From Quadrisphaera sp. RL12-1S (GTDB lineage: Bacteria; Actinomycetota; Actinomycetes; Actinomycetales; Quadrisphaeraceae): a stretch of 64,000 nt of DNA. The notes beneath the pieces are model-generated. The model did no database searches and was not told the DNA's origin. It worked only from the letters and a program-made list of their open reading frames with translations. The stretch spans positions 1 through 64,000 of the forward strand of contig NZ_JACNME010000010.1 of the NCBI RefSeq assembly GCF_014270065.1. Reading direction: 5' to 3'. Both the position numbers and the translations under genes were made by a program. Shown one piece after another: positions 1-64,000 of this stretch (the first letter of the stretch is position 1; every line of letters begins with the position of its first letter).

Positions 1-1277
1 GGGGTCACCCGCACCGAGTTCACCTCGCGGCAGGCCCTTGCCGAGGGGGTGCGGATCGCCCACCAGGAGCCGGCCGTCGTGCCCCAGCTCACCGTGGTGC
101 AGAACCTCCTGCTCGGGCGGACGTCGACCAGGCGCTGCAGGACGTCCACCGCATGGGCTTCCCGCTCCAGGCGCGGACGGTGGTGGGCCGGCTCAGCCCG
201 GCGCAGCGGCACGCCCTGACGATCGCCCGCGCCTTCGCGTTCGACGCGAAGATCGTGGCGCTCGACGAGCCGACCACGTCGATGCTCGAGCACAACGTGG
301 AGGGGGTGCTCTCCCGGGTCCGGGAGATCGCCCACACCCGCGGCGTGGGCGTCATCTACGTCTCGCACAAGATGCCCGAGGTCATGCGCGTGTCCGACAC
401 CGTCGTGGTCCTGCGCGACGGCCGGACCGCCTACGACGCCCCCATCAGCGAGACCTCCTCGGAGGACATCGTGCGGCGGATGGTCGGTCGCGAGCTCCTC
501 TCCTTCACGCGACAGCACCCGGTCGCCGCGGACGCCCCGGTGCACTTCGAGGCGCACGGGGTCACCCATCCCAGCGGGGTCGGCCCGGAGTCCATCTCCG
601 TGCGCCGCGGCGAGGTCGTCGGGATAGCGGGCCTGGTCGGCTCCGGCCGCACCGAGTTCCTGCGGGCGCTCATCCGTGCGGACGAGGGCACCGGGGGCAG
701 CGTCAGCGTCGCCGGCCGGGAGGTGCGGATCCGCTCCCCGCGCGACAGCCGCGACGCGGGCATCGCCTTCATCCCCGAGGACCGCAAGCACCAGGGCCTG
801 GTGCTGCAGACCCCGGCGTTCGCCAACGTCGCCCTCACGTCCGACCGCCAGCTCAACGGCTTCGGGCCGTTCACCAGCACCCGCAAGCAGGTCGACACGG
901 CCGAGGAGATGGGCCGGCGGATGTCGCTGCGCCCCGCGAACGTGCGCCTCAACGCCCGGCAGTTCTCCGGTGGCAACCAGCAGAAGATCGTCATCGCCAA
1001 GTGGATGTGGCTGGGCGCCAGCACCTTCCTCTTCGACGAGCCCACCAAGGGCGTCGACGTGGGCGGCAAGGTCGAGATCTACCAGCTCATCGACCAGCTG
1101 GCCGCCGAGGGCAACGCCGTCGTGGTGGTGTCCAGCGACCTCCCTGAGGTCATCTCCGTCAGCGACCGCGTGCTGGTCATGCGGTCGGGGCGGTTCGTCT
1201 CCGAGCACGTCGGCGACGACATCAACGAGCACAGCATCGTGACCAACGCCATGGGCGTCTCGGGAGGAACATCGTGA
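1..1277 (+). CDS. Sugar ABC transporter ATP-binding protein, RbsA/XylG type (5' end outside window, apparent frameshift)
   Basis: This is the double-ATPase subunit that would power a ribose-type sugar importer at the inner face of the membrane. The start lies outside the window. Bases 1-120 read in the frame of base 1 and give the Q-loop part of the first nucleotide-binding domain (AHQEPAVVPQLTV, then QNLLLGR). From about base 123 the homologous reading continues in the frame of base 3 (LSPAQRHALTIARA, then LDEPTTSM), so there is a frame change, and about a dozen expected residues are missing between the two parts. The second domain is intact, with the degenerate P-loop GLVGSGRTE typical of RbsA, the signature FSGGNQQK and Walker B FLFDEPTKGVD. 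The stop overlaps the permease start by 4 bases. The gene could be a pseudogene or the read could contain a sequence error. Confidence 0.85.
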   Translation, partial: GHPHRVHLAAGPCRGGADRPPGAGRRAPAHRGAEPPARADVDQALQDVHRMGFPLQARTVVGRLSPAQRHALTIARAFAFDAKIVALDEPTTSMLEHNVEGVLSRVREIAHTRGVGVIYVSHKMPEVMRVSDTVVVLRDGRTAYDAPISETSSEDIVRRMVGRELLSFTRQHPVAADAPVHFEAHGVTHPSGVGPESISVRRGEVVGIAGLVGSGRTEFLRALIRADEGTGGSVSVAGREVRIRSPRDSRDAGIAFIPEDRKHQGLVLQTPAFANVALTSDRQLNGFGPFTSTRKQVDTAEEMGRRMSLRPANVRLNARQFSGGNQQKIVIAKWMWLGASTFLFDEPTKGVDVGGKVEIYQLIDQLAAEGNAVVVVSSDLPEVISVSDRVLVMRSGRFVSEHVGDDINEHSIVTNAMGVSGGTS

Positions 1278-2329
1278 GCACAGCTCAGACCGGGAGCGCC
1301 GCGGCCGCGCCGCGCCGCTCGCTGAACCTGCAGGCCGTCGGCATCTACCTGGCGGCCGTCGTCCTGTTCGTCGTCCTCGGGGTCCTGAACCCGAACTTCC
1401 TCACCCTGCCCAACCTGCGCGACGTCGCGGTCTCGGCCAGCGTCAACGCGATCATCGGGATCGGCCTGACCTTCGTCATCATCACCGCGGGCATCGACCT
1501 GGCGGTGGGGGCGATGGCCAGCTTCGTCGGCATCGTGAGCGCCACGCTCATGGTGAACTCGGGGCTGCCGCCGGCCGGAGGGCTGCTCCTGGGGCTCGCC
1601 GTCGGGGTGCTGTGCGGCGCCGTCAACGGCCTGCTCATCACCAAGCTGTCGCTGCCACCGTTCATCGCCACCCTCGGCACCATGAGCGTCTTCCAGGGCG
1701 GGGCGTACGTCGCCACCAACGGCAAGCCCGTGTACGACGTGCCCCAGCAGTTCGTGCTGATGCTCAACAGCTACGTGGCCGGCGTGCCCGTCGTCGTGGT
1801 GGTCGTCGCCGTCGTCGGCGTGGCCGCCTGGCTGCTGCTGCGCAAGACGGTCTTCGGCCAGAACGTCATCGCCGTCGGCGGCAGCGAGGAGACCGCGTGG
1901 CTGTCCGGCGTCCGGGTCCACCGGGTCAAGATCGCCGTCTACTGCATCTCCGGCGGTCTGTCGGCCCTGGGCGGCCTGGTCATCGTCGCCCGCATCAACG
2001 CCGCGCAGCCGGACGCCGGCGCCCCCTACCAGCTCACCGCCATCGCGGCGGCGGTCATCGGCGGCGCCAACCTCATGGGCGGCGAGGGCCGCATCGCCGG
2101 CACCCTGGTCGGTGCGCTCATCCTGGGCGCCCTCACCAACGGGCTGGTGCTGCTCAACGTGCCGAGCTTCTACGAGCAGATCGTGACCGGCTCGGTCGTG
2201 CTCATCGCCGTCTCCCTCGACCAGGGCAGCCGTGGCTGGCCGCTGCTGGCCAAGCTGCGCAGCCGGTCGACCCCGGGTGGGGGCAGCACGCCCGCAGCGC
2301 CCGCGCAGGCCCCCTCGGTGAACGCGTGA
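1274..2329 (+). CDS. Sugar ABC transporter permease, RbsC type
   Basis: A 351-residue integral membrane permease of the BPD_transp_2 family, which forms the channel for a ribose, xylose or similar sugar. It shows about nine hydrophobic segments and the family hallmark ITAGIDLAVGAMAS near residue 75. The GTG start (1274) sits in a GTGA overlap with the ATPase stop, so the two are translationally coupled. The C-terminal tail is Pro/Ala-rich. No periplasmic binding protein is visible; it should lie upstream of the window. Confidence 0.93.
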   Translation: MSTAQTGSAAAAPRRSLNLQAVGIYLAAVVLFVVLGVLNPNFLTLPNLRDVAVSASVNAIIGIGLTFVIITAGIDLAVGAMASFVGIVSATLMVNSGLPPAGGLLLGLAVGVLCGAVNGLLITKLSLPPFIATLGTMSVFQGGAYVATNGKPVYDVPQQFVLMLNSYVAGVPVVVVVVAVVGVAAWLLLRKTVFGQNVIAVGGSEETAWLSGVRVHRVKIAVYCISGGLSALGGLVIVARINAAQPDAGAPYQLTAIAAAVIGGANLMGGEGRIAGTLVGALILGALTNGLVLLNVPSFYEQIVTGSVVLIAVSLDQGSRGWPLLAKLRSRSTPGGGSTPAAPAQAPSVNA

Positions 2330-3291
2330 GCAGAGCGCTCGCCTCCCTCGCCGGTGCCCAGGTCCTGGTCACCGGCGGGTCGGGTCTCATCGGGCGGCCC
2401 ACCGTCGCGGCGCTGCTCGCGGCCGGCGCGGTGGTCACCACCCTGGACCGGGCCCCCGGCGCGACCGGGACGGCGCCCGGCGACGCCGACGGAGGGCAGC
2501 GGGTCCGCGTCGTCCTCGGGGACGTCACCGACACCGACGTCCTCGCCGGCGCGCTCGACGGCCAGGACGCCGTGGTGCACCTGGCCGGCTACGCGGGCCT
2601 GGGCATGGCCGACGCCGCCGAGACCTACCGCGTCAACGCCGCCGGCACCTTCGCGGTCTTCGCCGCGGCCGCCGCCAGCGGTGTGGGCAAGGTCGTCTAC
2701 GCCTCCAGCATCAACGCCAACGGCTACCCGCTGGGCGTGCGCCGCACCATGCCGCCGTCGCTGCCCTACTCCGAGGACGCCACCCCGGCGGTCTCCGACG
2801 AGTACTCGCTGTCCAAGCTGGCCGGGGAGCAGGCAGCCGTCATGGCCCACGACACCTGGGGGCTGTCCCTGACGGGCCTGCGCTTCCCGCTCGTGCGCGA
2901 CACCACCCTCGACGGCGGGCGCACGTTCGGCGCCCACGTGCGCGCGGCGCTCACCGGTGACCCGCGCCGCCAGGCGGCCGAGGGGTGGAGCTACCTCGAC
3001 GTCGCGGACGCCGCACGGGCCGTGCTCGCGGCGCTCCTGCACGACACGCCCCCGGCTCCCGGGATCCTCGTCGCGGCGCCGCTGACGTACCTGACCACGC
3101 CCACCGCCCGGGCCGCGGCGCTGCACGCGCCGGGCGTCGAGCTCGGAGACCTGCCGGGCCGTGCCGTCGGCCTCGACCTGACCCGCGCCCGCGACGTCCT
3201 GGGCTTCGAGGCGCGCGTCCTGCTCGACGATGTCGCCCCCGAGCAGCTGGTGGACCTCGAGCTGCTGGCCGGGAGCGGGACCGGCGGATGA
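2326..3291 (+). CDS. NAD-dependent epimerase/dehydratase (extended SDR)
   Basis: A 321-residue extended short-chain dehydrogenase/reductase. The Rossmann motif TGGSGLIG is near residue 14, and the catalytic pair appears as YSLSK near residue 160. The GTG start overlaps the permease stop by 4 bases. In this setting, beside a sugar importer and a lactonase-like amidohydrolase, an aldose or uronate dehydrogenase making an aldonolactone is a reasonable inference. The family also contains sugar-nucleotide epimerases, and the substrate cannot be read from sequence. Confidence 0.9.
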   Translation: MSRALASLAGAQVLVTGGSGLIGRPTVAALLAAGAVVTTLDRAPGATGTAPGDADGGQRVRVVLGDVTDTDVLAGALDGQDAVVHLAGYAGLGMADAAETYRVNAAGTFAVFAAAAASGVGKVVYASSINANGYPLGVRRTMPPSLPYSEDATPAVSDEYSLSKLAGEQAAVMAHDTWGLSLTGLRFPLVRDTTLDGGRTFGAHVRAALTGDPRRQAAEGWSYLDVADAARAVLAALLHDTPPAPGILVAAPLTYLTTPTARAAALHAPGVELGDLPGRAVGLDLTRARDVLGFEARVLLDDVAPEQLVDLELLAGSGTGG

Positions 3292-4724
3292 GCGCCGCCC
3301 TCTCCCTGCTCGGCCTGGGCCCCATGGGGGCCCCCATCGCCGAGAACCTGCTCGCCGCCCGCGGCGACCTGGTGGTGTGGAACCGCACGCGGTCGCGCGC
3401 GGAGGCGCTGGCCGAGCGGGGCGCGGCGGTGGCCGACACGCCCCGGCAGGCCGCCGCGGACGTCACGCTCACGGTGCTCCCCGACCTCCCGCAGGTCGAG
3501 GCGCTGCTCGACGGTGACGACGGCCTGCTCGCCGGCTGGGCCGACGCCGGCACCACGGACCCCGTCCTGGTGGTCCACGGGACCGTCTCCCCCGTGGCCG
3601 TGGCCGCCTTCGCCGCGCGGATGCTCGTCGACCACGGCGTGCACGTGCTCGACGCCCCCCTCAGCGGGGGGACGGCGGGTGCGCGGGACGCGACCCTCAG
3701 CGTCATGGTCGGAGGCGACGCGGCGGACTTCTCCCGGGCCGCCCCCGTGTTCGCCGCGATCGGGACCACGGTGCGGCACCTCGGGCCCAGCGGCTCGGGC
3801 GCCATGGCCAAGGCGTGCAACCAGGTGGTGGTGGCCGGCACCGTCACCCTGGTCTCCGAGGCGATGCTCCTCGCCCGCAGCGGCGGGCTGGACCCCGCCG
3901 TGCTGCTGGAGCTGCTCCTGGGCGGCCTCGCCCGCAGCGCCGTGCTGGAGCAGAAGGGGCGCAACTGGGTCGACGAGGACTTCACCCCCGGAGGCAGCGC
4001 CCGCAACCAGCTGAAGGACCTCCGCTTCATCGCCGACGCGGCCCGGGCGGGCGGGCTCGACCTGCCGGCCACGGCCGTGGTGACCTCGCTCTTCGAGGAG
4101 GTGGTGGACCGCGGCGACGGCGACCTCGACCACACCGGCGTCTACCGCGCTCTCGCTGCGAGAGCGGGGCGTGAGGAGGCCGCTACGCGCACCTCCCCGG
4201 CGGCGGTGGTGGTCATGGGGGTGGCCGGGTCCGGCAAGTCGACTACCGGCCTGCTGCTCGCCGAGGCCATCGGCGGGCGGTTCGTGGACGGCGACGACCT
4301 CCACCCGCCCGCCAGCACGGCCAAGATGGCGGCGGGGACCCCGCTGGACGACGACGACCGCCAGCCGTGGCTGCGCGCCGTCGCCGAGGTCCTCGCCGGC
4401 GCCTCGGACCGGACCCCCGTGGTCGTCGCCTGCTCGGCGCTGCGCCGCAGCTACCGGGACCTCCTGCGCGAGCGCGCCGGCCTGCCCGTCGTGTTCGTCC
4501 ACCTCCACGGGAGCCCCGAGCTCCTCGCCGAGCGCATCGGAGCGCGCACGGGGCACTTCATGGCCGCGGGCATGCTCGCCTCCCAGCTGACGGCGCTCGA
4601 GCCCCTGGCCCCTGACGAACCCGGGGTCGTCGTCGACGTCGGCGGGGCTCCCGAGGACGTCGTCTCCGCGGCGCTGGCCCACCTGCGCGGCGCCCACCGC
4701 ACGAGAGGACAGGGACGTGCTTGA
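3288..4724 (+). CDS. Beta-hydroxyacid dehydrogenase fused to gluconokinase
   Basis: One continuous 478-residue frame carries two enzymes. Residues 1 to about 290 are a 3-hydroxyisobutyrate/6-phosphogluconate dehydrogenase-like protein: LGLGPMGAPIAENLL (NAD(P) site), DAPLSGGTAGARD (substrate loop) and GSGAMAKACNQ (catalytic Lys). After a short linker (ARAGREEAATRTS), residues from about 305 are a GntK-type gluconokinase with P-loop GVAGSGKST and the family signature DGDDLHPPASTAKMAAG followed by DDDDRQPWL. No stop codon or good internal start with a ribosome site separates them; a GAGGAGG stretch at 4173 lies too far from the next GTG (4206). The ATG overlaps the preceding stop by 4 bases. The two halves suggest oxidation and phosphorylation of related sugar acids in one pathway. 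Confidence 0.9.
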   Translation: MSAALSLLGLGPMGAPIAENLLAARGDLVVWNRTRSRAEALAERGAAVADTPRQAAADVTLTVLPDLPQVEALLDGDDGLLAGWADAGTTDPVLVVHGTVSPVAVAAFAARMLVDHGVHVLDAPLSGGTAGARDATLSVMVGGDAADFSRAAPVFAAIGTTVRHLGPSGSGAMAKACNQVVVAGTVTLVSEAMLLARSGGLDPAVLLELLLGGLARSAVLEQKGRNWVDEDFTPGGSARNQLKDLRFIADAARAGGLDLPATAVVTSLFEEVVDRGDGDLDHTGVYRALAARAGREEAATRTSPAAVVVMGVAGSGKSTTGLLLAEAIGGRFVDGDDLHPPASTAKMAAGTPLDDDDRQPWLRAVAEVLAGASDRTPVVVACSALRRSYRDLLRERAGLPVVFVHLHGSPELLAERIGARTGHFMAAGMLASQLTALEPLAPDEPGVVVDVGGAPEDVVSAALAHLRGAHRTRGQGRA

Positions 4725-5634
4725 CGGAGGACCGCTGGAGGTCGTCGACCCCCACCACCACCTGACAGACCTCAGCCGGTCCTACCCCTGGCTGGAGGGC
4801 CCCGTCGAACCGTTCCGGTACCACGGCGACGACCGCCCCCTGCGCCGGTCGTACTCCCTCGACGACTACCTCGAGGACGCGCGCGACGTCGTCCTGCTCG
4901 GCTGCGTGCACGTGGAGAACGGCGCCGCCGACGCCCTCGCGGAGACCGCCTGGGTGGACGCGGTCTCGCGCGAGCGCGGTCTGCCCACCGGGCACGTCGC
5001 CCACGTGTCCCTGTTGGACGCCGACGCGGCCCGCCAGCTGGAGGAGCACGCCGCCTACCCGGTGACCCGCGGCGTGCGGGACATCCTCAACTGGCACCCC
5101 GACCCCGTCTACACGCACCGCGACCGCGGCGACATCATCACCGACCCCACCTGGCGGGCCGGTCTCGCACGGCTGGCTCCGCTGGGACTGTCGTTCGACC
5201 TGCAGGTCTTCCCCTCCCAGCTGCACGAGGCGGCGCAGCTCGCCGCGGACTTCCCCGAGACCGCCGTGGTGCTCGACCACGCCGGCATGCCCATCGGACG
5301 TGACCCGGAGTCCTTCGACCAGTGGCGACGGGGGCTGCGCGCCGTCGCCGCGCAGGACAACGCGGTGGTGAAGCTGTCCGCGCTCGGCACCAACGACCAC
5401 GCGTGGACCCGCGCGTCCATCGAGCCCTTCGTCCACGAGACCCTCGAGGCGTTCGGCCCGGGGCGCACGATGATCGCCAGCAACTTCCCGGTCGACAGCC
5501 TGTACAGCACCTTCACCGAGCTGTACGCGGCGTTCTCGGCGCTGACCGCCCGGCTGTCAGCCGCGGAGCGACGCGCCGTCTTCGTGGAGACGGCGGCCCG
5601 CACCTACCGGCTGCCGCTGACCGGTCTCCGCTGA
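4717..5634 (+). CDS. Amidohydrolase, L-fuconolactonase-like (COG3618)
   Basis: A 305-residue metal-dependent hydrolase of the amidohydrolase-2 family. It has the N-terminal metal ligands in VDPHHHLTDL, the central VLDHAGMP and the C-terminal ASNFPVDSLYSTF, all usual in lactonases acting on sugar lactones (fuconolactone, galactarolactone and similar). The GTG start overlaps the fusion gene by 8 bases, making it the last gene of the operon. Together with the dehydrogenase-like SDR it fits a non-phosphorylative sugar route (sugar, lactone, acid, then phosphorylation). The specific sugar is unknown. Confidence 0.88.
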   Translation: MLDGGPLEVVDPHHHLTDLSRSYPWLEGPVEPFRYHGDDRPLRRSYSLDDYLEDARDVVLLGCVHVENGAADALAETAWVDAVSRERGLPTGHVAHVSLLDADAARQLEEHAAYPVTRGVRDILNWHPDPVYTHRDRGDIITDPTWRAGLARLAPLGLSFDLQVFPSQLHEAAQLAADFPETAVVLDHAGMPIGRDPESFDQWRRGLRAVAAQDNAVVKLSALGTNDHAWTRASIEPFVHETLEAFGPGRTMIASNFPVDSLYSTFTELYAAFSALTARLSAAERRAVFVETAARTYRLPLTGLR

Positions 5635-5660
5635 CCGGTCTCCGCAGCCTCCGGACGAGA

Positions 5661-5737
5661 GGTGGCCCCGGTGGAGATCTGCTGCCTCGCGCTGTTCGCG
5701 CCGACCGACCTCCGCCCGCGAGGTGGACACCGCGGGC
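5661..5737 (+). promoter_or_regulatory. Leader copy 1: decayed leader-peptide/hairpin element
   Basis: Bases 5670-5725 are a diverged duplicate of the leader at 6241-6300. They share GGTGGAGATCT, then GCCTCGCGCTGTTCGCGC, then GACC..CCTCC.CCCGCGAG. The peptide reads V-E-I-C-C-L-A-L-F-A here, but a 3-base deletion removes the stop seen in copy 2. A 7-base stem GCCCGCG/CGCGGGC follows (5714-5720 with 5731-5737), matching the inner hairpin of copy 2. It lies upstream of the small membrane gene at 5778. Confidence 0.6.
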
Positions 5738-5747
5738 GACCTTGCCG

Positions 5748-5766
5748 GGCGCCCGCTCCGGGCGCC
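5748..5766 (+). terminator. Strong GC hairpin before small membrane gene (possible attenuator)
   Basis: A perfect 8-base stem GGCGCCCG/CGGGCGCC with a 3-base loop lies 11 bases before the GTG at 5778. It could end leader transcription or mask the start of the membrane gene. There is no T tract, so terminator function is uncertain. Confidence 0.5.
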
Positions 5767-5777
5767 ATCATGATCGT

Positions 5778-6113
5778 GTGGTGGCGCGCGCGGACTCGAG
5801 GCCGTCCTTCGGTGCAGCGGCCGGGCTGCTCCTCGCTGGCGCCGGCTCGGCCGTGCTGGCGCTCGGCCGGCTGACCGTCACCGCGGACGGGGCTGCCGAG
5901 GCGGTGGGCACCACGGCCTGGCTGCTCGGTTGGACGCTGCTGACCTGGGCGGCTGTCGCCACAGCGGTGGCGGCGGCGACCTCGGCGCGCCACCTCCTGG
6001 CACGACGCGGGCCCTCGGCGCTCACGTGGGTGCTGCTCGTCGCGGCGACGGCGCTCGTCGTCGCCACCGCCGTGGCCAGCCCCCTCGTGGGGACAGGGGC
6101 TGGCAGCGCCTGA
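5778..6113 (+). CDS. Small membrane protein, three predicted TM segments
   Basis: A 111-residue hydrophobic protein that I do not recognise. It has three likely membrane spans: about residues 11-31 (AAGLLLAGAGSAVLALG), 43-68 (TTAWLLGWTLLTWAAVATAV) and 85-104 (ALTWVLLVAATALVVAT). The GTG at 5778 and the GTG at 5781 are both possible starts, and no clear ribosome site is visible because a hairpin occupies that place. It sits between two copies of the same leader element and upstream of an ABC-F gene, which suggests shared control. Its function is unknown. Confidence 0.6.
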   Translation: MVARADSRPSFGAAAGLLLAGAGSAVLALGRLTVTADGAAEAVGTTAWLLGWTLLTWAAVATAVAAATSARHLLARRGPSALTWVLLVAATALVVATAVASPLVGTGAGSA

Positions 6114-6241
6114 CAGCCGGGGCGGCTGCGGGGACGGCGGCGCTGCGAGGCGTGGAGACCGCGCCTGCAGAAAACGAGTGGCGTCCCCCGCTCGGGGCGG
6201 GGCAGCATGGACGCGTCCTGTCGTCGACGGAAGGGGCACCG

Positions 6242-6277
6242 GTGGAGATCTCCGGCCTCGCGCTGTTCGCGCGCTGA
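6242..6277 (+). CDS. Putative 11-residue leader peptide MEISGLALFAR
   Basis: GTG-GAG-ATC-TCC-GGC-CTC-GCG-CTG-TTC-GCG-CGC-TGA gives an 11-residue peptide. It is preceded by a purine-rich AAGGGG at 6232-6237, a suitable ribosome site. Its last codons overlap the left arm of a hairpin before the ABC-F gene at 6359. The same peptide core recurs at 5671. Ribosome-mediated attenuation by short leader peptides is established for several antibiotic-resistance ABC-F genes; applying it here is inference. Confidence 0.55.
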   Translation: MEISGLALFAR

Positions 6278-6330
6278 CCGGCCTCCACCCGCGAGCAGAT
6301 CCGCGCGGGAGGAGCACCGCTGGTCAGCGC
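6271..6330 (+). promoter_or_regulatory. Nested hairpins between leader peptide and ABC-F gene
   Basis: A perfect 9-base inverted repeat GCGCTGACC (6271-6279) / GGTCAGCGC (6322-6330) encloses an inner stem CCCGCG (6288-6293) / CGCGGG (6304-6309). The left outer arm contains the leader stop codon, so a ribosome paused on the peptide would stop the outer stem from forming. This is the geometry of an attenuator. The ABC-F start at 6359 has its own GGAG at 6348-6351. Confidence 0.55.
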
Positions 6331-6358
6331 ACCGCCGCCGACCGTCCGGAGCCCCCGC

Positions 6359-8053
6359 ATGTCCCAGCCCTTCCACGCCCCTGCCCCCTCCCACGCCGCT
6401 GCGCCGACCGCGCCGCCCGTCGTCGTCCTGGCCGGCCTGTCCTTCGAGCACCCCGACGGCACCGTGGTGCTCGACGGGCTGACCGGCACCTTCACCGAGG
6501 GCCGCACGGGCCTCGTCGGCCGCAACGGGTCGGGCAAGACCACGCTGCTGCGCCTCGTGGCCGGTCAGCTGCGCCCCACGGGCGGCGCCGTCAGCGCCAC
6601 CGGCCAGGTGTCGCTGCTCCCCCAGCGGCTCACCCTCGGCACGGACGTCCGGGTGGCCGCGCTCCTCGGGGTGTCGGCCGCGCTCGACGCGCTGCGCGAG
6701 CTCGAGCGGGGTGACGCCACCCCCGAGCGCGCCGCCTCGCTCCTGGACGCCATCGGCGAGGAGTGGGACGTCGAGACCCGCGCCACCGCCGTGCTGGACG
6801 CCCTCGGCCTGCCGGCGGGCGCCCTCGACCGGCGGGTCGGGCAGCTGTCCGGCGGGGAGGCGGTGCTGGTGGCGCTGGCCGGGCTGCGGCTGCGCGCCGA
6901 CGCCGACCCGCGCTCAGTCACGCTGCTCGACGAGCCGACCAACAGCCTCGACCGCGAGGCCCGCGAGCGCCTCGGCGCCGTGGTGGACGGGTGGCGCGGT
7001 GCGCTGGTGGTGGTGAGCCACGACGTCGCGCTGCTGGAGCGGATGCAGGTGACGGCCGAGCTGCACGACAGCCGGCTCCGCTCGGTGGCCGGCCCGTACA
7101 GCGCCTACCGGGAGCTGCTCGACGCCGAGCAGACCGCCGCGCTGAGGGCCGAGGCCGCGGCGGAGCAGGTGCTGCGCCGCGAGCGCCGCCAGCGGGCGGA
7201 GGCGGAGGTGAAGCTGGCGCGGCGGGAGCGGTACGCCGCGTCGATGAAGGAGAAGAACCGGTACCCGCCGATCGTGGCGAACGCCCTCAAGGGGAAGGCG
7301 GAGGCGTCGGCGGGGCGGCTGCGGCAGGAGCTGGACGACGACGTCGCCGCCGCCCGCGACGCCCTCGCCGAGGCCAGCGACCGGGTCCGGGACGACGACG
7401 CCGTCCGCATCGACCTCCCAGACCCGGGCCTGCCGTCCGGTCGCCGGCTCGCCGTGCTGCGCAGCGCCCAAGAGCTCTCCGAGGACGACGACGAGGGGCC
7501 CGGTCTGCACTCGGTGGTGCTGGCGGGCCCGGAGCGGGTGGCGCTGACCGGACCGAACGGGGCGGGCAAGACGACCCTGCTGGAGTCCCTGGTGCGCGGC
7601 GGTGGCACCACGGCGGAGCTGCTCACCGACCGGGTCGGCTACCTGCCGCAGCGGCGCGACGGGCTGGACGAGGACGCGAGCGCCCTCGAGCAGGTGCGGG
7701 CCGCGGCACCCAGCCGGCAGGAGCAGGAGGTGCGCCACGCGCTGGCGCGCTTCCTGCTGCGCGGGGACGCGGTGCACCGGCGGGTGGGCGACCTGTCCGG
7801 CGGGGAGCGGTTCCGGGTGGCCCTGGCCCGGCTGCTGCTGGCCGAGCCGGCCCACCAGCTGCTGGTGCTGGACGAGCCCACCAACGACCTCGACCTCGCC
7901 ACGGTGGACCAGCTGGTCGGTGCGCTGCGCTCCTACCGGGGCGCGCTGCTCGTGGTGAGCCACGACGACGCGGTGCTCGACCGGCTCGACCTCACCCGCC
8001 GGCTGCGCCTGGACCGGGCGGGTCGCCTGCGCGACGACACCGCTCCCCCGTGA
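6359..8053 (+). CDS. ABC-F family ATPase (ribosome-protection type)
   Basis: A 564-residue soluble protein with two ATP-binding cassettes and no membrane segment. The first has Walker A GRNGSGKTT near residue 54, LSGGE and LLDEPTN; the second has GPNGAGKTT near residue 400, LSGGERFRVALARLLL and VLDEPTNDLDLATVDQL. A charged linker rich in Arg/Glu/Ala lies between them, as in ABC-F proteins that work at the ribosomal E site and can displace antibiotics. The start ATG has GGAG 7 bases upstream. The upstream leader peptide and hairpins favour a drug-inducible resistance role over a housekeeping EttA-like role, but the drug is unknown. Confidence 0.9.
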   Translation: MSQPFHAPAPSHAAAPTAPPVVVLAGLSFEHPDGTVVLDGLTGTFTEGRTGLVGRNGSGKTTLLRLVAGQLRPTGGAVSATGQVSLLPQRLTLGTDVRVAALLGVSAALDALRELERGDATPERAASLLDAIGEEWDVETRATAVLDALGLPAGALDRRVGQLSGGEAVLVALAGLRLRADADPRSVTLLDEPTNSLDREARERLGAVVDGWRGALVVVSHDVALLERMQVTAELHDSRLRSVAGPYSAYRELLDAEQTAALRAEAAAEQVLRRERRQRAEAEVKLARRERYAASMKEKNRYPPIVANALKGKAEASAGRLRQELDDDVAAARDALAEASDRVRDDDAVRIDLPDPGLPSGRRLAVLRSAQELSEDDDEGPGLHSVVLAGPERVALTGPNGAGKTTLLESLVRGGGTTAELLTDRVGYLPQRRDGLDEDASALEQVRAAAPSRQEQEVRHALARFLLRGDAVHRRVGDLSGGERFRVALARLLLAEPAHQLLVLDEPTNDLDLATVDQLVGALRSYRGALLVVSHDDAVLDRLDLTRRLRLDRAGRLRDDTAPP

Positions 8054-8080
8054 CGACCGCCGGCGTGAGCGCCACCTCGC

Positions 8081-8695
8081 TCAGGCGTCGCGCCAGTCGT
8101 AGTCCATCTGCCGGGCCGTCGCCGTGGCCAGCTCCGGGCTGACGAGCCGCGCGACGAGGTGCAGCGCGAGGTCGATCCCGGCGCTGATGCCCGCGCTGGT
8201 GGCGAGGTCCCCGTGGTCGAGGTACTTGACGCCACCGACCACGTGCAGCGCCGGGAACGCGGCGCGCAGGTCCTCGAGGTCCTCCCAGTGCGTGGTGACC
8301 GGGCGCTGGTCGAGCAGCCCGGCGGCGGCGAGCACGAACGCTCCGGTGCACACCGACGCCACCACCTCCGCGCCCGGGCGGCTGCGCCGCAGCCACGCCA
8401 GCACGGCCGGGTCGGCCGCCACGGCGTCCACCGCTCCCCCGGGGACGAGGACGACGTCGCAGGCCGGGGCGTCGGCCAGGTGCACGTCGGCGCCCAGGCG
8501 GAGCCCGCCGCGCGCCCGCACGCGCGGCTCCCCGTCGTCGTCCTGGTCCCCGGCCGCGACCAGCACCACCTCGAACGGGAGCGGTCCGCCGGAGCGGGCG
8601 GCCACCCGGCAGGCCACGGAGAAGACCTCGAACGGGCCGCAGGCGTCCAGCACCTCGACCTCGTCGAACAGCAGCAGGCCCACGCGTCGCGTCAC
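8081..8695 (-). CDS. DJ-1/PfpI family protein (isonitrile hydratase-like)
   Basis: A 204-residue type-1 glutamine-amidotransferase-like protein. It starts VTRRVGLLLFDEVEVLDACGP and contains the nucleophile elbow SVCTGAFVLAAAGLL near residue 110, followed by TTHWEDLEDL, a pattern shared with InhA-type isonitrile hydratases and the ligand domain of GlxA/FtrA regulators. There is no DNA-binding domain. The GTG at 8695 was chosen because homology begins there. The GNAT gene upstream ends 23 bases away, so they may be co-transcribed. The substrate is unknown. Confidence 0.85.
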   Translation of the reverse strand: MTRRVGLLLFDEVEVLDACGPFEVFSVACRVAARSGGPLPFEVVLVAAGDQDDDGEPRVRARGGLRLGADVHLADAPACDVVLVPGGAVDAVAADPAVLAWLRRSRPGAEVVASVCTGAFVLAAAGLLDQRPVTTHWEDLEDLRAAFPALHVVGGVKYLDHGDLATSAGISAGIDLALHLVARLVSPELATATARQMDYDWRDA

Positions 8696-8718
8696 GGACG
8701 CATCGTGCCCGGTCTGCG

Positions 8719-9147
8719 TCAGCGGGAGGCGGGCTTGACCCAGCGGCGCCAGTCGTCCTGGGGCGCGTAGCCCGCGGAGACCCAGAACGCGCGACCCAGC
8801 TCGTTGTCGTCGAGCACCATGGCGCAGAACCGCTGGGCGCCGAGGGCGCGCAACCGGTCCTCGGCGCGGGACAGCAGCAGGCCGCCGATGCCGCGCCCGC
8901 GGACGTCGGGGTCGACCGCGAGGCGGTAGAGGTTGGCCCGCCACCCGTCCCACCCGGCGATGACCGTCCCGACGACCCGTCCGCCCAGCTCGGCCACCAC
9001 CAGGGCCCCGGGGTCGCGCTGCACCAGGCGGACCACCGCCTCCGGCTCGTCCGCGGGGCGGGAGGCGTTCTCCCCGGCCCTCGCCCAGAAGCGGAGGAGG
9101 GCCTCGGCCTCGTCCGCCCGTCCGCTGCGCAGCACGACGTCCACCAC
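8719..9147 (-). CDS. GNAT family N-acetyltransferase
   Basis: A 142-residue single-domain acetyltransferase. The acetyl-CoA binding region reads LYRLAVDPDVRGRGIGGLLL near residue 75 (R-G-R-G-I-G), and the C-terminal part FWVSAGYAPQ is also typical. The family transfers acetyl groups to amines of proteins, drugs or metabolites; nothing in the sequence or neighbours identifies the target. It starts at GTG 9147 and is followed closely by the DJ-1-like gene. Confidence 0.88.
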   Translation of the reverse strand: MVDVVLRSGRADEAEALLRFWARAGENASRPADEPEAVVRLVQRDPGALVVAELGGRVVGTVIAGWDGWRANLYRLAVDPDVRGRGIGGLLLSRAEDRLRALGAQRFCAMVLDDNELGRAFWVSAGYAPQDDWRRWVKPASR

Positions 9148-9189
9148 GGTCCGATCTTCCTGCCCGGTCCGCAGGACGGGTGCAGCCGG

Positions 9190-9226
9190 GTGTCGCCAGG
9201 TGTCGCCAGGTGTCGCCAGGTGTCGA
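9190..9226. repeat. Short tandem repeat, 10-base unit
   Basis: The unit GTGTCGCCAG is repeated three times with a partial fourth copy (GTGTCGACAT follows). It lies upstream of the GNAT gene, in the non-coding space before 9147 on the minus strand. Confidence 0.85.
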
Positions 9227-9329
9227 CATCGCTGGGTGCGTGCATCCGGTTCATCGATGAACTACGGTGGGCAGCGCCAGGTGCTCGAACAGCCGAGGCC
9301 CCTGGCGGGCGCCGGCCGTGCCGCGCTCG

Positions 9330-9371
9330 GAGCGCCGCAGTCCTCCGGCCCCCAGGAGGCCTGCGGCGCTC
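9330..9371 (-). terminator. Stem-loop terminator of the first LacI gene
   Basis: A perfect 11-base stem GAGCGCCGCAG (9330-9340) / CTGCGGCGCTC (9361-9371) with an inner CCTCC/GGAGG stem, 37 bases after the LacI stop on the minus strand. No U tract, as is common in high-GC actinobacteria. Confidence 0.7.
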
Positions 9372-9407
9372 CTCCGCTGCCGCGCAGGCCGCTGCCGGTC
9401 GCGGGAC

Positions 9408-10430
9408 TCAGGTGGTCTCGCGCTGCACCACGCGGTGCTCGACGGTCCGGGTCCGCGGGCCCTCGTAGGACGTGTCCCGCTCGATCTGGGCCACGAGCAG
9501 CCGCACCGCGCGCGCCGCGAGCTCGGCGACGTCGATGGCGACCGTGCTCAGGGCCGGGGTGCTGCGCGCGGCGTCCCTGACGTCGTCCACCCCGATGACC
9601 GCCACGTCACCGGGCACGTCGAGGCCGTGGCGGCGCAGGGCGTGCACCGCCCCCAGCGCCAAGGAGTCGTTGCCGCAGAAGACGGCGTCGAACGGCACGC
9701 CGCGGGCCAGCAGCTCCTCGGCCGCACGGACCCCGCCGTCCCAGGTCCACCGCTGCGCCACCACCAGGGTGGAGGCGTCCGACAGGCCGGCCGACCGCAG
9801 CGCCCGGCTCCACCCCTGGCGGCGGTAGGCGCCCGCGGTGCTCAGCCCGGGGTCGTCGTTGGGCCCGACCATCGCGATGCGGCGCCGTCCCCGCTCCAGC
9901 AGGTGCGTGGTGGCGGCGTGGCCGATGCCCTCGTTGTCGAGCACCAGCTGGTCCACGTCGGCGTGCATCGGGTGGTCGGCCAGCAGCACCACCGGCTGGT
10001 CACCGACGAGGAGGTCGCGGTCCTCCTGGCCCAGGGCGTGGGGCTGGAAGACCAGTCCGTCGCTGAGCAGGCGGTCGTGACCGCCCAGGACCGCCCGCTC
10101 CCGCTCGCGGTCGGACTGGGTCTGCTGGATGGTGACGGCCCACCCGTGGCGCTCGGCCTCGTCGACCGCGGCGAGGGCCAGCTCGGCGAAGTAGTCGATG
10201 CGCAGCGCCGGCACCGCCACCGTGAGCAGGCCGGTGCGCCCCGTCCGCAGGCCCCGCGCGGTGACGTTCATCTGGTAGCCGAGCTCCCGCACCGCCGCCA
10301 TGACCGCGGCGTGCGTGGCGGGGGTGACCGGCTTGGCGCCGGACAGGACGTTGGACACGGTGCGGCTGGAGACGCCCGCCGCCGCGCCGACGTCGGCCAT
10401 GGTCACCGGCCGGCGCTGTGTCGACGTCAT
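9408..10430 (-). CDS. LacI family transcriptional regulator (paralogue 1)
   Basis: A 340-residue repressor: an N-terminal LacI helix-turn-helix (residues about 8-30, VTMADVGAAAGVSSRTVSNVL) and a periplasmic-binding-protein-like sensor domain. It is very similar throughout to the regulator at 18730-19755; both contain LRTGRTGLLT, ALRIDYFAELAL, LLSDGL.FQPHALG and FCGNDSLALGA. The two bracket the demethylation operon and the chemoreceptor. The start is ATG 10430. An ACATCAAA box directly before the start is shared with the paralogue and may be an operator. The ligand is unknown. Confidence 0.92.
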   Translation of the reverse strand: MTSTQRRPVTMADVGAAAGVSSRTVSNVLSGAKPVTPATHAAVMAAVRELGYQMNVTARGLRTGRTGLLTVAVPALRIDYFAELALAAVDEAERHGWAVTIQQTQSDRERERAVLGGHDRLLSDGLVFQPHALGQEDRDLLVGDQPVVLLADHPMHADVDQLVLDNEGIGHAATTHLLERGRRRIAMVGPNDDPGLSTAGAYRRQGWSRALRSAGLSDASTLVVAQRWTWDGGVRAAEELLARGVPFDAVFCGNDSLALGAVHALRRHGLDVPGDVAVIGVDDVRDAARSTPALSTVAIDVAELAARAVRLLVAQIERDTSYEGPRTRTVEHRVVQRETT

Positions 10431-10435
10431 GCGGA

Positions 10436-10449
10436 CATCAAAGACGGTC
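10436..10449 (-). promoter_or_regulatory. Shared ACATCAAA box upstream of LacI gene 1
   Basis: ACATCAAAGACGGT lies 5 bases before the LacI start. The second LacI paralogue has ACATCAAAACCGAC at the matching place (19760). Conservation of this short stretch outside the coding region suggests an autoregulatory or promoter element. Confidence 0.45.
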
Positions 10450-10535
10450 CTCGGTCGCCACCCGAGGTGTGTCCCCAACGGCAGGCACGTGGCGAGCCGG
10501 CGCGTCGGGGAGCCCTCGACCGTCCCGGGAGCAGG

Positions 10536-10577
10536 CCGAGCCGCCGGGTGAGGTGGGGGCACCACCCGGCGGCTCGG
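10536..10577 (-). terminator. Terminator of the esterase gene at 10619
   Basis: A perfect 15-base stem CCGAGCCGCCGGGTG (10536-10550) / CACCCGGCGGCTCGG (10563-10577) with a 12-base loop, about 40 bases after the esterase stop on the minus strand. Confidence 0.8.
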
Positions 10578-10618
10578 GGTCGAGGCGCGCTGCCGCGCAG
10601 CGCTGCCGGGCGTCGGGG

Positions 10619-11350
10619 TCAGGCCCCGACGGCGGCGAGGAGGTCCCGGGCGACCACGTCGGGACGGGTGAACATCGCCTCGTGGCTGCCCTCGCTCGTG
10701 ATGACCGTGGGTCGGTGGAGGCGTTCGGGGAAGCGCGGCGTCCACCCGAACTCACCCGGCGGGAGGGCGAGGTCGTCCGGGGAGACCACGTACGACTGCG
10801 CGACGTCGAGGGCCGCGTAGTCGATGCGGCCCACGGGGTCGGTCATGGTGGCGTACGGCTGCGGCGTGAGCAGGGAGTGCGCGAGCAGCTGCACGTCCTC
10901 GGAGGCGTCCTGAATGAACCCTCCCTGCAGCACCGGCAGCGGGAAGGTGAGGCTGTTGTCGTCGCTGGCGCCGGCCAGGGAGTCGAACAGCTCCTGGTAG
11001 TGCGGCGGGCACAGGTCGCGCAGCGACTCCCCCGCCAGCGGCACGAACGCGCCGTAGTAGACGAGGTGGGCCAGGCGCGGCTCGAGGTCGTGCGCGACGG
11101 CGGACAGGACCATGCCGCCCCAGGAGTGGCCGACCAGCGAGACGTCGTGGAGGTCGCGCTCCTTGACGTAGGCCACGAGGTCGCGGGCGACGTCGTCGAG
11201 GCCGACGCCGCGGCGGTCGTCGTCGGCGCCGAGGCCGGGCGGGGTGTACGCGTGCACGGTGTGGCCGGCGGCGCGCAGGTGGTTCGCGACGGCCTGCCAG
11301 GCCCAGCCGCCGTGGCAGGCGCCGGGGACCAGGACGAAGGTGCGGGACAC
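10619..11350 (-). CDS. Alpha/beta hydrolase, methyl-ester esterase-like (paralogue 1)
   Basis: A 243-residue alpha/beta hydrolase. It opens with FVLVPGACHGGWAWQAV, which strongly resembles plant methyl-salicylate/methyl-jasmonate esterases. The nucleophile is Ser in GHSWGG (residue 76), and the likely catalytic His is in EGSHEAM near the C-terminus. The GTG at 11350 was chosen because GGAGG lies 7 bases upstream; an ATG at 11374 and a GTG at 11383 are alternatives. It has its own promoter and terminator. It is a paralogue of the hydrolase at 13895. With the salicylate operon nearby, hydrolysis of an aromatic methyl ester is a plausible but untested role. Confidence 0.85.
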   Translation of the reverse strand: MSRTFVLVPGACHGGWAWQAVANHLRAAGHTVHAYTPPGLGADDDRRGVGLDDVARDLVAYVKERDLHDVSLVGHSWGGMVLSAVAHDLEPRLAHLVYYGAFVPLAGESLRDLCPPHYQELFDSLAGASDDNSLTFPLPVLQGGFIQDASEDVQLLAHSLLTPQPYATMTDPVGRIDYAALDVAQSYVVSPDDLALPPGEFGWTPRFPERLHRPTVITSEGSHEAMFTRPDVVARDLLAAVGA

Positions 11351-11392
11351 GGGGACCTCCGGGGATCTCGTCATCGGGATCACGACCCCGCG

Positions 11393-11422
11393 AATGTAAC
11401 GGCATCCCGTCGCGCGACGCAA
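11393..11422 (-). promoter_or_regulatory. Putative promoter of the esterase gene
   Basis: On the minus strand TTGCGT (11422-11417), an 18-base spacer and TACATT (11398-11393) make a sigma-70-like promoter, in the only AT-rich patch of the gap. An inverted repeat ATGTAAC (11394-11400) / GTTACAT (11429-11435) straddles it and could be an operator. Confidence 0.5.
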
Positions 11423-11460
11423 GACTGTGTTACATCGAGAGGGGTGTCCTGCCCGCTCGC

Positions 11461-12069
11461 TCAGGTGGCCCGGGCATCCGTCAGCGCGAGGAACTCGGTC
11501 CGGGTGCGACCGTCGGTGCGCATCCGGCCGAGCAGGGCGCTGGTGCGGGTGCGCGCTCCGGTGGCGCGCACGCCGCGCACCGACATGCACAGGTGCTCCG
11601 CGTCCAGGACGACGCCGACCCCTCGCGGCGCCAGCCGCTGCTGCAGCAGCGTCGCGACCTGGCTGGTCAACCGCTCCTGCACCTGGGGGCGGGCGGCCAG
11701 GTGCTCGACCACCCTCGCGAGCTTCGACAGCCCCACGATGCGGTCTCCCGGCAGGTAGCCGACGTGCGCGACCCCGACGAAGGGCAGCAGGTGGTGCTCG
11801 CACACCGAGCGGAAGGGGATCCCCCGGGCCAGCACCACCTCGTCGTACCCCTCCTCGTTGGGGAAGGTGGTGAGGGTGAAGGGCGGGGGGTCGAGCAGCT
11901 CCGCGTAGGCGCGCGCCATCCGCTCCGGGGTCCCGGCGGTGCCGGGCCGGTCGGTGTCGACGCCGAGCGCCCGCAGGAGGTCACGGGCGGCGGCCGTGGC
12001 GGCAGCCAGGTCGACACCGGCCTCCCGCCCCTCGCCGAGCGCCCCGGCGGGCGGTGGCACGGCGCTCAC
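11461..12069 (-). CDS. folE: GTP cyclohydrolase I
   Basis: A 202-residue enzyme converting GTP to 7,8-dihydroneopterin triphosphate, the first step of tetrahydrofolate synthesis. It shows the zinc/active-site motif SVCEHHLLPFVGVAHVGY and the second zinc Cys in HLCMSVRGVR. It starts at GTG 12069, 22 bases after purU. Its place as last gene of an operon with metF, purU and a tetrahydrofolate-dependent demethylase, rather than beside folP/ftsH as is usual in actinobacteria, suggests an extra copy that raises cofactor supply for demethylation. Confidence 0.95.
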   Translation of the reverse strand: MSAVPPPAGALGEGREAGVDLAAATAAARDLLRALGVDTDRPGTAGTPERMARAYAELLDPPPFTLTTFPNEEGYDEVVLARGIPFRSVCEHHLLPFVGVAHVGYLPGDRIVGLSKLARVVEHLAARPQVQERLTSQVATLLQQRLAPRGVGVVLDAEHLCMSVRGVRATGARTRTSALLGRMRTDGRTRTEFLALTDARAT

Positions 12070-12091
12070 AGGTCCACAGCCCCTGCCGCTC

Positions 12092-13030
12092 TCACAGGAC
12101 GACCGTGGTGCCCTCGTGGCGCAGCACCCGGTCCTCCAGGTGCCAGCGCACCGCCCGCGACAGCACCGCCCGCTCCACGTCCGCGCCCAGGCGCACCAGG
12201 TCCGGGGTGTCGTGCTGGTGCCCCACCCGCACCACGTCCTGCTCGATGATCGGGCCCTCGTCCAGCTCGGCGGTGACGTAGTGCGCGGTGGCCCCCACCA
12301 GCTTCACCCCCCGCTCCTTGGCCTTGGCGTAGGGACCCGCGCCGATGAACGCCGGCAGGAAGGAGTGGTGGATGTTGATCAGGGGGCAGCCCACCGCCTC
12401 CAGGAACGACGGGGTGATGATCTGCATGTAGCGGGCCAGCACCACCAGGTCCACGTTCCCGGCCAGCAGCTCCAGCACCCTGGCCTCGGCCTGCTCGCGG
12501 GTGTCCCTGGTGGCGGGCACGTGGACGAAGGGCACCCCGAAGCCGCGCACGTCCTCGGCCAGGTCGGGGTGGTTGGAGATGACCATGGCGATGGTCATCG
12601 GCAGCTCCCCGCGGCGGTGGCGCCACAGCAGGTCCAGGGCGCAGTGGTCGGTCTTGGACACCATGATCGCCACCCGCTGGGGCTTGCTGGCCTCGCGCAG
12701 GGTGACGTCCATCCCGAACGGAGCCGCCACCTGCTCGGCGAAGGTCCGCTCCAGGTCGGCACGGGCTGCGGCCAGGGCGGGCAGGCGGAACTCGGTGCGC
12801 TGGAAGAAGGTGCCGCCCTCAGGGGCGGTGGAGTGCTGGGCCAGGGAGACCACGTTGGCGCCGGCGTCGGCGAGGAAGGTGCTGACGGCGGAGACGATGC
12901 CGGGCCGGTCCTGGCACCGCACCAGCAGCCGGCCGAGGTCACCGTGCTGCGGGGCGCCGCCCGGAGCGCCGCCGCGCTGGGGGACGAGCGCCGCCGCACC
13001 CGTCGTCGTCCTGGTGGTCGCGGTGGTCAT
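12092..13030 (-). CDS. purU: Formyltetrahydrofolate deformylase
   Basis: A 312-residue protein that hydrolyses 10-formyl-tetrahydrofolate to formate and tetrahydrofolate. An N-terminal ACT domain ([20 protein letters not shown] near residue 45) precedes a formyltransferase fold with [17 protein letters not shown] and [19 protein letters not shown]; the catalytic Asn/His/Asp set is visible. ATG 13030 overlaps the metF stop by 4 bases. In this operon it would regenerate free tetrahydrofolate and release the methyl-derived carbon as formate. Confidence 0.95.
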
Positions 13031-13881
13031 CGCCGGGTCTCCTGGATCCACTGGGCGGTGGCCCGCAGGCCGCCGAACGTGTAGAAGTGCAGCGCCACGT
13101 CTCCGTGGCGGGCGGGGTCGTACTGGTCCGCGAGGTCGGCGACGAAGCGGTCGGGTCCCGCGGTGCTCACGAGGTTGGCCATCGACAGGCCGTACTTGCG
13201 CAGGATGCTCGTGCTGGTGCCCACCCCGAACCGCCTGGCGTAGCCGAGCAGGCGCTTGACCCCGGCGGGACCGGGCACGCCGACGCGCACGGGCACCTCG
13301 ATGCCGCGCGCCCGCACCTGCTCGAGCCAGGCGAGCACGGTGGTGGCGTCGAAGCCGAACTGCGTGATGACGCTGGCGTCGAGGCCCTGCGCCGCCACCT
13401 CGGACACCTTGGCCTCGAGCGCCGACCAGAGAGCCTCCGAGCTGATCGCGGGGTGGCCGTCGGGGTACCCCGTGACGGCCACCCCGCGCGCCCCGTGCTG
13501 CGCGAGCACGCCGGACCGGATCAGCGAGAGGGCGTCCGGGAAGGGGCCCTCGGGCGAGGTGGGGTCTCCGCCCACCACGAGCAGCTCGGTGATGGCGCCG
13601 GCCTCCGCGAGGGCCCGGCAGTAGCCGGCCAGGCCCTCGGCGGAGTGCTGGCGGCGCGCGGCGATGTGCGGCACCGGTACCAGCCCCTGCCCCAGCACGG
13701 CACGGACGCCGTCGAGGCGCAGCGCGTCGTCCTCGGTGCCCAGGTACGTGACGTTGACCCGGGTGCCCGGGGCCAGGAGGCCAGCGGCCTCCAGCAGCCC
13801 CGGGGCGTCCTTGCCGGTCATCTCCAGGGACGCGCCGACCAGGAGGTCGGCTGAGGTGCGGGTCGTGTGGTCGCTCGTCAT
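13027..13881 (-). CDS. metF: Methylenetetrahydrofolate reductase-like protein
   Basis: A 284-residue TIM-barrel flavoprotein of the MTHFR family. Recognisable stretches include the N-terminal [11 protein letters not shown] (in place of the usual EFFPPK segment), [30 protein letters not shown] and [13 protein letters not shown]. It lies between the esterase at 13895 and purU. In the context of an O-demethylase it most likely runs in the oxidative direction, converting 5-methyl- to 5,10-methylene-tetrahydrofolate. The divergence from the biosynthetic MetF at its N-terminus fits a specialised copy. Confidence 0.85.
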
Positions 13882-13894
13882 CGCCGCGCGCTCC

Positions 13895-14614
13895 TCACGC
13901 GTCCAGCAGCGCGGCGGCGAGACCCGCCGGCTCGGTCAGCAGGGCCTCGTGGCTGCCCGGTGCCGAGCGCGCCTGCACTCCGAGACGCGCGATGAACTTC
14001 CCCCACCCGTCGTCGCCGGGCGGCAGGCCGACGTCGAGGTCGCTGAGCACGTACGACAGCGGCACCCCCCAGCTCTGCGGGTCGACGTGGTCGAGCGCCT
14101 CGGTGAAGTACTGGTACGGCTGGGGCACCAGCAGCCGGTGCACGATCTGCTGGGCCTGCTCGGACGCGTCGTTCATGAAGCCCTGCTGCCACACCTCCAG
14201 GGGCAGCGCGACGGTGTCGTCCGACGACGACGACGCCAGCGCGGCGAACAGCTCCTGGTAGCCCTGGGGCACCTCGTCGAACAGGGAGACGCCGCTGCGG
14301 GGCACGAAGGCGCTCCAGAAGACGACGTCGGCGAGACGGCCGGCGAGCGCGGGCGCCGCGGCGGCCACGGGGTAGCCGCCCCAGCTGTGCGCGACCAGCG
14401 TGACGTCGTGCAGGTCGCGGCCCTCCACGAGCTCCACGATCGCGCGCCCGGTGTCGGCCAGGGTGAGCCCGCGCGGGTCGTCACCGTCCGCCAGCCCCGG
14501 CAGGGTCGGGGTCAGGACCGTCTTGCCGGCGGCGCGCAGGTGCTCCGCCACGCCCCGCCAGGCCCATCCGCCGTGCCAGGCGCCGCCCACCAGGACGACG
14601 GTGCTGCCCTTCAC
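13895..14614 (-). CDS. Alpha/beta hydrolase, methyl-ester esterase-like (paralogue 2)
   Basis: A 239-residue alpha/beta hydrolase starting VKGSTVVLVGGAWHGGWAW, with nucleophile Ser in AHSWGG (residue 77) and catalytic His in PGSHEALLTEP. It aligns over its full length with the hydrolase at 10619; both share PQ.Y..L (from PPHYQELF and PQGYQELF), LPLEV or FPLPV, and QGF..DASE. The GTG start overlaps the demethylase stop by 4 bases, so it is translated with it. This coupling argues that an ester (perhaps a methyl ester of a methoxybenzoate) is hydrolysed in the same pathway. Confidence 0.87.
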   Translation of the reverse strand: MKGSTVVLVGGAWHGGWAWRGVAEHLRAAGKTVLTPTLPGLADGDDPRGLTLADTGRAIVELVEGRDLHDVTLVAHSWGGYPVAAAAPALAGRLADVVFWSAFVPRSGVSLFDEVPQGYQELFAALASSSSDDTVALPLEVWQQGFMNDASEQAQQIVHRLLVPQPYQYFTEALDHVDPQSWGVPLSYVLSDLDVGLPPGDDGWGKFIARLGVQARSAPGSHEALLTEPAGLAAALLDA

Positions 14615-16044
14615 GCCGTCACCGCCGACGCACCGGCGCGCATGAGGTGCTGCACCGAGGAGGCGTAGGGCGCCGGGGCGACCGTGGCGCGGATGGTGGT
14701 CTGCTCGTGGCGCTCCACCTGCGGCTTGCGGGAGCCGCCGTCGGGCTCGCCCCAGGTCAGCACGACCTCGTCGCCGACGGTCGCGTGGCCGTGGTGCAGC
14801 ATCGCCAGGGAGAGCAGCTCGCCCTCGGGGTTGAGGTACCCGGCGTGGCAGGAGACACCGGCGAACTCCCCCGAGGTGCTGCGCACCTCGTCGAACTGGT
14901 TCCAGGCGTAGTAGGCGACCGGCATCTCGATGGACTTGTAGCGCGGGCCGGGGCCGAACTGCGACGCGAGGACCTTGGCGACGTCGTCGCGGTTCCAGAC
15001 GAGGCTCACCTTGGTGCGGCGCTGCTCGGGCGCGATGGCCTCGAGCGCCTCGCGGCCGATGAAGTCGTGGTCGAACTTGACGATGTTCCCGTAGCCCAGG
15101 TCGTACGGGGTCGCGTAGTAGTCCTCGATGCGCGGGGAGCGGAAGCTGCCGCCGAGCTCGGTGCGGGCCTCCCAGCCGTCGCCGGGGAGCCACTCGCGGA
15201 AGCCGCGCAGCTCCTCGCCGGTGAAGATCGCCGGGACCGGGTAGGCCATCCACGCGTTGGACAGCGGGGTGCTGAAGTAGGCGCTGGTGCCCACCGGCTT
15301 GATGCCGTAGCGGGCTCCGACCTCGAGGATCGCGTCACGCACGCGCTCCTCCTCGGCGAACGGCCCCGACAGCTCCACGCCGCGGTGGCCCGCCATGCCG
15401 TGGCGCAGCACGAGCACGTCCACCCCGGCGATCGTCACCGTGGCGGTGCGGAAGAAGCCGATCTCGGGCACGTCGCCCTCGACCACCTCGCGGAAGACGT
15501 CCTGCGCCGCGGGGCCGTCCAGCTGGAACCGGAAGTTGGTGCGTCCGCCCGCGGGGTTGATGTTCGAGGGCGCGTCCCGCACGACCTGCACGTCCCAGTC
15601 GCCGGTCTCGGCGTGGTAGGCGACCCAGTCCTGCAGGGGCATGCCGCTCACCAGCTCGAAGCGGTCCTCGCCGAGGCGGTAGGCGATGCAGTCGCCGATG
15701 ACGTGGCCGCTGGGGGCGCAGACCACGTACTGCTTGGCGCGGTCGGTGGTGAAGTTGGCGACGCTGTTGATGCCGAGGTGCTCGAGCAGCCGCAGCGCGT
15801 CGGGGCCGGACAGGAACAGCTCGGGCATGTGGTGGGACTGGTGGAACAGCGCCGCGGTCTCGTCCCAGGCGGTCTGCTCGTCGCGCCAGTTGGTGAACGC
15901 CGGCGGGATGAAGGCCGCGGACTTGCTGCCCGACCGCGCGAAGTGGGGTGCGGGGGCGTCGTTGGAGAAGTGCTCGACCAGGTCGGGAGTGCGGTCGATG
16001 AGCTGCTGGAGCGACTCCTGCGTGGCTCCACCTGCGTCAGACAT
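14611..16044 (-). CDS. Tetrahydrofolate-dependent aromatic O-demethylase, LigM/DesA-like
   Basis: A 477-residue protein of the GcvT-like aminomethyltransferase fold. Its length and its motifs (AAFIPPAFTNWRDEQTAWDE, LFHQSHHMPELFLSGPDAL, VLRHGMAGHRGVELSGP, YDLGYGNIVKFDHDFIGREAL) match vanillate, syringate and 3-O-methylgallate O-demethylases, which move an aryl methyl group to tetrahydrofolate. ATG 16044 has AAGGAA upstream. It is the first gene of an operon with an esterase, metF, purU and folE. Its own substrate could be vanillate, syringate or, given the neighbouring salicylate operon, a methoxylated salicylate or benzoate. Confidence 0.88.
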   Translation of the reverse strand: MSDAGGATQESLQQLIDRTPDLVEHFSNDAPAPHFARSGSKSAAFIPPAFTNWRDEQTAWDETAALFHQSHHMPELFLSGPDALRLLEHLGINSVANFTTDRAKQYVVCAPSGHVIGDCIAYRLGEDRFELVSGMPLQDWVAYHAETGDWDVQVVRDAPSNINPAGGRTNFRFQLDGPAAQDVFREVVEGDVPEIGFFRTATVTIAGVDVLVLRHGMAGHRGVELSGPFAEEERVRDAILEVGARYGIKPVGTSAYFSTPLSNAWMAYPVPAIFTGEELRGFREWLPGDGWEARTELGGSFRSPRIEDYYATPYDLGYGNIVKFDHDFIGREALEAIAPEQRRTKVSLVWNRDDVAKVLASQFGPGPRYKSIEMPVAYYAWNQFDEVRSTSGEFAGVSCHAGYLNPEGELLSLAMLHHGHATVGDEVVLTWGEPDGGSRKPQVERHEQTTIRATVAPAPYASSVQHLMRAGASAVTA

Positions 16045-16218
16045 GGGGGCTTCCTTTCGAGGAGAGGACCTGGGCGGGTCGCGCTGAGTACGGGCGTCGG
16101 GCCCTGCGCGGTCAGGGGACCGGTGTGGTCGCGGGGCTGCCGGCGAGTCCCTCGTCATCGAGGAAAGACGCTCACCGACGGCCGTCGAGGCGCACCTCGC
16201 GCTGCCACCCGGAACCAA

Positions 16219-16235
16219 TACTGAACGGTGCAGTA
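16219..16235. promoter_or_regulatory. Inverted repeat operator between demethylase and TetR genes
   Basis: TACTG (16219-16223) and CAGTA (16231-16235) form a perfect inverted repeat with a 7-base centre. It lies in the 298-base divergent gap between the demethylase (minus) and the TetR regulator (plus), where a TetR operator is expected. I see no gene in the rest of this gap. Confidence 0.6.
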
Positions 16236-16342
16236 CGGAATTCCTAGCAGCGCCTGCCGGTGACGTCAAGAGGCGGCCGAGGCGCCCCGGAGGCCCGCGC
16301 CGGCGAGGGTGCGAGCCGCGAGGGCGGAGCTAGCCTCGAGGC

Positions 16343-16930
16343 GTGACGGACACGGAGCCGGCGGTCCGGCGCGGACGGCCGCGGGACCCCGCCAAGGACG
16401 TCGCCGTGCTGGAGGCGACCATCGCCCTGCTGGCCCAGGAGGGACTGGGGCGGGTCTCCATGGACCGCGTCGCCACGGCGGCGGGCGTGTCGAAGGTGAC
16501 CATCTACACGCGCTGGAGCAGTCGCGACGACCTCATCGCCGCCGCCCTGCAGCACCTCGAGCTGGGTGACCTCCCCCCCGCCACGGGCGACCTGCGCGAA
16601 GACCTCGTGAGCCGCCTCGAGGCCATGAGGCGCCAGTACGAGCGCGTGGGCGGCATGAGCATCATCGGCAGCTGCCTGGCCGGTGAGCCGAGCTCGGGGC
16701 AGATGCTGGAGATCATCCGCCGCAGCACTCTTCTACCCCGGCGCGAGCACTTCGCCGAGGTGGTGCGCACCGCGATCGACCGCGGGACCCTGCCCGCCGA
16801 CCTCGACGTGGAGCGCTTCACCAGCCTGCTCATCGGCTCCCTGTACGCCGACCACCTGGCCGGGCGCCCCCTCGACGAGCACTGGGCGCCGGCGGTGGTG
16901 GACCTGGCGCTGCGGGGCGCGCTCGCCTGA
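16343..16930 (+). CDS. TetR/AcrR family transcriptional regulator
   Basis: A 195-residue regulator with the N-terminal helix-turn-helix (MDRVATAAGVSKVTIYTRWSS, residues about 38-58) after the common RRGRPRDP lead-in, and a TetR_C-type ligand domain. It is divergent from the demethylase operon with a palindrome between, so it probably represses that operon and itself. The inducer could be the aromatic substrate. The start is GTG 16343. Confidence 0.9.
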   Translation: MTDTEPAVRRGRPRDPAKDVAVLEATIALLAQEGLGRVSMDRVATAAGVSKVTIYTRWSSRDDLIAAALQHLELGDLPPATGDLREDLVSRLEAMRRQYERVGGMSIIGSCLAGEPSSGQMLEIIRRSTLLPRREHFAEVVRTAIDRGTLPADLDVERFTSLLIGSLYADHLAGRPLDEHWAPAVVDLALRGALA

Positions 16931-16944
16931 CGCCGGGCGCCACC

Positions 16945-16977
16945 GGGTGGGGACGGCTCACCGCGCCGTCCCCACCC
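16945..16977. terminator. Bidirectional terminator between TetR and chemoreceptor genes
   Basis: A perfect 13-base stem GGGTGGGGACGGC (16945-16957) / GCCGTCCCCACCC (16965-16977) with a 7-base loop, placed between two convergent genes. Confidence 0.9.
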
Positions 16978-16998
16978 GCCGCACACCCCGTCGCGGAC

Positions 16999-18609
16999 TC
17001 AGACGGTGAACCCGGCGACGGCCTCCTGGAGCTGCGCGCCGAGCGCGGTCAGCTCAGCGGACGCGCTGCGGGTCTCCGCGGCCCGACCGCGGCTGCCCTC
17101 GGCGCCAGCCGCCAGGGCGGAGGTGTTGGCGGCGATCTCCTGGGCGCCGGAGGCCGCGTCAGCGACGTTGCGGGTCATCTCCCGGGAGGTGGCCGACTGC
17201 TCCTCCACGGCGGCGGCGATGGTCGTCTGGTGGTCGTTGATGCGGCTGATCACCTCGCTGATGCGCTCGATGGCCGAGACCGCGCCGTCGGTGTCGCCCT
17301 GGATGGCGCTGACCCGGCGCGAGATGTCCTCGGTGGCCTGCGCGGTCTGGCGGGCCAGCTCCTTGACCTCCCCGGCCACCACCGCGAAGCCCTTGCCGGC
17401 CTCGCCGGCGCGGGCGGCCTCGATGGTGGCGTTCAGGGCCAGCAGGTTGGTCTGCTCGGCGATCGAGGTGATGAGCTTGACCACCGACGCGATCTCCTGG
17501 CTGGAGGCCCCCAGACGGGCGACGGTGGTCGTGGTGTCCTCGACGGCCTCCACCGCCTGCGCGGCGACGGCAGCGGCCTCGGCGGCGCTGGCCGAGATCT
17601 CGCCGATCGCCGTCTGCATCTCCCCGGAGCCCGCCGCGACCGTGTCGACGCTCCCCGACACCGTCAGGGCGGCCGCGGAGACGACGTCGGCCTGGGCGGC
17701 CGCCTCGTCGGCCTTGGCGGCCACGTCCGCCGCCAGCTGGTCCAGCACCCGTGACGTGCCGGTGAGCTGACCGGTGGTGGCGATGACCACCGCCATCGCA
17801 CGGCCGAAGCCCTCGAGGGTCTGGTCGAGGGAGTCCGAGACGGAGGCGAGCTCGTCCCTGCCGCTGATGCCGGCGCGGGCGCGCAGGTCTCCTGCGGCCA
17901 CCGCTGCCAGCACGCCGCGGACGCGGTCGAGCGGTCGGGTGATGCTGCGCGTGACGACCAGGGCGAGGGTCACGGAGGCGACGAGCGCGGCCAGGGCGAT
18001 CACCGCGAGGATCCTGACCGCGGCGTCGGAGGCGGCCTGGGCCTGCGCGGCGGCGGCGGCCGCTGCCGTCGACTGCGCCGCGAGCGCCGCCGAGATCGCC
18101 TTCTGGATCTCGGCCTCGTGCTCGAGGGCCTGGGGGATGACCTTCGCCAGCGCGGCGGTGTCACCGGTCTCCAGGCCGGTGACCACCTTGGCGATGACGT
18201 CGCGGTAGGAGACCATGGTGGTCGACACGGTCTTGATCGAGTCCTCGGCCGCGGGCGTCAAGGGGACCCCCGCCATGCCGTCGAGGTCCTTCCCGACCTG
18301 GTCGAGGGACTTCTGCGTGATCTGCTTGAACTGCGTCTGCTGCTCGGGGGTCAGCCCGGCGACGAAGGCCCGCGCGTTGTTCGTGAGGTAGGTCTGCCAG
18401 TCCGCGTTCAGCGTGCCGAGCCGCTCCAGGGGCAGGGTGCCCGCGGTCCGGACCTCCTGGGCCCGGCTGTTGACGTCCAGCACCTGGACGACGCCGACGC
18501 CGCCCATGCCGAGCACGGCCACGGCCAGGGTGACGGTCACGGCGAGCAGACGGGTCCGGACGGTCCACCGCGACGTGCGGAGGCGCGGGCCAGGGGACGA
18601 GGTGGACAC
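16999..18609 (-). CDS. Methyl-accepting chemotaxis protein
   Basis: A 536-residue transmembrane chemoreceptor. It has an N-terminal TM (residues about 20-42), an extracytoplasmic four-helix-type sensor region up to about 190, an Ala/Gln-rich stretch, a second TM (about 195-218), a HAMP domain (about 218-270) and a long signalling coiled coil with the conserved tip [20 protein letters not shown]. It implies CheA/CheW and flagellar motility elsewhere in the genome. Its position between two aromatic catabolic operons suggests, without proof, that it senses an aromatic compound. Confidence 0.93.
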
Positions 18610-18729
18610 GGGCGGGGTCCTCTCAGGAGGCGGAGGTGTGACACCACTGTGTCGGCCGACGCGAAGTCGTCCTTGAGCGGTCGTCGTCCGGTGGCGCCGA
18701 GGACCACCGCTACCCCGCCACCGCGCCCG

Positions 18730-19755
18730 TCAGCTGCTCGCCCGCTCCACGACGCGGTGGGGGACGGTCCGCGTCATCGGGCCCCGGTAGGACGGGTCGC
18801 GCTCGACCTGGGCCAGCAGCAGTCCCACCGCGGTGGAGGCGGTCGCAGTGGTCTCGAGCGCGACGGTGCTCAGCGCGGGGTGACTGCGAGCGGCGTCCTT
18901 GATGTCGTCCACCCCCACCACCGCGACGTCCCCGGGGACGTCCAGCCCGTGGCTGAGCAGGACGTGCATCGCGCCCAGCGCCAGGGAGTCGTTGCCGCAG
19001 AACAGTGCGTCGAAGGCGGCGCCGGAGGCGAGGAGCTCCGCGGCAGCCGCGGCTCCGCCCTCCCACGTCCACCGCTGCGCCTCCACCACCAGCTCGGGCG
19101 CCGACGCCAGCCCCGCCGCCTCCAGCGCCTGGCGGTAGCCCCGCAGCCGGTAGGCGCCGGCCAGGCTCGCTCCGGAGTCGCGGTTGGGACCGATCATCGC
19201 GATGCGCCGACGCCCCCGGCCCAGCAGGTGGGAGGTCCCCGCGCGACCGATCGCCACGTTGTCCAGGACCAGCTGGTCTGCACCGGCCTGCAGCGGGTGG
19301 TCCGCCAGCAGGACCACCGGCTGGTCGCTGACCAGCAGGTCGCGGTCGTCAGGCCCGAGGGCGTGGGGCTGGAAGATGAGGCCGTCGCTGAGCAGGCGGT
19401 CGTGGCCGCCGAGGATGGCCAGCTCCCGCGACCGGTCGGACTGGGTCTGCTGCAGGGTGACCGCCCAGCCCCGGCGCTCGGCGGCGTCGACCACGGCCAG
19501 GGCGAGCTCAGCGAAGTAGTCGATGCGCAGGGCGGGCACGGCCAGGGTCAGCAGACCGGTGCGGCCGGTCCGCAGGCCGCGGGCGGAGACGTTCATCTGG
19601 TAGCCCAGCTGCCGCACGGCCGTCATGACGGCGTCGCGGGTCGTCGGGGAGACCGGCTTGTTGCCCGACAGGACGTTGGACACGGTCCGGCTCGTGACCC
19701 CCGCGACGGCGCCGACGTCGGCCATGGTCACCGGTCGCCGCGGGCTCGTCGTCAT
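18730..19755 (-). CDS. LacI family transcriptional regulator (paralogue 2)
   Basis: A 341-residue LacI repressor closely related to the one at 9408-10430 and in the same orientation. The helix-turn-helix is VTMADVGAVAGVTSRTVSNVL, and the effector domain keeps ALRIDYFAELAL and FCGNDSLALGAM. Main differences lie in the effector domain, so the two may read different ligands through the same operator. The start is ATG 19755, preceded by the ACATCAAA box. A weak 7-base stem at 18690-18722 may be its terminator. Confidence 0.92.
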   Translation of the reverse strand: MTTSPRRPVTMADVGAVAGVTSRTVSNVLSGNKPVSPTTRDAVMTAVRQLGYQMNVSARGLRTGRTGLLTLAVPALRIDYFAELALAVVDAAERRGWAVTLQQTQSDRSRELAILGGHDRLLSDGLIFQPHALGPDDRDLLVSDQPVVLLADHPLQAGADQLVLDNVAIGRAGTSHLLGRGRRRIAMIGPNRDSGASLAGAYRLRGYRQALEAAGLASAPELVVEAQRWTWEGGAAAAAELLASGAAFDALFCGNDSLALGAMHVLLSHGLDVPGDVAVVGVDDIKDAARSHPALSTVALETTATASTAVGLLLAQVERDPSYRGPMTRTVPHRVVERASS

Positions 19756-19759
19756 GAGC

Positions 19760-19773
19760 ACATCAAAACCGAC
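19760..19773 (-). promoter_or_regulatory. Shared ACATCAAA box upstream of LacI gene 2
   Basis: ACATCAAAACCGAC lies 4 bases before the LacI start and matches the box at 10436 before the paralogue. A shared operator is inferred. Confidence 0.45.
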
Positions 19774-19819
19774 CGGCGGCCTGTCCCGGTCCAGCCCCTC
19801 GACCGGTCGAGCTGCCCGC

Positions 19820-20665
19820 TCAGGTGACCGCGGGGGGCTCGGGCACCTCGGTCTGCACCACGGACTCGACGTGGGCGCGAGCCGCGGGCCCCAGCGCGGC
19901 GTGGGTGCGGGTGAAGAGCTCCCAGGCGCGCTGGCCCGGCCAGTCCGACGGGCACAGCTCGACCGGCAGGCGGGGGTCCTTGAAGGGGAAGTGCCGGTAG
20001 GTGGAGACCAGCTGGGTGCGCGCCACGAGCGCCGCGGCACCCTCCAGGCGCTCCGGGTGGGCGGCCAGCTCGGCGTTGGCCTCGATGAACTCCCGGTACT
20101 CCGCGGCCAGCGCCGGCAGGTCCCAGCAGCGCGCCGCGAGCGCGCGGTCGTGCTCGTGGTCTCGGGAGGCGCAGGTGAAGACGTCGGTGCGCTGCGCCAG
20201 CTCGCCCCCGAGCAGCTCGGCGGTGGCGGCCTCGATCTCGGCGCGCCGGTCCCCCGGCGCCAGCCACGTGGAGGTCGCCATCTGGCCGAAGCCGTGCCAG
20301 GCCAGGGTGCGGCGCAGCTCGTCGCGGCCGCTGCGGTCCGCCTCCGCCAGCCCGTAGATGAGCATCGTCCACGTGCGGTCCCACTCCTGCGCGGGCACCG
20401 CGAAGATCCGCCGTCGGCCCTGCTCGAGCAGCGCGAGCATCTCGTCGCTGAGCCGGTAGACGGTCTCCCGCCCGATGCGGCGGGTGGTGAACCAGCCCTC
20501 GCGGCGCAGGCGCGACAGCGTCATCCGGACCGTGGCGGGGGCGACGTCGAAGGCGCCCAGCAGCTCGGTCATGTGCCCCAGGAGCACCTCGCCGCCGGTG
20601 TAGCGCAGGTAGTCGCCGAAGAGGTCCAGCACGAGCGAGCGAGGGGCGGCCGTCACCGGGCCCAT
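19820..20665 (-). CDS. PaaX family transcriptional repressor
   Basis: A 281-residue regulator. It has an N-terminal winged helix (LFGDYLRYTGGEVLLGHMTELL; VAPATVRMTLSRLRREGWFT) and the PaaX C-terminal domain (YRHFPFKDPRLPVELCPSDWPGQRA). PaaX proteins bind aryl-CoA thioesters such as phenylacetyl-CoA and repress catabolic operons. Being next to a salicylyl-CoA operon, it is a good candidate for its regulator with salicylyl-CoA as effector. ATG 20665 was chosen because homology starts at once. Confidence 0.9.
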   Translation of the reverse strand: MGPVTAAPRSLVLDLFGDYLRYTGGEVLLGHMTELLGAFDVAPATVRMTLSRLRREGWFTTRRIGRETVYRLSDEMLALLEQGRRRIFAVPAQEWDRTWTMLIYGLAEADRSGRDELRRTLAWHGFGQMATSTWLAPGDRRAEIEAATAELLGGELAQRTDVFTCASRDHEHDRALAARCWDLPALAAEYREFIEANAELAAHPERLEGAAALVARTQLVSTYRHFPFKDPRLPVELCPSDWPGQRAWELFTRTHAALGPAARAHVESVVQTEVPEPPAVT

Positions 20666-20697
20666 CTCACCACGACGGCCGGTGAGCGCCGCTGGCA

Positions 20698-20743
20698 GTG
20701 CGGCCAGCGGGCCCTCTGCGGGCCGCAGGACCGCTGGCCGCAC
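20698..20743 (-). terminator. Terminator of the salicylate operon
   Basis: A perfect 13-base stem GTGCGGCCAGCGG (20698-20710) / CCGCTGGCCGCAC (20731-20743) lies 30 bases after the last gene of the minus-strand operon and before paaX. Confidence 0.8.
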
Positions 20744-20772
20744 GACCGCCGTCGTGGGCGCCGCGCCGGCCG

Positions 20773-21516
20773 TCACAGCCAGCGGGGTGCGGCCCGGGGC
20801 CCCTCCCCCACCCACTCCAGCGCGTCACCGGTCGGGCCGCTGGCCCGGCCGGTGGCCCACGCGACGAGGTCGGGCAGGTCCCCGCAGACCACCGACGAGG
20901 CCGCCGCGGCGTCCGCGCCCCAGGAGCGCTGGCCGCTGACCAGCCGCAGCCCCGCTCCCTCACCGCGGCGCGACCAGGCGCCGAGGACGTCGGGCAGCAG
21001 CCGGGCGAGGAACTCCTCGGGGAGGTCGCGCACCCGCAGCCCGGCGCCCAGGTCCACGGCGTGCAGCCAGACCTCCCGCTGGCGCAGCCACAGCGTCTCG
21101 CGGACCGGGACCTCCCGTCCCTGGGCGGTGCGCACGGGCGCCGCCCAGCGGTCCTCGGGCAGGTCGCGCCAGCGCACGTCCAGCTCGATCGCGGCGTGCT
21201 CGGCGAGGCTGCGCAGCGCCTGCGGCCGCAGCGTGGAGCCCAGGTCGATCTCGGCGTTCCGCGCCTCCGGCGAGGCGTACATCGGCGTCTCCACCCCGGT
21301 GTCCGCCCACACGACGAGCCGCGAGAGGGCCCGCGCGTTGTAGCCGACGTGCGCCACGAGGTGGCGGCGCGTCCAGCCCGGCATGAGCGAGGGCCCGTCG
21401 AAGCCGGCGTCGTCCACGCGCGAGAGCTCCCGGCGGAACGCCGCCTCGCCGAGCCGCGCCGCGGCGAGGTCGGCGAGGACGGCGGGGTCGGTCGCCAGCA
21501 CCTGGCGAGCGACCAC
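20773..21516 (-). CDS. Maleylpyruvate isomerase, mycothiol-dependent (MDMPI family)
   Basis: A 247-residue DinB/MDMPI-fold enzyme with the characteristic LMPGWTRRHLVAHVGYNARAL near residue 45 and a second metal His in REVWLHAVDLGAG. The mycothiol-dependent form isomerises maleylpyruvate, the product of gentisate dioxygenase, to fumarylpyruvate in actinobacteria. It is the last gene of the operon, with the GTG start (21516) adjacent to the upstream stop. The fold is shared with many mycothiol transferases, but the neighbours make the isomerase role very likely. Confidence 0.9.
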   Translation of the reverse strand: MVARQVLATDPAVLADLAAARLGEAAFRRELSRVDDAGFDGPSLMPGWTRRHLVAHVGYNARALSRLVVWADTGVETPMYASPEARNAEIDLGSTLRPQALRSLAEHAAIELDVRWRDLPEDRWAAPVRTAQGREVPVRETLWLRQREVWLHAVDLGAGLRVRDLPEEFLARLLPDVLGAWSRRGEGAGLRLVSGQRSWGADAAAASSVVCGDLPDLVAWATGRASGPTGDALEWVGEGPRAAPRWL

Positions 21517-21517
21517 G

Positions 21518-22408
21518 TCAGCCCACCTGCCCCGAGGGCTGCGCGGGCAGCTGCTCGGCGACCACGCTGTTGCGCAGCGTGCCCAGCCCCTCGACGGTCA
21601 CCTCCACGACGTCGCCGTCCACGAGGTAGCGCGGGGGCTTGCGCGCCCGCCCCACCCCGCCGGGGGTGCCGGTGAGCAGCAGGTCGCCCGGTGCGAGCTC
21701 GAGGACCGTCGAGACGTAGGAGACGAGCTCCGCGGGACCGAAGAGCAGGTCGTCGGTGGGAGCGGACTGCACCTCCTCGCCGTTGAGCCGCGTGGTGATC
21801 GCCGGGCCCGGCTGCCAGGAGTCGGCCGTGGTGAGCACCGGCCCGACCGGCGTGGACGAGTCCCACACCTTGCCCTGCAGCCACTCCTTGGTGCGGAACT
21901 GCCACGTCCGCATCGAGACGTCGTTGGCGACGGCGTACCCGGCGATGGCGCGTGCGGCCTGTGCGGTGTCAGCGCGGCGCACCCGCTGGCCGACCACCAC
22001 CACCAGCTCGCCCTCCCAGTCGAGCGCGTCGTCCTCGGGGGGCAGCGGCACCTCGTCGCGGGGGCCGGTGAGCGTGGAGGCCCACTTGGCGAAGAGCGTG
22101 GGGTGCTCGGGCAGGTCGCGGCCCATCTCCAGGATGTGCGCCTTGTAGTTCAGCCCGACGCAGACCACCTTGGCCGGGTGCGGCACCAGCGGTGCGAGGT
22201 CGAGGTCGCCGTAGCGGTGGGTGGCCCCACCGGCGGAGGCCGCGAGCTGCTGCCACCCGTCGACGGCGAGCAGCGCGCCCACGTCCGTGGCCCCGCCCAG
22301 CGCAGCGGGGTCCAGCTCGACGACGCTCGCGGCGTCGTCGTCCTGAGGACCGTCGAGCCGGCCGACGCGCGTCGTGCCGTCCGGGAGTCGAAGGGTCAGG
22401 AGCTTCAT
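21518..22408 (-). CDS. Fumarylacetoacetate hydrolase family protein (fumarylpyruvate hydrolase)
   Basis: A 296-residue FAH-fold enzyme: VCVGLNYKAHILEMG, FAKWASTLTGPRD, LDWEGELVVVVGQ (metal-binding acids) and LLLTGTPGGVG are all present. It would cleave fumarylpyruvate into fumarate and pyruvate, the last step of the gentisate route. ATG 22408 overlaps the dioxygenase stop by 4 bases. Confidence 0.92.
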   Translation of the reverse strand: MKLLTLRLPDGTTRVGRLDGPQDDDAASVVELDPAALGGATDVGALLAVDGWQQLAASAGGATHRYGDLDLAPLVPHPAKVVCVGLNYKAHILEMGRDLPEHPTLFAKWASTLTGPRDEVPLPPEDDALDWEGELVVVVGQRVRRADTAQAARAIAGYAVANDVSMRTWQFRTKEWLQGKVWDSSTPVGPVLTTADSWQPGPAITTRLNGEEVQSAPTDDLLFGPAELVSYVSTVLELAPGDLLLTGTPGGVGRARKPPRYLVDGDVVEVTVEGLGTLRNSVVAEQLPAQPSGQVG

Positions 22409-23565
22409 GCGTCGTCCTCCACGTGCGTGCGGGCCAGAGCGAGCTTCTCGACCACCGGGTGGTCGCTGAAGGTGAACAGGTCGAGGCCGGCGCCGTCAGC
22501 GGCGACCTGGTAGGGCACCCAGGACGGGACGACGACGAGGTCGCCCTTGGCCACCTGGTGCTCCGTGCCGTGCTCTGGGCCACCGAGCACCACCGTCCCG
22601 GTGCCCTCGAAGACCTGGAACACGCTGGAGCCGACCTCGCGGCGCGTGCGCGTGGCCGTGCCCGCGGTGAGGCGGTGGAACTCCGCGCGCAGGGTCGGCA
22701 TGACGTCACCGCCGGTGGTGGGGTTGGTGTAGCGGACGGCGGCGTGGCCGCGCTCCACCGTGGCCGGGTGACCGGCGGCCTCCAGCTCGAGCTGCGCGCG
22801 CAGCGCGGCGTCGGTGTGCTCCCAGCGGTAGGCGCCGATGGGCGAGGAGACCGTGTTCTGCAGCTGCGACAGCGGCCGCAGCCCGGGGTGGCACCACAGC
22901 TCCTCCGAGCGCGACAGCCGCGGGGTCGACTCGTCCGTGACCCGGTCCGCGCCGAACTCGAAGAAGGAGGAGTCGGTGTAGTGGACCAGCGGGATGTCGA
23001 GCCCGTCGATCCACGCCATCGGCTGGTCGGTCTCGTTGTGGTGGCCGTGGAAGCGCCACCCGGGGGTGAGCAGGAAGTCGCCGCGGCTCATGCGGACGGG
23101 GTCGCCGTCGACGACGGTCCACACGCCCTCGCCCTCCACCACGAAGCGGAAGGCGTTCTGGCTGTGCCGGTGCTCGGGCGCCACCTCGTGGCCGCCGAGG
23201 TACTGGATGGCCGCCCACAGCGTGGGCGTGGCGAACGGCTGCCCGCCCAGGCCGGGGTTGGCCAGCGCGATGGCGCGGCGCTCGCCGCCGCGGCCCACCG
23301 GCACGAGGTCGCCGGCGCGCTCGGCCAGCGGCAGGAGCGTCTGCCAGCGCCACACGTGCGGCACGGCCCTCGGGCGGGGCGACGACGGCATGAGGTCGCC
23401 GATCTGCGTCCACAGCGGGATGAGGTCCGCGGCGCCGAAGTCGGCGTAGAGCTCCTCCAGGCGGCGCTCCTCCTCCGGCGTCGGGGGCGGGGGCACCGGG
23501 GTGCCCGCCACGAGGTCCTCGTCCGCGCCGGCGGGGTGGGTGGTCTGCTGGTCGAGGGTGGTCAT
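22405..23565 (-). CDS. sdgD: Gentisate 1,2-dioxygenase
   Basis: A 386-residue bicupin iron enzyme that opens the ring of gentisate to maleylpyruvate. The N-terminal cupin has the metal ligands in EVAPEHRHSQNAFRFVVEG near residue 135; the second cupin (VFQVFEGTGTVVLGG) lacks a full set, as usual for this family. ATG 23565 overlaps the ligase stop by 4 bases. The symbol follows the Streptomyces sdg salicylate cluster by analogy. Confidence 0.93.
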   Translation of the reverse strand: MTTLDQQTTHPAGADEDLVAGTPVPPPPTPEEERRLEELYADFGAADLIPLWTQIGDLMPSSPRPRAVPHVWRWQTLLPLAERAGDLVPVGRGGERRAIALANPGLGGQPFATPTLWAAIQYLGGHEVAPEHRHSQNAFRFVVEGEGVWTVVDGDPVRMSRGDFLLTPGWRFHGHHNETDQPMAWIDGLDIPLVHYTDSSFFEFGADRVTDESTPRLSRSEELWCHPGLRPLSQLQNTVSSPIGAYRWEHTDAALRAQLELEAAGHPATVERGHAAVRYTNPTTGGDVMPTLRAEFHRLTAGTATRTRREVGSSVFQVFEGTGTVVLGGPEHGTEHQVAKGDLVVVPSWVPYQVAADGAGLDLFTFSDHPVVEKLALARTHVEDDA

Positions 23566-25322
23566 GCTCCGCTCCCTGCTGTGCTCGGGGTCTGCGCGTG
23601 CTGGAGGCGGCTGGCGACGTCGGCCCGCAGCGCCTTCTTGTCGATCTTCCCCACCTTGCTCATGGGGAGCTCCCCCACCACCTCCAGGCGCTCGGGCGTC
23701 TTGAACGCGGCCACGCCGAGGCTGGTGAAGGCCTCCTTGAGCTGCTCCAGGCTCATGACGCCCGCGCCGGCGCTGGGCACCACGTACACGCAGACGCGCT
23801 CGCCGAGCACCGGGTCGGGCATGGCGACGGCGGCCGCGAGGTCCACGCCGCCGGCGCGGTAGACGAGGTCCTCGACCTCCTCGGCGGAGATCTTCTCGCC
23901 ACCGCGGTTGATCATGTCCTTGTCGCGGCCGTGCACGACGAGGTTGCCGTCGGGCCGCCGGACCACGACGTCGCCGCTGCCGTACCAGCCGTCGGCGGTG
24001 AAGGCGGTGGCGTACTGCTCCGCGGGTGAGCCGGGCGGGCTGTAGTAGCCGCGCGGGGTGTAGGGGCCGCGGGTGAGCAGCGCACCGGGCTCGCCGTCGG
24101 GGAGGTCCCTGCCGAACGGGTCGACCACGCGCACCTCGTCGGCCTCGTGCACCGGGCGGCCCTGCGTGGTGGTGACGACCTCGTCGGGGTCGTCCAGGCG
24201 CGTGGTGTTGATGAGCCCCTCGGCCATGCCGAACACCTGCTGGAGGGTCGCGCCGAGCGCCGGCCGCACGCGGGCGGCGTACTCGTCGGGCAGGCGGGAC
24301 CCGCCCACCTGCAGCACGCGGAGCGTGCGCAGCTGGCGCCTGCCCTCCTCGCCGAGCTCCGCGGCGTGGTCGACCCAGCGCTGCGCCACGGCGGGGACGG
24401 CGGCGGAGATGGTGACCCCCTCGCGCTCGACGGTGGCGAACGCGCGCACCGGTTCCGGGCTCGGGAGCATCACCGCGCGCCCACCCACCAGCAGCACGCC
24501 GAGCACGCCCGGGCACGCCAGCGGGAAGTTGTGGCTGGCCGGCAGGGTGCCCAGGTAGACGTCGGCGGAGCCCAGCTCGGCGGCGTCGGCCGTGGCGCGC
24601 AGGTTGCACGCGTAGTCGTCGTGGGTGCGCACGATGAGCTTGGGCAGCCCCGTCGTCCCCCCGGAGATGAGCAGGACGGCGACGGCGTCCGCGGCCGGCG
24701 CGAGGCCGTCGGCGACCACGCGGTCCGTGGCGGCCTCGCTCGCGTCCGCCGGAGGGGCGACGAGCGCGCCGAGGTAGGTGGAGCGGCCGTCACGCGGGGC
24801 TCCGTCCGGCTGCCCGTCCTCGGGGGTGCCCAGGACGAGCACGTGCTCGAGGTCGGGCAGCTCCTCGGCCAGCTCGTGGGCCAGGGCCTCGTGGTCGAAG
24901 CCGCGCAGCACCGACGGCACCGCGACGGCACGGGCCTGCGAGAGCGACGCGAGGTGCGTCAGCTCGTGCTTGCGGTGGGCGGGCAGGGCCATGACGGGGA
25001 TGAGGCCGCTGCGCAGGCACGCGAGCGTCAGCACCACGAACTCCCAGCCGTTGGGCAGCTGCACCAGGAGCCGGTCGTCGGGGCGCAGGCCCAGGTCGAG
25101 CAGGCGGCGGGCTGCCGCGTCCGCGCGCTCGGAGAGCTCGCGGCGGGTCAGCCGCACCTGCGCGGGACCGGCGTCGACGAGGGCGACCTCGTCGGGGTGG
25201 GCGTCCGCGACCTCCCACAGCAGGTCGCCCAGAGGGCGCCCCTGCCAGTACCCGGCGGCGCGGTAGCGCGCGGCGACGTCAGCGGGCCAGGGGACGACGC
25301 CGTCCCGGCTCGGGCAGCTCAT
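23562..25322 (-). CDS. sdgA: Aryl-AMP ligase, salicylyl-AMP ligase-like (EntE/DhbE family)
   Basis: A 586-residue acyl-adenylate enzyme. Motifs: ISGGTTGLPKLIVRTHDDY (phosphate loop), QQVFGMAEGLINTTRLDD, GWYGSGDVVVRR and DMINRGGEKISAEEVE. These place it with 2,3-dihydroxybenzoyl- and salicylyl-AMP ligases rather than ordinary acyl-CoA synthetases. There are no siderophore genes nearby; the gene is instead locked into an operon (4-base overlaps on both sides) with gentisate enzymes, so activation of salicylate is the likely role. The gene symbol is by analogy. Confidence 0.85.
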   Translation of the reverse strand: MSCPSRDGVVPWPADVAARYRAAGYWQGRPLGDLLWEVADAHPDEVALVDAGPAQVRLTRRELSERADAAARRLLDLGLRPDDRLLVQLPNGWEFVVLTLACLRSGLIPVMALPAHRKHELTHLASLSQARAVAVPSVLRGFDHEALAHELAEELPDLEHVLVLGTPEDGQPDGAPRDGRSTYLGALVAPPADASEAATDRVVADGLAPAADAVAVLLISGGTTGLPKLIVRTHDDYACNLRATADAAELGSADVYLGTLPASHNFPLACPGVLGVLLVGGRAVMLPSPEPVRAFATVEREGVTISAAVPAVAQRWVDHAAELGEEGRRQLRTLRVLQVGGSRLPDEYAARVRPALGATLQQVFGMAEGLINTTRLDDPDEVVTTTQGRPVHEADEVRVVDPFGRDLPDGEPGALLTRGPYTPRGYYSPPGSPAEQYATAFTADGWYGSGDVVVRRPDGNLVVHGRDKDMINRGGEKISAEEVEDLVYRAGGVDLAAAVAMPDPVLGERVCVYVVPSAGAGVMSLEQLKEAFTSLGVAAFKTPERLEVVGELPMSKVGKIDKKALRADVASRLQHAQTPSTAGSGA

Positions 25323-27511
25323 GCTCGGACCTCTGCTTCCTCGGGGATCTGGCCGCTCGCGGCCGCGTCGGCGTCGGTGATCAGGACGGCGTCGAGGGCC
25401 AGCAGGCCGTCGGCGGTGGCGCGCAGCGGGTTGACCTCGACCTCGGCCAGCCCGGGGTTGCCGGTCAGGAGCGCGGCGAGCGCCGCGAGGACGTCGGCCA
25501 GCTGCTCGGTGTCCACGGCCGGAGCGCCGCGGTGCCCGTCGAGCAGGGCGCGGGTGCGCAGCTGGTCGGGCAGGGCCAGCAGCTGGCCCCGGGTGAGCAG
25601 CGCGGGGTCGGCGGAGGCGATCGCGACGTCGGCGAGCACCTCGGTGGCGACGCCTCCGGCGCCGAGCACCACCACCGGCCCGAACACCGGGTCCCGGCGG
25701 GCGCCGACCACGAGGTCGACCCCCGGGGCCGCCATGGCCTCGACGAGGCACGGCTGGTCGCCGAGGCGCGCGAGGGCGTCGAGGGCGACGTCGAGGCCGG
25801 CGGCGTCGCGGACGCCCACGTGCACACCGCCGACGTCGCTCTTGTGGAGGATCGCGGCGTCGCTGACCTTGACCACCACGCGGCCGCCGTCTCCCCGGGG
25901 CGCCAGCTCGGCGAGCGCGGCGTGGGCCTCCTCGCGGGTGCGGCACAGGCGCCGGGGCGGCGTGGCGATGCCGACCTCGCCGAGCAGGTCCTTGGCGCGG
26001 GCCTCGTCCCAGGCACCCGGCTCGACGGCGGGCGCGGACGTCGCCTGGCCGGGGCCGCTGGAGGCCACCGCCGAGCGGGCGCTGGCCGGAAGGGCCCCCT
26101 GCGCGCGGGCGTCCTCGACGAGGGCGACCAGCGCGGTGGCGAGCGCGCCCGGGCCGACGGCCACGGGCAGTCCGGCGCCGTGCGCCGCGGCTCGGGCCCG
26201 GTCCACCTCGCCGGAGGTGCCGTCGAGGCCGACCACGGCCACGGCGCCGGCCAGGTCGGCCCCGGAGATGGCGCGCGGGAGGTCGACCACGGGCTCGGCG
26301 AGCGCGTAGACGCCGACGGCGCTGACGGCCGGGTCGGCGGCGACCGCCGCGACGACCTCGCCGTGCTGCGGACCGGGGCGCCCGGTGTCGACGGGGTTGG
26401 CCTGGTAGGTCATCGGCGGCAGCAGCTGCGACAGGCGCTCGCGCGTGGCGGGGGCCAGCTCGGGCAGCCCCACGCCCGCGCGGTGCAGCGCGTCGGCGAC
26501 GAGCAGCCCGGGCCCGGCCTGCGCCGTCACCAGCCCCACGCCCGTCGCGCTGGTCGTCGGGCGCAGCCGCGCCCGAGACAGCGCGCTGGCCGCGGTGAGC
26601 AGGTCGTCCTCGCGGTCCACCACCACGGCACCGGCCTGGCGCAGCAGCGCCCGGGTGGTGCGCCACGACGTCGCGAGCGCCCCGGTGTGGGAGGCGGCGA
26701 AGCCGCTGACGTCGTTCTCCCCCACCACGAGGGCGACCACCGGCAGGCGGCGGCTGGTGCGGCGCACGGCGTGCAGGAGCGCCGGGCCGTCGGGCACCGA
26801 CTCCAGGTGCAGCGCCACCGCCCTCGCGCTGCTGTGCCCGCTCTCCGCGGCGGCGGCGAGGTGGTCGAGCACGTCGGCGGCCGTCACGTCGACGCCCGCG
26901 CCGATGCCCACGCCCAGCGCGACGCCCTCGCCGGAGCGCTGCAGGGCGAACGACAGCGCGTGGTTGAGCCCGCCGCTGGCGGCCACCACGGCCACGCGGC
27001 CGGGCAGCACCTGCGCGGCGTCGGGCACGAAGCTGGCGCGCAGCCGCGCCCCGGGCACGAAGAACCCGGAGGTGTTCGGTCCCAGCAGGCGCAGGCCGGT
27101 GCGGCGGACCACCTCGAGCAGGTGGCGCTCGTGCTCAGCGCCCTCCGGGCCGGACTCCCCGAACCCGCCGGAGCAGACCAGCAGCGCCCTGACGCCGGCC
27201 TCGGCGCAGTCAGCGGCGGCCGCGGCGCAGGCGGCCGCGGGCACGCACAGCACGGCGAGGTCGGGCGCGCCGCCGGCGTGCACGACGTCGGCGGCGGCCT
27301 CCGCCACGGTGGTGCGGGTGCCGGCGGCGCCGCGGGCGTTGACCAGCCCGACGGGGCGGCCACCGGCGGCGAGCGCCGCGGCCATGGCGCCGCCGAGCTT
27401 GGTCGGGTCGCTGCTGGCGCCGACCACCACCACCCCGCGGGGCGCGAACAGCGCGTCCAGCCCCCGCCGACCGGTGGGTGCCGCCGCGCGGCGGGAGGCG
27501 ACAGCGGTCAC
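25319..27511 (-). CDS. Acyl-CoA synthetase, ADP-forming type (NDP-forming acetate-CoA ligase family)
   Basis: A 730-residue single-chain enzyme. An N-terminal CoA-binding Rossmann domain (VVVVGASSDPTKLGGAM) is followed by a succinyl-CoA-ligase-like domain with the phospho-His loop FAASHTGALATS, and a C-terminal ATP-grasp domain (RVVVKVSDAAILHKSDVGGV). The family makes acyl-CoA from acid, CoA and ATP. Its place between the hydroxylase and the AMP ligase, with 4-base overlaps, suggests it helps form the aryl-CoA thioester, perhaps handling the acyl-AMP product or competing with it. The exact role is not clear. Confidence 0.88.
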   Translation of the reverse strand: MTAVASRRAAAPTGRRGLDALFAPRGVVVVGASSDPTKLGGAMAAALAAGGRPVGLVNARGAAGTRTTVAEAAADVVHAGGAPDLAVLCVPAAACAAAAADCAEAGVRALLVCSGGFGESGPEGAEHERHLLEVVRRTGLRLLGPNTSGFFVPGARLRASFVPDAAQVLPGRVAVVAASGGLNHALSFALQRSGEGVALGVGIGAGVDVTAADVLDHLAAAAESGHSSARAVALHLESVPDGPALLHAVRRTSRRLPVVALVVGENDVSGFAASHTGALATSWRTTRALLRQAGAVVVDREDDLLTAASALSRARLRPTTSATGVGLVTAQAGPGLLVADALHRAGVGLPELAPATRERLSQLLPPMTYQANPVDTGRPGPQHGEVVAAVAADPAVSAVGVYALAEPVVDLPRAISGADLAGAVAVVGLDGTSGEVDRARAAAHGAGLPVAVGPGALATALVALVEDARAQGALPASARSAVASSGPGQATSAPAVEPGAWDEARAKDLLGEVGIATPPRRLCRTREEAHAALAELAPRGDGGRVVVKVSDAAILHKSDVGGVHVGVRDAAGLDVALDALARLGDQPCLVEAMAAPGVDLVVGARRDPVFGPVVVLGAGGVATEVLADVAIASADPALLTRGQLLALPDQLRTRALLDGHRGAPAVDTEQLADVLAALAALLTGNPGLAEVEVNPLRATADGLLALDAVLITDADAAASGQIPEEAEVRA

Positions 27512-29169
27512 GAGGTCGCTCCCGCCAGCTCGGACCGCGGCGCGGCAGCGCTCTGGGGCACGACGACCGCCACGGCGTCGGCGCGTCCGGACAGCAGCGC
27601 GGTCTCCACCGCGTCGTCGAGGGCGGCGGGGTCGTCGGCGTCGACGGCGAGCACCGCGACCAGCCCGCGGCGCAGCCGTGCCTCCTCGCAGACCAGCGTC
27701 CGCGTCAGCGGGGTGCCACCGGAGACGACCACCACCCCGGCGGCGGGCAGGGCGGACGTCACGGCCTCCAGGTCGCGCTCGTCAGCGGGAGCGGTGACGG
27801 CCACCGCGGCCGTCCCGTCGACGGCGAGCAGGCGCTCGCCCTCGTGGGCGAGCCAGGGCGCGCCCTCGCCGTCGACGCCACCCGTGACCAGCTGCAGCCG
27901 GCGGCCGGGAGCGGTCACGGCGCTCGTCGTCGTGCTGGTGAGCTGCAGGGGGGTGGCCAGCGGAGCGGAGCCGTGCTCGACCGCCCAGTGGCCCCTCACC
28001 CGGCCGGCGAGGGCCGGGTCGCGCTGCGCGACCTTGTCGATGCCGATGCTGCGGGAGAAGAAGTGGAAGGCGAAGGTGGTGGCGTCGAGGTCGCGGGCGT
28101 AGTCGCCGAACCGCTCCCACCACGCCAGGCTCGGCACCGCGGCGCGCTGGATCTTGGCGACGGCCGCCCCGCGCTCGGTCTGGTAGGCGGCCAGGGCCGG
28201 GGCGAGCGCGTCCGCCCCGTCGGCGCCGGCGACCTCGCGAGCCAGGACGACGGCGTCCTCCATGGCCATCTTGGTGCCCGACCCCACCGAGAAGTGGGCG
28301 GTGTGGACGGCGTCACCGAGCAGCGCGACGGGGGCGAGGTCGCCGTCGGCCGGCACCCACCAGTCGCGGGTGGCGCGGGTGCGGAAGCTGGACCAGCGCG
28401 AGCTGTTGGCCACGAGGCGCGCGCCGCTGACGTCGTCGGCGAAGAGGGCCTCGAGGTAGCGCCGGCTCGCCTCGTCGGAGGGACCGGGGGGCTGGTCGGT
28501 GTCGAAGGCGTCCAGCCCGGCGCGGTGCCAGGTGTCGGGGTCGGTCTCGACGATGAAGGTGCTCAGCTGGTCGCTGATGGGGTAGCCGTGCACGGCGAAG
28601 GCACCGTTCTCGTCGCGCCGGTGCAGGAACGTCAGGCCGTCGAAGAGGTGCTCCACGGCGAACCAGATGAACTTGGCGGTGGCGGTGGTGACGGTGTGGC
28701 CGAGGTCGTGACCGGCCTCCTCGAGCTGGCGGCGCACCGCGGAGCCGGTGCCGTCGGCGCCGACGACGAGGTCGTGCCGCTGGCGGAGGTCGGCGAGCGC
28801 TGGCGCCTGCTCGCCGAAGCGGATCTCGACCCCGGCGTTCTCGGCCTCCTCCTGGAGGCGGCGCAGCAGCACCCGGCGGTGCACCGCGGCCATGCCGTTG
28901 CCCGCGAAGGTGCGCTGCTCCCCGTCCTTGCGGACCTCGATGGCGTCCCAGTGGGTGCCGTGGTCGCGCAGGGCGTGGCGCAGCACCGGGTCGGCCTCGT
29001 CGATGACGCGCAGCGTGGCGTCGGAGAAGACGACGCCGAAGCCGAACGCGTCCTCGCGGCGGTTGCGCTCGTAGACGGTGACGCGGGCGGAGGAGTGCTG
29101 CCGCGCCAGCAGGCTCGCGAGGAACAGGCCGCCCGGCCCGCCCCCGACGACGGCGATGTCGTGGCTCAT
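27508..29169 (-). CDS. sdgC: FAD-dependent salicylyl-CoA 5-hydroxylase-like monooxygenase
   Basis: A 553-residue flavoprotein. The N-terminal Rossmann motif is IAVVGGGPGGLFLASLLA, the mid motif is LVVGADGTGSAVRR, and the FAD ribityl site is PVALLGDAVHTAHFSVGSG near residue 290. The first 400 residues match salicylyl-CoA 5-hydroxylases, which turn salicylyl-CoA into gentisyl-CoA. The remaining 150 residues are not the full old-yellow-enzyme domain of the bifunctional forms. It is the first gene of the operon, starting at ATG 29169; a GTG (29178) is 3 codons upstream. Confidence 0.85.
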   Translation of the reverse strand: MSHDIAVVGGGPGGLFLASLLARQHSSARVTVYERNRREDAFGFGVVFSDATLRVIDEADPVLRHALRDHGTHWDAIEVRKDGEQRTFAGNGMAAVHRRVLLRRLQEEAENAGVEIRFGEQAPALADLRQRHDLVVGADGTGSAVRRQLEEAGHDLGHTVTTATAKFIWFAVEHLFDGLTFLHRRDENGAFAVHGYPISDQLSTFIVETDPDTWHRAGLDAFDTDQPPGPSDEASRRYLEALFADDVSGARLVANSSRWSSFRTRATRDWWVPADGDLAPVALLGDAVHTAHFSVGSGTKMAMEDAVVLAREVAGADGADALAPALAAYQTERGAAVAKIQRAAVPSLAWWERFGDYARDLDATTFAFHFFSRSIGIDKVAQRDPALAGRVRGHWAVEHGSAPLATPLQLTSTTTSAVTAPGRRLQLVTGGVDGEGAPWLAHEGERLLAVDGTAAVAVTAPADERDLEAVTSALPAAGVVVVSGGTPLTRTLVCEEARLRRGLVAVLAVDADDPAALDDAVETALLSGRADAVAVVVPQSAAAPRSELAGATS

Positions 29170-29234
29170 GGGCGTCACGGTAGGGCGACGGACGCCGAAG
29201 TGCAACAGTCTGGCGTCGCCGTGTTTGTCACGCG

Positions 29235-29244
29235 TCACATGTGA
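29235..29244. promoter_or_regulatory. Palindrome in the salicylate operon promoter region
   Basis: TCACATGTGA is a perfect 10-base palindrome, next to GTCACGCGTCAC (29227-29238), 66 bases upstream of the hydroxylase start and before the divergent ATPase gene. A regulator (PaaX or LacI type) could bind here. Confidence 0.4.
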
Positions 29245-29318
29245 GCTGGCCGGGAGTCCCCGAACGGCCGCACGCACGGCGCGCCCCCGTCGGCGCGCCG
29301 TGCCACAGTGGGACTGCT

Positions 29319-29759
29319 GTGACCACTGATGCTCATGCCGACCCCGACGCGCCCCCCGTGCACCGCGAGCACGCCCGGGTGGTGCTCCGGCACACCCCCT
29401 CGGCGGCCGGCGCCGCCCGGCGGTTCGCGCGCAACCACCTGTGCCCGGCGCACGCGGCCGACGCGCTGGACGCGGTGCTCGTCGTCGTCAGCGAGCTGGT
29501 CACCAACGCCGTCGAGCACGGCCAGCCACCCGTGGTGCTGACGCTGCTCTGCAACGTCGAGCAGGTGGTGGTGGGCGTCCACGACTCCTCCACCACCGAG
29601 CCGCGCCGCGCCGAGGGCGAGGTGCCGTGGCACTCCGAGAGCGGGCGCGGCATGCAGCTGGTGGAGGGACTGTCGGTGCACTGGGGCGTCAGCGACGAGG
29701 GCCCCGGCGGCGGCACCGGCAAGGGCGTCTGGGCCACCATCACCCTCGACCCGACCTGA
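29319..29759 (+). CDS. ATP-binding (anti-sigma/RsbW-like) protein
   Basis: A 146-residue GHKL-type ATPase domain protein. The N box is SELVTNAVEHG near residue 60, the G1 box VVVGVHDSS, and a GRGMQLVEGLS loop follows. Such stand-alone HATPase_c_2 proteins usually act as anti-sigma factors or regulatory kinases of PP2C/STAS switches. The GTG at 29319 was chosen; longer starts are possible. It is divergent from the salicylate operon, and no partner gene is adjacent. Confidence 0.82.
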   Translation: MTTDAHADPDAPPVHREHARVVLRHTPSAAGAARRFARNHLCPAHAADALDAVLVVVSELVTNAVEHGQPPVVLTLLCNVEQVVVGVHDSSTTEPRRAEGEVPWHSESGRGMQLVEGLSVHWGVSDEGPGGGTGKGVWATITLDPT

Positions 29760-29792
29760 CCCGACCTGCCCCGACCTGGACCGCCGGCGGGC

Positions 29793-30518
<726 letters not shown>

Positions 30519-30653
30519 TCACCCCGTCGCCACCTGTGGATGCCCTGGGCGCAGCACCGCCGGGACGAGTTCGTCCAGTGACTTGAGCAACCACTGGGGG
30601 ACGTGGTCGGATGGACGGCGTCCGACCTTCGACGTCGAAACGGATCTTCCGCC

Positions 30654-31700
30654 GTGCCCTCCTCCCCTCCCGCACCGCACACCCCCCAGCCGCTGCGCGT
30701 GGCCGTCCTCGGTGCCTGGCACGTCCACACCGACGACTACGCCAGGTCCGTCCTGGCCCACCCCGGCACCGAGCTGGTGGCCGTCTGGGACGACGACGCC
30801 GAGCGCGGCCGGGCCGCCGCCGACCGCCTGGGGGCGCCCTTCGTCCCCGACCTGGCCGAGCTGCTCGCCGGTGGCAGCGCAGCGGGCCGCGTGGACGGCG
30901 TCACGGTGACGACGTCCACGGTCGCCCACCGCGAGGTCATCGGGGCTGCGGTCAGCGCGGGCGTGCACGTCTTCACCGAGAAGCTGCTGGCCCCCACGGT
31001 CGCCGAGTGCACCGAGCTGCTCGCCGAGGCCGAGCGCACCGGCGCCGTGGTGGTGGTCTCGCTGCCCCGCCTGTACGCGGGGTGCACCGCCGCGGTCCGC
31101 GAGGTGGTGGACAGCGGCCGCCTCGGCCGCGTCACGTACGCCCGGGTGCGGCTGTCCCACGAGGGCGCCGTCACCGGCTGGCTGCCGGACCGGTTCTTCG
31201 ACCCCGCGCCCTCGGTGGGCGGCGCCCTCACCGACCTCGGCTGCCACCCCGTCTACCTGGTGCAGCTGCTGCTCGGCGCCCGCCCCGACACCGTCACCGC
31301 GGTGTACGCGTCCGTGACCGGGCGGGCCGTGGAGGACAACGCCGTCGTCGTCGCCAGCTACCCGGGAGGCGTCATCGGGGTCGCGGAAGCGAGCTTCTCC
31401 TCCCCCACCCCGTTCACCATCGACGTGTTCGGCACCGAGGGCACCGTCAGCTGGACCGACGCGCCGGGCCGGCTCACCGCTACCGGTGCGGCCTTCCGGT
31501 CCGCGGAGCAGGACGACGACGGTGCGCCCGTGCTGCTGCCCGTCTCGGAGGACTCCCCCGGCGCGTTCGCCCAGTGGGTGGACCACATCCGCTCCGGCAC
31601 CCGCGCTGAGGAGAACACCTCCCGCGCCGTGGAGCTCACGCGCCTGGTGGTGGCCGCCAACCGCGCCGCCGCCGAGCAGCGCGCCGTCCCGCTCGACTGA
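30654..31700 (+). CDS. Gfo/Idh/MocA family oxidoreductase
   Basis: A 348-residue NAD(P)-dependent sugar or inositol dehydrogenase-like protein. The Rossmann fold begins [17 protein letters not shown], and the family EKP motif appears as EKLLAP. The conserved C-terminal catalytic region is [23 protein letters not shown] 30654 was taken as start because the residues before it (from 30603) are not conserved in type. It precedes a second member of the same family by 33 bases, so both probably act on related sugars. Confidence 0.88.
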
Positions 31701-31733
31701 CCACCTCCCCCCGCTCGACGAGGAGCTCCAGCC

Positions 31734-32762
31734 ATGACCAGCACCGACAGCCCAGCCCTCCCGACCGCACCGATCACGATCGGGCTCATCGGCGGCGGTG
31801 GCATCGCCACCGCGCACCTGCGCGGCTACGCGGCCGCGGCGGACCGGATCCGCGTGGCGGCCGTCGCCGACGCCGTCGAGGCGACCGCCCGCGCCCGCGG
31901 CGAGGAGCTCGGCGTCCCCTCCTTCACGGACTACCTGCAGATGATCGCGTCGGCCGAGGTCGACGCCGTGGACATCTGCCTGCCGCACCACCTGCACGCC
32001 GACGCGATCGTCGCCGCGGCGCGCGCGGGCAAGCACGTGCTGTGCGAGAAGCCGCTCTGCCTGACCCCGCAGGAGGCGCGGCGCGCGCAGGCCGCCGTGG
32101 CCGAGGCGGGCGTGACGCTCATGTGCGCGCACAACCAGCTCTTCCTGCCCGCGGTGGCCACGGCGAAGGCGGTCATCGAGTCGGGTGCGCTGGGGCGCAT
32201 CTACGAGGTGCGCACCACCGACAGCTTCTTCAACGACTTCGACCCGTCGAACATGGGCTGGCGCGCCCACGCCGCCACCAGCGGCGGCGGCGAGCTCATC
32301 GACACCGGCTACCACCCGACCTACCTCATGCTCCACCTCGCCGGCGGCGTGCCCGTGGAGGTGACGGCGATGCTGTCCACCCACCGGCTGTCGTTCATGG
32401 AGGGCGAGGACTCCGCCCAGGTGCTCGTGCGCTTCGACAACGGCGTGGTCGGGCAGCTGGTCACCAGCTGGGCCTACGAGGCGGCGCCCGGCACGGAGCG
32501 GTTCTCCGTGGTCGGCGAGCTCGGGTCGCTGACCTCGGACGGGACGTCGCTGCGCTACGACCTGCGCGACGGGACGAGCAGGACCGAGGAGTTCGAGCCG
32601 GTGGACACCTTCTCGGCGGAGATCTCCGCCTTCGCCGACTGCCTGCTCACCGGGACCCGACCGATCCACACCGAGGCCGAGGGCGTCGCGGTGCTCGGCA
32701 CCATCCTCGCGGCCTACGAGGCGGCCCGGGAGCGCCGCGTCGCCGAGGTCATCCGCGCCTGA
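31734..32762 (+). CDS. Gfo/Idh/MocA family oxidoreductase
   Basis: A 342-residue member of the same family as the gene before it. It starts MTSTDSPALPTAPITIGLIGGGGIATAHL, has the canonical VLCEKPLCLTP motif and the catalytic GGGELIDTGYHPTYLMLHLAGG. GAGGAG sits 8 bases upstream of the ATG. It forms a two-gene unit with 30654-31700. The likely substrates are sugars, inositols or their oxidised forms. Confidence 0.92.
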   Translation: MTSTDSPALPTAPITIGLIGGGGIATAHLRGYAAAADRIRVAAVADAVEATARARGEELGVPSFTDYLQMIASAEVDAVDICLPHHLHADAIVAAARAGKHVLCEKPLCLTPQEARRAQAAVAEAGVTLMCAHNQLFLPAVATAKAVIESGALGRIYEVRTTDSFFNDFDPSNMGWRAHAATSGGGELIDTGYHPTYLMLHLAGGVPVEVTAMLSTHRLSFMEGEDSAQVLVRFDNGVVGQLVTSWAYEAAPGTERFSVVGELGSLTSDGTSLRYDLRDGTSRTEEFEPVDTFSAEISAFADCLLTGTRPIHTEAEGVAVLGTILAAYEAARERRVAEVIRA

Positions 32763-32776
32763 CCACCCCCCACCCT

Positions 32777-32831
32777 CCGTGATCATGGGCTTCCCGAGCA
32801 CTTTCACCCCGTGATCATGGGCTTCCCGAGC
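32777..32831 (+). repeat. GTGATCATGG repeat, two direct copies
   Basis: Two copies of CCGTGATCATGGGC followed by TTCCCGAGC lie at 32777 and 32809, 32 bases apart. They face the triplicated inverted form at 33373-33462 on the other side of the ybaK-like gene. Confidence 0.85.
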
Positions 32832-32868
32832 GCCTCCCGTCGGTGGAGGACGACGGGGCTGCGCCAGG

Positions 32869-33354
32869 ATGGCGGGCGTGAGCACCGAGCGCGTGCAGGC
32901 CTTCCTCGACGAGCACCTGCCCGGGACCCGGGTCATCGAGCCCGAGGTCGACACCCCCACCGTGCAGGCGGCGGCCGACGCGCTCGGGGTCGAGCCGGGG
33001 CAGATCGCCAAGACGCTGGCGCTGCGCGCCGGTGACCGGGTGGTGCTCGTGGTGGCACGCGGCGACGCACGGCTCGACAACGCCAAGTTCAAGGCCGCCT
33101 TCGGTGCCAAGCCGCGCATGCTGCCCGGCGAGGAGGCCCACGCGGTGACCGGCCAGCCCGTGGGCGGCGTCAGCCCGTTCGGTCACCTGGAGCCGCTGGA
33201 GGTGCACTGCGACGAGTCGCTGCGGGCCTTCGACGTGGTCTACCCCGCCGGGGGCAGCCGCCGCTCGGCGGTGCCGCTGACGCCGGCGCAGCTCGGCGCG
33301 CTCACCGGTGACCGGTGGGTGGACGTGACGCGGCCGCCGCAGCCCAGTCCGTGA
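32869..33354 (+). CDS. YbaK/EbsC family aminoacyl-tRNA deacylase-like protein
   Basis: A 161-residue single-domain protein of the YbaK/ProX trans-editing family, which removes wrongly attached amino acids from tRNA. Visible features are the Lys in GQIAKTLALRAGD near residue 48, DARLDNAKFKAAFGAK, and the C-terminal GGVSPFGHLEPLEVHCDESL. The start is ATG 32869 (GTG 32878 also possible). It is flanked by inverted arrays of the GTGATCATGG repeat. Confidence 0.9.
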   Translation: MAGVSTERVQAFLDEHLPGTRVIEPEVDTPTVQAAADALGVEPGQIAKTLALRAGDRVVLVVARGDARLDNAKFKAAFGAKPRMLPGEEAHAVTGQPVGGVSPFGHLEPLEVHCDESLRAFDVVYPAGGSRRSAVPLTPAQLGALTGDRWVDVTRPPQPSP

Positions 33355-33372
33355 CCGCTCCGCTGTCTGACG

Positions 33373-33462
33373 GTGCTCGGGAAGTCCATGATCACGGCCG
33401 GAAAGTGCTCGGGAAGTCCATGATCACGGCCGGAAAGTGCTCGGGAAGCCCATGATCACGGA
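33373..33462 (-). repeat. GTGATCATGG repeat, three direct copies (32-base period)
   Basis: Three near-identical units at 33373, 33405 and 33437 read GTGCTCGGGAAG, then T or C, then CCATGATCACGG, with CCGGAAA between. They are the reverse complement of the units at 32777, so the ybaK-like gene sits inside a large inverted repeat. Confidence 0.9.
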
Positions 33463-33474
33463 GCGACGGGGCGG

Positions 33475-34020
33475 CTAGTCGCGGTCGGGGTCGCGGTGCA
33501 GGGCGACGAACAGCGACAGCGGTGTGGCGTCAGCCGCCCCGGGACGCTGGGCGAACTCGTCGAGCAGCGCGTCCAGGCGCTGCTCCAGCTCGGCGCGACC
33601 CTCGGCGTCCAGCCGCAGCCCGAGGCGGGCGACGCGCAGGTCGGGGTCGGCCGGGGCCTCCTCGGTGCCGTCGCCGAGCAGCACCGGCAGGGTCTGCGTG
33701 AACGCCTCGACCATGGCGCGGGCGGAGCGCTGCTCGTCCAGCTGCCACGACTTCCCGGTGGCGCGGTACGGCACCGAGCGGGCGCCGCGGCGGCCGCGGG
33801 TGGAGGGCATCGGCTCGAGGAAGCCGGTGCCCACCAGCGTCCGCACGTGGTGCAGGGCGGTGGCGGCGTTGAGCCCCAGGCGCTCGGCGATCGCGGCGTT
33901 GGTCATGGGGGTGTCCAGGCACATCCGCAGGATCCGCAGCCGCACGGCCGAGGCCAGGGCCTTGGCCTCCGCCTCGGTGGCGACGCGTCGGTGCGGGAGG
34001 TCCCAGGTCTGAGCGCTCAC
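33475..34020 (-). CDS. ArsR-like helix-turn-helix transcriptional regulator
   Basis: A 181-residue regulator with a winged helix near the N-terminus (VRLRILRMCLDTPMTNAAIAERLGLNAATALHHVRTL, here read in two parts) and an uncharacterised helical C-terminal part. The divergent MFS transporter 68 bases away is the likely target. GTG 34020 is taken as start, since residues upstream from 34068 look unrelated. A TTGA...TCAA repeat lies between the two genes. Confidence 0.85.
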   Translation of the reverse strand: MSAQTWDLPHRRVATEAEAKALASAVRLRILRMCLDTPMTNAAIAERLGLNAATALHHVRTLVGTGFLEPMPSTRGRRGARSVPYRATGKSWQLDEQRSARAMVEAFTQTLPVLLGDGTEEAPADPDLRVARLGLRLDAEGRAELEQRLDALLDEFAQRPGAADATPLSLFVALHRDPDRD

Positions 34021-34061
34021 GCACCCAACGTAGACACGACATGACGCACCGCGCTCAGTGA

Positions 34062-34075
34062 TTGACATTCCTCAA
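34062..34075. promoter_or_regulatory. Inverted repeat / -35-like element in regulator-MFS gap
   Basis: TTGACATTCCTCAA contains the inverted repeat TTGA-N6-TCAA and a consensus -35 hexamer TTGACA for the plus strand. It lies in the divergent gap and suits an operator of the regulator at 33475. Confidence 0.45.
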
Positions 34076-34088
34076 CCACTCCCGTCGC

Positions 34089-35411
34089 ATGGACCTCGTG
34101 GACCGCACAGACCCCGTGGCCCCCGGCCTGCTGCGCGCGCCCGAGGGCCGCGACTTCCGCCGCCTGTGGGCCGGCGACTCCGTCTCCCAGGGCGCCACGC
34201 AGGTGGGCGACCTCGTCGTCCCCCTGCTCGCCGTGACGGTGCTGGCCGCGACCCCGCTGCAGATGGGCGTGCTCTCCGCGGCGCAGTCGGCGGCGTTCCT
34301 GCTGCTCGGGCTGCCGGCGGGCGCGTGGGTGGACCGCTGGTCCAAGCGCCGCGTGCTCCTGCTCGGCAACCTCGTGCGGGCCGTGGCCCTCGCCGTCCTG
34401 CCGCTGGCCTGGTGGGCGGGGGTGCTGTCGCTGCCGCTGGTGGTGGCGGTGGCGTTCGTGGTGGGGGTGGCGACGCTGTTCTTCGACGTCGCCTACCAGA
34501 GCTACCTGCCCTCGCTCGTGCGCGCTGATCGGCTCGGGGAGGGCAACTCGCTGCTGCAGGTCTCGGCGTCGGTGGCGCAGGTCGGGGGTCCGGCGGTCGG
34601 CGGGTGGCTGGCGCGGCTGCTCGGGGCTCCGCTCGCGGTGGCGGTCTCGGCGGTGGCGTTCGCCGCCTCCAGCGGGCTGCTCTCGCGCATCTCCCACGTC
34701 GAGCCACCGCCGGACCGCTCCGCGCGCCGGTCGCTGCGGGCGGAGGTGGCCGAGGGCCTGTCGTTCGTGGTCCACCAGCCGCTGCTGCGCCGGATCGTCG
34801 CCACGACGAGCCTGTCCAACCTCGGCGGCAGCGCCTCGTCGGCGCTGCTGGTCCTCTACGCGGTGCGCCAGCTCGGCCTGTCGGAGGGGCAGGTCGGCAC
34901 CGCGCTCGGCATCGGCGCCGCGGGCGCGCTGCTCGGTGCGCTGACGGTGCAGCGCGTGGTGCGCGCCGTCGGCGAGGGCCGCACCATCGCGCTGTCCCTG
35001 CTGCCGGGGATCGCGGCCGGTGCGCTGCTGCCGCTGGCCGCACCGCTGGTGTCCCGCGGCTCGCTCGACGACGACGGCGCGGTCGCCCTCCTCGCCGTCT
35101 CCGGCGCCGTCATCGGCGTGAGCGTGGTGCTCTACAACGTGGCGCAGGTCACGTACCGGCAGCGCATCACGCCGGCGCCGCTGCTGGGGCGGATGAACGC
35201 GTCGGTGCGCTTCCTCGTGTGGGGGACCATGCCGATCGGTGCGCTGCTGGGCGGCGCGCTCGGCGAGCGGGTGGGGCTGGTGCCCATGCTGTGGACGGCG
35301 CTGGCGGTGGAGGCGCTCGGGGTGCTGCCGGTGCTGCTCAGCCCCCTGCTGCGCTCCGGCCCCGCCGCCGCCCCCGAGGCCCCCGCCGACGGCGGCTCCG
35401 CGGAGCCCTGA
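34089..35411 (+). CDS. MFS transporter (enterobactin exporter EntS-like)
   Basis: A 440-residue major facilitator with about 12 membrane spans. The N-terminal LWAGDSVSQGATQVGDLVVPLLAV and the loop after TM2-3 (LPAGAWVDRWSKRRVLLLGN) are typical of the MFS_3/EntS-like group, which exports small molecules or drugs. Domain-linking and C-terminal Arg/Lys clusters fit. ATG 34089 was chosen; an in-frame TTG at 34062 is part of the putative promoter. It is paired divergently with an ArsR-like regulator. Confidence 0.9.
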   Translation: MDLVDRTDPVAPGLLRAPEGRDFRRLWAGDSVSQGATQVGDLVVPLLAVTVLAATPLQMGVLSAAQSAAFLLLGLPAGAWVDRWSKRRVLLLGNLVRAVALAVLPLAWWAGVLSLPLVVAVAFVVGVATLFFDVAYQSYLPSLVRADRLGEGNSLLQVSASVAQVGGPAVGGWLARLLGAPLAVAVSAVAFAASSGLLSRISHVEPPPDRSARRSLRAEVAEGLSFVVHQPLLRRIVATTSLSNLGGSASSALLVLYAVRQLGLSEGQVGTALGIGAAGALLGALTVQRVVRAVGEGRTIALSLLPGIAAGALLPLAAPLVSRGSLDDDGAVALLAVSGAVIGVSVVLYNVAQVTYRQRITPAPLLGRMNASVRFLVWGTMPIGALLGGALGERVGLVPMLWTALAVEALGVLPVLLSPLLRSGPAAAPEAPADGGSAEP

Positions 35412-35466
35412 CCCCCTCCCCCGCGCAGCGGTGAGGTGTGCCCGCACCCCGGTGGGGAGCCTCGGG

Positions 35467-35528
35467 CCCGGTGGGCAGGCTCAGACCCGGATCCGGCCCC
35501 GGAAGCGGGACTCAGGCTGCCCACCGGG
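35467..35528. terminator. Long stem-loop between convergent genes
   Basis: A perfect 12-base stem CCCGGTGGGCAG (35467-35478) / CTGCCCACCGGG (35517-35528) lies after the MFS gene and before the convergent kinase-like gene. Confidence 0.75.
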
Positions 35529-35620
35529 GCTGAGCCGGCCCAGTCGCCCCCTGCTGCTCGCGCAGGACGTGGCGCCCTGACGCACGATCGTCACCGCGCC
35601 GGGCGGGCAGCCCCAGAGGG

Positions 35621-36559
35621 TCAGCAGCGCTCGCGCAGCCACGCCAGCGCCGCCCGGGCCTGCGCCGCCTGGAACGCCCGCAGCACGGGCAGGCCGGGCA
35701 CCGGTGGGAGCCGGGCCGCGTCGGTGAAGTACGCGGCGTCGGCGGCGAGCACAGCGGTCACCTCGCCCTCCCTCCCGGGGAAGCGCTCGGCGAGCAGTGC
35801 GTCGGCGTCCACGTCACTGCCCGACAGCCGCACGTTGAGCAGCAGCGCCACCGCGTCGAAGACCGGCGACCCGATGACGGCGTGCGGCCAGTCGACCACC
35901 ACCACTGACCCGTCGTCGCGCTGCAGGAGGTTGTCGGCGCGCACGTCGCCGTGCGCCAGCGACTCCCCGGCCAGCGCCCGGTTGCCGCGGCGAGCGAGCA
36001 CCGCGAGCTCCTCGAGCCGCTGCGCGGCCCAGGGGTCGACGCGCGACAGGTCAGGCCAGGGGTCGGCGAGGAGCCGCTCGAAGCCGGCGTCGTCGTGCTC
36101 CAGGTCGACCTCCGCGCGGGGCAGCGCCTCGCGCAGCGCAGCGGGGATCTCGGCGCGGGCCACCGCCGCCAGCGCGTCCAGCGCGGACTCGACGGCGGGC
36201 AGCCGCCAGGGCAGGGCGGGGCACTCGCCGTCGACGTCCTCGATGACCAGGGCCACCCACCCGTCCCGCTCGACGAGCCCCAGCAGCGCTGGCACCGGCA
36301 GGCCCGCGGGGAGCGCGCCGAGCACGCGCGCCTCGCGGCGGTGCAGGTCCACCGACCCCGGGTGGCGCTCGCCGTCGAGCGCCTTGACGAAGGCGCGTCG
36401 CCCCGATGCGGTCACCACGCGGTCGGCGGAGCCGGGTGAGAACCCGCCCACCTGCGTCACCGCCCGCACCACCGGCGATCCGAGCTCGCCGGCGACGGCG
36501 ACGCGCAGCCCTCCCGGCAGGTCGGACCACTGCGCCCGGCCGCCGCCCTCGCCCCTCAC
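35621..36559 (-). CDS. Aminoglycoside phosphotransferase-like kinase (APH family)
   Basis: A 312-residue protein with the APH/choline-kinase fold: the catalytic loop is LAHGDVRADNLLQRDDGSVVV near residue 210, followed by VDWPHAVIGSPVFD (metal-binding Asp). Family members phosphorylate antibiotics, sugars or other small alcohols; this one has no clear substrate hint. The GTG at 36559 was chosen because an earlier start (36613) falls inside a GTGATCATGG-type repeat. Confidence 0.82.
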   Translation of the reverse strand: MRGEGGGRAQWSDLPGGLRVAVAGELGSPVVRAVTQVGGFSPGSADRVVTASGRRAFVKALDGERHPGSVDLHRREARVLGALPAGLPVPALLGLVERDGWVALVIEDVDGECPALPWRLPAVESALDALAAVARAEIPAALREALPRAEVDLEHDDAGFERLLADPWPDLSRVDPWAAQRLEELAVLARRGNRALAGESLAHGDVRADNLLQRDDGSVVVVDWPHAVIGSPVFDAVALLLNVRLSGSDVDADALLAERFPGREGEVTAVLAADAAYFTDAARLPPVPGLPVLRAFQAAQARAALAWLRERC

Positions 36560-36604
36560 CGGCCCACCGTGCCTGTCCGTGCACGACGTCCGCCACGGGT
36601 TTGC

Positions 36605-36658
36605 TGCGCACAACGCCCATGATCACGATGGGTGGTGCGCACAACGCCCATGATCACG
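36605..36658 (-). repeat. GTGATCATGG repeat, two direct copies (second subtype)
   Basis: Two copies of TGCGCACAACGCCC followed by ATGATCACG lie at 36605 and 36636, 31 bases apart, between two minus-strand genes. The flank (GCGTTGTGCGCA on the other strand) differs from the TTCCCGAGCAC subtype at 32777. Confidence 0.85.
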
Positions 36659-36679
36659 GTCGGGGGCGGGGAGGGGCGG

Positions 36680-38104
36680 TCAGGGGGTCAGCACCCGCAC
36701 CGACGCGCGCGCCCGGCCGGTGACCTCGACGGCGGCCACCGCCGTCGCCGCGAGGTCGCTGCTGGCCGCGGCGCGCCCGTCGCTGGTGAACACCTCGACG
36801 ATGCCCGTGTCGACGTAGACGTCGGCCCACCGCACGCGCGGCTCCTCCGGCGTCCAGGTGCCGTCTACGAGCCGGTCGGTGGTGGAGCGCCCGAACGCCG
36901 ACAGGTCCACCACCGTGCGGTGCCCCTCCGGCGAGACGAGCACCAGGGTGCTGGCAGGCAGGGCCGCGTCGTCGTCCACCGCGAGGTTGATGACCACCGC
37001 CTGCGCCGGCTCGGGCAGCACCGCCGGCCCGCTGAGCCCGTCGGTCTCGACGACCACGTCACCGGCGAGGTCGCTGATCTCCGCCACCGGCGCCTGCTGG
37101 AGCCGGCCGCCCACCACGCGCCAGCGCCGGGGCAGCGACTGCGCGCCCACGCTGGTGCGGCCGGCGCTGGCCGGGTCGTCCTGGGTGCGCAGCCAGCCGA
37201 AGGCGATGCGCCGGCCGCCGTCGGCGGTCGTGTACGACTGCGGCGCGTAGAAGCGGGAGCCGAGGTCCAGCACGCCGCGGCGCTGGGGGACGAAGCGGGG
37301 CGGTGCGCCTGCGGGCTGCTCCAGCCGGCCGGTCAGCCACACCGCTCCAGAGGAGTGGTGCAGCTCCGCGTCGGCGTCCTTGGAGTACCAGGACAGCACC
37401 ACCACCAGCTCCTCGCCGTCCAGGTCGCCGGGGCCGTCCCCGGCCGGGGCGAAGACGTCCGGGCACTCGAAGACGTGCGCGTCCAGGCCCGCACCGGCGG
37501 CGTCGAGGAGGACGCCCTCGTACTCCCACTCCCGCAGCTCGGGGTCGGTGGTGGCGTAGGAGAGCAGCTTCGCCGCGCCGTCGTGCCCGGCGGTCCCGGC
37601 GGCCACCACCTGCCTCCAGTGCAGCTGCCCGCCGGGGTCGCGGGTGCGCAGCACGGCGTGGTCGCGCCAGTCGGTCAGCGGCGGGTCGAGGTCGGGCCAG
37701 TCGGAGACCACCGGCGCGTCGTCGGGGTGCCAGGTGACCAGCGAATCGTCGTCGGCGACGGCCCGCAGCGCCACCGCGCGCTGCGGGCCACCGCCCCCGG
37801 GCGGCTGCACCCCGGTGTAGAGCACCGCCTCGCGGCCACCCGGCAGGTCCACCGCGCAGCCGGACCAGCAGCCGCCCGCGTCCGGGCCGCCGGGCCGCGG
37901 CGAGAGCGCCGTGGGGTGCTCGGTCCAGTGGACGAGGTCGGGGCTGGTGGCGTGGCCCCACCGCATGACGCCGAACGTCGGCGCCTCGGGGTTGTGCTGG
38001 AAGAAGACGTGGTGCACGCCGCCGAACTGCGCCAGGCCGTTCGGGTCGTTCATCCACCCGGTCGTCGGCGTCAGGTGCAGGAGGGGCCGCTTCACGCCCC
38101 CCAT
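36680..38104 (-). CDS. Glycoside hydrolase family 32 (beta-fructosidase/sucrose hydrolase)
   Basis: A 474-residue protein without a signal peptide, so probably cytoplasmic. It has the nucleophile motif HLTPTTGWMNDPNGLAQF near residue 12, the transition-state stabiliser as TDWRDHAVLRT (usually R-D-P), and the acid/base in HVFECPDVFAP near residue 215. A five-bladed propeller is followed by a beta-sandwich (from about 330). It would hydrolyse sucrose, inulin or levan oligosaccharides. No fructose transporter lies next to it. Confidence 0.92.
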   Translation of the reverse strand: MGGVKRPLLHLTPTTGWMNDPNGLAQFGGVHHVFFQHNPEAPTFGVMRWGHATSPDLVHWTEHPTALSPRPGGPDAGGCWSGCAVDLPGGREAVLYTGVQPPGGGGPQRAVALRAVADDDSLVTWHPDDAPVVSDWPDLDPPLTDWRDHAVLRTRDPGGQLHWRQVVAAGTAGHDGAAKLLSYATTDPELREWEYEGVLLDAAGAGLDAHVFECPDVFAPAGDGPGDLDGEELVVVLSWYSKDADAELHHSSGAVWLTGRLEQPAGAPPRFVPQRRGVLDLGSRFYAPQSYTTADGGRRIAFGWLRTQDDPASAGRTSVGAQSLPRRWRVVGGRLQQAPVAEISDLAGDVVVETDGLSGPAVLPEPAQAVVINLAVDDDAALPASTLVLVSPEGHRTVVDLSAFGRSTTDRLVDGTWTPEEPRVRWADVYVDTGIVEVFTSDGRAAASSDLAATAVAAVEVTGRARASVRVLTP

Positions 38105-38129
38105 GCTGGCGCACGGGGGGCGCGGAGGA

Positions 38130-38468
38130 TCAGCCGACCTTGGGGCGGGCGGTGGGGACGACGGCGACGGGCCCGGGCACGAGCCGCGCCCACCCCACGC
38201 CCGTCCAGACGTGGCTGGCGCGCCCGGTCCAGGAGCCGCAGGTCAGGTCGATGACCTCCTCCGCGGGCACGTCCGGGTCGAGGTAGAGGTGGCCGGGCAT
38301 CGGCTGCTGCACCACCTCGAGGGCGTGCGCGCCGCGGGCGGCGGGGGGCTTGGCGCGGCCGGGGGTGGGTGCGAGCTGCGGCGGTGCAGCGTCCGGGAGG
38401 ACCTCGCCGCTGGCACGGCGGAGGCGCGGGACGCGCGGCGTGCGGAGGGAGCGGTCGGAACGGGTCAC
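38130..38468 (-). CDS. Hypothetical protein
   Basis: A 112-residue protein of unknown function. The N-terminus is Arg/Pro-rich and likely disordered; the compact part (EVVQQPMPGHLYLDPDVPAEEVIDLTCGSWTGRA, in two parts) holds most of the hydrophobic residues. The GTG at 38468 was chosen. A -10-like TCTATC lies only about 14 bases upstream, suggesting a very short leader. Confidence 0.55.
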   Translation of the reverse strand: MTRSDRSLRTPRVPRLRRASGEVLPDAAPPQLAPTPGRAKPPAARGAHALEVVQQPMPGHLYLDPDVPAEEVIDLTCGSWTGRASHVWTGVGWARLVPGPVAVVPTARPKVG

Positions 38469-38499
38469 GCGACGACGATAGATCGCCCTGCGTGATCGG

Positions 38500-38518
38500 T
38501 TGGGGCAGTTCGCCCCAA
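38500..38518. promoter_or_regulatory. Small inverted repeat upstream of hypothetical gene
   Basis: TTGGGGC-AGTTC-GCCCCAA is a perfect 7-base inverted repeat about 32 bases before the start of the gene at 38468. It could be an operator or a hairpin. Confidence 0.4.
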
Positions 38519-38576
38519 CACGCGGTGCTGCGAGCGCCTCGTGACAGCACCGAGACCCACCTGTGACCACGCTGCG

Positions 38577-39023
38577 TCAGCCCCCGGAGAGACGGCGCTC
38601 CAGCAGCTCGGCGAGGGCGATGGAGTCGCCGTCCCGCCCGCCGCGGCCCCACACCAGCGGCGGGTCGCTCGGGGTCACGCGGACGCCCCGCCACCGCGCC
38701 ACCAGCCGCTCAGCGCCGCTCAGCGGCACCGCGAGCAGGTAGAACGCGCCGTCCTCCCCCACACCGGCGCGGCCGTCCCGCCGCAGCACCCAGCCGTGCA
38801 CGCTGGTGCGGTACCGGCCACCGGCGGAGTCCACCACGCGCAGCTCCTCGGTGGGCAGGCCCGCCGCCCGGGCGCGCTCCACGAAGTCGCGGACCTGCGC
38901 CCGGGCGACGTCGGTCTCGGCGGCCTCGGCGCGCGCCAGCCGGTCGGCCTGGGCGGCGGCGGCCTCGCGGCGCCGGCTCACCCACTCCTCGTCGCGGCCG
39001 TCGTGCTGCCCCGCGGTCTCCAC
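38577..39023 (-). CDS. Hypothetical protein
   Basis: A 148-residue protein that I do not recognise. The first 70 residues are charged and probably helical (EEWVSRRREAAAAQADRLAR; VRDFVERARAAGL), and the second half is beta-rich with several Trp (VHGWVLRR, LVARWRGVRVTPSDPPLVWG). GTG 39023 is the likely start. It follows no clear operon. Confidence 0.65.
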   Translation of the reverse strand: METAGQHDGRDEEWVSRRREAAAAQADRLARAEAAETDVARAQVRDFVERARAAGLPTEELRVVDSAGGRYRTSVHGWVLRRDGRAGVGEDGAFYLLAVPLSGAERLVARWRGVRVTPSDPPLVWGRGGRDGDSIALAELLERRLSGG

Positions 39024-39181
39024 CCGGCCATCCTGGCCCGCGGTCGGCCCCTCCTCGCACCAGGACGACGACGAGGGCCGCCCTCCCCGCGCGAGGCGCA
39101 TGATCGGACCCGAGCGCAGCAGCCGGGCCCTGGCGCTGTCCACCACCACCGGGCTGCTCGGCCACGCGCTGGGGCGCCGCG

Positions 39182-40732
39182 TCAGTGGGCAGCGGCGCTC
39201 AGGCGCGCCGGGATCATCCGCCACGCGATGACCGCGGCCACCGCGGTGAGGGCCGCGGCGCTCAGCGACGTCACCTGCATGGCGTGGACGAACGCCTCGC
39301 GGGCGGCGTCGAAGGCGGCGCCGTCGGCGCCCGCGGCGCGCGCGCCCGCCAGGGAGTCGCCAGCCGCGGCGGCCACGGCGGGGTCGGTGCCGGCGGGCAG
39401 GTCGAGCCCGGCCCGGTAGACCACGCCCAGCAGCGAGCCGAGCACCGCGATGCCCAGGGCGGCCGCCAGCTCGTAGGCGGTCTCGGAGATCGACGAGGCG
39501 GCACCGGCGCGGTCGGAGGGCACCGCGCTGACCACGGCGTCGACCGCCACGGTCTGGCTCAGGCCCACGCCCAGGCCGATCGGCACGAGCGTCAGGGCCA
39601 GCCACAGGTAGCTCGGCGCGCTCTCGGCCGCCGCGAGCAGCGCCAGCCCGAGCGCGGCGGCGAGGAGTCCGACGGCGGCGGTGCGCCCGGCGCCCAGGCG
39701 CGGGAGCAGCACGCCGATGACGGCGATGGCGCCGATCGCCGAGAGCATGAGCGGCGTCTCCTGCAGGCCCGCCTGCAGCGGGCTGGAGCCGCGCGCCAGC
39801 TGCAGGTACTGCGAGAAGAAGAACAGCAGGCCCATGAGCGGGAACACCGAGGCGAAGTTCACGGCCACCGCGCCGGAGAAGGCCCGGCGGCGGAACAGGT
39901 CCACGTCGATGAGCGGGTGCTCCAGCCGGCGCTGGCGGCGCACGAACGCCACCAGGCCGGCCGCGCCGACGACCAGGGACAGCGCCACCACGGCGTCGAG
40001 GCCGTCGTGGGCGAGGTGCTTCACGCCGTAGACCACGGCGACCAGGCCCACCAGCGACAGCAGCACCGACGGCAGGTCGAGCGGACCCGGCACCGGGTTG
40101 CGGGACTCGCGCAGCAGCCACGCCCCGGCCACGAGGAGCACCGCGACCACGGGCAGGTTGATGAGGAACACCGAGCCCCACCAGAAGTGCTCGAGCAGGG
40201 CACCGCCCACGAGGGGGCCGAGCGCGGCGCCGCCGGAGGCCCCCGCCGACCACAGGGCGATGGCGAGGGTGCGCTGGCGCGGCGCGGTGAAGGTGCTGCG
40301 GATGAGCGACAGCGTGGACGGCATGAGCGTGGCACCGGCCACGCCGAGGAGCGCCCGCGCGGCGATGAGCACCTCGGGCGACGGCGACAGGGCCGCCCCG
40401 AGCGAGGCCAGCCCGAACGCGGCGGTCCCGAGGAGCAGCAGGCGCTTGCGGCCGATCCGGTCCGCCACGTTGCCCATGGTGACGAGCAGCCCGGCGAGGG
40501 CGAGGGAGTAGACGTCGCCGATCCACAGCACCTGGGTGGAGCTGGCGCGCAGGTCGGCGGTGAGCGCGGGGACCGCGAGCGCCAGCACGGTGGCGTCCAC
40601 GGCGAGCAGGACGACGGCGAGCACGAGCACGCCCAGCCCGCCCCACTCGCGCCAGCCGGCTCCCCGCGCGGGGTGCTGCGGGTGCAGGGGGGTGGTCGGT
40701 GCCTGCTGCGCGTCGAGCGCCGGCGTGGCCAT
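39182..40732 (-). CDS. MFS drug transporter, DHA2 (14-TM, EmrB/QacA) family
   Basis: A 516-residue exporter with about 14 membrane spans. Motif A-like GNVADRIGRKRLLLLG sits between TM2 and TM3, and the family motif C region is ALGPLVGGALLEHFWWG in TM5. It is divergent from a TetR gene, with a 22-base perfect palindrome between them, a classic drug-efflux arrangement. The substrate is unknown. Confidence 0.92.
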   Translation of the reverse strand: MATPALDAQQAPTTPLHPQHPARGAGWREWGGLGVLVLAVVLLAVDATVLALAVPALTADLRASSTQVLWIGDVYSLALAGLLVTMGNVADRIGRKRLLLLGTAAFGLASLGAALSPSPEVLIAARALLGVAGATLMPSTLSLIRSTFTAPRQRTLAIALWSAGASGGAALGPLVGGALLEHFWWGSVFLINLPVVAVLLVAGAWLLRESRNPVPGPLDLPSVLLSLVGLVAVVYGVKHLAHDGLDAVVALSLVVGAAGLVAFVRRQRRLEHPLIDVDLFRRRAFSGAVAVNFASVFPLMGLLFFFSQYLQLARGSSPLQAGLQETPLMLSAIGAIAVIGVLLPRLGAGRTAAVGLLAAALGLALLAAAESAPSYLWLALTLVPIGLGVGLSQTVAVDAVVSAVPSDRAGAASSISETAYELAAALGIAVLGSLLGVVYRAGLDLPAGTDPAVAAAAGDSLAGARAAGADGAAFDAAREAFVHAMQVTSLSAAALTAVAAVIAWRMIPARLSAAAH

Positions 40733-40752
40733 CGTCGTCCTCCGGAAGGAAA

Positions 40753-40774
40753 CTGTACTGACTGGTCAGTACAG
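40753..40774. promoter_or_regulatory. Perfect 22-base TetR operator palindrome
   Basis: CTGTACTGAC-TG-GTCAGTACAG is a perfect palindrome within the 90-base divergent gap between the efflux pump and the TetR gene. It also overlaps the likely promoters, so binding would block both genes. Confidence 0.8.
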
Positions 40775-40822
40775 TAGATGGGGTCCGGGGAGGGCTGTCA
40801 ACCGAGGGGCGAGACTGGTGTC

Positions 40823-41398
40823 ATGGGGCGCACCACGGGCAGGACCGCTGCCGAGACGCGGCAGCAGGTGGTCCGCGCCGCCGCCGAGGTGGTGGCCGAG
40901 CGCGGCGGCAGCGCCGGCCTGGAGGAGATCGCCTCGCGGGCCAGCGTCACCAAGGGCGGGCTGCTGTACCACTTCGGCAGCAAGGAGTCGCTCCTGCACG
41001 CGGTGGCGCAGCAGCTGCTGGACGACTTCACCCGCGACGTCGAGACCGCCCTGACCCACGAGGATGACGACGAGGGCCGCTCCGGCCCGGCGCCGGGCCG
41101 GCTGACCCGCGCCTACGTGCGCGCCACGCTCGCCGCCGCGGCTGACGCCGAGCGCACCCGCCGCGCCACCACGCTGCTCGTGCACCTGCAGACCGACCCG
41201 GCGGTCGCCGCGATGATGCAGGCCGACGCCGAGCAGTGGCGCGAGCGCCTCCTGGCGGACGGGCTGGACCCGCTGGTGGCCACGCTGGCGATCGCCGCAG
41301 CGGACGGCATCTGCATGGCGCCGCTGTACGGCGACGCCCCGCTCGTGGAGGACCGCGAGCGCGTGCTGGCCGCCGTCCTGGACCTCACCCGCCGCTGA
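40823..41398 (+). CDS. TetR family regulator of the efflux pump
   Basis: A 191-residue regulator with helix-turn-helix IASRASVTKGGLLYHFGSKESLLH (residues about 30-53) and a ligand-binding C-terminal domain. ATG 40823 is used; a GTG at 40819 is out of frame. The divergent pump and the palindrome at 40753 make it the likely repressor of both genes. Confidence 0.92.
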   Translation: MGRTTGRTAAETRQQVVRAAAEVVAERGGSAGLEEIASRASVTKGGLLYHFGSKESLLHAVAQQLLDDFTRDVETALTHEDDDEGRSGPAPGRLTRAYVRATLAAAADAERTRRATTLLVHLQTDPAVAAMMQADAEQWRERLLADGLDPLVATLAIAAADGICMAPLYGDAPLVEDRERVLAAVLDLTRR

Positions 41399-41416
41399 GC
41401 CGCCCCTCCCCGCCAC

Positions 41417-41513
41417 ACGCGCCCCTTCGTGCGAGGACGCGCCCCTTCGAGCGAGGACACGCCCCTTCGGAGGCGCTGATGGGGCGTCTTCTCGCTCGAT
41501 GGGGCGTCAGCGG
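41417..41513. repeat. Array of 20-base GCCCC-TTCG repeats with inverted copies
   Basis: Two direct units (ACGCGCCCCTTCGTGCGAGG at 41417 and a one-base variant at 41437) and a shortened third (41457) are followed by two inverted units (41478, 41498). CGCCCC..CGAGCGAG can pair with CTCGCTCG..GGGGCG, so the array can fold into a strong hairpin after the TetR gene. Confidence 0.8.
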
Positions 41514-41582
41514 TCGCCACAGACCTCGCGGCACCCCGACGACGCATCCCTCTGCTCGTCCCTGGCGCGCGACCATGAGCGG

Positions 41583-42140
41583 GTGGTGCTGACGCCGTCG
41601 CCGGAGGCTCCTGCTCCGACGCTGACCGGCGTCGTCGTCCTGGTCTCCGAGGCGGACGCCGTGGTGCGCCGGCACCGGGACCACCTCGACGGCTCCGCGG
41701 CGTGGGGCGTCCCCGCGCACGTGACGGTGCTCTTCCCCTTCGCCGCGCCGCAGGACCTCGACGACGGCGCGCTGACGGCGCTGGCCGGGGCCGTCGCCTC
41801 CGTCCCGGCGTTCGAGGCCGCGTTCACGCGAACCGCCTGGTTCGGCGAGGACGTGCTGTGGCTCGCCCCCGAGCCCGCCGGGCCCTTCGTGGCGCTGACC
41901 CGGGCCGTGGCGTCCGCCTTCCCCCAGCACCAGCCGTACGGCGGCGCGTTCGACGGCTCCGCCCCGCACCTGACGGTCGGCGAGGCGCGCCTGCGGGGAC
42001 GGGCGGCGCTGCGGGAGGCCGAGCGCGCCGTCCTCCCGCTGCTCCCGGTGAGCACGCACGTGACCTGCGCGCACCTCCTCGCCGGGACGACCGGGCCGGC
42101 CTCCTGGCGCGTGGTCCGCGAGCTGCCGCTCGGTCGCTGA
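41583..42140 (+). CDS. 2'-5' RNA ligase family protein (2H phosphoesterase)
   Basis: A 185-residue protein with the two H-x-T motifs that define the 2H phosphoesterase superfamily: AHVTVLFPF near residue 45 and PHLTVGEARL near residue 128. Members act on 2',3'-cyclic or 2'-5' phosphodiesters in RNA or nucleotides. The GTG at 41583 was chosen; GTG 41586 is equally possible. It stands alone on the plus strand after the repeat array. Confidence 0.85.
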   Translation: MVLTPSPEAPAPTLTGVVVLVSEADAVVRRHRDHLDGSAAWGVPAHVTVLFPFAAPQDLDDGALTALAGAVASVPAFEAAFTRTAWFGEDVLWLAPEPAGPFVALTRAVASAFPQHQPYGGAFDGSAPHLTVGEARLRGRAALREAERAVLPLLPVSTHVTCAHLLAGTTGPASWRVVRELPLGR

Positions 42141-42261
42141 CCCCGCCGGCCGGCGGGACCCGTCGCGGCGAGGCTCCGGCGGGGCGCCGGACGGTCACGG
42201 GCTGCCCCGTCCGGGCCAGCCCCCTGCGGACGGGCCCCGCACCCCGCGCCATGATCCCCGC

Positions 42262-42714
42262 GTGGACGGGCGCAGGAGGGCTCCCCTCGTCGTGGACGTC
42301 TCCAGCGCCCCGCGCCGCTGGACCACCCGCGACCGGTTCCCCACCTGGCCGGTGCCCGCGCTGCTCGCGGCCACGGGCGCCGTGCTCCTGCTGGTCTCGC
42401 AGGCGGGCAGCATCGGGACGTCGCTGGGGCTGCCACTGGCGGTCGTGTCGGTGGTGGGGCTGCTCGGCAGGCTGTGGCCCTGGCACGCCTCCACCGAGGT
42501 CGACTCGCTCGGCGCCGACGTCCGCGGGGGCCTGCTGGACCGGGCCCCGCAGCGCGTGGAGTGGTCGCAGGTGCGCCGGGTGGTGCCGGCGGCCGGGTGG
42601 CGGGTGCGCAGCTGGCTGCTGCTGCACGACGGCCGTTGCGTGCCGCTGTGCGGGGTGGACCGCCGCGGCGCCCGGCACCTGGCCCGCCGCCTCGAGCGCG
42701 CCCGGCGCGGTTGA
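42262..42714 (+). CDS. Membrane protein with PH-like domain
   Basis: A 150-residue protein: a cytoplasmic N-terminus, two hydrophobic segments (about 33-48 and 53-68), then a soluble part reading VDSLGADVRGGLLDRAPQRVEWSQV that resembles the bacterial PH domain found in many small actinobacterial membrane proteins. The start is GTG 42262. Function unknown. A short palindrome CCGCCGGCCGGCGG at 42143 may end the upstream transcript. Confidence 0.6.
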   Translation: MDGRRRAPLVVDVSSAPRRWTTRDRFPTWPVPALLAATGAVLLLVSQAGSIGTSLGLPLAVVSVVGLLGRLWPWHASTEVDSLGADVRGGLLDRAPQRVEWSQVRRVVPAAGWRVRSWLLLHDGRCVPLCGVDRRGARHLARRLERARRG

Positions 42715-42718
42715 CCCG

Positions 42719-43375
42719 CTACCAGGCGGGCGCCTGCGCCCGCACCCACGCCAGCAGGTGCGGGGCGGCGTCCGCGAGGGAGCCGACCACGAGGTCGGCG
42801 TCCGCGAGGGCCGAGGCCGGGTTCGACGTGGTCAGGGCGATGACCGGCATGCCTGCCGCGCGCCCCGCCCCGACGCCGGCGGGCGCGTCCTCCACCACCA
42901 CGCAGTCGGCGGGCGCGACGCCCAGCAGCCGGGCGGCGAGGAGGTAGCCCTCCGGGTCCGGCTTGCCCCGGGTGACAGAAGCCCCGCCGACGACGACGTC
43001 GGGCACCGGCGCTCCCCCGGCGCGGAGGCGGTCGACGACGCGGTGGTCGTCGCCGGAGGTGACCACCGCCCAGCGCTGCGGGTGCAGCTGCGCCAGCAGC
43101 GCGGGGACGGCGGGGTAGAGCGAGAACGCGTCGGGGTCGTCGTCGACGAGCTGTCCGAGCCGGACCACCTCGGCGCGGGCGTCGAGGTGGGGTGCCACGT
43201 CGGCGAGGGTGTCGAGCACCCGGCGGCCGTGGGTGGCCGCGTGGACGGCGTCCGGGTCCAGCCCGTGCAGCTCCGACCAGCGGTCCCACACCTGGCGGTA
43301 GCCGGCGTGGGAGTCGACCAGCACGCCGTCGGCGTCGAAGAGCACGGCGCGGGCAGGTGGCGGCGGTGTCGGCAC
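42719..43375 (-). CDS. HAD family hydrolase (beta-phosphoglucomutase-like)
   Basis: A 218-residue phosphatase. Motif I is LFDADGVLVDSH near residue 12, motif II VVTSGD, motif III TRGKPDPEGY and motif IV VVVEDAPAGVGAGRAAGM. Members of this subgroup dephosphorylate sugar phosphates or act as mutases. The GTG at 43375 is used, as the preceding residues are not conserved in kind. It is convergent with the gene at 42262. Confidence 0.9.
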   Translation of the reverse strand: MPTPPPPARAVLFDADGVLVDSHAGYRQVWDRWSELHGLDPDAVHAATHGRRVLDTLADVAPHLDARAEVVRLGQLVDDDPDAFSLYPAVPALLAQLHPQRWAVVTSGDDHRVVDRLRAGGAPVPDVVVGGASVTRGKPDPEGYLLAARLLGVAPADCVVVEDAPAGVGAGRAAGMPVIALTTSNPASALADADLVVGSLADAAPHLLAWVRAQAPAW

Positions 43376-43441
43376 GCCACCATCCTGCCCGCGGTGATCA
43401 AGCCCGACGGGTCGGGCTCCGGCCATCCGGCCTGCGGGCGG

Positions 43442-43948
43442 TCAGGGGAGGTCGACCTTCGCGTTCTCCCCGCCGGAGTACTGCTTCCCCGTGAGCTTGG
43501 CCTTGGCGAAGCTGAGCGCCGTCGCGACGCGGCCGCCGGGGGTGTCCCAGTACTCCGCCGACTCGCCGTCGACCTTGAGCAGGACGATGCCGTCGTCGTC
43601 CTTCCCGTCCGGGAACCACGCCTCCACCACGGCGTTCCACAGCTCGCGCTTCTTCGCGGGGTCGCGCACCACCGAGCCGCGGCCGGTCAGCGACACCCAG
43701 CTGTCGGAGCTGGAGAAGGTGACGTTGACCTGCGGGTCGTGGGCGAGGTGCGAGACCTTGCGGGAGGACGCCTCGGCGAAGAACCACAGGTCCCCGCCGA
43801 ACTCCGCCTCCTGCACGGCCATCGGCCGGCTGATGAGCGTGCCGTCGGGAGCGGTGGTGGTGAGCATCGCCTGCCGCTCGCCGGCGACGAGCTTCGAGAC
43901 CTTCGCGACCTGGTCCGTCGGGGCGGAGCGGTCCTCGTGGTGAGCCAT
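43442..43948 (-). CDS. Pyridoxamine 5'-phosphate oxidase family protein (stress protein 26-like)
   Basis: A 168-residue split-barrel flavin-binding protein. Typical parts are AMLTTTAPDGTLISRPMAVQ near residue 30, DLWFFAEASSRKVSHLAHD and NVTFSSSDSWVSLTGRGSVV. The group includes general stress protein 26 and F420/FMN-dependent reductases. The start is ATG 43948. The substrate is unknown. Confidence 0.87.
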   Translation of the reverse strand: MAHHEDRSAPTDQVAKVSKLVAGERQAMLTTTAPDGTLISRPMAVQEAEFGGDLWFFAEASSRKVSHLAHDPQVNVTFSSSDSWVSLTGRGSVVRDPAKKRELWNAVVEAWFPDGKDDDGIVLLKVDGESAEYWDTPGGRVATALSFAKAKLTGKQYSGGENAKVDLP

Positions 43949-44032
43949 GGCCCCCACCTACCCCGCCGGACCCGCTCCACCCCTGCGGAGCGGGACGTTC
44001 CCCAGGAGCGCGCCGGGCCCTACCGTGATCAC

Positions 44033-44224
44033 GTGTTCGCCATGAACCCCCTCGAGTCGGTCGTGCTCACCGTCGTGCCGCTGCTCCTGGGGGCGCTGGT
44101 GCTGGTCGCGCTGTACTGGGCGGTGCGGATGGGCGTGCGGCACGGCCTGCTCGACGCGCGCCGCCAGCTACCGCCGCACCCGGACGCCGGCGGCCGCCCA
44201 CCCGCTCCGACGGACGGGGTGTGA
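44033..44224 (+). CDS. Small membrane protein (paralogue A)
   Basis: A 63-residue protein with one strong hydrophobic span (SVVLTVVPLLLGALVLVALYWAV, read in parts) followed by a basic tail VRMGVRHGLLDARR. It aligns with the next gene: both show a span, then LY..VR..VRHG. The start is GTG 44033 or ATG 44042. Its stop is followed at once by the start of the paralogue, suggesting co-translation. Function unknown. Confidence 0.6.
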   Translation: MFAMNPLESVVLTVVPLLLGALVLVALYWAVRMGVRHGLLDARRQLPPHPDAGGRPPAPTDGV

Positions 44225-44225
44225 C

Positions 44226-44396
44226 GTGTTCGGCGCGCTCGCGGGGAACCCGCTGCCCCTGCTCCTGGGCCTGGTCCTGCCGCTCGTGGCGGCGATGGTC
44301 GGCGTCGTCGTCCTGTACGGGGTGGTCCGCCTGGCCGTCCGGCACGGGGCCGCCGACGCCGACCGGCTCCAGCGCCCCGCCGACCGAGCCCCCTGA
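44226..44396 (+). CDS. Small membrane protein (paralogue B)
   Basis: A 56-residue protein, too small to be noticed by length alone. It has one hydrophobic span (LPLLLGLVLPLVAAMVGVV) and a tail LYGVVRLAVRHGAADADR very like that of the gene before it. The GTG at 44226 lies one base after the upstream stop, and the next gene begins 3 bases after its own stop. The tight packing supports a real operon. Confidence 0.55.
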   Translation: MFGALAGNPLPLLLGLVLPLVAAMVGVVVLYGVVRLAVRHGAADADRLQRPADRAP

Positions 44397-44399
44397 GCC

Positions 44400-44714
44400 G
44401 TGCTCGACGTCGCGCTCGGGCTCCTGCTGCTCGCTGTGGCCGCGGCCGCGGTGGCACTCCCGCCGCTGCTGATGTCCCTGCTGGGGCGCTGGACGGTGCC
44501 CGGCGCGCTGGCCTGGCTGCTCGCCGCCTCGGCGGCGGTGGTCTGGACCGTCCGCAGCGCCCTGCTGGCCGACGCCTCCCCCGGGGGCGCCGGCCACGGG
44601 CTCGGCGACGCGCCCTGGTTCGCCGGCACCCTCGCCGCCCTGGCCCTGGCCCTCGCGGTGGTGCTGGTCCCGGGACGACGACGGCGCGCAGCGCGCTCGG
44701 CGCCCAGGGCCTGA
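44400..44714 (+). CDS. Small membrane protein
   Basis: A 104-residue protein with three likely spans: LDVALGLLLLAVAAAAVALP, VPGALAWLLAASAAVVWTV and FAGTLAALALALAVVLVPG, then an Arg-rich tail. GTG 44400 follows the stop of the previous gene by 3 bases. I do not recognise a family. Confidence 0.6.
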   Translation: MLDVALGLLLLAVAAAAVALPPLLMSLLGRWTVPGALAWLLAASAAVVWTVRSALLADASPGGAGHGLGDAPWFAGTLAALALALAVVLVPGRRRRAARSAPRA

Positions 44715-44789
44715 CCGCGCCGCGCTCGACCGGGCCGGTGGACCGCGTGCCGGGTCGACCGCAGCCGCGCGGTCGACGACGATGGGCGC

Positions 44790-44999
44790 GTGTTCCCCGT
44801 GCCCGAGGGCGTCCCCACGCTGCTGGTCGCCGCCGTGCCCGTGGCCGTCCTGGTGGTGCTCGTGGTGAACCTCGTGGTGCGCAGCCGCCGCGGGGAGTAC
44901 GGGCGCGACGCGGGCGGCCGGCGGCGCGCGCCCTGGCTGCGGCCGGTGCTCATCGGGGTGGGCGCGTTCGCCGTCCTCAAGCTCGTCACCGACCGCTGA
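44790..44999 (+). CDS. Small membrane protein
   Basis: A 69-residue protein with an N-terminal span (TLLVAAVPVAVLVVLVVNLVV) and a short hydrophobic C-terminal segment (PVLIGVGAFAVLKLV), separated by a basic stretch. The start is GTG 44790. It is 8 bases before the next membrane gene. Function unknown. Confidence 0.6.
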   Translation: MFPVPEGVPTLLVAAVPVAVLVVLVVNLVVRSRRGEYGRDAGGRRRAPWLRPVLIGVGAFAVLKLVTDR

Positions 45000-45007
45000 G
45001 GCCGTCG

Positions 45008-45670
45008 GTGTTCCGCGTCTGTCACGCCGTCATCGCGGCGCTCGTAGTGGTCGCTCTCGTGGTGGACGTGTCGGTGACCGTGGCCGGCGGCCCCGGCTTC
45101 GTCGCTGTCGACGGGAGCCCGCTGGGCCTGGCCGGCAGGCTGGCCAACCTCTTCTCGTACTTCACCATCCTCAGCAACGTCCTCGTGCTGGCCACCTCGG
45201 CGCTGTTCGCGCTGCGCTCCGAGCCGTCCGGCGCCCTGTTCCGGGTGCTGCACCTGGACGCGCTGCTGAGCATCGTGGCCACGGGCGTGGTGTACGCGGT
45301 GCTGCTCGCAGCCACCGAGCACCCCACGGGCTGGTCCGTGGTGTCCAACACGATCTTCCACGACGTGGTGCCGGTGGCGTTCCCGCTGGCGTGGCTGGTG
45401 TTCGGGCCCCGGCCGCGGCTCACCTGGCGCCTGGTGGCGCTGGCGTTCGCGTGGCCGGTGGCGTGGCTGGTCTACACGTTCGTGCGGGGTGCTCTGACGG
45501 GCTGGTACCCCTACGGGTTCCTGGACGCCACCCAGCTGGGGTTCTGGGGCGCGCTGCTGGGAGCCCTGCAGGTCTTCGTGAGCGCGGTGGTGCTCGCCGT
45601 GGTGGTCAAGCTGCTCGACTCCCGCCTGCCCGCCCTCGCGCGGAGCAGCAGCCGCCCCACCGCGCACTGA
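45008..45670 (+). CDS. Pr6Pr family membrane protein
   Basis: A 220-residue protein with about six membrane spans. The family features are RLANLFSYFTILSNVLVLATS near residue 45, FHDVVPVAFPLAWLVFGP near residue 118, and GALTGWYPYGFLDATQLG near residue 163. It is related to the FAR-17a/AIG1-like group; some relatives hydrolyse fatty-acid esters, but the bacterial members are uncharacterised. The start is GTG 45008. It is the last gene of the run of small membrane genes. Confidence 0.85.
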   Translation: MFRVCHAVIAALVVVALVVDVSVTVAGGPGFVAVDGSPLGLAGRLANLFSYFTILSNVLVLATSALFALRSEPSGALFRVLHLDALLSIVATGVVYAVLLAATEHPTGWSVVSNTIFHDVVPVAFPLAWLVFGPRPRLTWRLVALAFAWPVAWLVYTFVRGALTGWYPYGFLDATQLGFWGALLGALQVFVSAVVLAVVVKLLDSRLPALARSSSRPTAH

Positions 45671-45740
45671 CGCCGCACTCGCGCGCCCGAGTGCGCCTTG
45701 GAGGGCCCGTGAGGACGCACTGAGGTGCGCGAGTGCGGCG
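45671..45740. terminator. Nested inverted repeat after Pr6Pr gene
   Basis: A perfect 14-base stem CGCCGCACTCGCGC (45671-45684) / GCGCGAGTGCGGCG (45727-45740) encloses a second repeat GCACTCG/CGAGTGC (45676-45682 with 45689-45695). It starts right after the stop codon and ends at the G run. Confidence 0.7.
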
Positions 45741-45756
45741 GGGGGGGGGGGGGGGG
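45740..45756 (+). repeat. Homopolymer run of 17 G
   Basis: Seventeen consecutive G lie directly upstream of the tandem operators of the LacI gene at 45805. Such runs are prone to slippage and to sequencing error. No other homopolymer near this length was noticed in the window. Confidence 0.85.
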
Positions 45757-45758
45757 AG

Positions 45759-45796
45759 TTGAACCGGTTTGACACGTCCGTGTTGAACCGGTTTGA
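45759..45796 (+). promoter_or_regulatory. Tandem LacI operators and promoter
   Basis: TTGAACCGGTTTGA occurs twice (45759-45772 and 45783-45796), 24 bases apart, each around the palindromic core AACCGGTT. A perfect -35 TTGACA (45769-45774) overlaps the first. With a 17 to 18-base spacer the -10 would overlap the second, putting transcription start at or near the ATG (45805), so the mRNA may be leaderless. Autorepression by the adjacent LacI protein is expected. Confidence 0.7.
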
Positions 45797-45804
45797 CTAC
45801 CGGC

Positions 45805-46887
45805 ATGGCACACAGGGGTGCGCGGGCGACGATCGCCGACGTGGCGCGCGAGGCGGGCGTCTCCAAGGGCACCGTCTCCATGGCGCTCACCGGCCGCGGC
45901 CGCGTCGCGCCGGGCACCCGCGAGAAGGTGCTCGAGGTGGCCCAGCGCCTCGACTGGGTGCCCAGCGCCCGCGCCCGCAGCCTGTCCACCGACCGCGCCG
46001 ACGCCCTCGGCCTGGTGCTGGCCCGCGAGCCCGAGCACCTGGGCGCCGACCCGTTCTTCGCCCCGTTCATCGCGGGCGTCGAGGCGGCCTTGTCACCGCG
46101 CGGCCAGGCGCTCGTGCTGCACGTGGTCACCACGCCGGCCGAGGAGCACGAGGCCTACCGCCGCCTGGCCGCCGGCCGCGTGGACGGCGTGCTGCTCACC
46201 GACCTCCGCGTCGACGACGAGCGCCCCGAGCTCCTGGCCGGTCTCGGCCTGCCGGCCCTGGCCGTCGGCCACCAGCGCTCCACCACGGCCACCGCCCCGC
46301 TCCCCCAGGTCGCCCTCGACGACAGGGCCGGGGTCCGCGCCGCCGTCGACCACCTCGTCACCCTCGGTCACCGGCGCCTCGCCCACGTGACCGGCTCGGC
46401 GCGGCTGGTGCACGGCGTGGACCGGCTCGAGGCCTTCCAGGACGCCGTGTCCGCCCACGGTGACGCCCTCGACACCCCCACCGTGCTCGACGGCGACTTC
46501 TCCGCCGCCAGCGGCGCGGCCGCCGCCCACCGCTGGCTGGAGCTCCGCGCCGCGCACGGCGCAGCCGGTGCTCCGACGGCGCTCGTCGTCGCCGGCGACC
46601 TCATGGCCACCGCGGCGCTCGGCGTGCTCGCCGCCGAGGGCGTCCGCGTGCCCGCCGAGGTCTCGGTCACGGGCTTCGACGACGCGCCGCTCGCCGCCCA
46701 CCTCTCGCCCCCGCTGACCACGGTCCACAGCGACGCCGCCGCGTGGGGCCGCGCCGCCGCCGACGCCCTCCTGGACCTGCTCGAGGACGACGACGAGCGC
46801 CGCACCGATCGCGTCCGACCGGCCGTCGCCGACCTGCCCGCCGCCCGCCTGGTGGTCCGCGCCTCGACGGGCGCCCCACCGGCCTGA
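45805..46887 (+). CDS. LacI family transcriptional regulator of the glycan locus
   Basis: A 360-residue repressor with N-terminal helix-turn-helix (ATIADVAREAGVSKGTVSMAL, residues about 8-28) and the sugar-binding domain (LGLVLAREPEHLGADPFFAP; VTGFDDAPLAAHLSPPLTTV). It is not close to the paralogue pair at 9408/18730. It heads the locus that runs to 53358 and is preceded by two operator copies, so it most likely controls the whole locus in response to an oligosaccharide. Confidence 0.93.
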   Translation: MAHRGARATIADVAREAGVSKGTVSMALTGRGRVAPGTREKVLEVAQRLDWVPSARARSLSTDRADALGLVLAREPEHLGADPFFAPFIAGVEAALSPRGQALVLHVVTTPAEEHEAYRRLAAGRVDGVLLTDLRVDDERPELLAGLGLPALAVGHQRSTTATAPLPQVALDDRAGVRAAVDHLVTLGHRRLAHVTGSARLVHGVDRLEAFQDAVSAHGDALDTPTVLDGDFSAASGAAAAHRWLELRAAHGAAGAPTALVVAGDLMATAALGVLAAEGVRVPAEVSVTGFDDAPLAAHLSPPLTTVHSDAAAWGRAAADALLDLLEDDDERRTDRVRPAVADLPAARLVVRASTGAPPA

Positions 46888-46943
46888 CCGCCCCCCACCC
46901 ACACCCACACCCACCACGTCCGACCCCCCCCGAAGGAGGAGGA

Positions 46944-48236
46944 ATGCAGACCAGCGCTCGATGGGGAGCGGTGGCCGCGGCAGTGCTGCTGACCGCGACG
47001 ACCGCCGCCTGCGGCGGTGGACAGGGCCCCGGGAACCCCCAGGGACGAGGCCCCATCACCATCTGGCTCTCCAACAACGAGCAGGAGGTCGCCTGGGGCG
47101 AGGAGCAGGTCAAGGCCTGGAACGCCGCCCACCCCGACCAGCAGGTGACCGCCCAGCAGATCCCCGCCGGCAAGTCCTCCGAGGAGGTCATCGGCGCGGC
47201 GATCGCGGCGGGCACCACGCCCTGCCTCATCTACAACACCTCGCCGGCCGCGGTGCCGCAGTTCGTCAAGCAGGGCGGGCTGGTGCCGCTCGACACGATG
47301 CCGGGAGGTGCGGACTACATCACCCAGCGCACGGGTGCGGCCGCTGAGCAGTACCGCTCCCCGGACGGGCACTTCTACCAGCTGCCGTGGAAGTCAAACC
47401 CGGTCATGGTCATCTACAACAAGAAGATCTTCGCCGCGGCCGGGCTGGACCCGGAGAACCCGCAGCTGTCCACCTACGCCGACGTGCTGGCCGCCTCGGA
47501 GAAGATCGTCAGCTCCGGTGCCGCGCCGTCGGCGATCTGGCCCTCGCCGGCCAGCCAGTTCTTCCAGAGCTGGTTCGACCTGTACCCGCTGTACGCCGCT
47601 GCCAGCGGTGGCCAGCAGCTGGTGGTGGACGGCAAGGCCCAGGTCGACTCGGCGCCCGCCCTCGACGCCGCCGGCTTCTGGCGCCAGATGTACGCCAAGG
47701 GCCTCTCGCCTCAGGAGGCGTACACCGGAGACGCCTTCGCCGACGGCAAGGCCGCCATGGCGATGGTCGGTCCGTGGGCGGTGGCGGTGTACGGCAAGGA
47801 CGTCGACTGGGGCGTCGTCCCCGTCCCCACCCCGAACGGTGAGCCGGCGCAGGAGGTCCACACCTTCTCCGACGCCAAGAACGTCTCCCTGCCCGTCGCG
47901 TGCCAGAACCAGGCGACGGCGTGGGACTTCCTCCAGTCCACCACCAGCACCGACGCCGACCGCGCCCTGCTGACGGAGACCGGGCAGATGCCGATGCGCG
48001 CCGACGTCGCGCAGACCTACGCCGACTGGTTCGCCAGCGCCGACGGCGCCCCGTACGCGCCCTTCGCCGCCCAGGCCGCCCGCACCGTGGAGGTGCCCAG
48101 CGTGAAGAACTCCGTGGAGATCTGGCAGGACGTCCGCAACGCGTGGACGGGCTCGGTGATCTTCGGCAAGGAGCCGGTGGCGTCCGCGATGCGCGACGCG
48201 AACGGCGAGGTCCAGCACCTCCTGGAGGTGCCGTGA
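46944..48236 (+). CDS. Sugar ABC transporter substrate-binding lipoprotein
   Basis: A 430-residue extracellular solute-binding protein (SBP_bac_1 type). The signal peptide MQTSARWGAVAAAVLLTATT ends in a lipobox-like TAAC, and the mature part begins with a Gly/Pro linker then ITIWLSNNEQE. ATG 46944 is preceded by GGAGGAGG. It delivers an oligosaccharide to the two permeases downstream. No ATPase gene is present; a shared MsiK-type ATPase elsewhere is likely, as is common in actinobacteria. Confidence 0.93.
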   Translation: MQTSARWGAVAAAVLLTATTAACGGGQGPGNPQGRGPITIWLSNNEQEVAWGEEQVKAWNAAHPDQQVTAQQIPAGKSSEEVIGAAIAAGTTPCLIYNTSPAAVPQFVKQGGLVPLDTMPGGADYITQRTGAAAEQYRSPDGHFYQLPWKSNPVMVIYNKKIFAAAGLDPENPQLSTYADVLAASEKIVSSGAAPSAIWPSPASQFFQSWFDLYPLYAAASGGQQLVVDGKAQVDSAPALDAAGFWRQMYAKGLSPQEAYTGDAFADGKAAMAMVGPWAVAVYGKDVDWGVVPVPTPNGEPAQEVHTFSDAKNVSLPVACQNQATAWDFLQSTTSTDADRALLTETGQMPMRADVAQTYADWFASADGAPYAPFAAQAARTVEVPSVKNSVEIWQDVRNAWTGSVIFGKEPVASAMRDANGEVQHLLEVP

Positions 48237-49231
48237 TGAGCGCCCTCACGCCGGCCCGCCCCGGCCCCGCGTCGTCGTCCTCCCCCGCCGGGAGGAGCAG
48301 GACGACGACGAGCGCCTCCGACGGCCGCCCCCCGCGCGGCGGCCTCACGCCGCTGCAGCGCGCCTTCGGCCGCCACCCGATCGGGGTGCTGCTGGCCCTT
48401 CCGTACGCGGTGTTCCTCGTGGCGGTGTTCGCCTACCCGGTGGTGCTCGCCGCGTGGATGAGCGTGCACGACTGGTTCTTCTCCGCGCCCGGCGTGGAGG
48501 TCTCCCACCCGTTCGTCGGGTTCGAGAACTACCGGCAGGTGCTCACGGACCCGCAGGTCCACCAGGCCTTCCTCAACATCGGCGTCTTCCTCGTCATCAA
48601 CGTGCCGCTGACCGTGGCGCTGGCGCTCGTGCTCGCGGTGGCGCTGAACCGCGCGGCCCGCGGGCGGACGTTCTTCCGGGTCGCGTTCTACGTGCCGTAC
48701 GTGACGGCGAGCGTGGCCCTGGTGGGCGTCTGGCTGTTCCTGCTGGGCGGTGACGGGGTGGTCAACTCCCTCCTCGGCCCGCTCGCCCCGGACCCGTCGT
48801 GGCTGGTGAACAGCAGCCTCGCCATGCCGAGCATCGCCGGCTTCGTGGCGTGGAAGCAGCTCGGGTTCTTCGTGCTGCTCTACCTGGCGGCACTGCAGAA
48901 CGTCAGCAGGGACCTCTACGAGGCCGCCTCGATGGACGGGGCCGGGCGCGTCCGGCAGTTCTTCACGGTGACCGTGCCGGGCGTGCGGACGACGACGGCG
49001 CTGGTGGTCATCCTCGCCGTCATCACCGGCGCGAACCTCTTCACGGAGCCCTACCTGCTCACCGGCGGCGGCGGACCGGACGGCGCGTCGACGTCGCCCG
49101 TGCTGCTCATGTACCAGCTGGGCATCGAGCAGGGGAACCCCGACACCGCCTCCGCCCTCGGCATCGTGCTGGTGGTGGTGGTCGGGCTGCTGGTCCTCCT
49201 GAACCGCCGACTGCTGAGGAGCGAGTCATGA
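48236..49231 (+). CDS. Sugar ABC transporter permease, MalF type
   Basis: A 331-residue permease with a long Ser/Thr/Arg-rich N-terminus and six spans. The EAA loop reads YEAASMDGAGRVRQFFTVTVPG near residue 230. The ATG (48236) overlaps the stop of the binding-protein gene by one base (TGATG). It pairs with the next gene to form the import channel. Confidence 0.93.
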   Translation: MSALTPARPGPASSSSPAGRSRTTTSASDGRPPRGGLTPLQRAFGRHPIGVLLALPYAVFLVAVFAYPVVLAAWMSVHDWFFSAPGVEVSHPFVGFENYRQVLTDPQVHQAFLNIGVFLVINVPLTVALALVLAVALNRAARGRTFFRVAFYVPYVTASVALVGVWLFLLGGDGVVNSLLGPLAPDPSWLVNSSLAMPSIAGFVAWKQLGFFVLLYLAALQNVSRDLYEAASMDGAGRVRQFFTVTVPGVRTTTALVVILAVITGANLFTEPYLLTGGGGPDGASTSPVLLMYQLGIEQGNPDTASALGIVLVVVVGLLVLLNRRLLRSES

Positions 49232-50106
49232 GCACCCCCACCCCCGTCCGCGAGGAGGCGGAGGCGAAGCGTCGGAAGGCCGGGGCGTCGCGGTGGGTGG
49301 TGCCCGCCGTCCTGACGCTCGGGGCGCTGGCGTTCCTGCTGCCCTTCTACCTCATGGTGATCGGCTCGCTGCAGGCGGAGCCCGACACGTCCATCAGCGG
49401 TCTGGTCCCGTCCGGCGGCCTGACCACCGCGAACTACAGCAACATCGACGGCTCCATCGACCTGTGGCGCACGCTGCTCAACTCCGGCGTCATCACCGGC
49501 GGCGCGATCGTCGGCACGCTGGTGTTCGGGGTGCTGGCGGGGTACGCCCTCGCCGTCCTGCACTTCCGCGGCCGCGGCACGCTGTTCGCGATGGTGCTGC
49601 TGGTGCAGGTCATCCCGTTCCAGCTGCTCACCATCCCGCTGTACGTGCTGACCGTGCGCACGTACGGGCTGGCCGACTCCTACCTCGGCATGGTGCTGCC
49701 GTTCCTCGTCAACACCACGGCGGTGTTCGTCTTCCGGCAGTTCTTCCTGCAGCTGCCGCCGGACCTGTTCTCCGCGGCGCGCATCGACGGCGCCTCCGAG
49801 CTGCGGGTGCTGTGGTCGGTGGCGCTGCCGCTGGTGCGCCCGGCGCTGCTGACGGTGGTGCTGCTGACGTTCATCGGTCCGTGGAACGAGTTCCTCTGGC
49901 CGTTCCTCGTCACCAAGGAGGCCGCGATGCAGCCGCTGGCGGTGGCGCTGGCCAACTACCAGGCGAACGTCGCCGCCACCACCTCCAACCCGTACGGCGC
50001 GGTGCTCGCCGGCTCGGTGGTGCTGGCCGCCCCCGCGGTGGGCCTGTTCCTCGTGTTCCAGCGCCACTTCACCGCCACCAACCTCTCCGCGGGGGTCAAG
50101 GGATGA
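49228..50106 (+). CDS. Sugar ABC transporter permease, MalG type
   Basis: A 292-residue permease with six spans; the EAA loop is FSAARIDGASELRVLWSVALPL near residue 190. The ATG overlaps the previous stop by 4 bases. The C-terminus ATNLSAGVKG is the usual ending of MalG-type carbohydrate permeases, so the gene is complete. Its stop overlaps the start of the next gene. Confidence 0.94.
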   Translation: MSTPTPVREEAEAKRRKAGASRWVVPAVLTLGALAFLLPFYLMVIGSLQAEPDTSISGLVPSGGLTTANYSNIDGSIDLWRTLLNSGVITGGAIVGTLVFGVLAGYALAVLHFRGRGTLFAMVLLVQVIPFQLLTIPLYVLTVRTYGLADSYLGMVLPFLVNTTAVFVFRQFFLQLPPDLFSAARIDGASELRVLWSVALPLVRPALLTVVLLTFIGPWNEFLWPFLVTKEAAMQPLAVALANYQANVAATTSNPYGAVLAGSVVLAAPAVGLFLVFQRHFTATNLSAGVKG

Positions 50107-52331
50107 CTCGCACCACGACCACTCAGCAGGTGTCCCCGAGCGGTGACCCCCGTGATCATGGACGTCCCGCGCACACCACGGCCGGCAGGGCGTCTGAAAG
50201 TGCTTCGGAAGTCCATGATCACGGTGGGGTGGTCCCTCCTCCGCTGAGGACGACGACGCGCGCCGTCGCGGTGGCAGCTGCGCTGCTGCTCGGTGGCACC
50301 TGCCTGGCCGCGCCGGCAGCGGCAGCGCCGGCCCAGCCCCCGGCCGCTGGCCAGCAGAGCCAGGCGGACCGCAAGGCACCCCAGGGGCAGCGGCTGGCGA
50401 ACACCGGTCACCTGACCACGCTCACCACGCGCGTGGCCCCGCCGGCCCAGGCCGGTCACACCACGTACCGGCTGGCCGAGGAGCCCGAGCTGGGCGTGCT
50501 GTGGACGTACGCCGAGCCGTCGCAGCCGTCAGGGAGCGCCTCCCGCCCGGGCGTGACGAGCAAGGACGGGTGGGACCTCCTCGGCGGCGGCACGTACGAC
50601 GCCGCCACCGGCCGCTGGACGCAGGGCGCGTTCAACGCCGACGACGTCACCCGCGCCGCCGTCGCCTTCACCCGCCACTGGCGGGCCACCGGCGACGCGG
50701 CCAGCCGCGAGCAGGCGTACGAGCTGCTGCGCGGCGCGACGTACCTGCAGACCACCGACGGTCCGGACGCCGGGAACGTCGTCCTGTGGATGCAGCCCGA
50801 CGGCCAGCTGAACCGCAGCGCGGAACCGGTGGAGCTGCCCGACCCGAGCGACTCCGCGGAGTCGTACTGGCTGGCTCGCACCGTCTGGGCGCTGGGTGAG
50901 GGGTACGCGGCGTTCGCCGCATCCGACGCGCCCGGCGACCGGGAGTTCGCGGCGTTCCTGGCGCAGCGGATGGCGCTGTCGCTGGACGCGCTGCAGCGCC
51001 AGAGCCTCGGCAGGTACGGGCAGTACGAGGTCTCCGACGGCGACCGCGTGCCCGGCTGGCTCATCACCGGTGGTGCGGACGCCACGAGCGAGGCCGTGCT
51101 CGGGCTGGCGGCGTTCGTCGGGGCGGGCGGGCGAGCAGCCGCCGACCCCGCCGTCGTCGCGAGGGCCAGGACGGCGCTGCGCCAGTACGCCGAGGGCGTC
51201 GCCGCCATGGGCACCCCGCCCACCACGGACGTCACGACCCGCGGGCGGGGCACGGCGGCGCCCACCTACCCGTTCGGCGCGGTGCTGCCGTGGACGCCGT
51301 CGCGCTCGCAGTGGCACGCGTGGGGCGCGCAGATGCCGGCGGCGCTGGCCGAGGCCTCCGACGTGCTCGGAGACCCGGCGCTGCTCTCCCCCGCCGTGGA
51401 CGACGCGTCGGTGTTCACGCCGCTGCTGCTCGCCTCCGGCGGGCCCGACAGCTCCTGGGCCCCGGCGCCGGTGGACAGGTCGCAGATCGCCTACGGCGCT
51501 GACGCGCGGCTGGCCTCGGTGCTCGCCGTCGCCGACGAGAGCGGTGACCGAGCGCTCGACACGCAGGTGGCCGGGGCTGCGGGCGCGTGGTTCTTCGGTG
51601 CCAACCCGGCCGGTGTTCCCGTCTACGACCCGAGGACCGGCACCACCAACGACGGCATCAACGCCGACAGGACGGTGAACAAGAACTCCGGGGCGGAGTC
51701 GACCATCCACGGCTTCCTCGCGGCGCTCGCGCTCGACGAGCACCCGGCCGCGAAGGCGATCGCCACGCAGCAGACGCGCGTCACGCAGCGCGACGGGCTG
51801 CGGGTGGTGGAGGGCGAGGCCGGCACGACGTCCGGCACGGCCCCGGCCGGCAGCGTCGTCACGCTCCCCGAGGAGAAGGCGTGGACCGGTGAGGCGCAGT
51901 GGTCCGGCGGCGCCTACCGCTCGCTGCCGCCCGGCGCCGCGACGCAGCTGGCGCTGCCCGCGGCCGGCGGCCCGGGTCCGCGGTGGGCGTCCGTCGTCGT
52001 CGACCTGGCCGCCGCGCCGGGTGCTCCGGCGCCGAGGCTCACCGTGGCGGCCCTCGACACGAAGACCGGCAGGACGACCGCGCTGGGCGACGTGGACCTG
52101 CGCGGCGTGGAGCAGGGGGTCTCGGCCGGGCCGGGCTCGCTGCGCGCGCTGCCGCTGGGCGTGCCCCTGCCGCAGGGCGCCGACGCGCTGGTGGTGACCT
52201 CCAGCGGAGCGGCGGCCGCCGGGCCGGCGTCGCTGGACGCCGTCCTCGTGGTGCCGCAGACGCCGTCGCTGACCCTGTCCACCCCCGACGGGAAGCGCTC
52301 GACCACCGTCACGACCGACCTCACCCGCTGA
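50103..52331 (+). CDS. Secreted glycan-active protein, (alpha/alpha)-barrel-like
   Basis: A 742-residue protein. A 50-residue hydrophilic N-terminal extension made largely of GTGATCATGG repeat sequence precedes a signal-like segment (AVAVAAALLLGGTCLAAPAAAA, read in parts, residues 54-77). The middle (about 130-560) has regularly spaced helices (YWLARTVWALGEGYAAF; EAVLGLAAFVGAG) and ends in WFFGANPAGVPVYD, then NKNSGAESTIHGFLAALAL, a pattern of alpha/alpha-barrel glycosidases and lyases. The last 180 residues are beta-rich, like a carbohydrate-binding sandwich. The ATG overlaps the permease stop by 4 bases. A later start such as the GTG near 50229 could be the real one. Confidence 0.75.
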   Translation: MTRTTTTQQVSPSGDPRDHGRPAHTTAGRASESASEVHDHGGVVPPPLRTTTRAVAVAAALLLGGTCLAAPAAAAPAQPPAAGQQSQADRKAPQGQRLANTGHLTTLTTRVAPPAQAGHTTYRLAEEPELGVLWTYAEPSQPSGSASRPGVTSKDGWDLLGGGTYDAATGRWTQGAFNADDVTRAAVAFTRHWRATGDAASREQAYELLRGATYLQTTDGPDAGNVVLWMQPDGQLNRSAEPVELPDPSDSAESYWLARTVWALGEGYAAFAASDAPGDREFAAFLAQRMALSLDALQRQSLGRYGQYEVSDGDRVPGWLITGGADATSEAVLGLAAFVGAGGRAAADPAVVARARTALRQYAEGVAAMGTPPTTDVTTRGRGTAAPTYPFGAVLPWTPSRSQWHAWGAQMPAALAEASDVLGDPALLSPAVDDASVFTPLLLASGGPDSSWAPAPVDRSQIAYGADARLASVLAVADESGDRALDTQVAGAAGAWFFGANPAGVPVYDPRTGTTNDGINADRTVNKNSGAESTIHGFLAALALDEHPAAKAIATQQTRVTQRDGLRVVEGEAGTTSGTAPAGSVVTLPEEKAWTGEAQWSGGAYRSLPPGAATQLALPAAGGPGPRWASVVVDLAAAPGAPAPRLTVAALDTKTGRTTALGDVDLRGVEQGVSAGPGSLRALPLGVPLPQGADALVVTSSGAAAAGPASLDAVLVVPQTPSLTLSTPDGKRSTTVTTDLTR
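50149..50225. repeat. GTGATCATGG repeats in inverted pair inside the 5' end of a gene
   Basis: CCCGTGATCATGGACGTCCC (50149) and, inverted, GTGCTTCGGAAGTCCATGATC with ACGG following (50201-50224) lie within the first 42 codons of the gene at 50103. They encode GDPRDHGRP and SEVHDHGGV. Confidence 0.85.
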
Positions 52332-52350
52332 CCGAGAGGAACCGACACCG

Positions 52351-53358
52351 ATGACCGCGACCTTCCCCCTGGGCCCGTTCACCCCGCACGCGAGCAACCC
52401 GATCCTGTCCCCGCGCGGCACCACGTGGGAGTCGGGCAGCGTCTACAACCCGGCGGCACTCGTCGTCGACGGGTTCGAAGGGGCCGAGGGCTCCGAGGTG
52501 GTGCTGCTCTACCGCGCCCACGCCGACGACGTCGTCAGCCACGTCGGCCTGGCCCGCAGCCGCGACGGCGTGCACTTCACCTGCGACCCCGAGCCGGTGT
52601 TCTCCCCCGCCGAGCCCCACGAGGTGCACGGCGTGGAGGACCCGCGCGTCACCGCGGTGGACGGCACCTACTACCTCACCTACAGCGCCTACGACGGCGA
52701 GCGCGCGCTGCTGTGCCTGGCCACCTCGACCGACCTGCGCACCTGGGAGCGCCACGGCGTGGTGCTGCCCGAGCTCAACAGCTTCGCCGGGCACGAGGGC
52801 GGGCCGACCGGCCCGTGGACCAAGGCCGGCGGGATCCTGCCGGTGCAGGTGGACGGGCGCTGGCTCATGTACGTGGGCGAGGGCTCGATCTACCTCGCGG
52901 AGTCCGACGACCTCCTCCACTGGCGGCTCGTGTCCGACCGGCCGGTGCTCGAGCCGGAGCCGGGCACGTGGTCGGAGTTCCTCGTGGAGGTCGGCCCGCC
53001 GCCGGTGCTGCTGGACAACGGCCTCATCTGCCTGGTCTACAACGCCGCGGTGAAGCTGCCCGAGGGCGGCGTGCGGTACGTGTGCGGGCAGGCGCTGTTC
53101 GACCCCGCCGACCCGACCCGCGTGGTGGCCAAGCTGGACCAGCCGTGGCTGGAGCCGCGCACCGCCGAGGAGCAGCACGGGCTGGTCTCCAACGTGACGT
53201 TCGTGGAGGGCCTGGTGCAGTTCCAGGGCTCGTGGTTCGCGTACTACGGGCAGTCGGACTCCACGCTCGGCGTGGCCGTGGCCCCGGCCGGGGAGCGCTT
53301 CGGCGGGTCGTCGTTGCCGATCACGTCCGAGCAGCGGACGGTGCTCGCCAGCGCCTGA
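52351..53358 (+). CDS. Glycoside hydrolase family 130 protein (beta-mannoside phosphorylase-like)
   Basis: A 335-residue five-bladed-propeller enzyme without signal peptide. The general acid lies in GVEDPRVTAVDGTYYLTY near residue 95, and phosphate-binding residues would be in the Arg/Lys-containing ARSRDGVHF and GPWTKAGGIL. GH130 enzymes phosphorolyse or hydrolyse beta-mannosides. It lies 19 bases after the secreted protein, so the locus probably imports and breaks down mannose-containing oligosaccharides. Confidence 0.9.
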   Translation: MTATFPLGPFTPHASNPILSPRGTTWESGSVYNPAALVVDGFEGAEGSEVVLLYRAHADDVVSHVGLARSRDGVHFTCDPEPVFSPAEPHEVHGVEDPRVTAVDGTYYLTYSAYDGERALLCLATSTDLRTWERHGVVLPELNSFAGHEGGPTGPWTKAGGILPVQVDGRWLMYVGEGSIYLAESDDLLHWRLVSDRPVLEPEPGTWSEFLVEVGPPPVLLDNGLICLVYNAAVKLPEGGVRYVCGQALFDPADPTRVVAKLDQPWLEPRTAEEQHGLVSNVTFVEGLVQFQGSWFAYYGQSDSTLGVAVAPAGERFGGSSLPITSEQRTVLASA

Positions 53359-53455
53359 CGGGGACGACGACGGGGGCGGGCGGCCCGCGACCGGCGCTAG
53401 GGCCGCGGGCCGACCCCCACCCCCCCAGCGCGCCCCCCCCAGCACGGAGGCAGAC

Positions 53456-54277
53456 GTGGAGCAGCAGGTCCCGTTCAGGGCGAGCCGCAGGCCGATCTGG
53501 GTGCTCGTGATCATCGGCGCCGCCCTGGTGGTGTGGGGGCTCGTGCAGGGCGCCGGACCGGTGCGCTGCGGCGACGACGTCATGCTCCCGGGCGACCGGT
53601 GCTCCTTCTACAGCTCCAGCTCCTACGACCTGCAGAGCTACGCCGAGCGCCGGGCCACCCAGCAGCGGCAGCCCTTCATCCTCGTCCCGGCGGGTGCCGT
53701 GCTGCTCGTGGCCGGCCTGGCGGGAGGGCTGCTGCTGGCCCGCCGGGTGGAGTCGCCGAAGGGCCGTGCGGAGTGGCTGGAGTTCGAGGCGCAGGCGGAG
53801 CGGTCGCGCCAGGAGCTGCTGCGGCGCGCCGCCCCCGCCGAAGGCACCGCTGGCGCTGACGGCGGCACCGGCGGTCCGTCGGTGTTCACCGCCCTGCTGG
53901 CCGAGCACGAGCGCCGCACCGCCAAGGAGCGCCGCCGCCACCGGTACCCGGCGGTGGCGCGGGGCCCGGTCCGCCGGGTCCGCGTGGCCAGCCGCCGGCC
54001 CGTCATCCGGCTGCTGCTGCTCGCGGCGGTGCTGGCGGGGGTGGGCCTGTGGGCGTGGAACTCCGTGGAGCCGCGCTGCTTGAACAAGCCCCTGGCCCCG
54101 GGCCAGACCTGCACCACCACGGTCGGGCGGGAGCGGGTGGAGCGGACGGCGGACCAGGTGCTGGTCTCCCAGCGCAGGCCGGCGACGTGGCTCTTCTACG
54201 GCGCGGCCGGCGCCGCGGTGCTCTCGGTGCCCGTGGGCCTGTGGCGCGGCCGGCGCGTGGACGTGCCGGTCGGCTGA
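53456..54277 (+). CDS. Membrane protein with internal duplication
   Basis: A 273-residue protein with four membrane spans in two similar halves. Each half has RRP, a span, a small exposed loop with two Cys (RCGDDVMLPGDRC and RCLNKPLAPGQTC), QR.P, a second span and RRV. The loops probably face outside and could form disulfides. The GTG start at 53456 was chosen as the first in frame after the GC-only spacer. Function unknown. Confidence 0.75.
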   Translation: MEQQVPFRASRRPIWVLVIIGAALVVWGLVQGAGPVRCGDDVMLPGDRCSFYSSSSYDLQSYAERRATQQRQPFILVPAGAVLLVAGLAGGLLLARRVESPKGRAEWLEFEAQAERSRQELLRRAAPAEGTAGADGGTGGPSVFTALLAEHERRTAKERRRHRYPAVARGPVRRVRVASRRPVIRLLLLAAVLAGVGLWAWNSVEPRCLNKPLAPGQTCTTTVGRERVERTADQVLVSQRRPATWLFYGAAGAAVLSVPVGLWRGRRVDVPVG

Positions 54278-54280
54278 CCG

Positions 54281-54346
54281 CCCCGCCCCGCCCCGCCCCG
54301 CCGAGACCGCACTGACCGCGCTGACAGCGCTGACAGCGCTGACAGC
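54281..54346. repeat. Short tandem repeats CCCCG and GCTGACAGC
   Basis: Four copies of CCCCG (54281-54300) and three copies of GCTGACAGC (54320-54346) fill most of the gap between the membrane protein and the oxidoreductase. No promoter is clear here. Confidence 0.85.
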
Positions 54347-54400
54347 GCACTGGTGCATCAGTCCCCGGGCCGGGTTGCAGACCTGATCTAGGCTGCCGAC

Positions 54401-56740
<2,340 letters not shown>

Positions 56741-56847
56741 CCGGCTGCTCGACCAGCTGCTCGACCGGCTGCTGACCGGCGCCGGGTCGGCCGGGGGTCC
56801 GGCCGGGGTCCTTCGAGTGGGCACTGCGGCCCGCGGTGCGAGACGCT

Positions 56848-56874
56848 CGCCACCGGCACCAGGTGACGGTGGCG
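56848..56874 (+). terminator. Stem-loop before kinase gene
   Basis: CGCCACCG (56848-56855) / CGGTGGCG (56867-56874) is a perfect 8-base stem with an 11-base loop about 110 bases after the oxidoreductase stop. A second stem GGCGGG/CCCGCC overlaps it. Confidence 0.55.
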
Positions 56875-56939
56875 GGTGCTCCCGCCACCGGTGACGGCTG
56901 GGGAGCCCCAGGGACCGTCGAGGTGCGAGGGAGTCGGAC

Positions 56940-58622
56940 GTGGTGGCCGTGAGCCAGTCCCCGCGCGTGCTCGCAGACCGGTACGAGCTGGCCGAGCTGC
57001 TGGGGCGGGGTGGCATGGCGGAGGTCCACGCCGCCCTCGACCGGCGCCTCGGCCGCCGGGTCGCCGTGAAGCTGCTCCGCTCGGAGCTGGGGCGCGACCC
57101 CTCGTTCCAGGCGCGCTTCCGCCGCGAGGCGCAGTCCACGGCGCTGGTGGACCACCCCGCGGTCGTCACCGTGTACGACAGCGGCGAGGACGTGCGGACC
57201 GAGTCCGGCGGTGCGCAGGTCCGCACGCCCTACATCGTCATGGAGCTCGTGGCGGGCCGCACGGTGCGCGAGCTGCTCGACGAGGCCGCCGCCTCCGGGG
57301 AGTCCGGGCTGGGCGCCGAGCGCGCCGTGGAGATCACCGCCGGGGTGCTCACCGCGCTGCAGGCCGCCCACGACGCCGGGATCGTCCACCGGGACGTCAA
57401 GCCCGCCAACGTCATGGTCACGCCCACCGGCGGCATCAAGGTCATGGACTTCGGCATCGCCCGGGCCGTGGCCGACTCCTCGCTGACCCTCACGCACGGC
57501 AGCGCCGTCGTCGGCACCGCGCAGTACCTCTCCCCCGAGCAGGCGCGCGGCGAGGCGGTCGACGCCCGCACCGACCTGTACTCCGTCGGCTGCCTGCTGC
57601 ACGAGCTGCTCACCGGGCGGCCGCCGTTCACCGGGGAGTCCGCCCTCGCGGTGGTCTACCAGCACGTCGGGGAGCTGCCGGCGCCGCCCAGCCGGTACGA
57701 CAGCACCATCAGCGACCAGCTGGACCGGGTGGTGCTCACGGCGCTGTCCAAGCAGCGCGACGACCGGCAGCCCGACGCCCTGGCGTTCCGCGACGACCTG
57801 CTCGCGGCGCTGGCAGGCACGGCTCCCAGCAGACGGGCCGCCCGTGCCCCCCTCGCCGGCGGCCGCGCCGGTGGCGTTCCGGCGCTACCACCCGGACCGC
57901 GGCGCGGCCGGCGCCGGGCGGCGGCGCTCGCCGGGGCGGTGCTCGTCGTCGGCCTGGCCCTGGGCGGCTGGTCTCCCGACCGGGCGGCTCCCGGGGCGAC
58001 GACCACCGGCCGGGGCGTCGAGCCCCGCACGCCCGTGCTGCTGACCACCGCCGGCGGGTCGTCGGACGCAGTGGAGACCACCTCCAGCACCGTCGCCCCG
58101 GCTGCGCCGTCGGCGAGCGCCGCGCAGACCTCCCGCGGCGCGGGCAGCAGCGCGGTGCCGGCCGTCACCACGGGTCGCACGGCGGCGGCCGACGACGACG
58201 GCGGGACCCCCGCCGGCGACGACGGGACCGTTGCCGGCTCCGCCGCCTCCCCCGCGTCGGTGGCGACCGGGGCCGCAGCGGGCGCGGGGTCGTCCGCGCC
58301 GACGGACCCGGGGGTGGGATCGGACCAGGACAGCACCCCGTCAGATCCGTCCCCGACGGGCAGTGGTGGGGGCGGCGACGCGGGGCGCGGCGGGCCCGGC
58401 TCCGGGCAGAGCCAGTCACCGGCGCCGGCGCAGCAGCCGGCACCCAGCGCGGCACCGGCGCAGGGTGCTGGACAGGGCGCAGGTCAGGGCTCAGACCAGG
58501 GTGCGGGTCAGGGTCCCTCCGCGGGGCGGGCCACCGGTCCCGGCCGCAGCGGCGAGGCGCCCGGACAGGCCACGAGCCAGGGGAAGGGCCCGAGCCAGGG
58601 GCAGGGCCGGCAGCACGGCTGA
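56940..58622 (+). CDS. Serine/threonine protein kinase, PknB type
   Basis: A 560-residue kinase. Residues 15-280 are the kinase domain: LLGRGGMAEVH (Gly loop), VAVKLL (Lys), IVHRDVKPANVMVT (catalytic loop), KVMDFGIAR (DFG) and GTAQYLSPEQA (activation). A basic stretch leads into one span (AALAGAVLVVGLALGG, about 330-346), and the outer part is 210 residues of low-complexity Ser/Thr/Pro/Gly, ending in repeats of GAGQ and SQGQ. There are no PASTA domains, so the outer part is unlike PknB itself. The start is GTG 56940. Confidence 0.93.
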   Translation: MVAVSQSPRVLADRYELAELLGRGGMAEVHAALDRRLGRRVAVKLLRSELGRDPSFQARFRREAQSTALVDHPAVVTVYDSGEDVRTESGGAQVRTPYIVMELVAGRTVRELLDEAAASGESGLGAERAVEITAGVLTALQAAHDAGIVHRDVKPANVMVTPTGGIKVMDFGIARAVADSSLTLTHGSAVVGTAQYLSPEQARGEAVDARTDLYSVGCLLHELLTGRPPFTGESALAVVYQHVGELPAPPSRYDSTISDQLDRVVLTALSKQRDDRQPDALAFRDDLLAALAGTAPSRRAARAPLAGGRAGGVPALPPGPRRGRRRAAALAGAVLVVGLALGGWSPDRAAPGATTTGRGVEPRTPVLLTTAGGSSDAVETTSSTVAPAAPSASAAQTSRGAGSSAVPAVTTGRTAAADDDGGTPAGDDGTVAGSAASPASVATGAAAGAGSSAPTDPGVGSDQDSTPSDPSPTGSGGGGDAGRGGPGSGQSQSPAPAQQPAPSAAPAQGAGQGAGQGSDQGAGQGPSAGRATGPGRSGEAPGQATSQGKGPSQGQGRQHG

Positions 58623-58636
58623 CCGCGGAGGGGCCC

Positions 58637-61600
58637 TCAGGTCGTGCCGACGGCTCGGCCACCCCGCGCCGGCGTCGCCGGCGCGGTGAGCGCGGCACCG
58701 AGGTCGAGGACGGCGTCGCAGCGGTCCACGCCCTCGGGCCGGTGCGTGAGCAGCAGCACGCTCGGCCGCTGACCGCCCTCGTCGTCGTCGTGCTCGTCTC
58801 CGAGCAGGTCGGCGACCAGCGCCTGGGCGGTGGGCTCGTCGAGGCCCTCGGTGGGCTCGTCGAGGACGAGGACGTCGGGCCGGGGCAGCAGCGCCCGGGC
58901 GGCCGCGAGCCGGCGCCGCTCGCCGCCGCTGACGGTGGAGCCGCCGTCACCGAGCCAGGTGTCCAGGCCGTCGGGCAGCCGGGCGAACCAGTCGCCGAGG
59001 CGCACGCGCCGCAGGACGGCCACGAGCTCGGCGTCGTCGGCGTCAGGGGCCGCGAGCGCGAGGTTGGCGCGCAGCGTGGTGGCGAACAGGTGCTCGGTGG
59101 CCTCGCTCACCAGCCCGATGCGGCGGCGGACAGCGGCCGGGTCGAGCGCGCGCACGTCCACGCCGCCCAGGGTCACCGTGCCGGCGCGCGGGTCGAGCAG
59201 TCGGACCACCACCGCGCCCAGCGTCGACTTGCCCGACCCGGACGGCCCGAGCACCGCGACGCGCTGCCCGGGCGGGAGGTCGAGGTCGAGCCCGGTGAGG
59301 GCGGGCGGGCGCTGCGGGTCCCAGCCCGCGACGAGCCCGCGGACGACGAGCGCGGACCGGGCGGGCACGTCGGCGCTGCGCCCGGTCCGCTCGTCCACCG
59401 ACGGCGCCTGCTCGGCCACGGCCGCCAGCCGCCGCTCGGCCGCCCGGGAGCGCTCGCGTGCGACCGCGGCGTCGACCAGGCCCAGCACCGGCTCGCCGAG
59501 CGCCAGCACCACGAGGACGACGACGGCCGCGCCCTCCGCGCCCAGCGCCCCGGCCGTCACCGACGCCAGCGCGCCGGCGGCTGCCGCGACCACCGCGAGA
59601 CCGGAGCCCAGGTGCGCGAGCGCCGTGGCGGTGCCGGCGCCGCCCGCTGCGCGGACCTCGGCGGCGGCCAGGTCGCGGCCGCGGGCGCGGGGCACGGCCA
59701 GCGCGGTCCGCGCTCCTCCGGCGGTGGCTCGGGCGGCCAGCTCGTCGACGGCGTCGACGGTCTCCACGGCGGCGTCGGCGAGGGCCGCCCGCTCCGCGGC
59801 GAGGGCGGCGTCGGTGCGCCGGGCGGCGCGGGCGCCCAGCGCGGGAGCGGCCAGGGCGGCGACGGCGAACCCCGCGGCGGCGCCCAGCGAGGCCAGCGGG
59901 TCGAGCACGGCCAGCACGCCGAGGACGACGACGACCGCCGCCAGCGCCGCGGCCGCGGGGAGCCGGCCGCGCAGGAGCCCGTCGAGTCGGGCGTCGACGT
60001 CCCCCACGAGGCGGGTGAGCAGGTCGCCGCGGCGCAGCGGCCCCGGTCCGGGGACGCGCGGGACGAGGTCGGCCAGCACCTGCGAGCGCCAGCGGGCCAG
60101 GCGGCGCAGGGCGACCTCGTGGGAGGCGAGGCGCTCAAGGTAGCGCAGCAGCGGGCGGGCGACGGCGCTGCCGCGCACGGTGACGACGGCGGCGGACAGG
60201 GTGAGCACGGGCGGCAGGGTCGAGGCGCGCACGAGCAGCCAGGTGGCGGCGGCGGTGAGGGCCGCGCCCGCGAGCCAGGAGGCGGAGCCCAGCGCGACGG
60301 CGGTACCGGGCCGGCGCCCGGCCGCCCGGAGCGTCCGCCCCCACCAGCCCGGCCTCTCCGCCTCCCCACCGTGATCATGGGCGTTCTGCGCAGACCCCCC
60401 GTGATCATGGGCGTTCTGCACATCCGTGTGCACGACGCCCATGATCACGGACGGGGTGGTGGACGGGGTGGTGGACGGGGTGGTCGTGGACGCGGTGGTG
60501 GGGGCGGGCGGCACCACGGCGACGGTCCTGTGCACCGCGGCCAGCAGCGCCGGGCGGTGCGCGGCCACGAGCACGGCGCTGCCGGCGTCCGCGGCGGCGC
60601 GCAGCGCGGTCACCACGCGGGCCTCCGCGGCGGTGTCGAGGTGGGCGGTCGGCTCGTCGAGCAGGAGCACCGCCGGACGGCGCCCCGCCGCGCGCAGCAC
60701 CCGCGCCAGGGCCAGGCGCTGCCGCTGCCCGGTGGACAGGCCCGCCGCGCGCTCGCCGACCGGCGTGCCCAGGCCGGCGGGCAGCGCCTCCACCTCGGCG
60801 CGCAGCCCGACCAGCTCGAGGGCGTCCAGCAGCTCGGCGTCGGCGGGGAGGCCCGAGCCTCGCCCGGGCCCGTCGTCGTCCTCGTCCTCGTCGTCGTCGG
60901 CCAGCTGCGCGGCCAGCTCCTCGTCGAGCAGGAGGGCGTCGCGGACGGTGCGGGCGTGGGGCAGCAGCGGGTCCTGCGTGAGCAGCAGCACCCGGCCGGT
61001 CACGCTGACCGACCCCGCGGCGAGCGGCTGCACGCCGGCGAGCGCCCGCAGGAGGGTGGTCTTGCCGGCGCCGGAGGGACCCCGCAGCGCGACCAGCTCG
61101 CCACCGCGCACGGACACCGCGTCGAGGGAGAGCGCGTCGACGGACCGGCCGGCATGCCGCACGCGCAGGTCGGAGCCACTCACGGAGGGTGCCTGCTCGC
61201 TGACTCCACGGACGGGAGTCCCATGATCACGGTCGGGGTCCGGGGCGGTGAGGACGGCGTCCACCTCGGCGATGACGGCGGCGGCGTCGGCGGAGGCGTG
61301 GAAGCGGGCCCCCACCTCGCGCAGCGGCCGGTACGCCTCGGGCGCGAGCAGGATCGCCAGCAGGGCGGGCGCCAGCGCCATCGACCCGTCGGCCACGCGC
61401 AGGCCGGCCTCCACCGCCACCAGCCCCACCGAGAGGGTGCCGACCAGGTCGAGCGCGGTGGAGGACAAGAACGCCACCCGCAGCACCCGCAGCGTCGCCT
61501 CGCGGTGGCGCTCGGTGGTCGCGGCGACCTCCCCGACCTGCCGCTGCGCCCGGCCGTGCACCCGCAGCAGGGCCAGACCGCGCACCACGTCGAGGAAGTG

Positions 61601-62311
61601 CCCCGCCAGCCGGGCGCCCTCCTCCACGCGCTCCGCAGCGCGCCGCTGCGTGGCCCAGCCGATGAGGATCGCGAAGACCGGCACCAGCGGCAGCGTCACC
61701 AGCACGAGCAGCGCCGAGCGCCAGTCGACGGCCAGCAGCACGAGCACCACCACGGGCGGCAGCAGCGCGCCGACCACCAGCGAGGGCAGGTACCCGGAGA
61801 ACCACGGCCGGAGCGCGTCGAGCCCGGCCGCTCCCCCGCCGCCGCTGCCGCCGGGACCGCTGGTCGCGGCGACCAGGGCGCGCAGGCGCCCGGCGCCGTG
61901 GGACGCCACCCAGGCGGGGCCGCGGCGCAGCGCCGCCTCGAGCACCGCCGTGCGCAGCTCGTCCACGGCGGCGGAGCCGGCCCGGGCGGACAGCACCGAC
62001 TCCGCGCGGGCCAGCAGCGCCCGGGCGAGGAACGCCCCGGCGAGCACTGCCAGCTGCACGCCCGTCCCGGGCAGCCAGGCGGGCAGGCCGTACCCGGCCG
62101 GTGACGGCGGGGCCCCGTCGCGCGCGGCCACCGCGAGGCTGACGACGACGCCGGCGGCCGTGGCCGCCACCAGCAGCGTGACCAGCACCTGCGCCGCCCC
62201 GACGAGCACGAGGCCGGCGACGGGGCGGCGGGCGGCGCGCGCGTGGCGCAGCAGCCGCGGGTCGACGGGGCCGCGGCTGGCGCGCGCGGGGTGACTAGCG
62301 CCCATGATCAC
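58637..62311 (-). CDS. Fused CydDC: thiol/heme exporter for cytochrome bd assembly
   Basis: A 1224-residue fusion of both halves of the CydDC ABC exporter, which moves reduced thiols to allow cytochrome bd assembly. The CydD half has six spans and a cassette with GPSGAGKTTLL near residue 405 and GLSTGQRQRLALARVL; the CydC half has spans from about 690, GPSGSGKSTLG near 1025 and TVSGGERRRLAAARALL. An unusual linker (about 630-680) encodes GTGATCATGG repeats, another copy is in the CydD half, and a third supplies the start region (GTG 62311 or ATG 62305). It lies 21 bases after cydB. Confidence 0.93.
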   Translation of the reverse strand: MIMGASHPARASRGPVDPRLLRHARAARRPVAGLVLVGAAQVLVTLLVAATAAGVVVSLAVAARDGAPPSPAGYGLPAWLPGTGVQLAVLAGAFLARALLARAESVLSARAGSAAVDELRTAVLEAALRRGPAWVASHGAGRLRALVAATSGPGGSGGGGAAGLDALRPWFSGYLPSLVVGALLPPVVVLVLLAVDWRSALLVLVTLPLVPVFAILIGWATQRRAAERVEEGARLAGHFLDVVRGLALLRVHGRAQRQVGEVAATTERHREATLRVLRVAFLSSTALDLVGTLSVGLVAVEAGLRVADGSMALAPALLAILLAPEAYRPLREVGARFHASADAAAVIAEVDAVLTAPDPDRDHGTPVRGVSEQAPSVSGSDLRVRHAGRSVDALSLDAVSVRGGELVALRGPSGAGKTTLLRALAGVQPLAAGSVSVTGRVLLLTQDPLLPHARTVRDALLLDEELAAQLADDDEDEDDDGPGRGSGLPADAELLDALELVGLRAEVEALPAGLGTPVGERAAGLSTGQRQRLALARVLRAAGRRPAVLLLDEPTAHLDTAAEARVVTALRAAADAGSAVLVAAHRPALLAAVHRTVAVVPPAPTTASTTTPSTTPSTTPSVIMGVVHTDVQNAHDHGGSAQNAHDHGGEAERPGWWGRTLRAAGRRPGTAVALGSASWLAGAALTAAATWLLVRASTLPPVLTLSAAVVTVRGSAVARPLLRYLERLASHEVALRRLARWRSQVLADLVPRVPGPGPLRRGDLLTRLVGDVDARLDGLLRGRLPAAAALAAVVVVLGVLAVLDPLASLGAAAGFAVAALAAPALGARAARRTDAALAAERAALADAAVETVDAVDELAARATAGGARTALAVPRARGRDLAAAEVRAAGGAGTATALAHLGSGLAVVAAAAGALASVTAGALGAEGAAVVVLVVLALGEPVLGLVDAAVARERSRAAERRLAAVAEQAPSVDERTGRSADVPARSALVVRGLVAGWDPQRPPALTGLDLDLPPGQRVAVLGPSGSGKSTLGAVVVRLLDPRAGTVTLGGVDVRALDPAAVRRRIGLVSEATEHLFATTLRANLALAAPDADDAELVAVLRRVRLGDWFARLPDGLDTWLGDGGSTVSGGERRRLAAARALLPRPDVLVLDEPTEGLDEPTAQALVADLLGDEHDDDEGGQRPSVLLLTHRPEGVDRCDAVLDLGAALTAPATPARGGRAVGTT
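60369..60450. repeat. GTGATCATGG repeats in the CydD-CydC linker
   Basis: Two direct copies of CCGTGATCATGGGCGTTCTG (60369, 60399) and one inverted copy (60427-60450) form a cluster inside the coding sequence. They translate as VIMGVV, QNAHDHGG and QNAHDHGG in the linker. Confidence 0.88.
61215..61232 (-). repeat. GTGATCATGG repeat inside the CydD half
   Basis: GGAGTCCCATGATCACGG reads as DRDHGTP between the membrane domain and the first ATPase domain of CydDC, where a flexible link is expected. Confidence 0.75.
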
Positions 62312-62313
62312 GG
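62298..62313 (-). repeat. GTGATCATGG repeat at the cydDC start
   Basis: GCGCCCATGATCACGG covers the cydDC start; both possible start codons (GTG 62311 and ATG 62305) come from the repeat itself. Confidence 0.75.
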
Positions 62314-62332
62314 AGGGTGGCGGCGGCCAGGG

Positions 62333-63367
62333 TCAGGCGGTGGCGACCCGCTCGCTGGCGACGCGGCGGCGGAACACCCAGTACGACCACACCTGGTAGA
62401 CCACCACACCCGGCACCGCCACCGCACCGAAGGCCGTGACCAGCCCCAGCGCCGCGGGCGTCGCCGCGGCGGACTCCCTGGTCAGGGACCAGGCCGGGTC
62501 GAGCGTGCTCGGCAGCACCACGTCACCGTTCGCCAGCAGGACCGCGACGACGACACCGGCCACGAGCAGCGACGCCAGCGCGAACGCCACGCCCTCGCGG
62601 CGCAGCCGCACCGCAGCGGCCACCACCACGGCGCCGGCCGCCACCGCCGCACCGGTCACCACGAGCCCGACGTCGAGCGGCTCGGTGCCGGCCAGGCCGG
62701 CGACGGCCACGACGGCGCCCAGCGCCGCCACGGCCGTCGCGGCGAGCGCGGCGACGCGGTGCGCGCGGACCCGCACCGGACCGGTGGTCCGCAGGGCGAG
62801 GAAGCAGGCGCCCAGGAGCAGCGAGAAGACGAGGGCGGCCACCGCTCCCAGGGCCGCCTCGGCGGTGAGCAGGGGGGCGACGGTGCGCGACAGGCCGGCG
62901 ACCAGCCCCGGCCGGGCCAGGACCGACCCGTCGGCGCCGAGGGCCAGGCCGCGCACGAACACCGACAGCAGCGCGCCCCACAGCGCCACCACGCCGGCCG
63001 AGCAGAGCGCCAGCACCACCTCGCAGCGGCGCCGCCAGCGCGGGTCGGCGTGCTTGCCGCGGAACTCCAGGGCCACGCCGCGCCCGGCCAGGAGCAGCAG
63101 CACCCCGACCATCGGCAGGTACGTGCCGGACAGCAGGGCGGTGTACCAGGCGGGGAACGCGGCGTAGGTGACGCCGACCGCCGCGACCAGCCACACCTCG
63201 TTGCCGTCCCAGAACGGGCCGATGGTCTTCAGGGCGGCGCCGCGCTCGTGCTCGTCGCGGCCCACGAGGGGCGCGAGCACGCCGACGCCGAAGTCGAACC
63301 CCTCGAGGGTGAAGAACAGCACCCAGCACAGCACGACGACGGCGAACCAGACGGTCACGAGGTCCAC
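62333..63367 (-). CDS. cydB: Cytochrome bd ubiquinol oxidase subunit II
   Basis: A 344-residue membrane protein with about eight or nine spans. The first span and loop read WFAVVVLCWVLFFTLEGFDFG and GVGVLAPLVGRDEHERGAALKTIGPFWDGNEVW (in parts), the signature of CydB with the conserved GPFWDGNEVWL. With CydA it forms the bd oxidase, a high-affinity terminal oxidase reducing oxygen to water. The start is GTG 63367. It lies between cydA and cydDC. Confidence 0.95.
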   Translation of the reverse strand: MDLVTVWFAVVVLCWVLFFTLEGFDFGVGVLAPLVGRDEHERGAALKTIGPFWDGNEVWLVAAVGVTYAAFPAWYTALLSGTYLPMVGVLLLLAGRGVALEFRGKHADPRWRRRCEVVLALCSAGVVALWGALLSVFVRGLALGADGSVLARPGLVAGLSRTVAPLLTAEAALGAVAALVFSLLLGACFLALRTTGPVRVRAHRVAALAATAVAALGAVVAVAGLAGTEPLDVGLVVTGAAVAAGAVVVAAAVRLRREGVAFALASLLVAGVVVAVLLANGDVVLPSTLDPAWSLTRESAAATPAALGLVTAFGAVAVPGVVVYQVWSYWVFRRRVASERVATA

Positions 63368-63400
63368 GGCTCAGCAGCTCCTGTCCGGCAGGTGGTCGGG

Positions 63401-64000
63401 TCAGTACGTGGGGACGGCTGCGCGCTGCGCCGCCGCAGGGGCGGGCTGGGGCGCGCGCTCGTCGTCGTCGTCGCCAGCGGAGGGGGCGGCGGCGACGGGC
63501 CGGGACGGCGGCTCGGCCAGGTCCCGGGAGACGAGGTGCCTGACCAGCCGCAGCCAGACGACGGCGAGGACGCCGTAGACGGCGGTGAAGGCGGCCAGGC
63601 TGAGCCACGCCTCACCGGCGGTCAGCCCCGGGGAGACCCCGTCCTTGGTGAGCGTGAGGCCGAACGCGAGCCAGGGCTGGCGGGCGGTCTCGGTGAAGAC
63701 CCACCCGGCGGTGCCGGCGGCGGCGGGCAGCAGCGGCAGCGTGGGCAGCATGCGCAGCGAGATCTGCACGAGCGGGCGGGGGAAGAGGCGCTGGCTCATG
63801 AACGGCAGGGCGCTGGCCTTCGGCTCGCGGGGGTCGAGGCCCTTGCGGGTGAGCCAGAGGTAGACGCCGGCGACGAGCGCCGCCAGCAGCCCGATGGTGA
63901 TCATGGCGCGGAAGGACCAGTAGGCCACGGGGATGACGGGGGCGTAGTCGCCCGGGCCGTAGGTCTGGGAGTACTGGGCCTGCAGGTCGTTGATGCCCCG
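63401..64000 (-). CDS. cydA: Cytochrome bd ubiquinol oxidase subunit I, C-terminal part
   Basis: The last 199 residues of CydA; the rest lies beyond the window. The frame is open to base 64000 and begins with GINDLQAQYSQTYGPGDYAP, then VAYWSFRAMI, both typical of the C-terminal part, followed by two further spans (LPAAAGTAGWVFTETARQPW is the conserved loop between them). The extreme C-terminus is a variable Ala/Pro/Asp tail. The order is cydA, cydB, cydDC. Confidence 0.95.
   Translation of the reverse strand, partial: RGINDLQAQYSQTYGPGDYAPVIPVAYWSFRAMITIGLLAALVAGVYLWLTRKGLDPREPKASALPFMSQRLFPRPLVQISLRMLPTLPLLPAAAGTAGWVFTETARQPWLAFGLTLTKDGVSPGLTAGEAWLSLAAFTAVYGVLAVVWLRLVRHLVSRDLAEPPSRPVAAAPSAGDDDDERAPQPAPAAAQRAAVPTY

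Follow-up and report, generated by a model that had tools for sequence, protein, structure and literature searches.

Short dispersed repeats of Quadrisphaera and a putative AbiEi/Vsr-like nuclease gene bracketed by them

Introduction

Short repeats at gene ends are common in bacteria. In the papers we surveyed, the only enzyme found tied to such repeats was the RAYT-type tyrosine transposase. The stretch of DNA analyzed here, hereafter the window, comprises 64,000 nucleotides of Quadrisphaera sp. RL12-1S (NCBI RefSeq assembly GCF_014270065.1, contig NZ_JACNME010000010.1), and its second half carries a short word that recurs in small groups. The question raised by this locus is therefore what these repeats are and which protein, if any, they belong to. 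The genome of the window (G000) was compared with five congeners (G001-G005), including Quadrisphaera granulorum DSM 44889 (G003), Quadrisphaera sp. INWT6 (G004), a MAG (G005) and a congener whose record carries the name Streptomyces sp. NP160 (G002).

Results

Repeat groups in the window

A scan of the window for the word CCGTGATCATGGRC returned 16 matches with at most two mismatches, 12 of them exact, against 0.80 expected and a maximum of 3 in 100 shuffles, while the constant part of the unit, GTGATCATGG, occurred 15 times exactly against 0.01 expected. The seven dispersed groups reported by the first-pass annotation proved to be real, their positions being correct to about 11 bases, and the first 32 kb were indeed free of units. 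The groups comprise 14 units; an extra 10-mer at 63897, lying inside a called coding sequence, was left out of this count.

The first group is a plus-strand direct array of two units (32777 and 32809, period 32; 32777-32822), located 14 bases past the stop of the gene at 31734-32762. The second consists of three minus-strand units (33384, 33416 and 33448, again with period 32; 33384-33461), the head of which faces the stop of the minus-strand gene 33475-34020. Both arrays show the tail form TTCCCGAGCAC and together they bracket a gene coding for a tRNA_edit domain (32869-33354). A further direct array on the minus strand (36615, with one mismatch, and 36646, 31 apart; 36615-36659) bears the tail form GTTGTGCGCA and lies at the 3' end of the minus-strand gene 36680-38104. 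The two flanking forms distinguished in the first pass were both recovered as genuine tails.

The units at 50150 (plus) and 50211 (minus) form a facing pair (50150-50224, both strands) that has no counterpart in the three congeners aligned there, the orthologous gaps measuring 8, 26 and 23 bp versus 143 bp in G000. Downstream, a mixed group of two plus units and one minus unit (60369, 60399 and 60437; 60369-60450) with the tail form GTTCTGCGCA falls within a 1224-aa ORF at about residues 620-647. This ORF contains two ABC ATPase domains, as in a fused transporter, and the group is located between its two halves. A single minus-strand unit (61219-61232, a 14-mer with one mismatch) lies in the same ORF at about residue 360, between the membrane and ATPase domains, both residue positions being obtained by arithmetic. 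The last unit, also single and on the minus strand (62300-62313), is 19 bases past the stop of the minus-strand gene 62333-63367 and overlaps the start of the ABC ORF. The window showed no match to known RNA families at the gathering threshold and no tRNAs, and no gene of the AbiEi-like/Vsr-DUF559-like nuclease family described below was found in it.

Genus-wide expansion and structure of the unit

Genome-wide, CCGTGATCATGGRC occurred in 167 exact copies in G000 (82 plus, 85 minus), dismissing the possibility that only the few copies of the window exist. The five congeners contained 81, 100, 231, 90 and 99 exact copies, and 53 further genomes of the order only 0-3 each. The shorter word CGTGATCATGG was present in 128-346 copies per genome across the six Quadrisphaera genomes; outside the genus, among 198 genomes, its density was highest in G027 (37 in 3.0 Mb), followed by G008 (23 in 3.2 Mb). 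A 25-mer scan of named records returned 0 records. The repeat expansion is genus-wide.

All 167 G000 copies were read within 69 joined stretches (691,601 bases). The unit consists of a near-palindromic 12-mer core, CCGTGATCATGG, and a variable tail of about 13 bases, arranged either as direct arrays with a period of 31 or 32 or as facing hairpins. In the 205 units with one mismatch or none, core positions 3-12 were invariant and only positions 1 and 2 varied; nine neighbouring words, each with two mismatches and differing elsewhere in the core, stand outside this set. The tails included GCGTTGTGCGCAC (period 31), ACTTCCCGAGCAC (period 32), GCGGTCGGCCACC and others. The spacing of 30-32 bases proposed in the first pass held for direct neighbours: in the stretches sampled from six genomes, 107 of 111 such pairs fell in this range, 65 of them at 31 and 40 at 32. 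It failed for facing units, which mostly lie 38-43 bases apart centre to centre.

A nuclease gene bracketed by inward-pointing arrays

Several ordinary genes sit between arrays, and one family recurs there. Two G000 paralogs stood out, at C4:229236-230177 and C1:666923-667855, with the bracketing arrays pointing inward (++ gene --). Seven Quadrisphaera nuclease genes had exact units on both sides, all plus on the left and all minus on the right; two further G003 copies, on contigs C2 and C12, had units on the left, after which the contigs end. These genes occupy two orthologous places. Site I includes the members on G000 C4, G002 C104 and G005 C135, to which G003 C12 was added by eye; site II includes those on G000 C1, G001 C6, G002 C143, G005 C70 and G003 C2. 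G001 showed at site I the same flanks and the same outer cores with a bare facing hairpin and no nuclease gene, the inverted hairpin ends being common to the bare and the gene-bearing forms.

The two tail forms noticed in the first pass resemble those around the two paralogs, TTCCCGAGCAC-like at C4 and GTTGTGCGCA-like at C1, and in three of three species the flank tails were most like the dispersed tails of their own species. The 212 dispersed copies used in this tail comparison came from a match-enriched sample, the unbiased figure being the 400-kb count given below. Other paralogs were bracketed by other words, such as GACGATCAAGG, GTGATCTTGCAC, CGAGTCCGACGTC and GACGCCGGACGTGCAGA. All five clear G000 members were bracketed; a sixth, weak match at C3:348671, which the end of the stretch truncates, showed no bracket on its readable side.

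A scan of named records provided 31 loci from Quadrisphaera, Kineosporia, Cellulomonas, Kribbella, Nocardioidaceae, Propionibacteriaceae and others. In the 27 loci tested (L224, L227, L230 and L236 were dropped, their flanks being shorter than 200 bases), the best inverted repeat across the gene scored at least 15 in 21 cases, versus none of 54 neighbour genes (Fisher p = 2e-14). Split by genome, this was observed for 10 of 10 loci in genomes already examined and 11 of 17 in new ones (p = 5e-9 against the same 54 genes), so that the six loci below the threshold of 15 all belong to the new genomes. When 30 of the 31 loci were ranked against 327 Quadrisphaera genes, 24 had an inverted-repeat score at or above the 95th percentile.

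Two further word families, compared over a syntenic 400 kb, connected the presence of a bracketed member with the abundance of its word. GACCGAGGTCA had 19 intergenic copies in G000, seven of them beside the bracketed member C1:37128, versus one intergenic and four coding copies in G001, where the ortholog of this member shows no bracketing repeat. Conversely, CGCACTT[T/G]CCG had 18 intergenic copies in G001, six of them beside the bracketed member C1:271303, versus one in G000, where no nuclease member was found at the orthologous place. Away from the nuclease gene both families gave 12 copies versus 1, each being frequent in just the one species whose member is bracketed. Searches for other intergenic words were judged by eye.

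The main evidence against copying of the repeats by the nuclease comes from three sources: the six of 17 new loci below the threshold; the broken reading frames of both G002 nuclease copies and of one G005 copy; and G004, which has 146 copies of CGTGATCATGG and in which no close nuclease was found, its best piece (157 bits) belonging to another subfamily and having a broken frame in an assembly that is 91% complete. Away from the nuclease gene, no repeat copies were seen in G007 (40 kb read) or G008 (100 kb read), and G006 showed only four in 180 kb. The plasmid collection returned a single weak nuclease match, in a record of 11.85 Mb, and the phage collection none. On the whole, the evidence gives good support to a cognate pairing of nuclease and repeats.

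The nuclease protein

The protein has about 310 residues. Its N-terminal half matches AbiEi profiles (PF09407, PF13338 and PADLOC AbiEi), though not in every member, while for the C-terminal half all 11 scanned sequences gave a PF18741 match, each below the cut-off. PF04480 was above the cut-off in 4 of 11 scanned nucleases, all distant members; PADLOC returned weak nuclease matches besides the AbiEi ones, and NCBIfam only DUF559, below the cut-off, in 3 of 8. Residues E201, E205, D237, E248, D250 and H255 were invariant in 11 sequences, and pN/pS between site II orthologs was 0.28-0.41. The predicted structure was confident (mean pLDDT 92.3, pTM 0.90) and, in our judgement, the helix-strand order of the model fits the PD-(D/E)XK class of Vsr/DUF559-like enzymes; a sequence-profile search of solved structures returned no match. 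The protein is thus predicted to combine a winged-helix-type AbiEi-like N-terminal part with a Vsr/DUF559-like PD-(D/E)XK nuclease part.

The AbiEi-like half recalls the AbiE type IV toxin-antitoxin system, in which AbiEi is the antitoxin. The proteins described here differ from AbiE in their nuclease-like C-terminal half, in having repeats that are both-sided and dispersed, and in gene content: at the two G000 loci, gene calling gave no second gene (the AbiEii toxin) between the arrays. The other half resembles Vsr-type MTES_1575/DUF559 proteins through the PF18741 and PF04480 matches; in the searched text of PMC3710099 the domain is named as a Vsr REase within a HEPN fusion protein and dispersed repeats are unmentioned.

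Copying, spacing and a possible regulatory role

Q. granulorum contained an identical 62-bp hairpin at two loci of one contig in opposite orientation, the identity stopping at the core edges, and the longest exact segments common to different G000 arrays measured 56, 48 and 44 bp. The motif was scored at 319 gene ends orthologous between G000 and G001: 12 carried it in both species, 7 in G000 alone, 5 in G001 alone and 295 in neither; since up to two mismatches were allowed, a few of the 24 motif-bearing rows are chance words. Where both species carry the motif the tails often differ and the arms still pair, with compensated changes at several ends, and where one species is without it a different hairpin is often found there, both judged by eye.

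Pooled over 89 inverted pairs, the centre-to-centre spacings were best fitted by a period of 10.5 bp (R 0.70). This helical phasing was strong in the pooled data, in G000 and in G001; in the facing pairs of G003 alone it was not significant (p 0.155), and for this reason we do not use it as a main argument. Together with direct spacings of 31-32, the preference for multiples of 10.5 bp is what would be expected of proteins bound on one face of the DNA and, like the invariant core, it would suit a purely regulatory pairing. The repeats would then be sites of an AbiEi-type autorepressor, serving as insulator or roadblock at gene ends and spread by gene conversion, not mobilised by the protein. 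Such a pairing is possible because AbiEi proteins are reported, in the searched text of PMC7319586, to regulate their own genes by binding to inverted repeats in the promoter. We consider this explanation rather unlikely, since the arrays flank the gene on both sides, beyond the promoter, a conserved nuclease domain would not be needed, and the exact 62-bp copy and the bare site I hairpin resemble mobility. Moreover, hairpin geometry or the 31-bp unit may partly cause the spacing. The multi-site protein target suggested in the first pass is also conceivable and would be compatible with the mobile-repeat reading.

Placement at gene ends and folding

The position of the repeats relative to genes was assessed with a simple purpose-made gene caller, on which all gene ends rest. 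The 106 clusters were distributed over 48 convergent gaps, 43 codirectional gaps, 8 divergent gaps and 7 called ORFs; the background junctions were 112 convergent, 349 codirectional and 111 divergent, and are local figures, as the stretches were chosen around matches. Among 122 array heads outside ORFs, 89 faced a stop codon and 33 a start; 50 of the 122 were 8-19 bases past a stop, and at 19 heads the called gene ends on a TGA within the core. The lead between stop and core was 70% C, compared with 48% at 157 other gene ends. An exclusive placement on the sense strand was considered and abandoned: ++ and -- clusters in codirectional gaps were sense in 13 cases versus 8 antisense, a weak bias, yet the head-to-stop distance was sharp.

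The repeats also fold. Within facing pairs (n = 29) the two tails agreed at 9.76 of 12 positions, against 6.82 for randomly reassigned partners (maximum of 2000 shuffles 8.34), and the sense strand of 41 direct arrays folded better than shuffles, with a mean z of -2.45 versus -0.66 for the antisense strand. These data, with the sharp position past stops and the compensated changes at orthologous ends, would agree with terminators, that is hairpins lacking a U-run, in which gene conversion made one arm sequence common and the nuclease genes are incidental neighbours. However, folding is equally strong at convergent gene ends that lack the motif (median -48.2, n = 54) and at those that have it (-46.0, n = 16), so that the repeat word is not needed for a hairpin, and most orthologous ends are without motif in both species. 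The fact that nuclease paralogs have their own bracketing repeats is not accounted for, and the weakness of the sense bias also counts against this reading. The hairpins are real, yet the word marks a small share of gene ends, and the pure terminator reading was kept as a rival that we regard as improbable.

In an unbiased 400 kb the 10-mer was found 26 times in intergenic and twice in coding DNA, so codon use, which the first-pass annotation had listed as a possible cause, does not explain the repeat. The same count bears on a DNA-uptake signal. Neisserial DNA uptake sequences are short asymmetric words paired in terminator hairpins at gene ends, and the invariant 10-mer and the frequent facing pairs at gene ends are similar to them. 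Unlike those sequences, the word studied here is nearly excluded from coding DNA and tied to a nuclease gene, and similar tails, arrays with a 31/32 period and separate words for separate nuclease paralogs would be unexpected for an uptake signal. This reading, which we hold to be very improbable, was dropped on account of the near absence of the word from coding DNA.

Discussion

Comparison with REP/REPIN-RAYT systems

The features described above are close to those of REP/REPIN-RAYT systems (REPtrons), which also consist of short imperfect palindromes that lie for the most part outside genes, frequently on their downstream side, in direct and inverted groups; there too a genome has several families, and the enzyme gene is flanked on both sides by its own repeat and retained at orthologous positions. 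The REP/MITE-like character proposed in the first pass is hence borne out as regards style, namely extragenic position, gene ends, direct and inverted groups, expansion, species differences, an exact copied unit and a bracketed enzyme gene, and not as regards the REP-type transposase. The Y1 transposase profile PF01797, the sole transposase profile used, was found in none of 13 genomes of the family, although it was positive in 5 of 14 control genomes, and the place of a Y1 HUH enzyme is taken by an AbiEi-like/Vsr-DUF559-like nuclease. Neither GTAG nor CGTC was present as a constant tag: of 180 exact units, 1 had a GTAG nearby, or 3 when the complement is included, and 68 had a CGTC nearby without a constant place, its commonest position, at the lead-core junction, accounting for 28 of 180. 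The organization of the unit as core and tail with a 31/32 period is a further difference. Since the defining transposase and tag were looked for and not found, we do not file the system as REP/RAYT, and classical REP/BIME elements moved by a RAYT are, despite their similar clusters at 3' ends, a hardly credible explanation.

In the searched text of PMC3733652, the repeats are tied to tyrosine transposases or, as for CGTC repeats, to no transposase, and the term "actinobact" is absent. A search of titles and abstract openings found no link between AbiEi, DUF559 or Vsr genes and dispersed repeats.

A possible mechanism of repeat spreading

The explanation we favour, and consider probable, is that the repeats are short non-autonomous elements, similar to REPINs, relying on the bracketed AbiEi/Vsr-like nuclease instead of a RAYT. 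Mobilisation of the repeats by the nuclease is inferred from the gene-free hairpin of site I, the exact 62-bp copy, the co-occurrence of words and bracketed members, and the analogy with REPtrons. In such a mechanism the AbiEi-like N-terminal part would bind the core of the repeat and the nuclease part would nick repeat DNA folded as a hairpin, after which repair or replication would copy the unit elsewhere. The surviving copies may sit just past stop codons because they do little damage there and because the hairpin can be used as a terminator-like structure.

Vsr enzymes recognise G-T mismatch lesions, and two copies of CCGTGATCATGG cannot pair with each other unless two G-T mismatches are left. 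The families GACCGAGGTCA and GCACTTGCC do not show this mismatch, which may therefore be a detail local to the main family. A bolder proposal, which we put forward tentatively and consider doubtful, is that an independently evolved counterpart of REPIN-RAYT exists across several actinobacterial families, in which AbiEi/Vsr-like nucleases, many with their own word, would read G-T-mismatched single-strand hairpins, nick them and copy them.

Conclusions

If this explanation is true, a second, unrelated enzyme with cognate repeats would imply that such a way of life arose more than once, and the poorly understood actinobacterial AbiEi/DUF559-like genes would gain a concrete job. The repeat family would also become predictable from the protein, and the protein from the repeat. 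Related syntenic species that differ in whether they possess a given bracketed nuclease offer a ready comparison for the persistence of the repeats. The bracketed pair of repeat and nuclease suggests a kind of tiny self-spreading DNA that was not recognised before.

Repeat arrays and nuclease genes

Dense direct arrays, such as GTTGAGTTGGCCCTCCGGGC, were matched on either side of the gene for the nuclease, an AbiEi-like and Vsr/DUF559-like protein, in three assemblies, one from a Nocardioides, one from a member of the Nocardioidaceae and the third from another actinomycete, the arrays starting at position 2248 of locus L241, 2344 of L228 and 2277 of L232. Among the congeners, four nuclease copies have a disrupted reading frame, namely the two of G002, one of those in G005 and that of G004 (loci L187, L198, L214 and L191). 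Since G002 also contains N gaps within hairpins, these broken frames may be due in part to assembly error.

A distant nuclease paralog in the genome holding the window, G000, is bracketed by a second dispersed family of intergenic repeats, consisting of TGACCGAGGTCA with CCTGCGG tails. This family was located at L125 (C1:36842-38348) and further at C1:54834-54907, C1:62984-63234 and C1:100615-100710 of G000, with array spacings that include 103 and 125 bp.

Repeats and palindromes at other loci

Two further elements were found in the window. A long imperfect GGTGGGCAGCCTGAG-like palindrome lies in a convergent gap (35437-35550) and showed matches at many congener places on both strands, perhaps constituting a further repeat family. 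A CCGCACTCGCGC-like inverted repeat (45663-45755), adjoining a long run of G, matched several places in G002. Units of the main repeat family sit between the domains of a CydDC-like ORF of the window (58637-62311), a fused two-ATPase ABC transporter.

Finally, the window region 32763-33475 was compared with two congeners. At the corresponding place G001 carries neither the tRNA_edit-domain gene nor the two flanking arrays, and in G005 about 4 kb of additional DNA adjoins this gene. The region is a repeat-marked gap with gene gain or loss.
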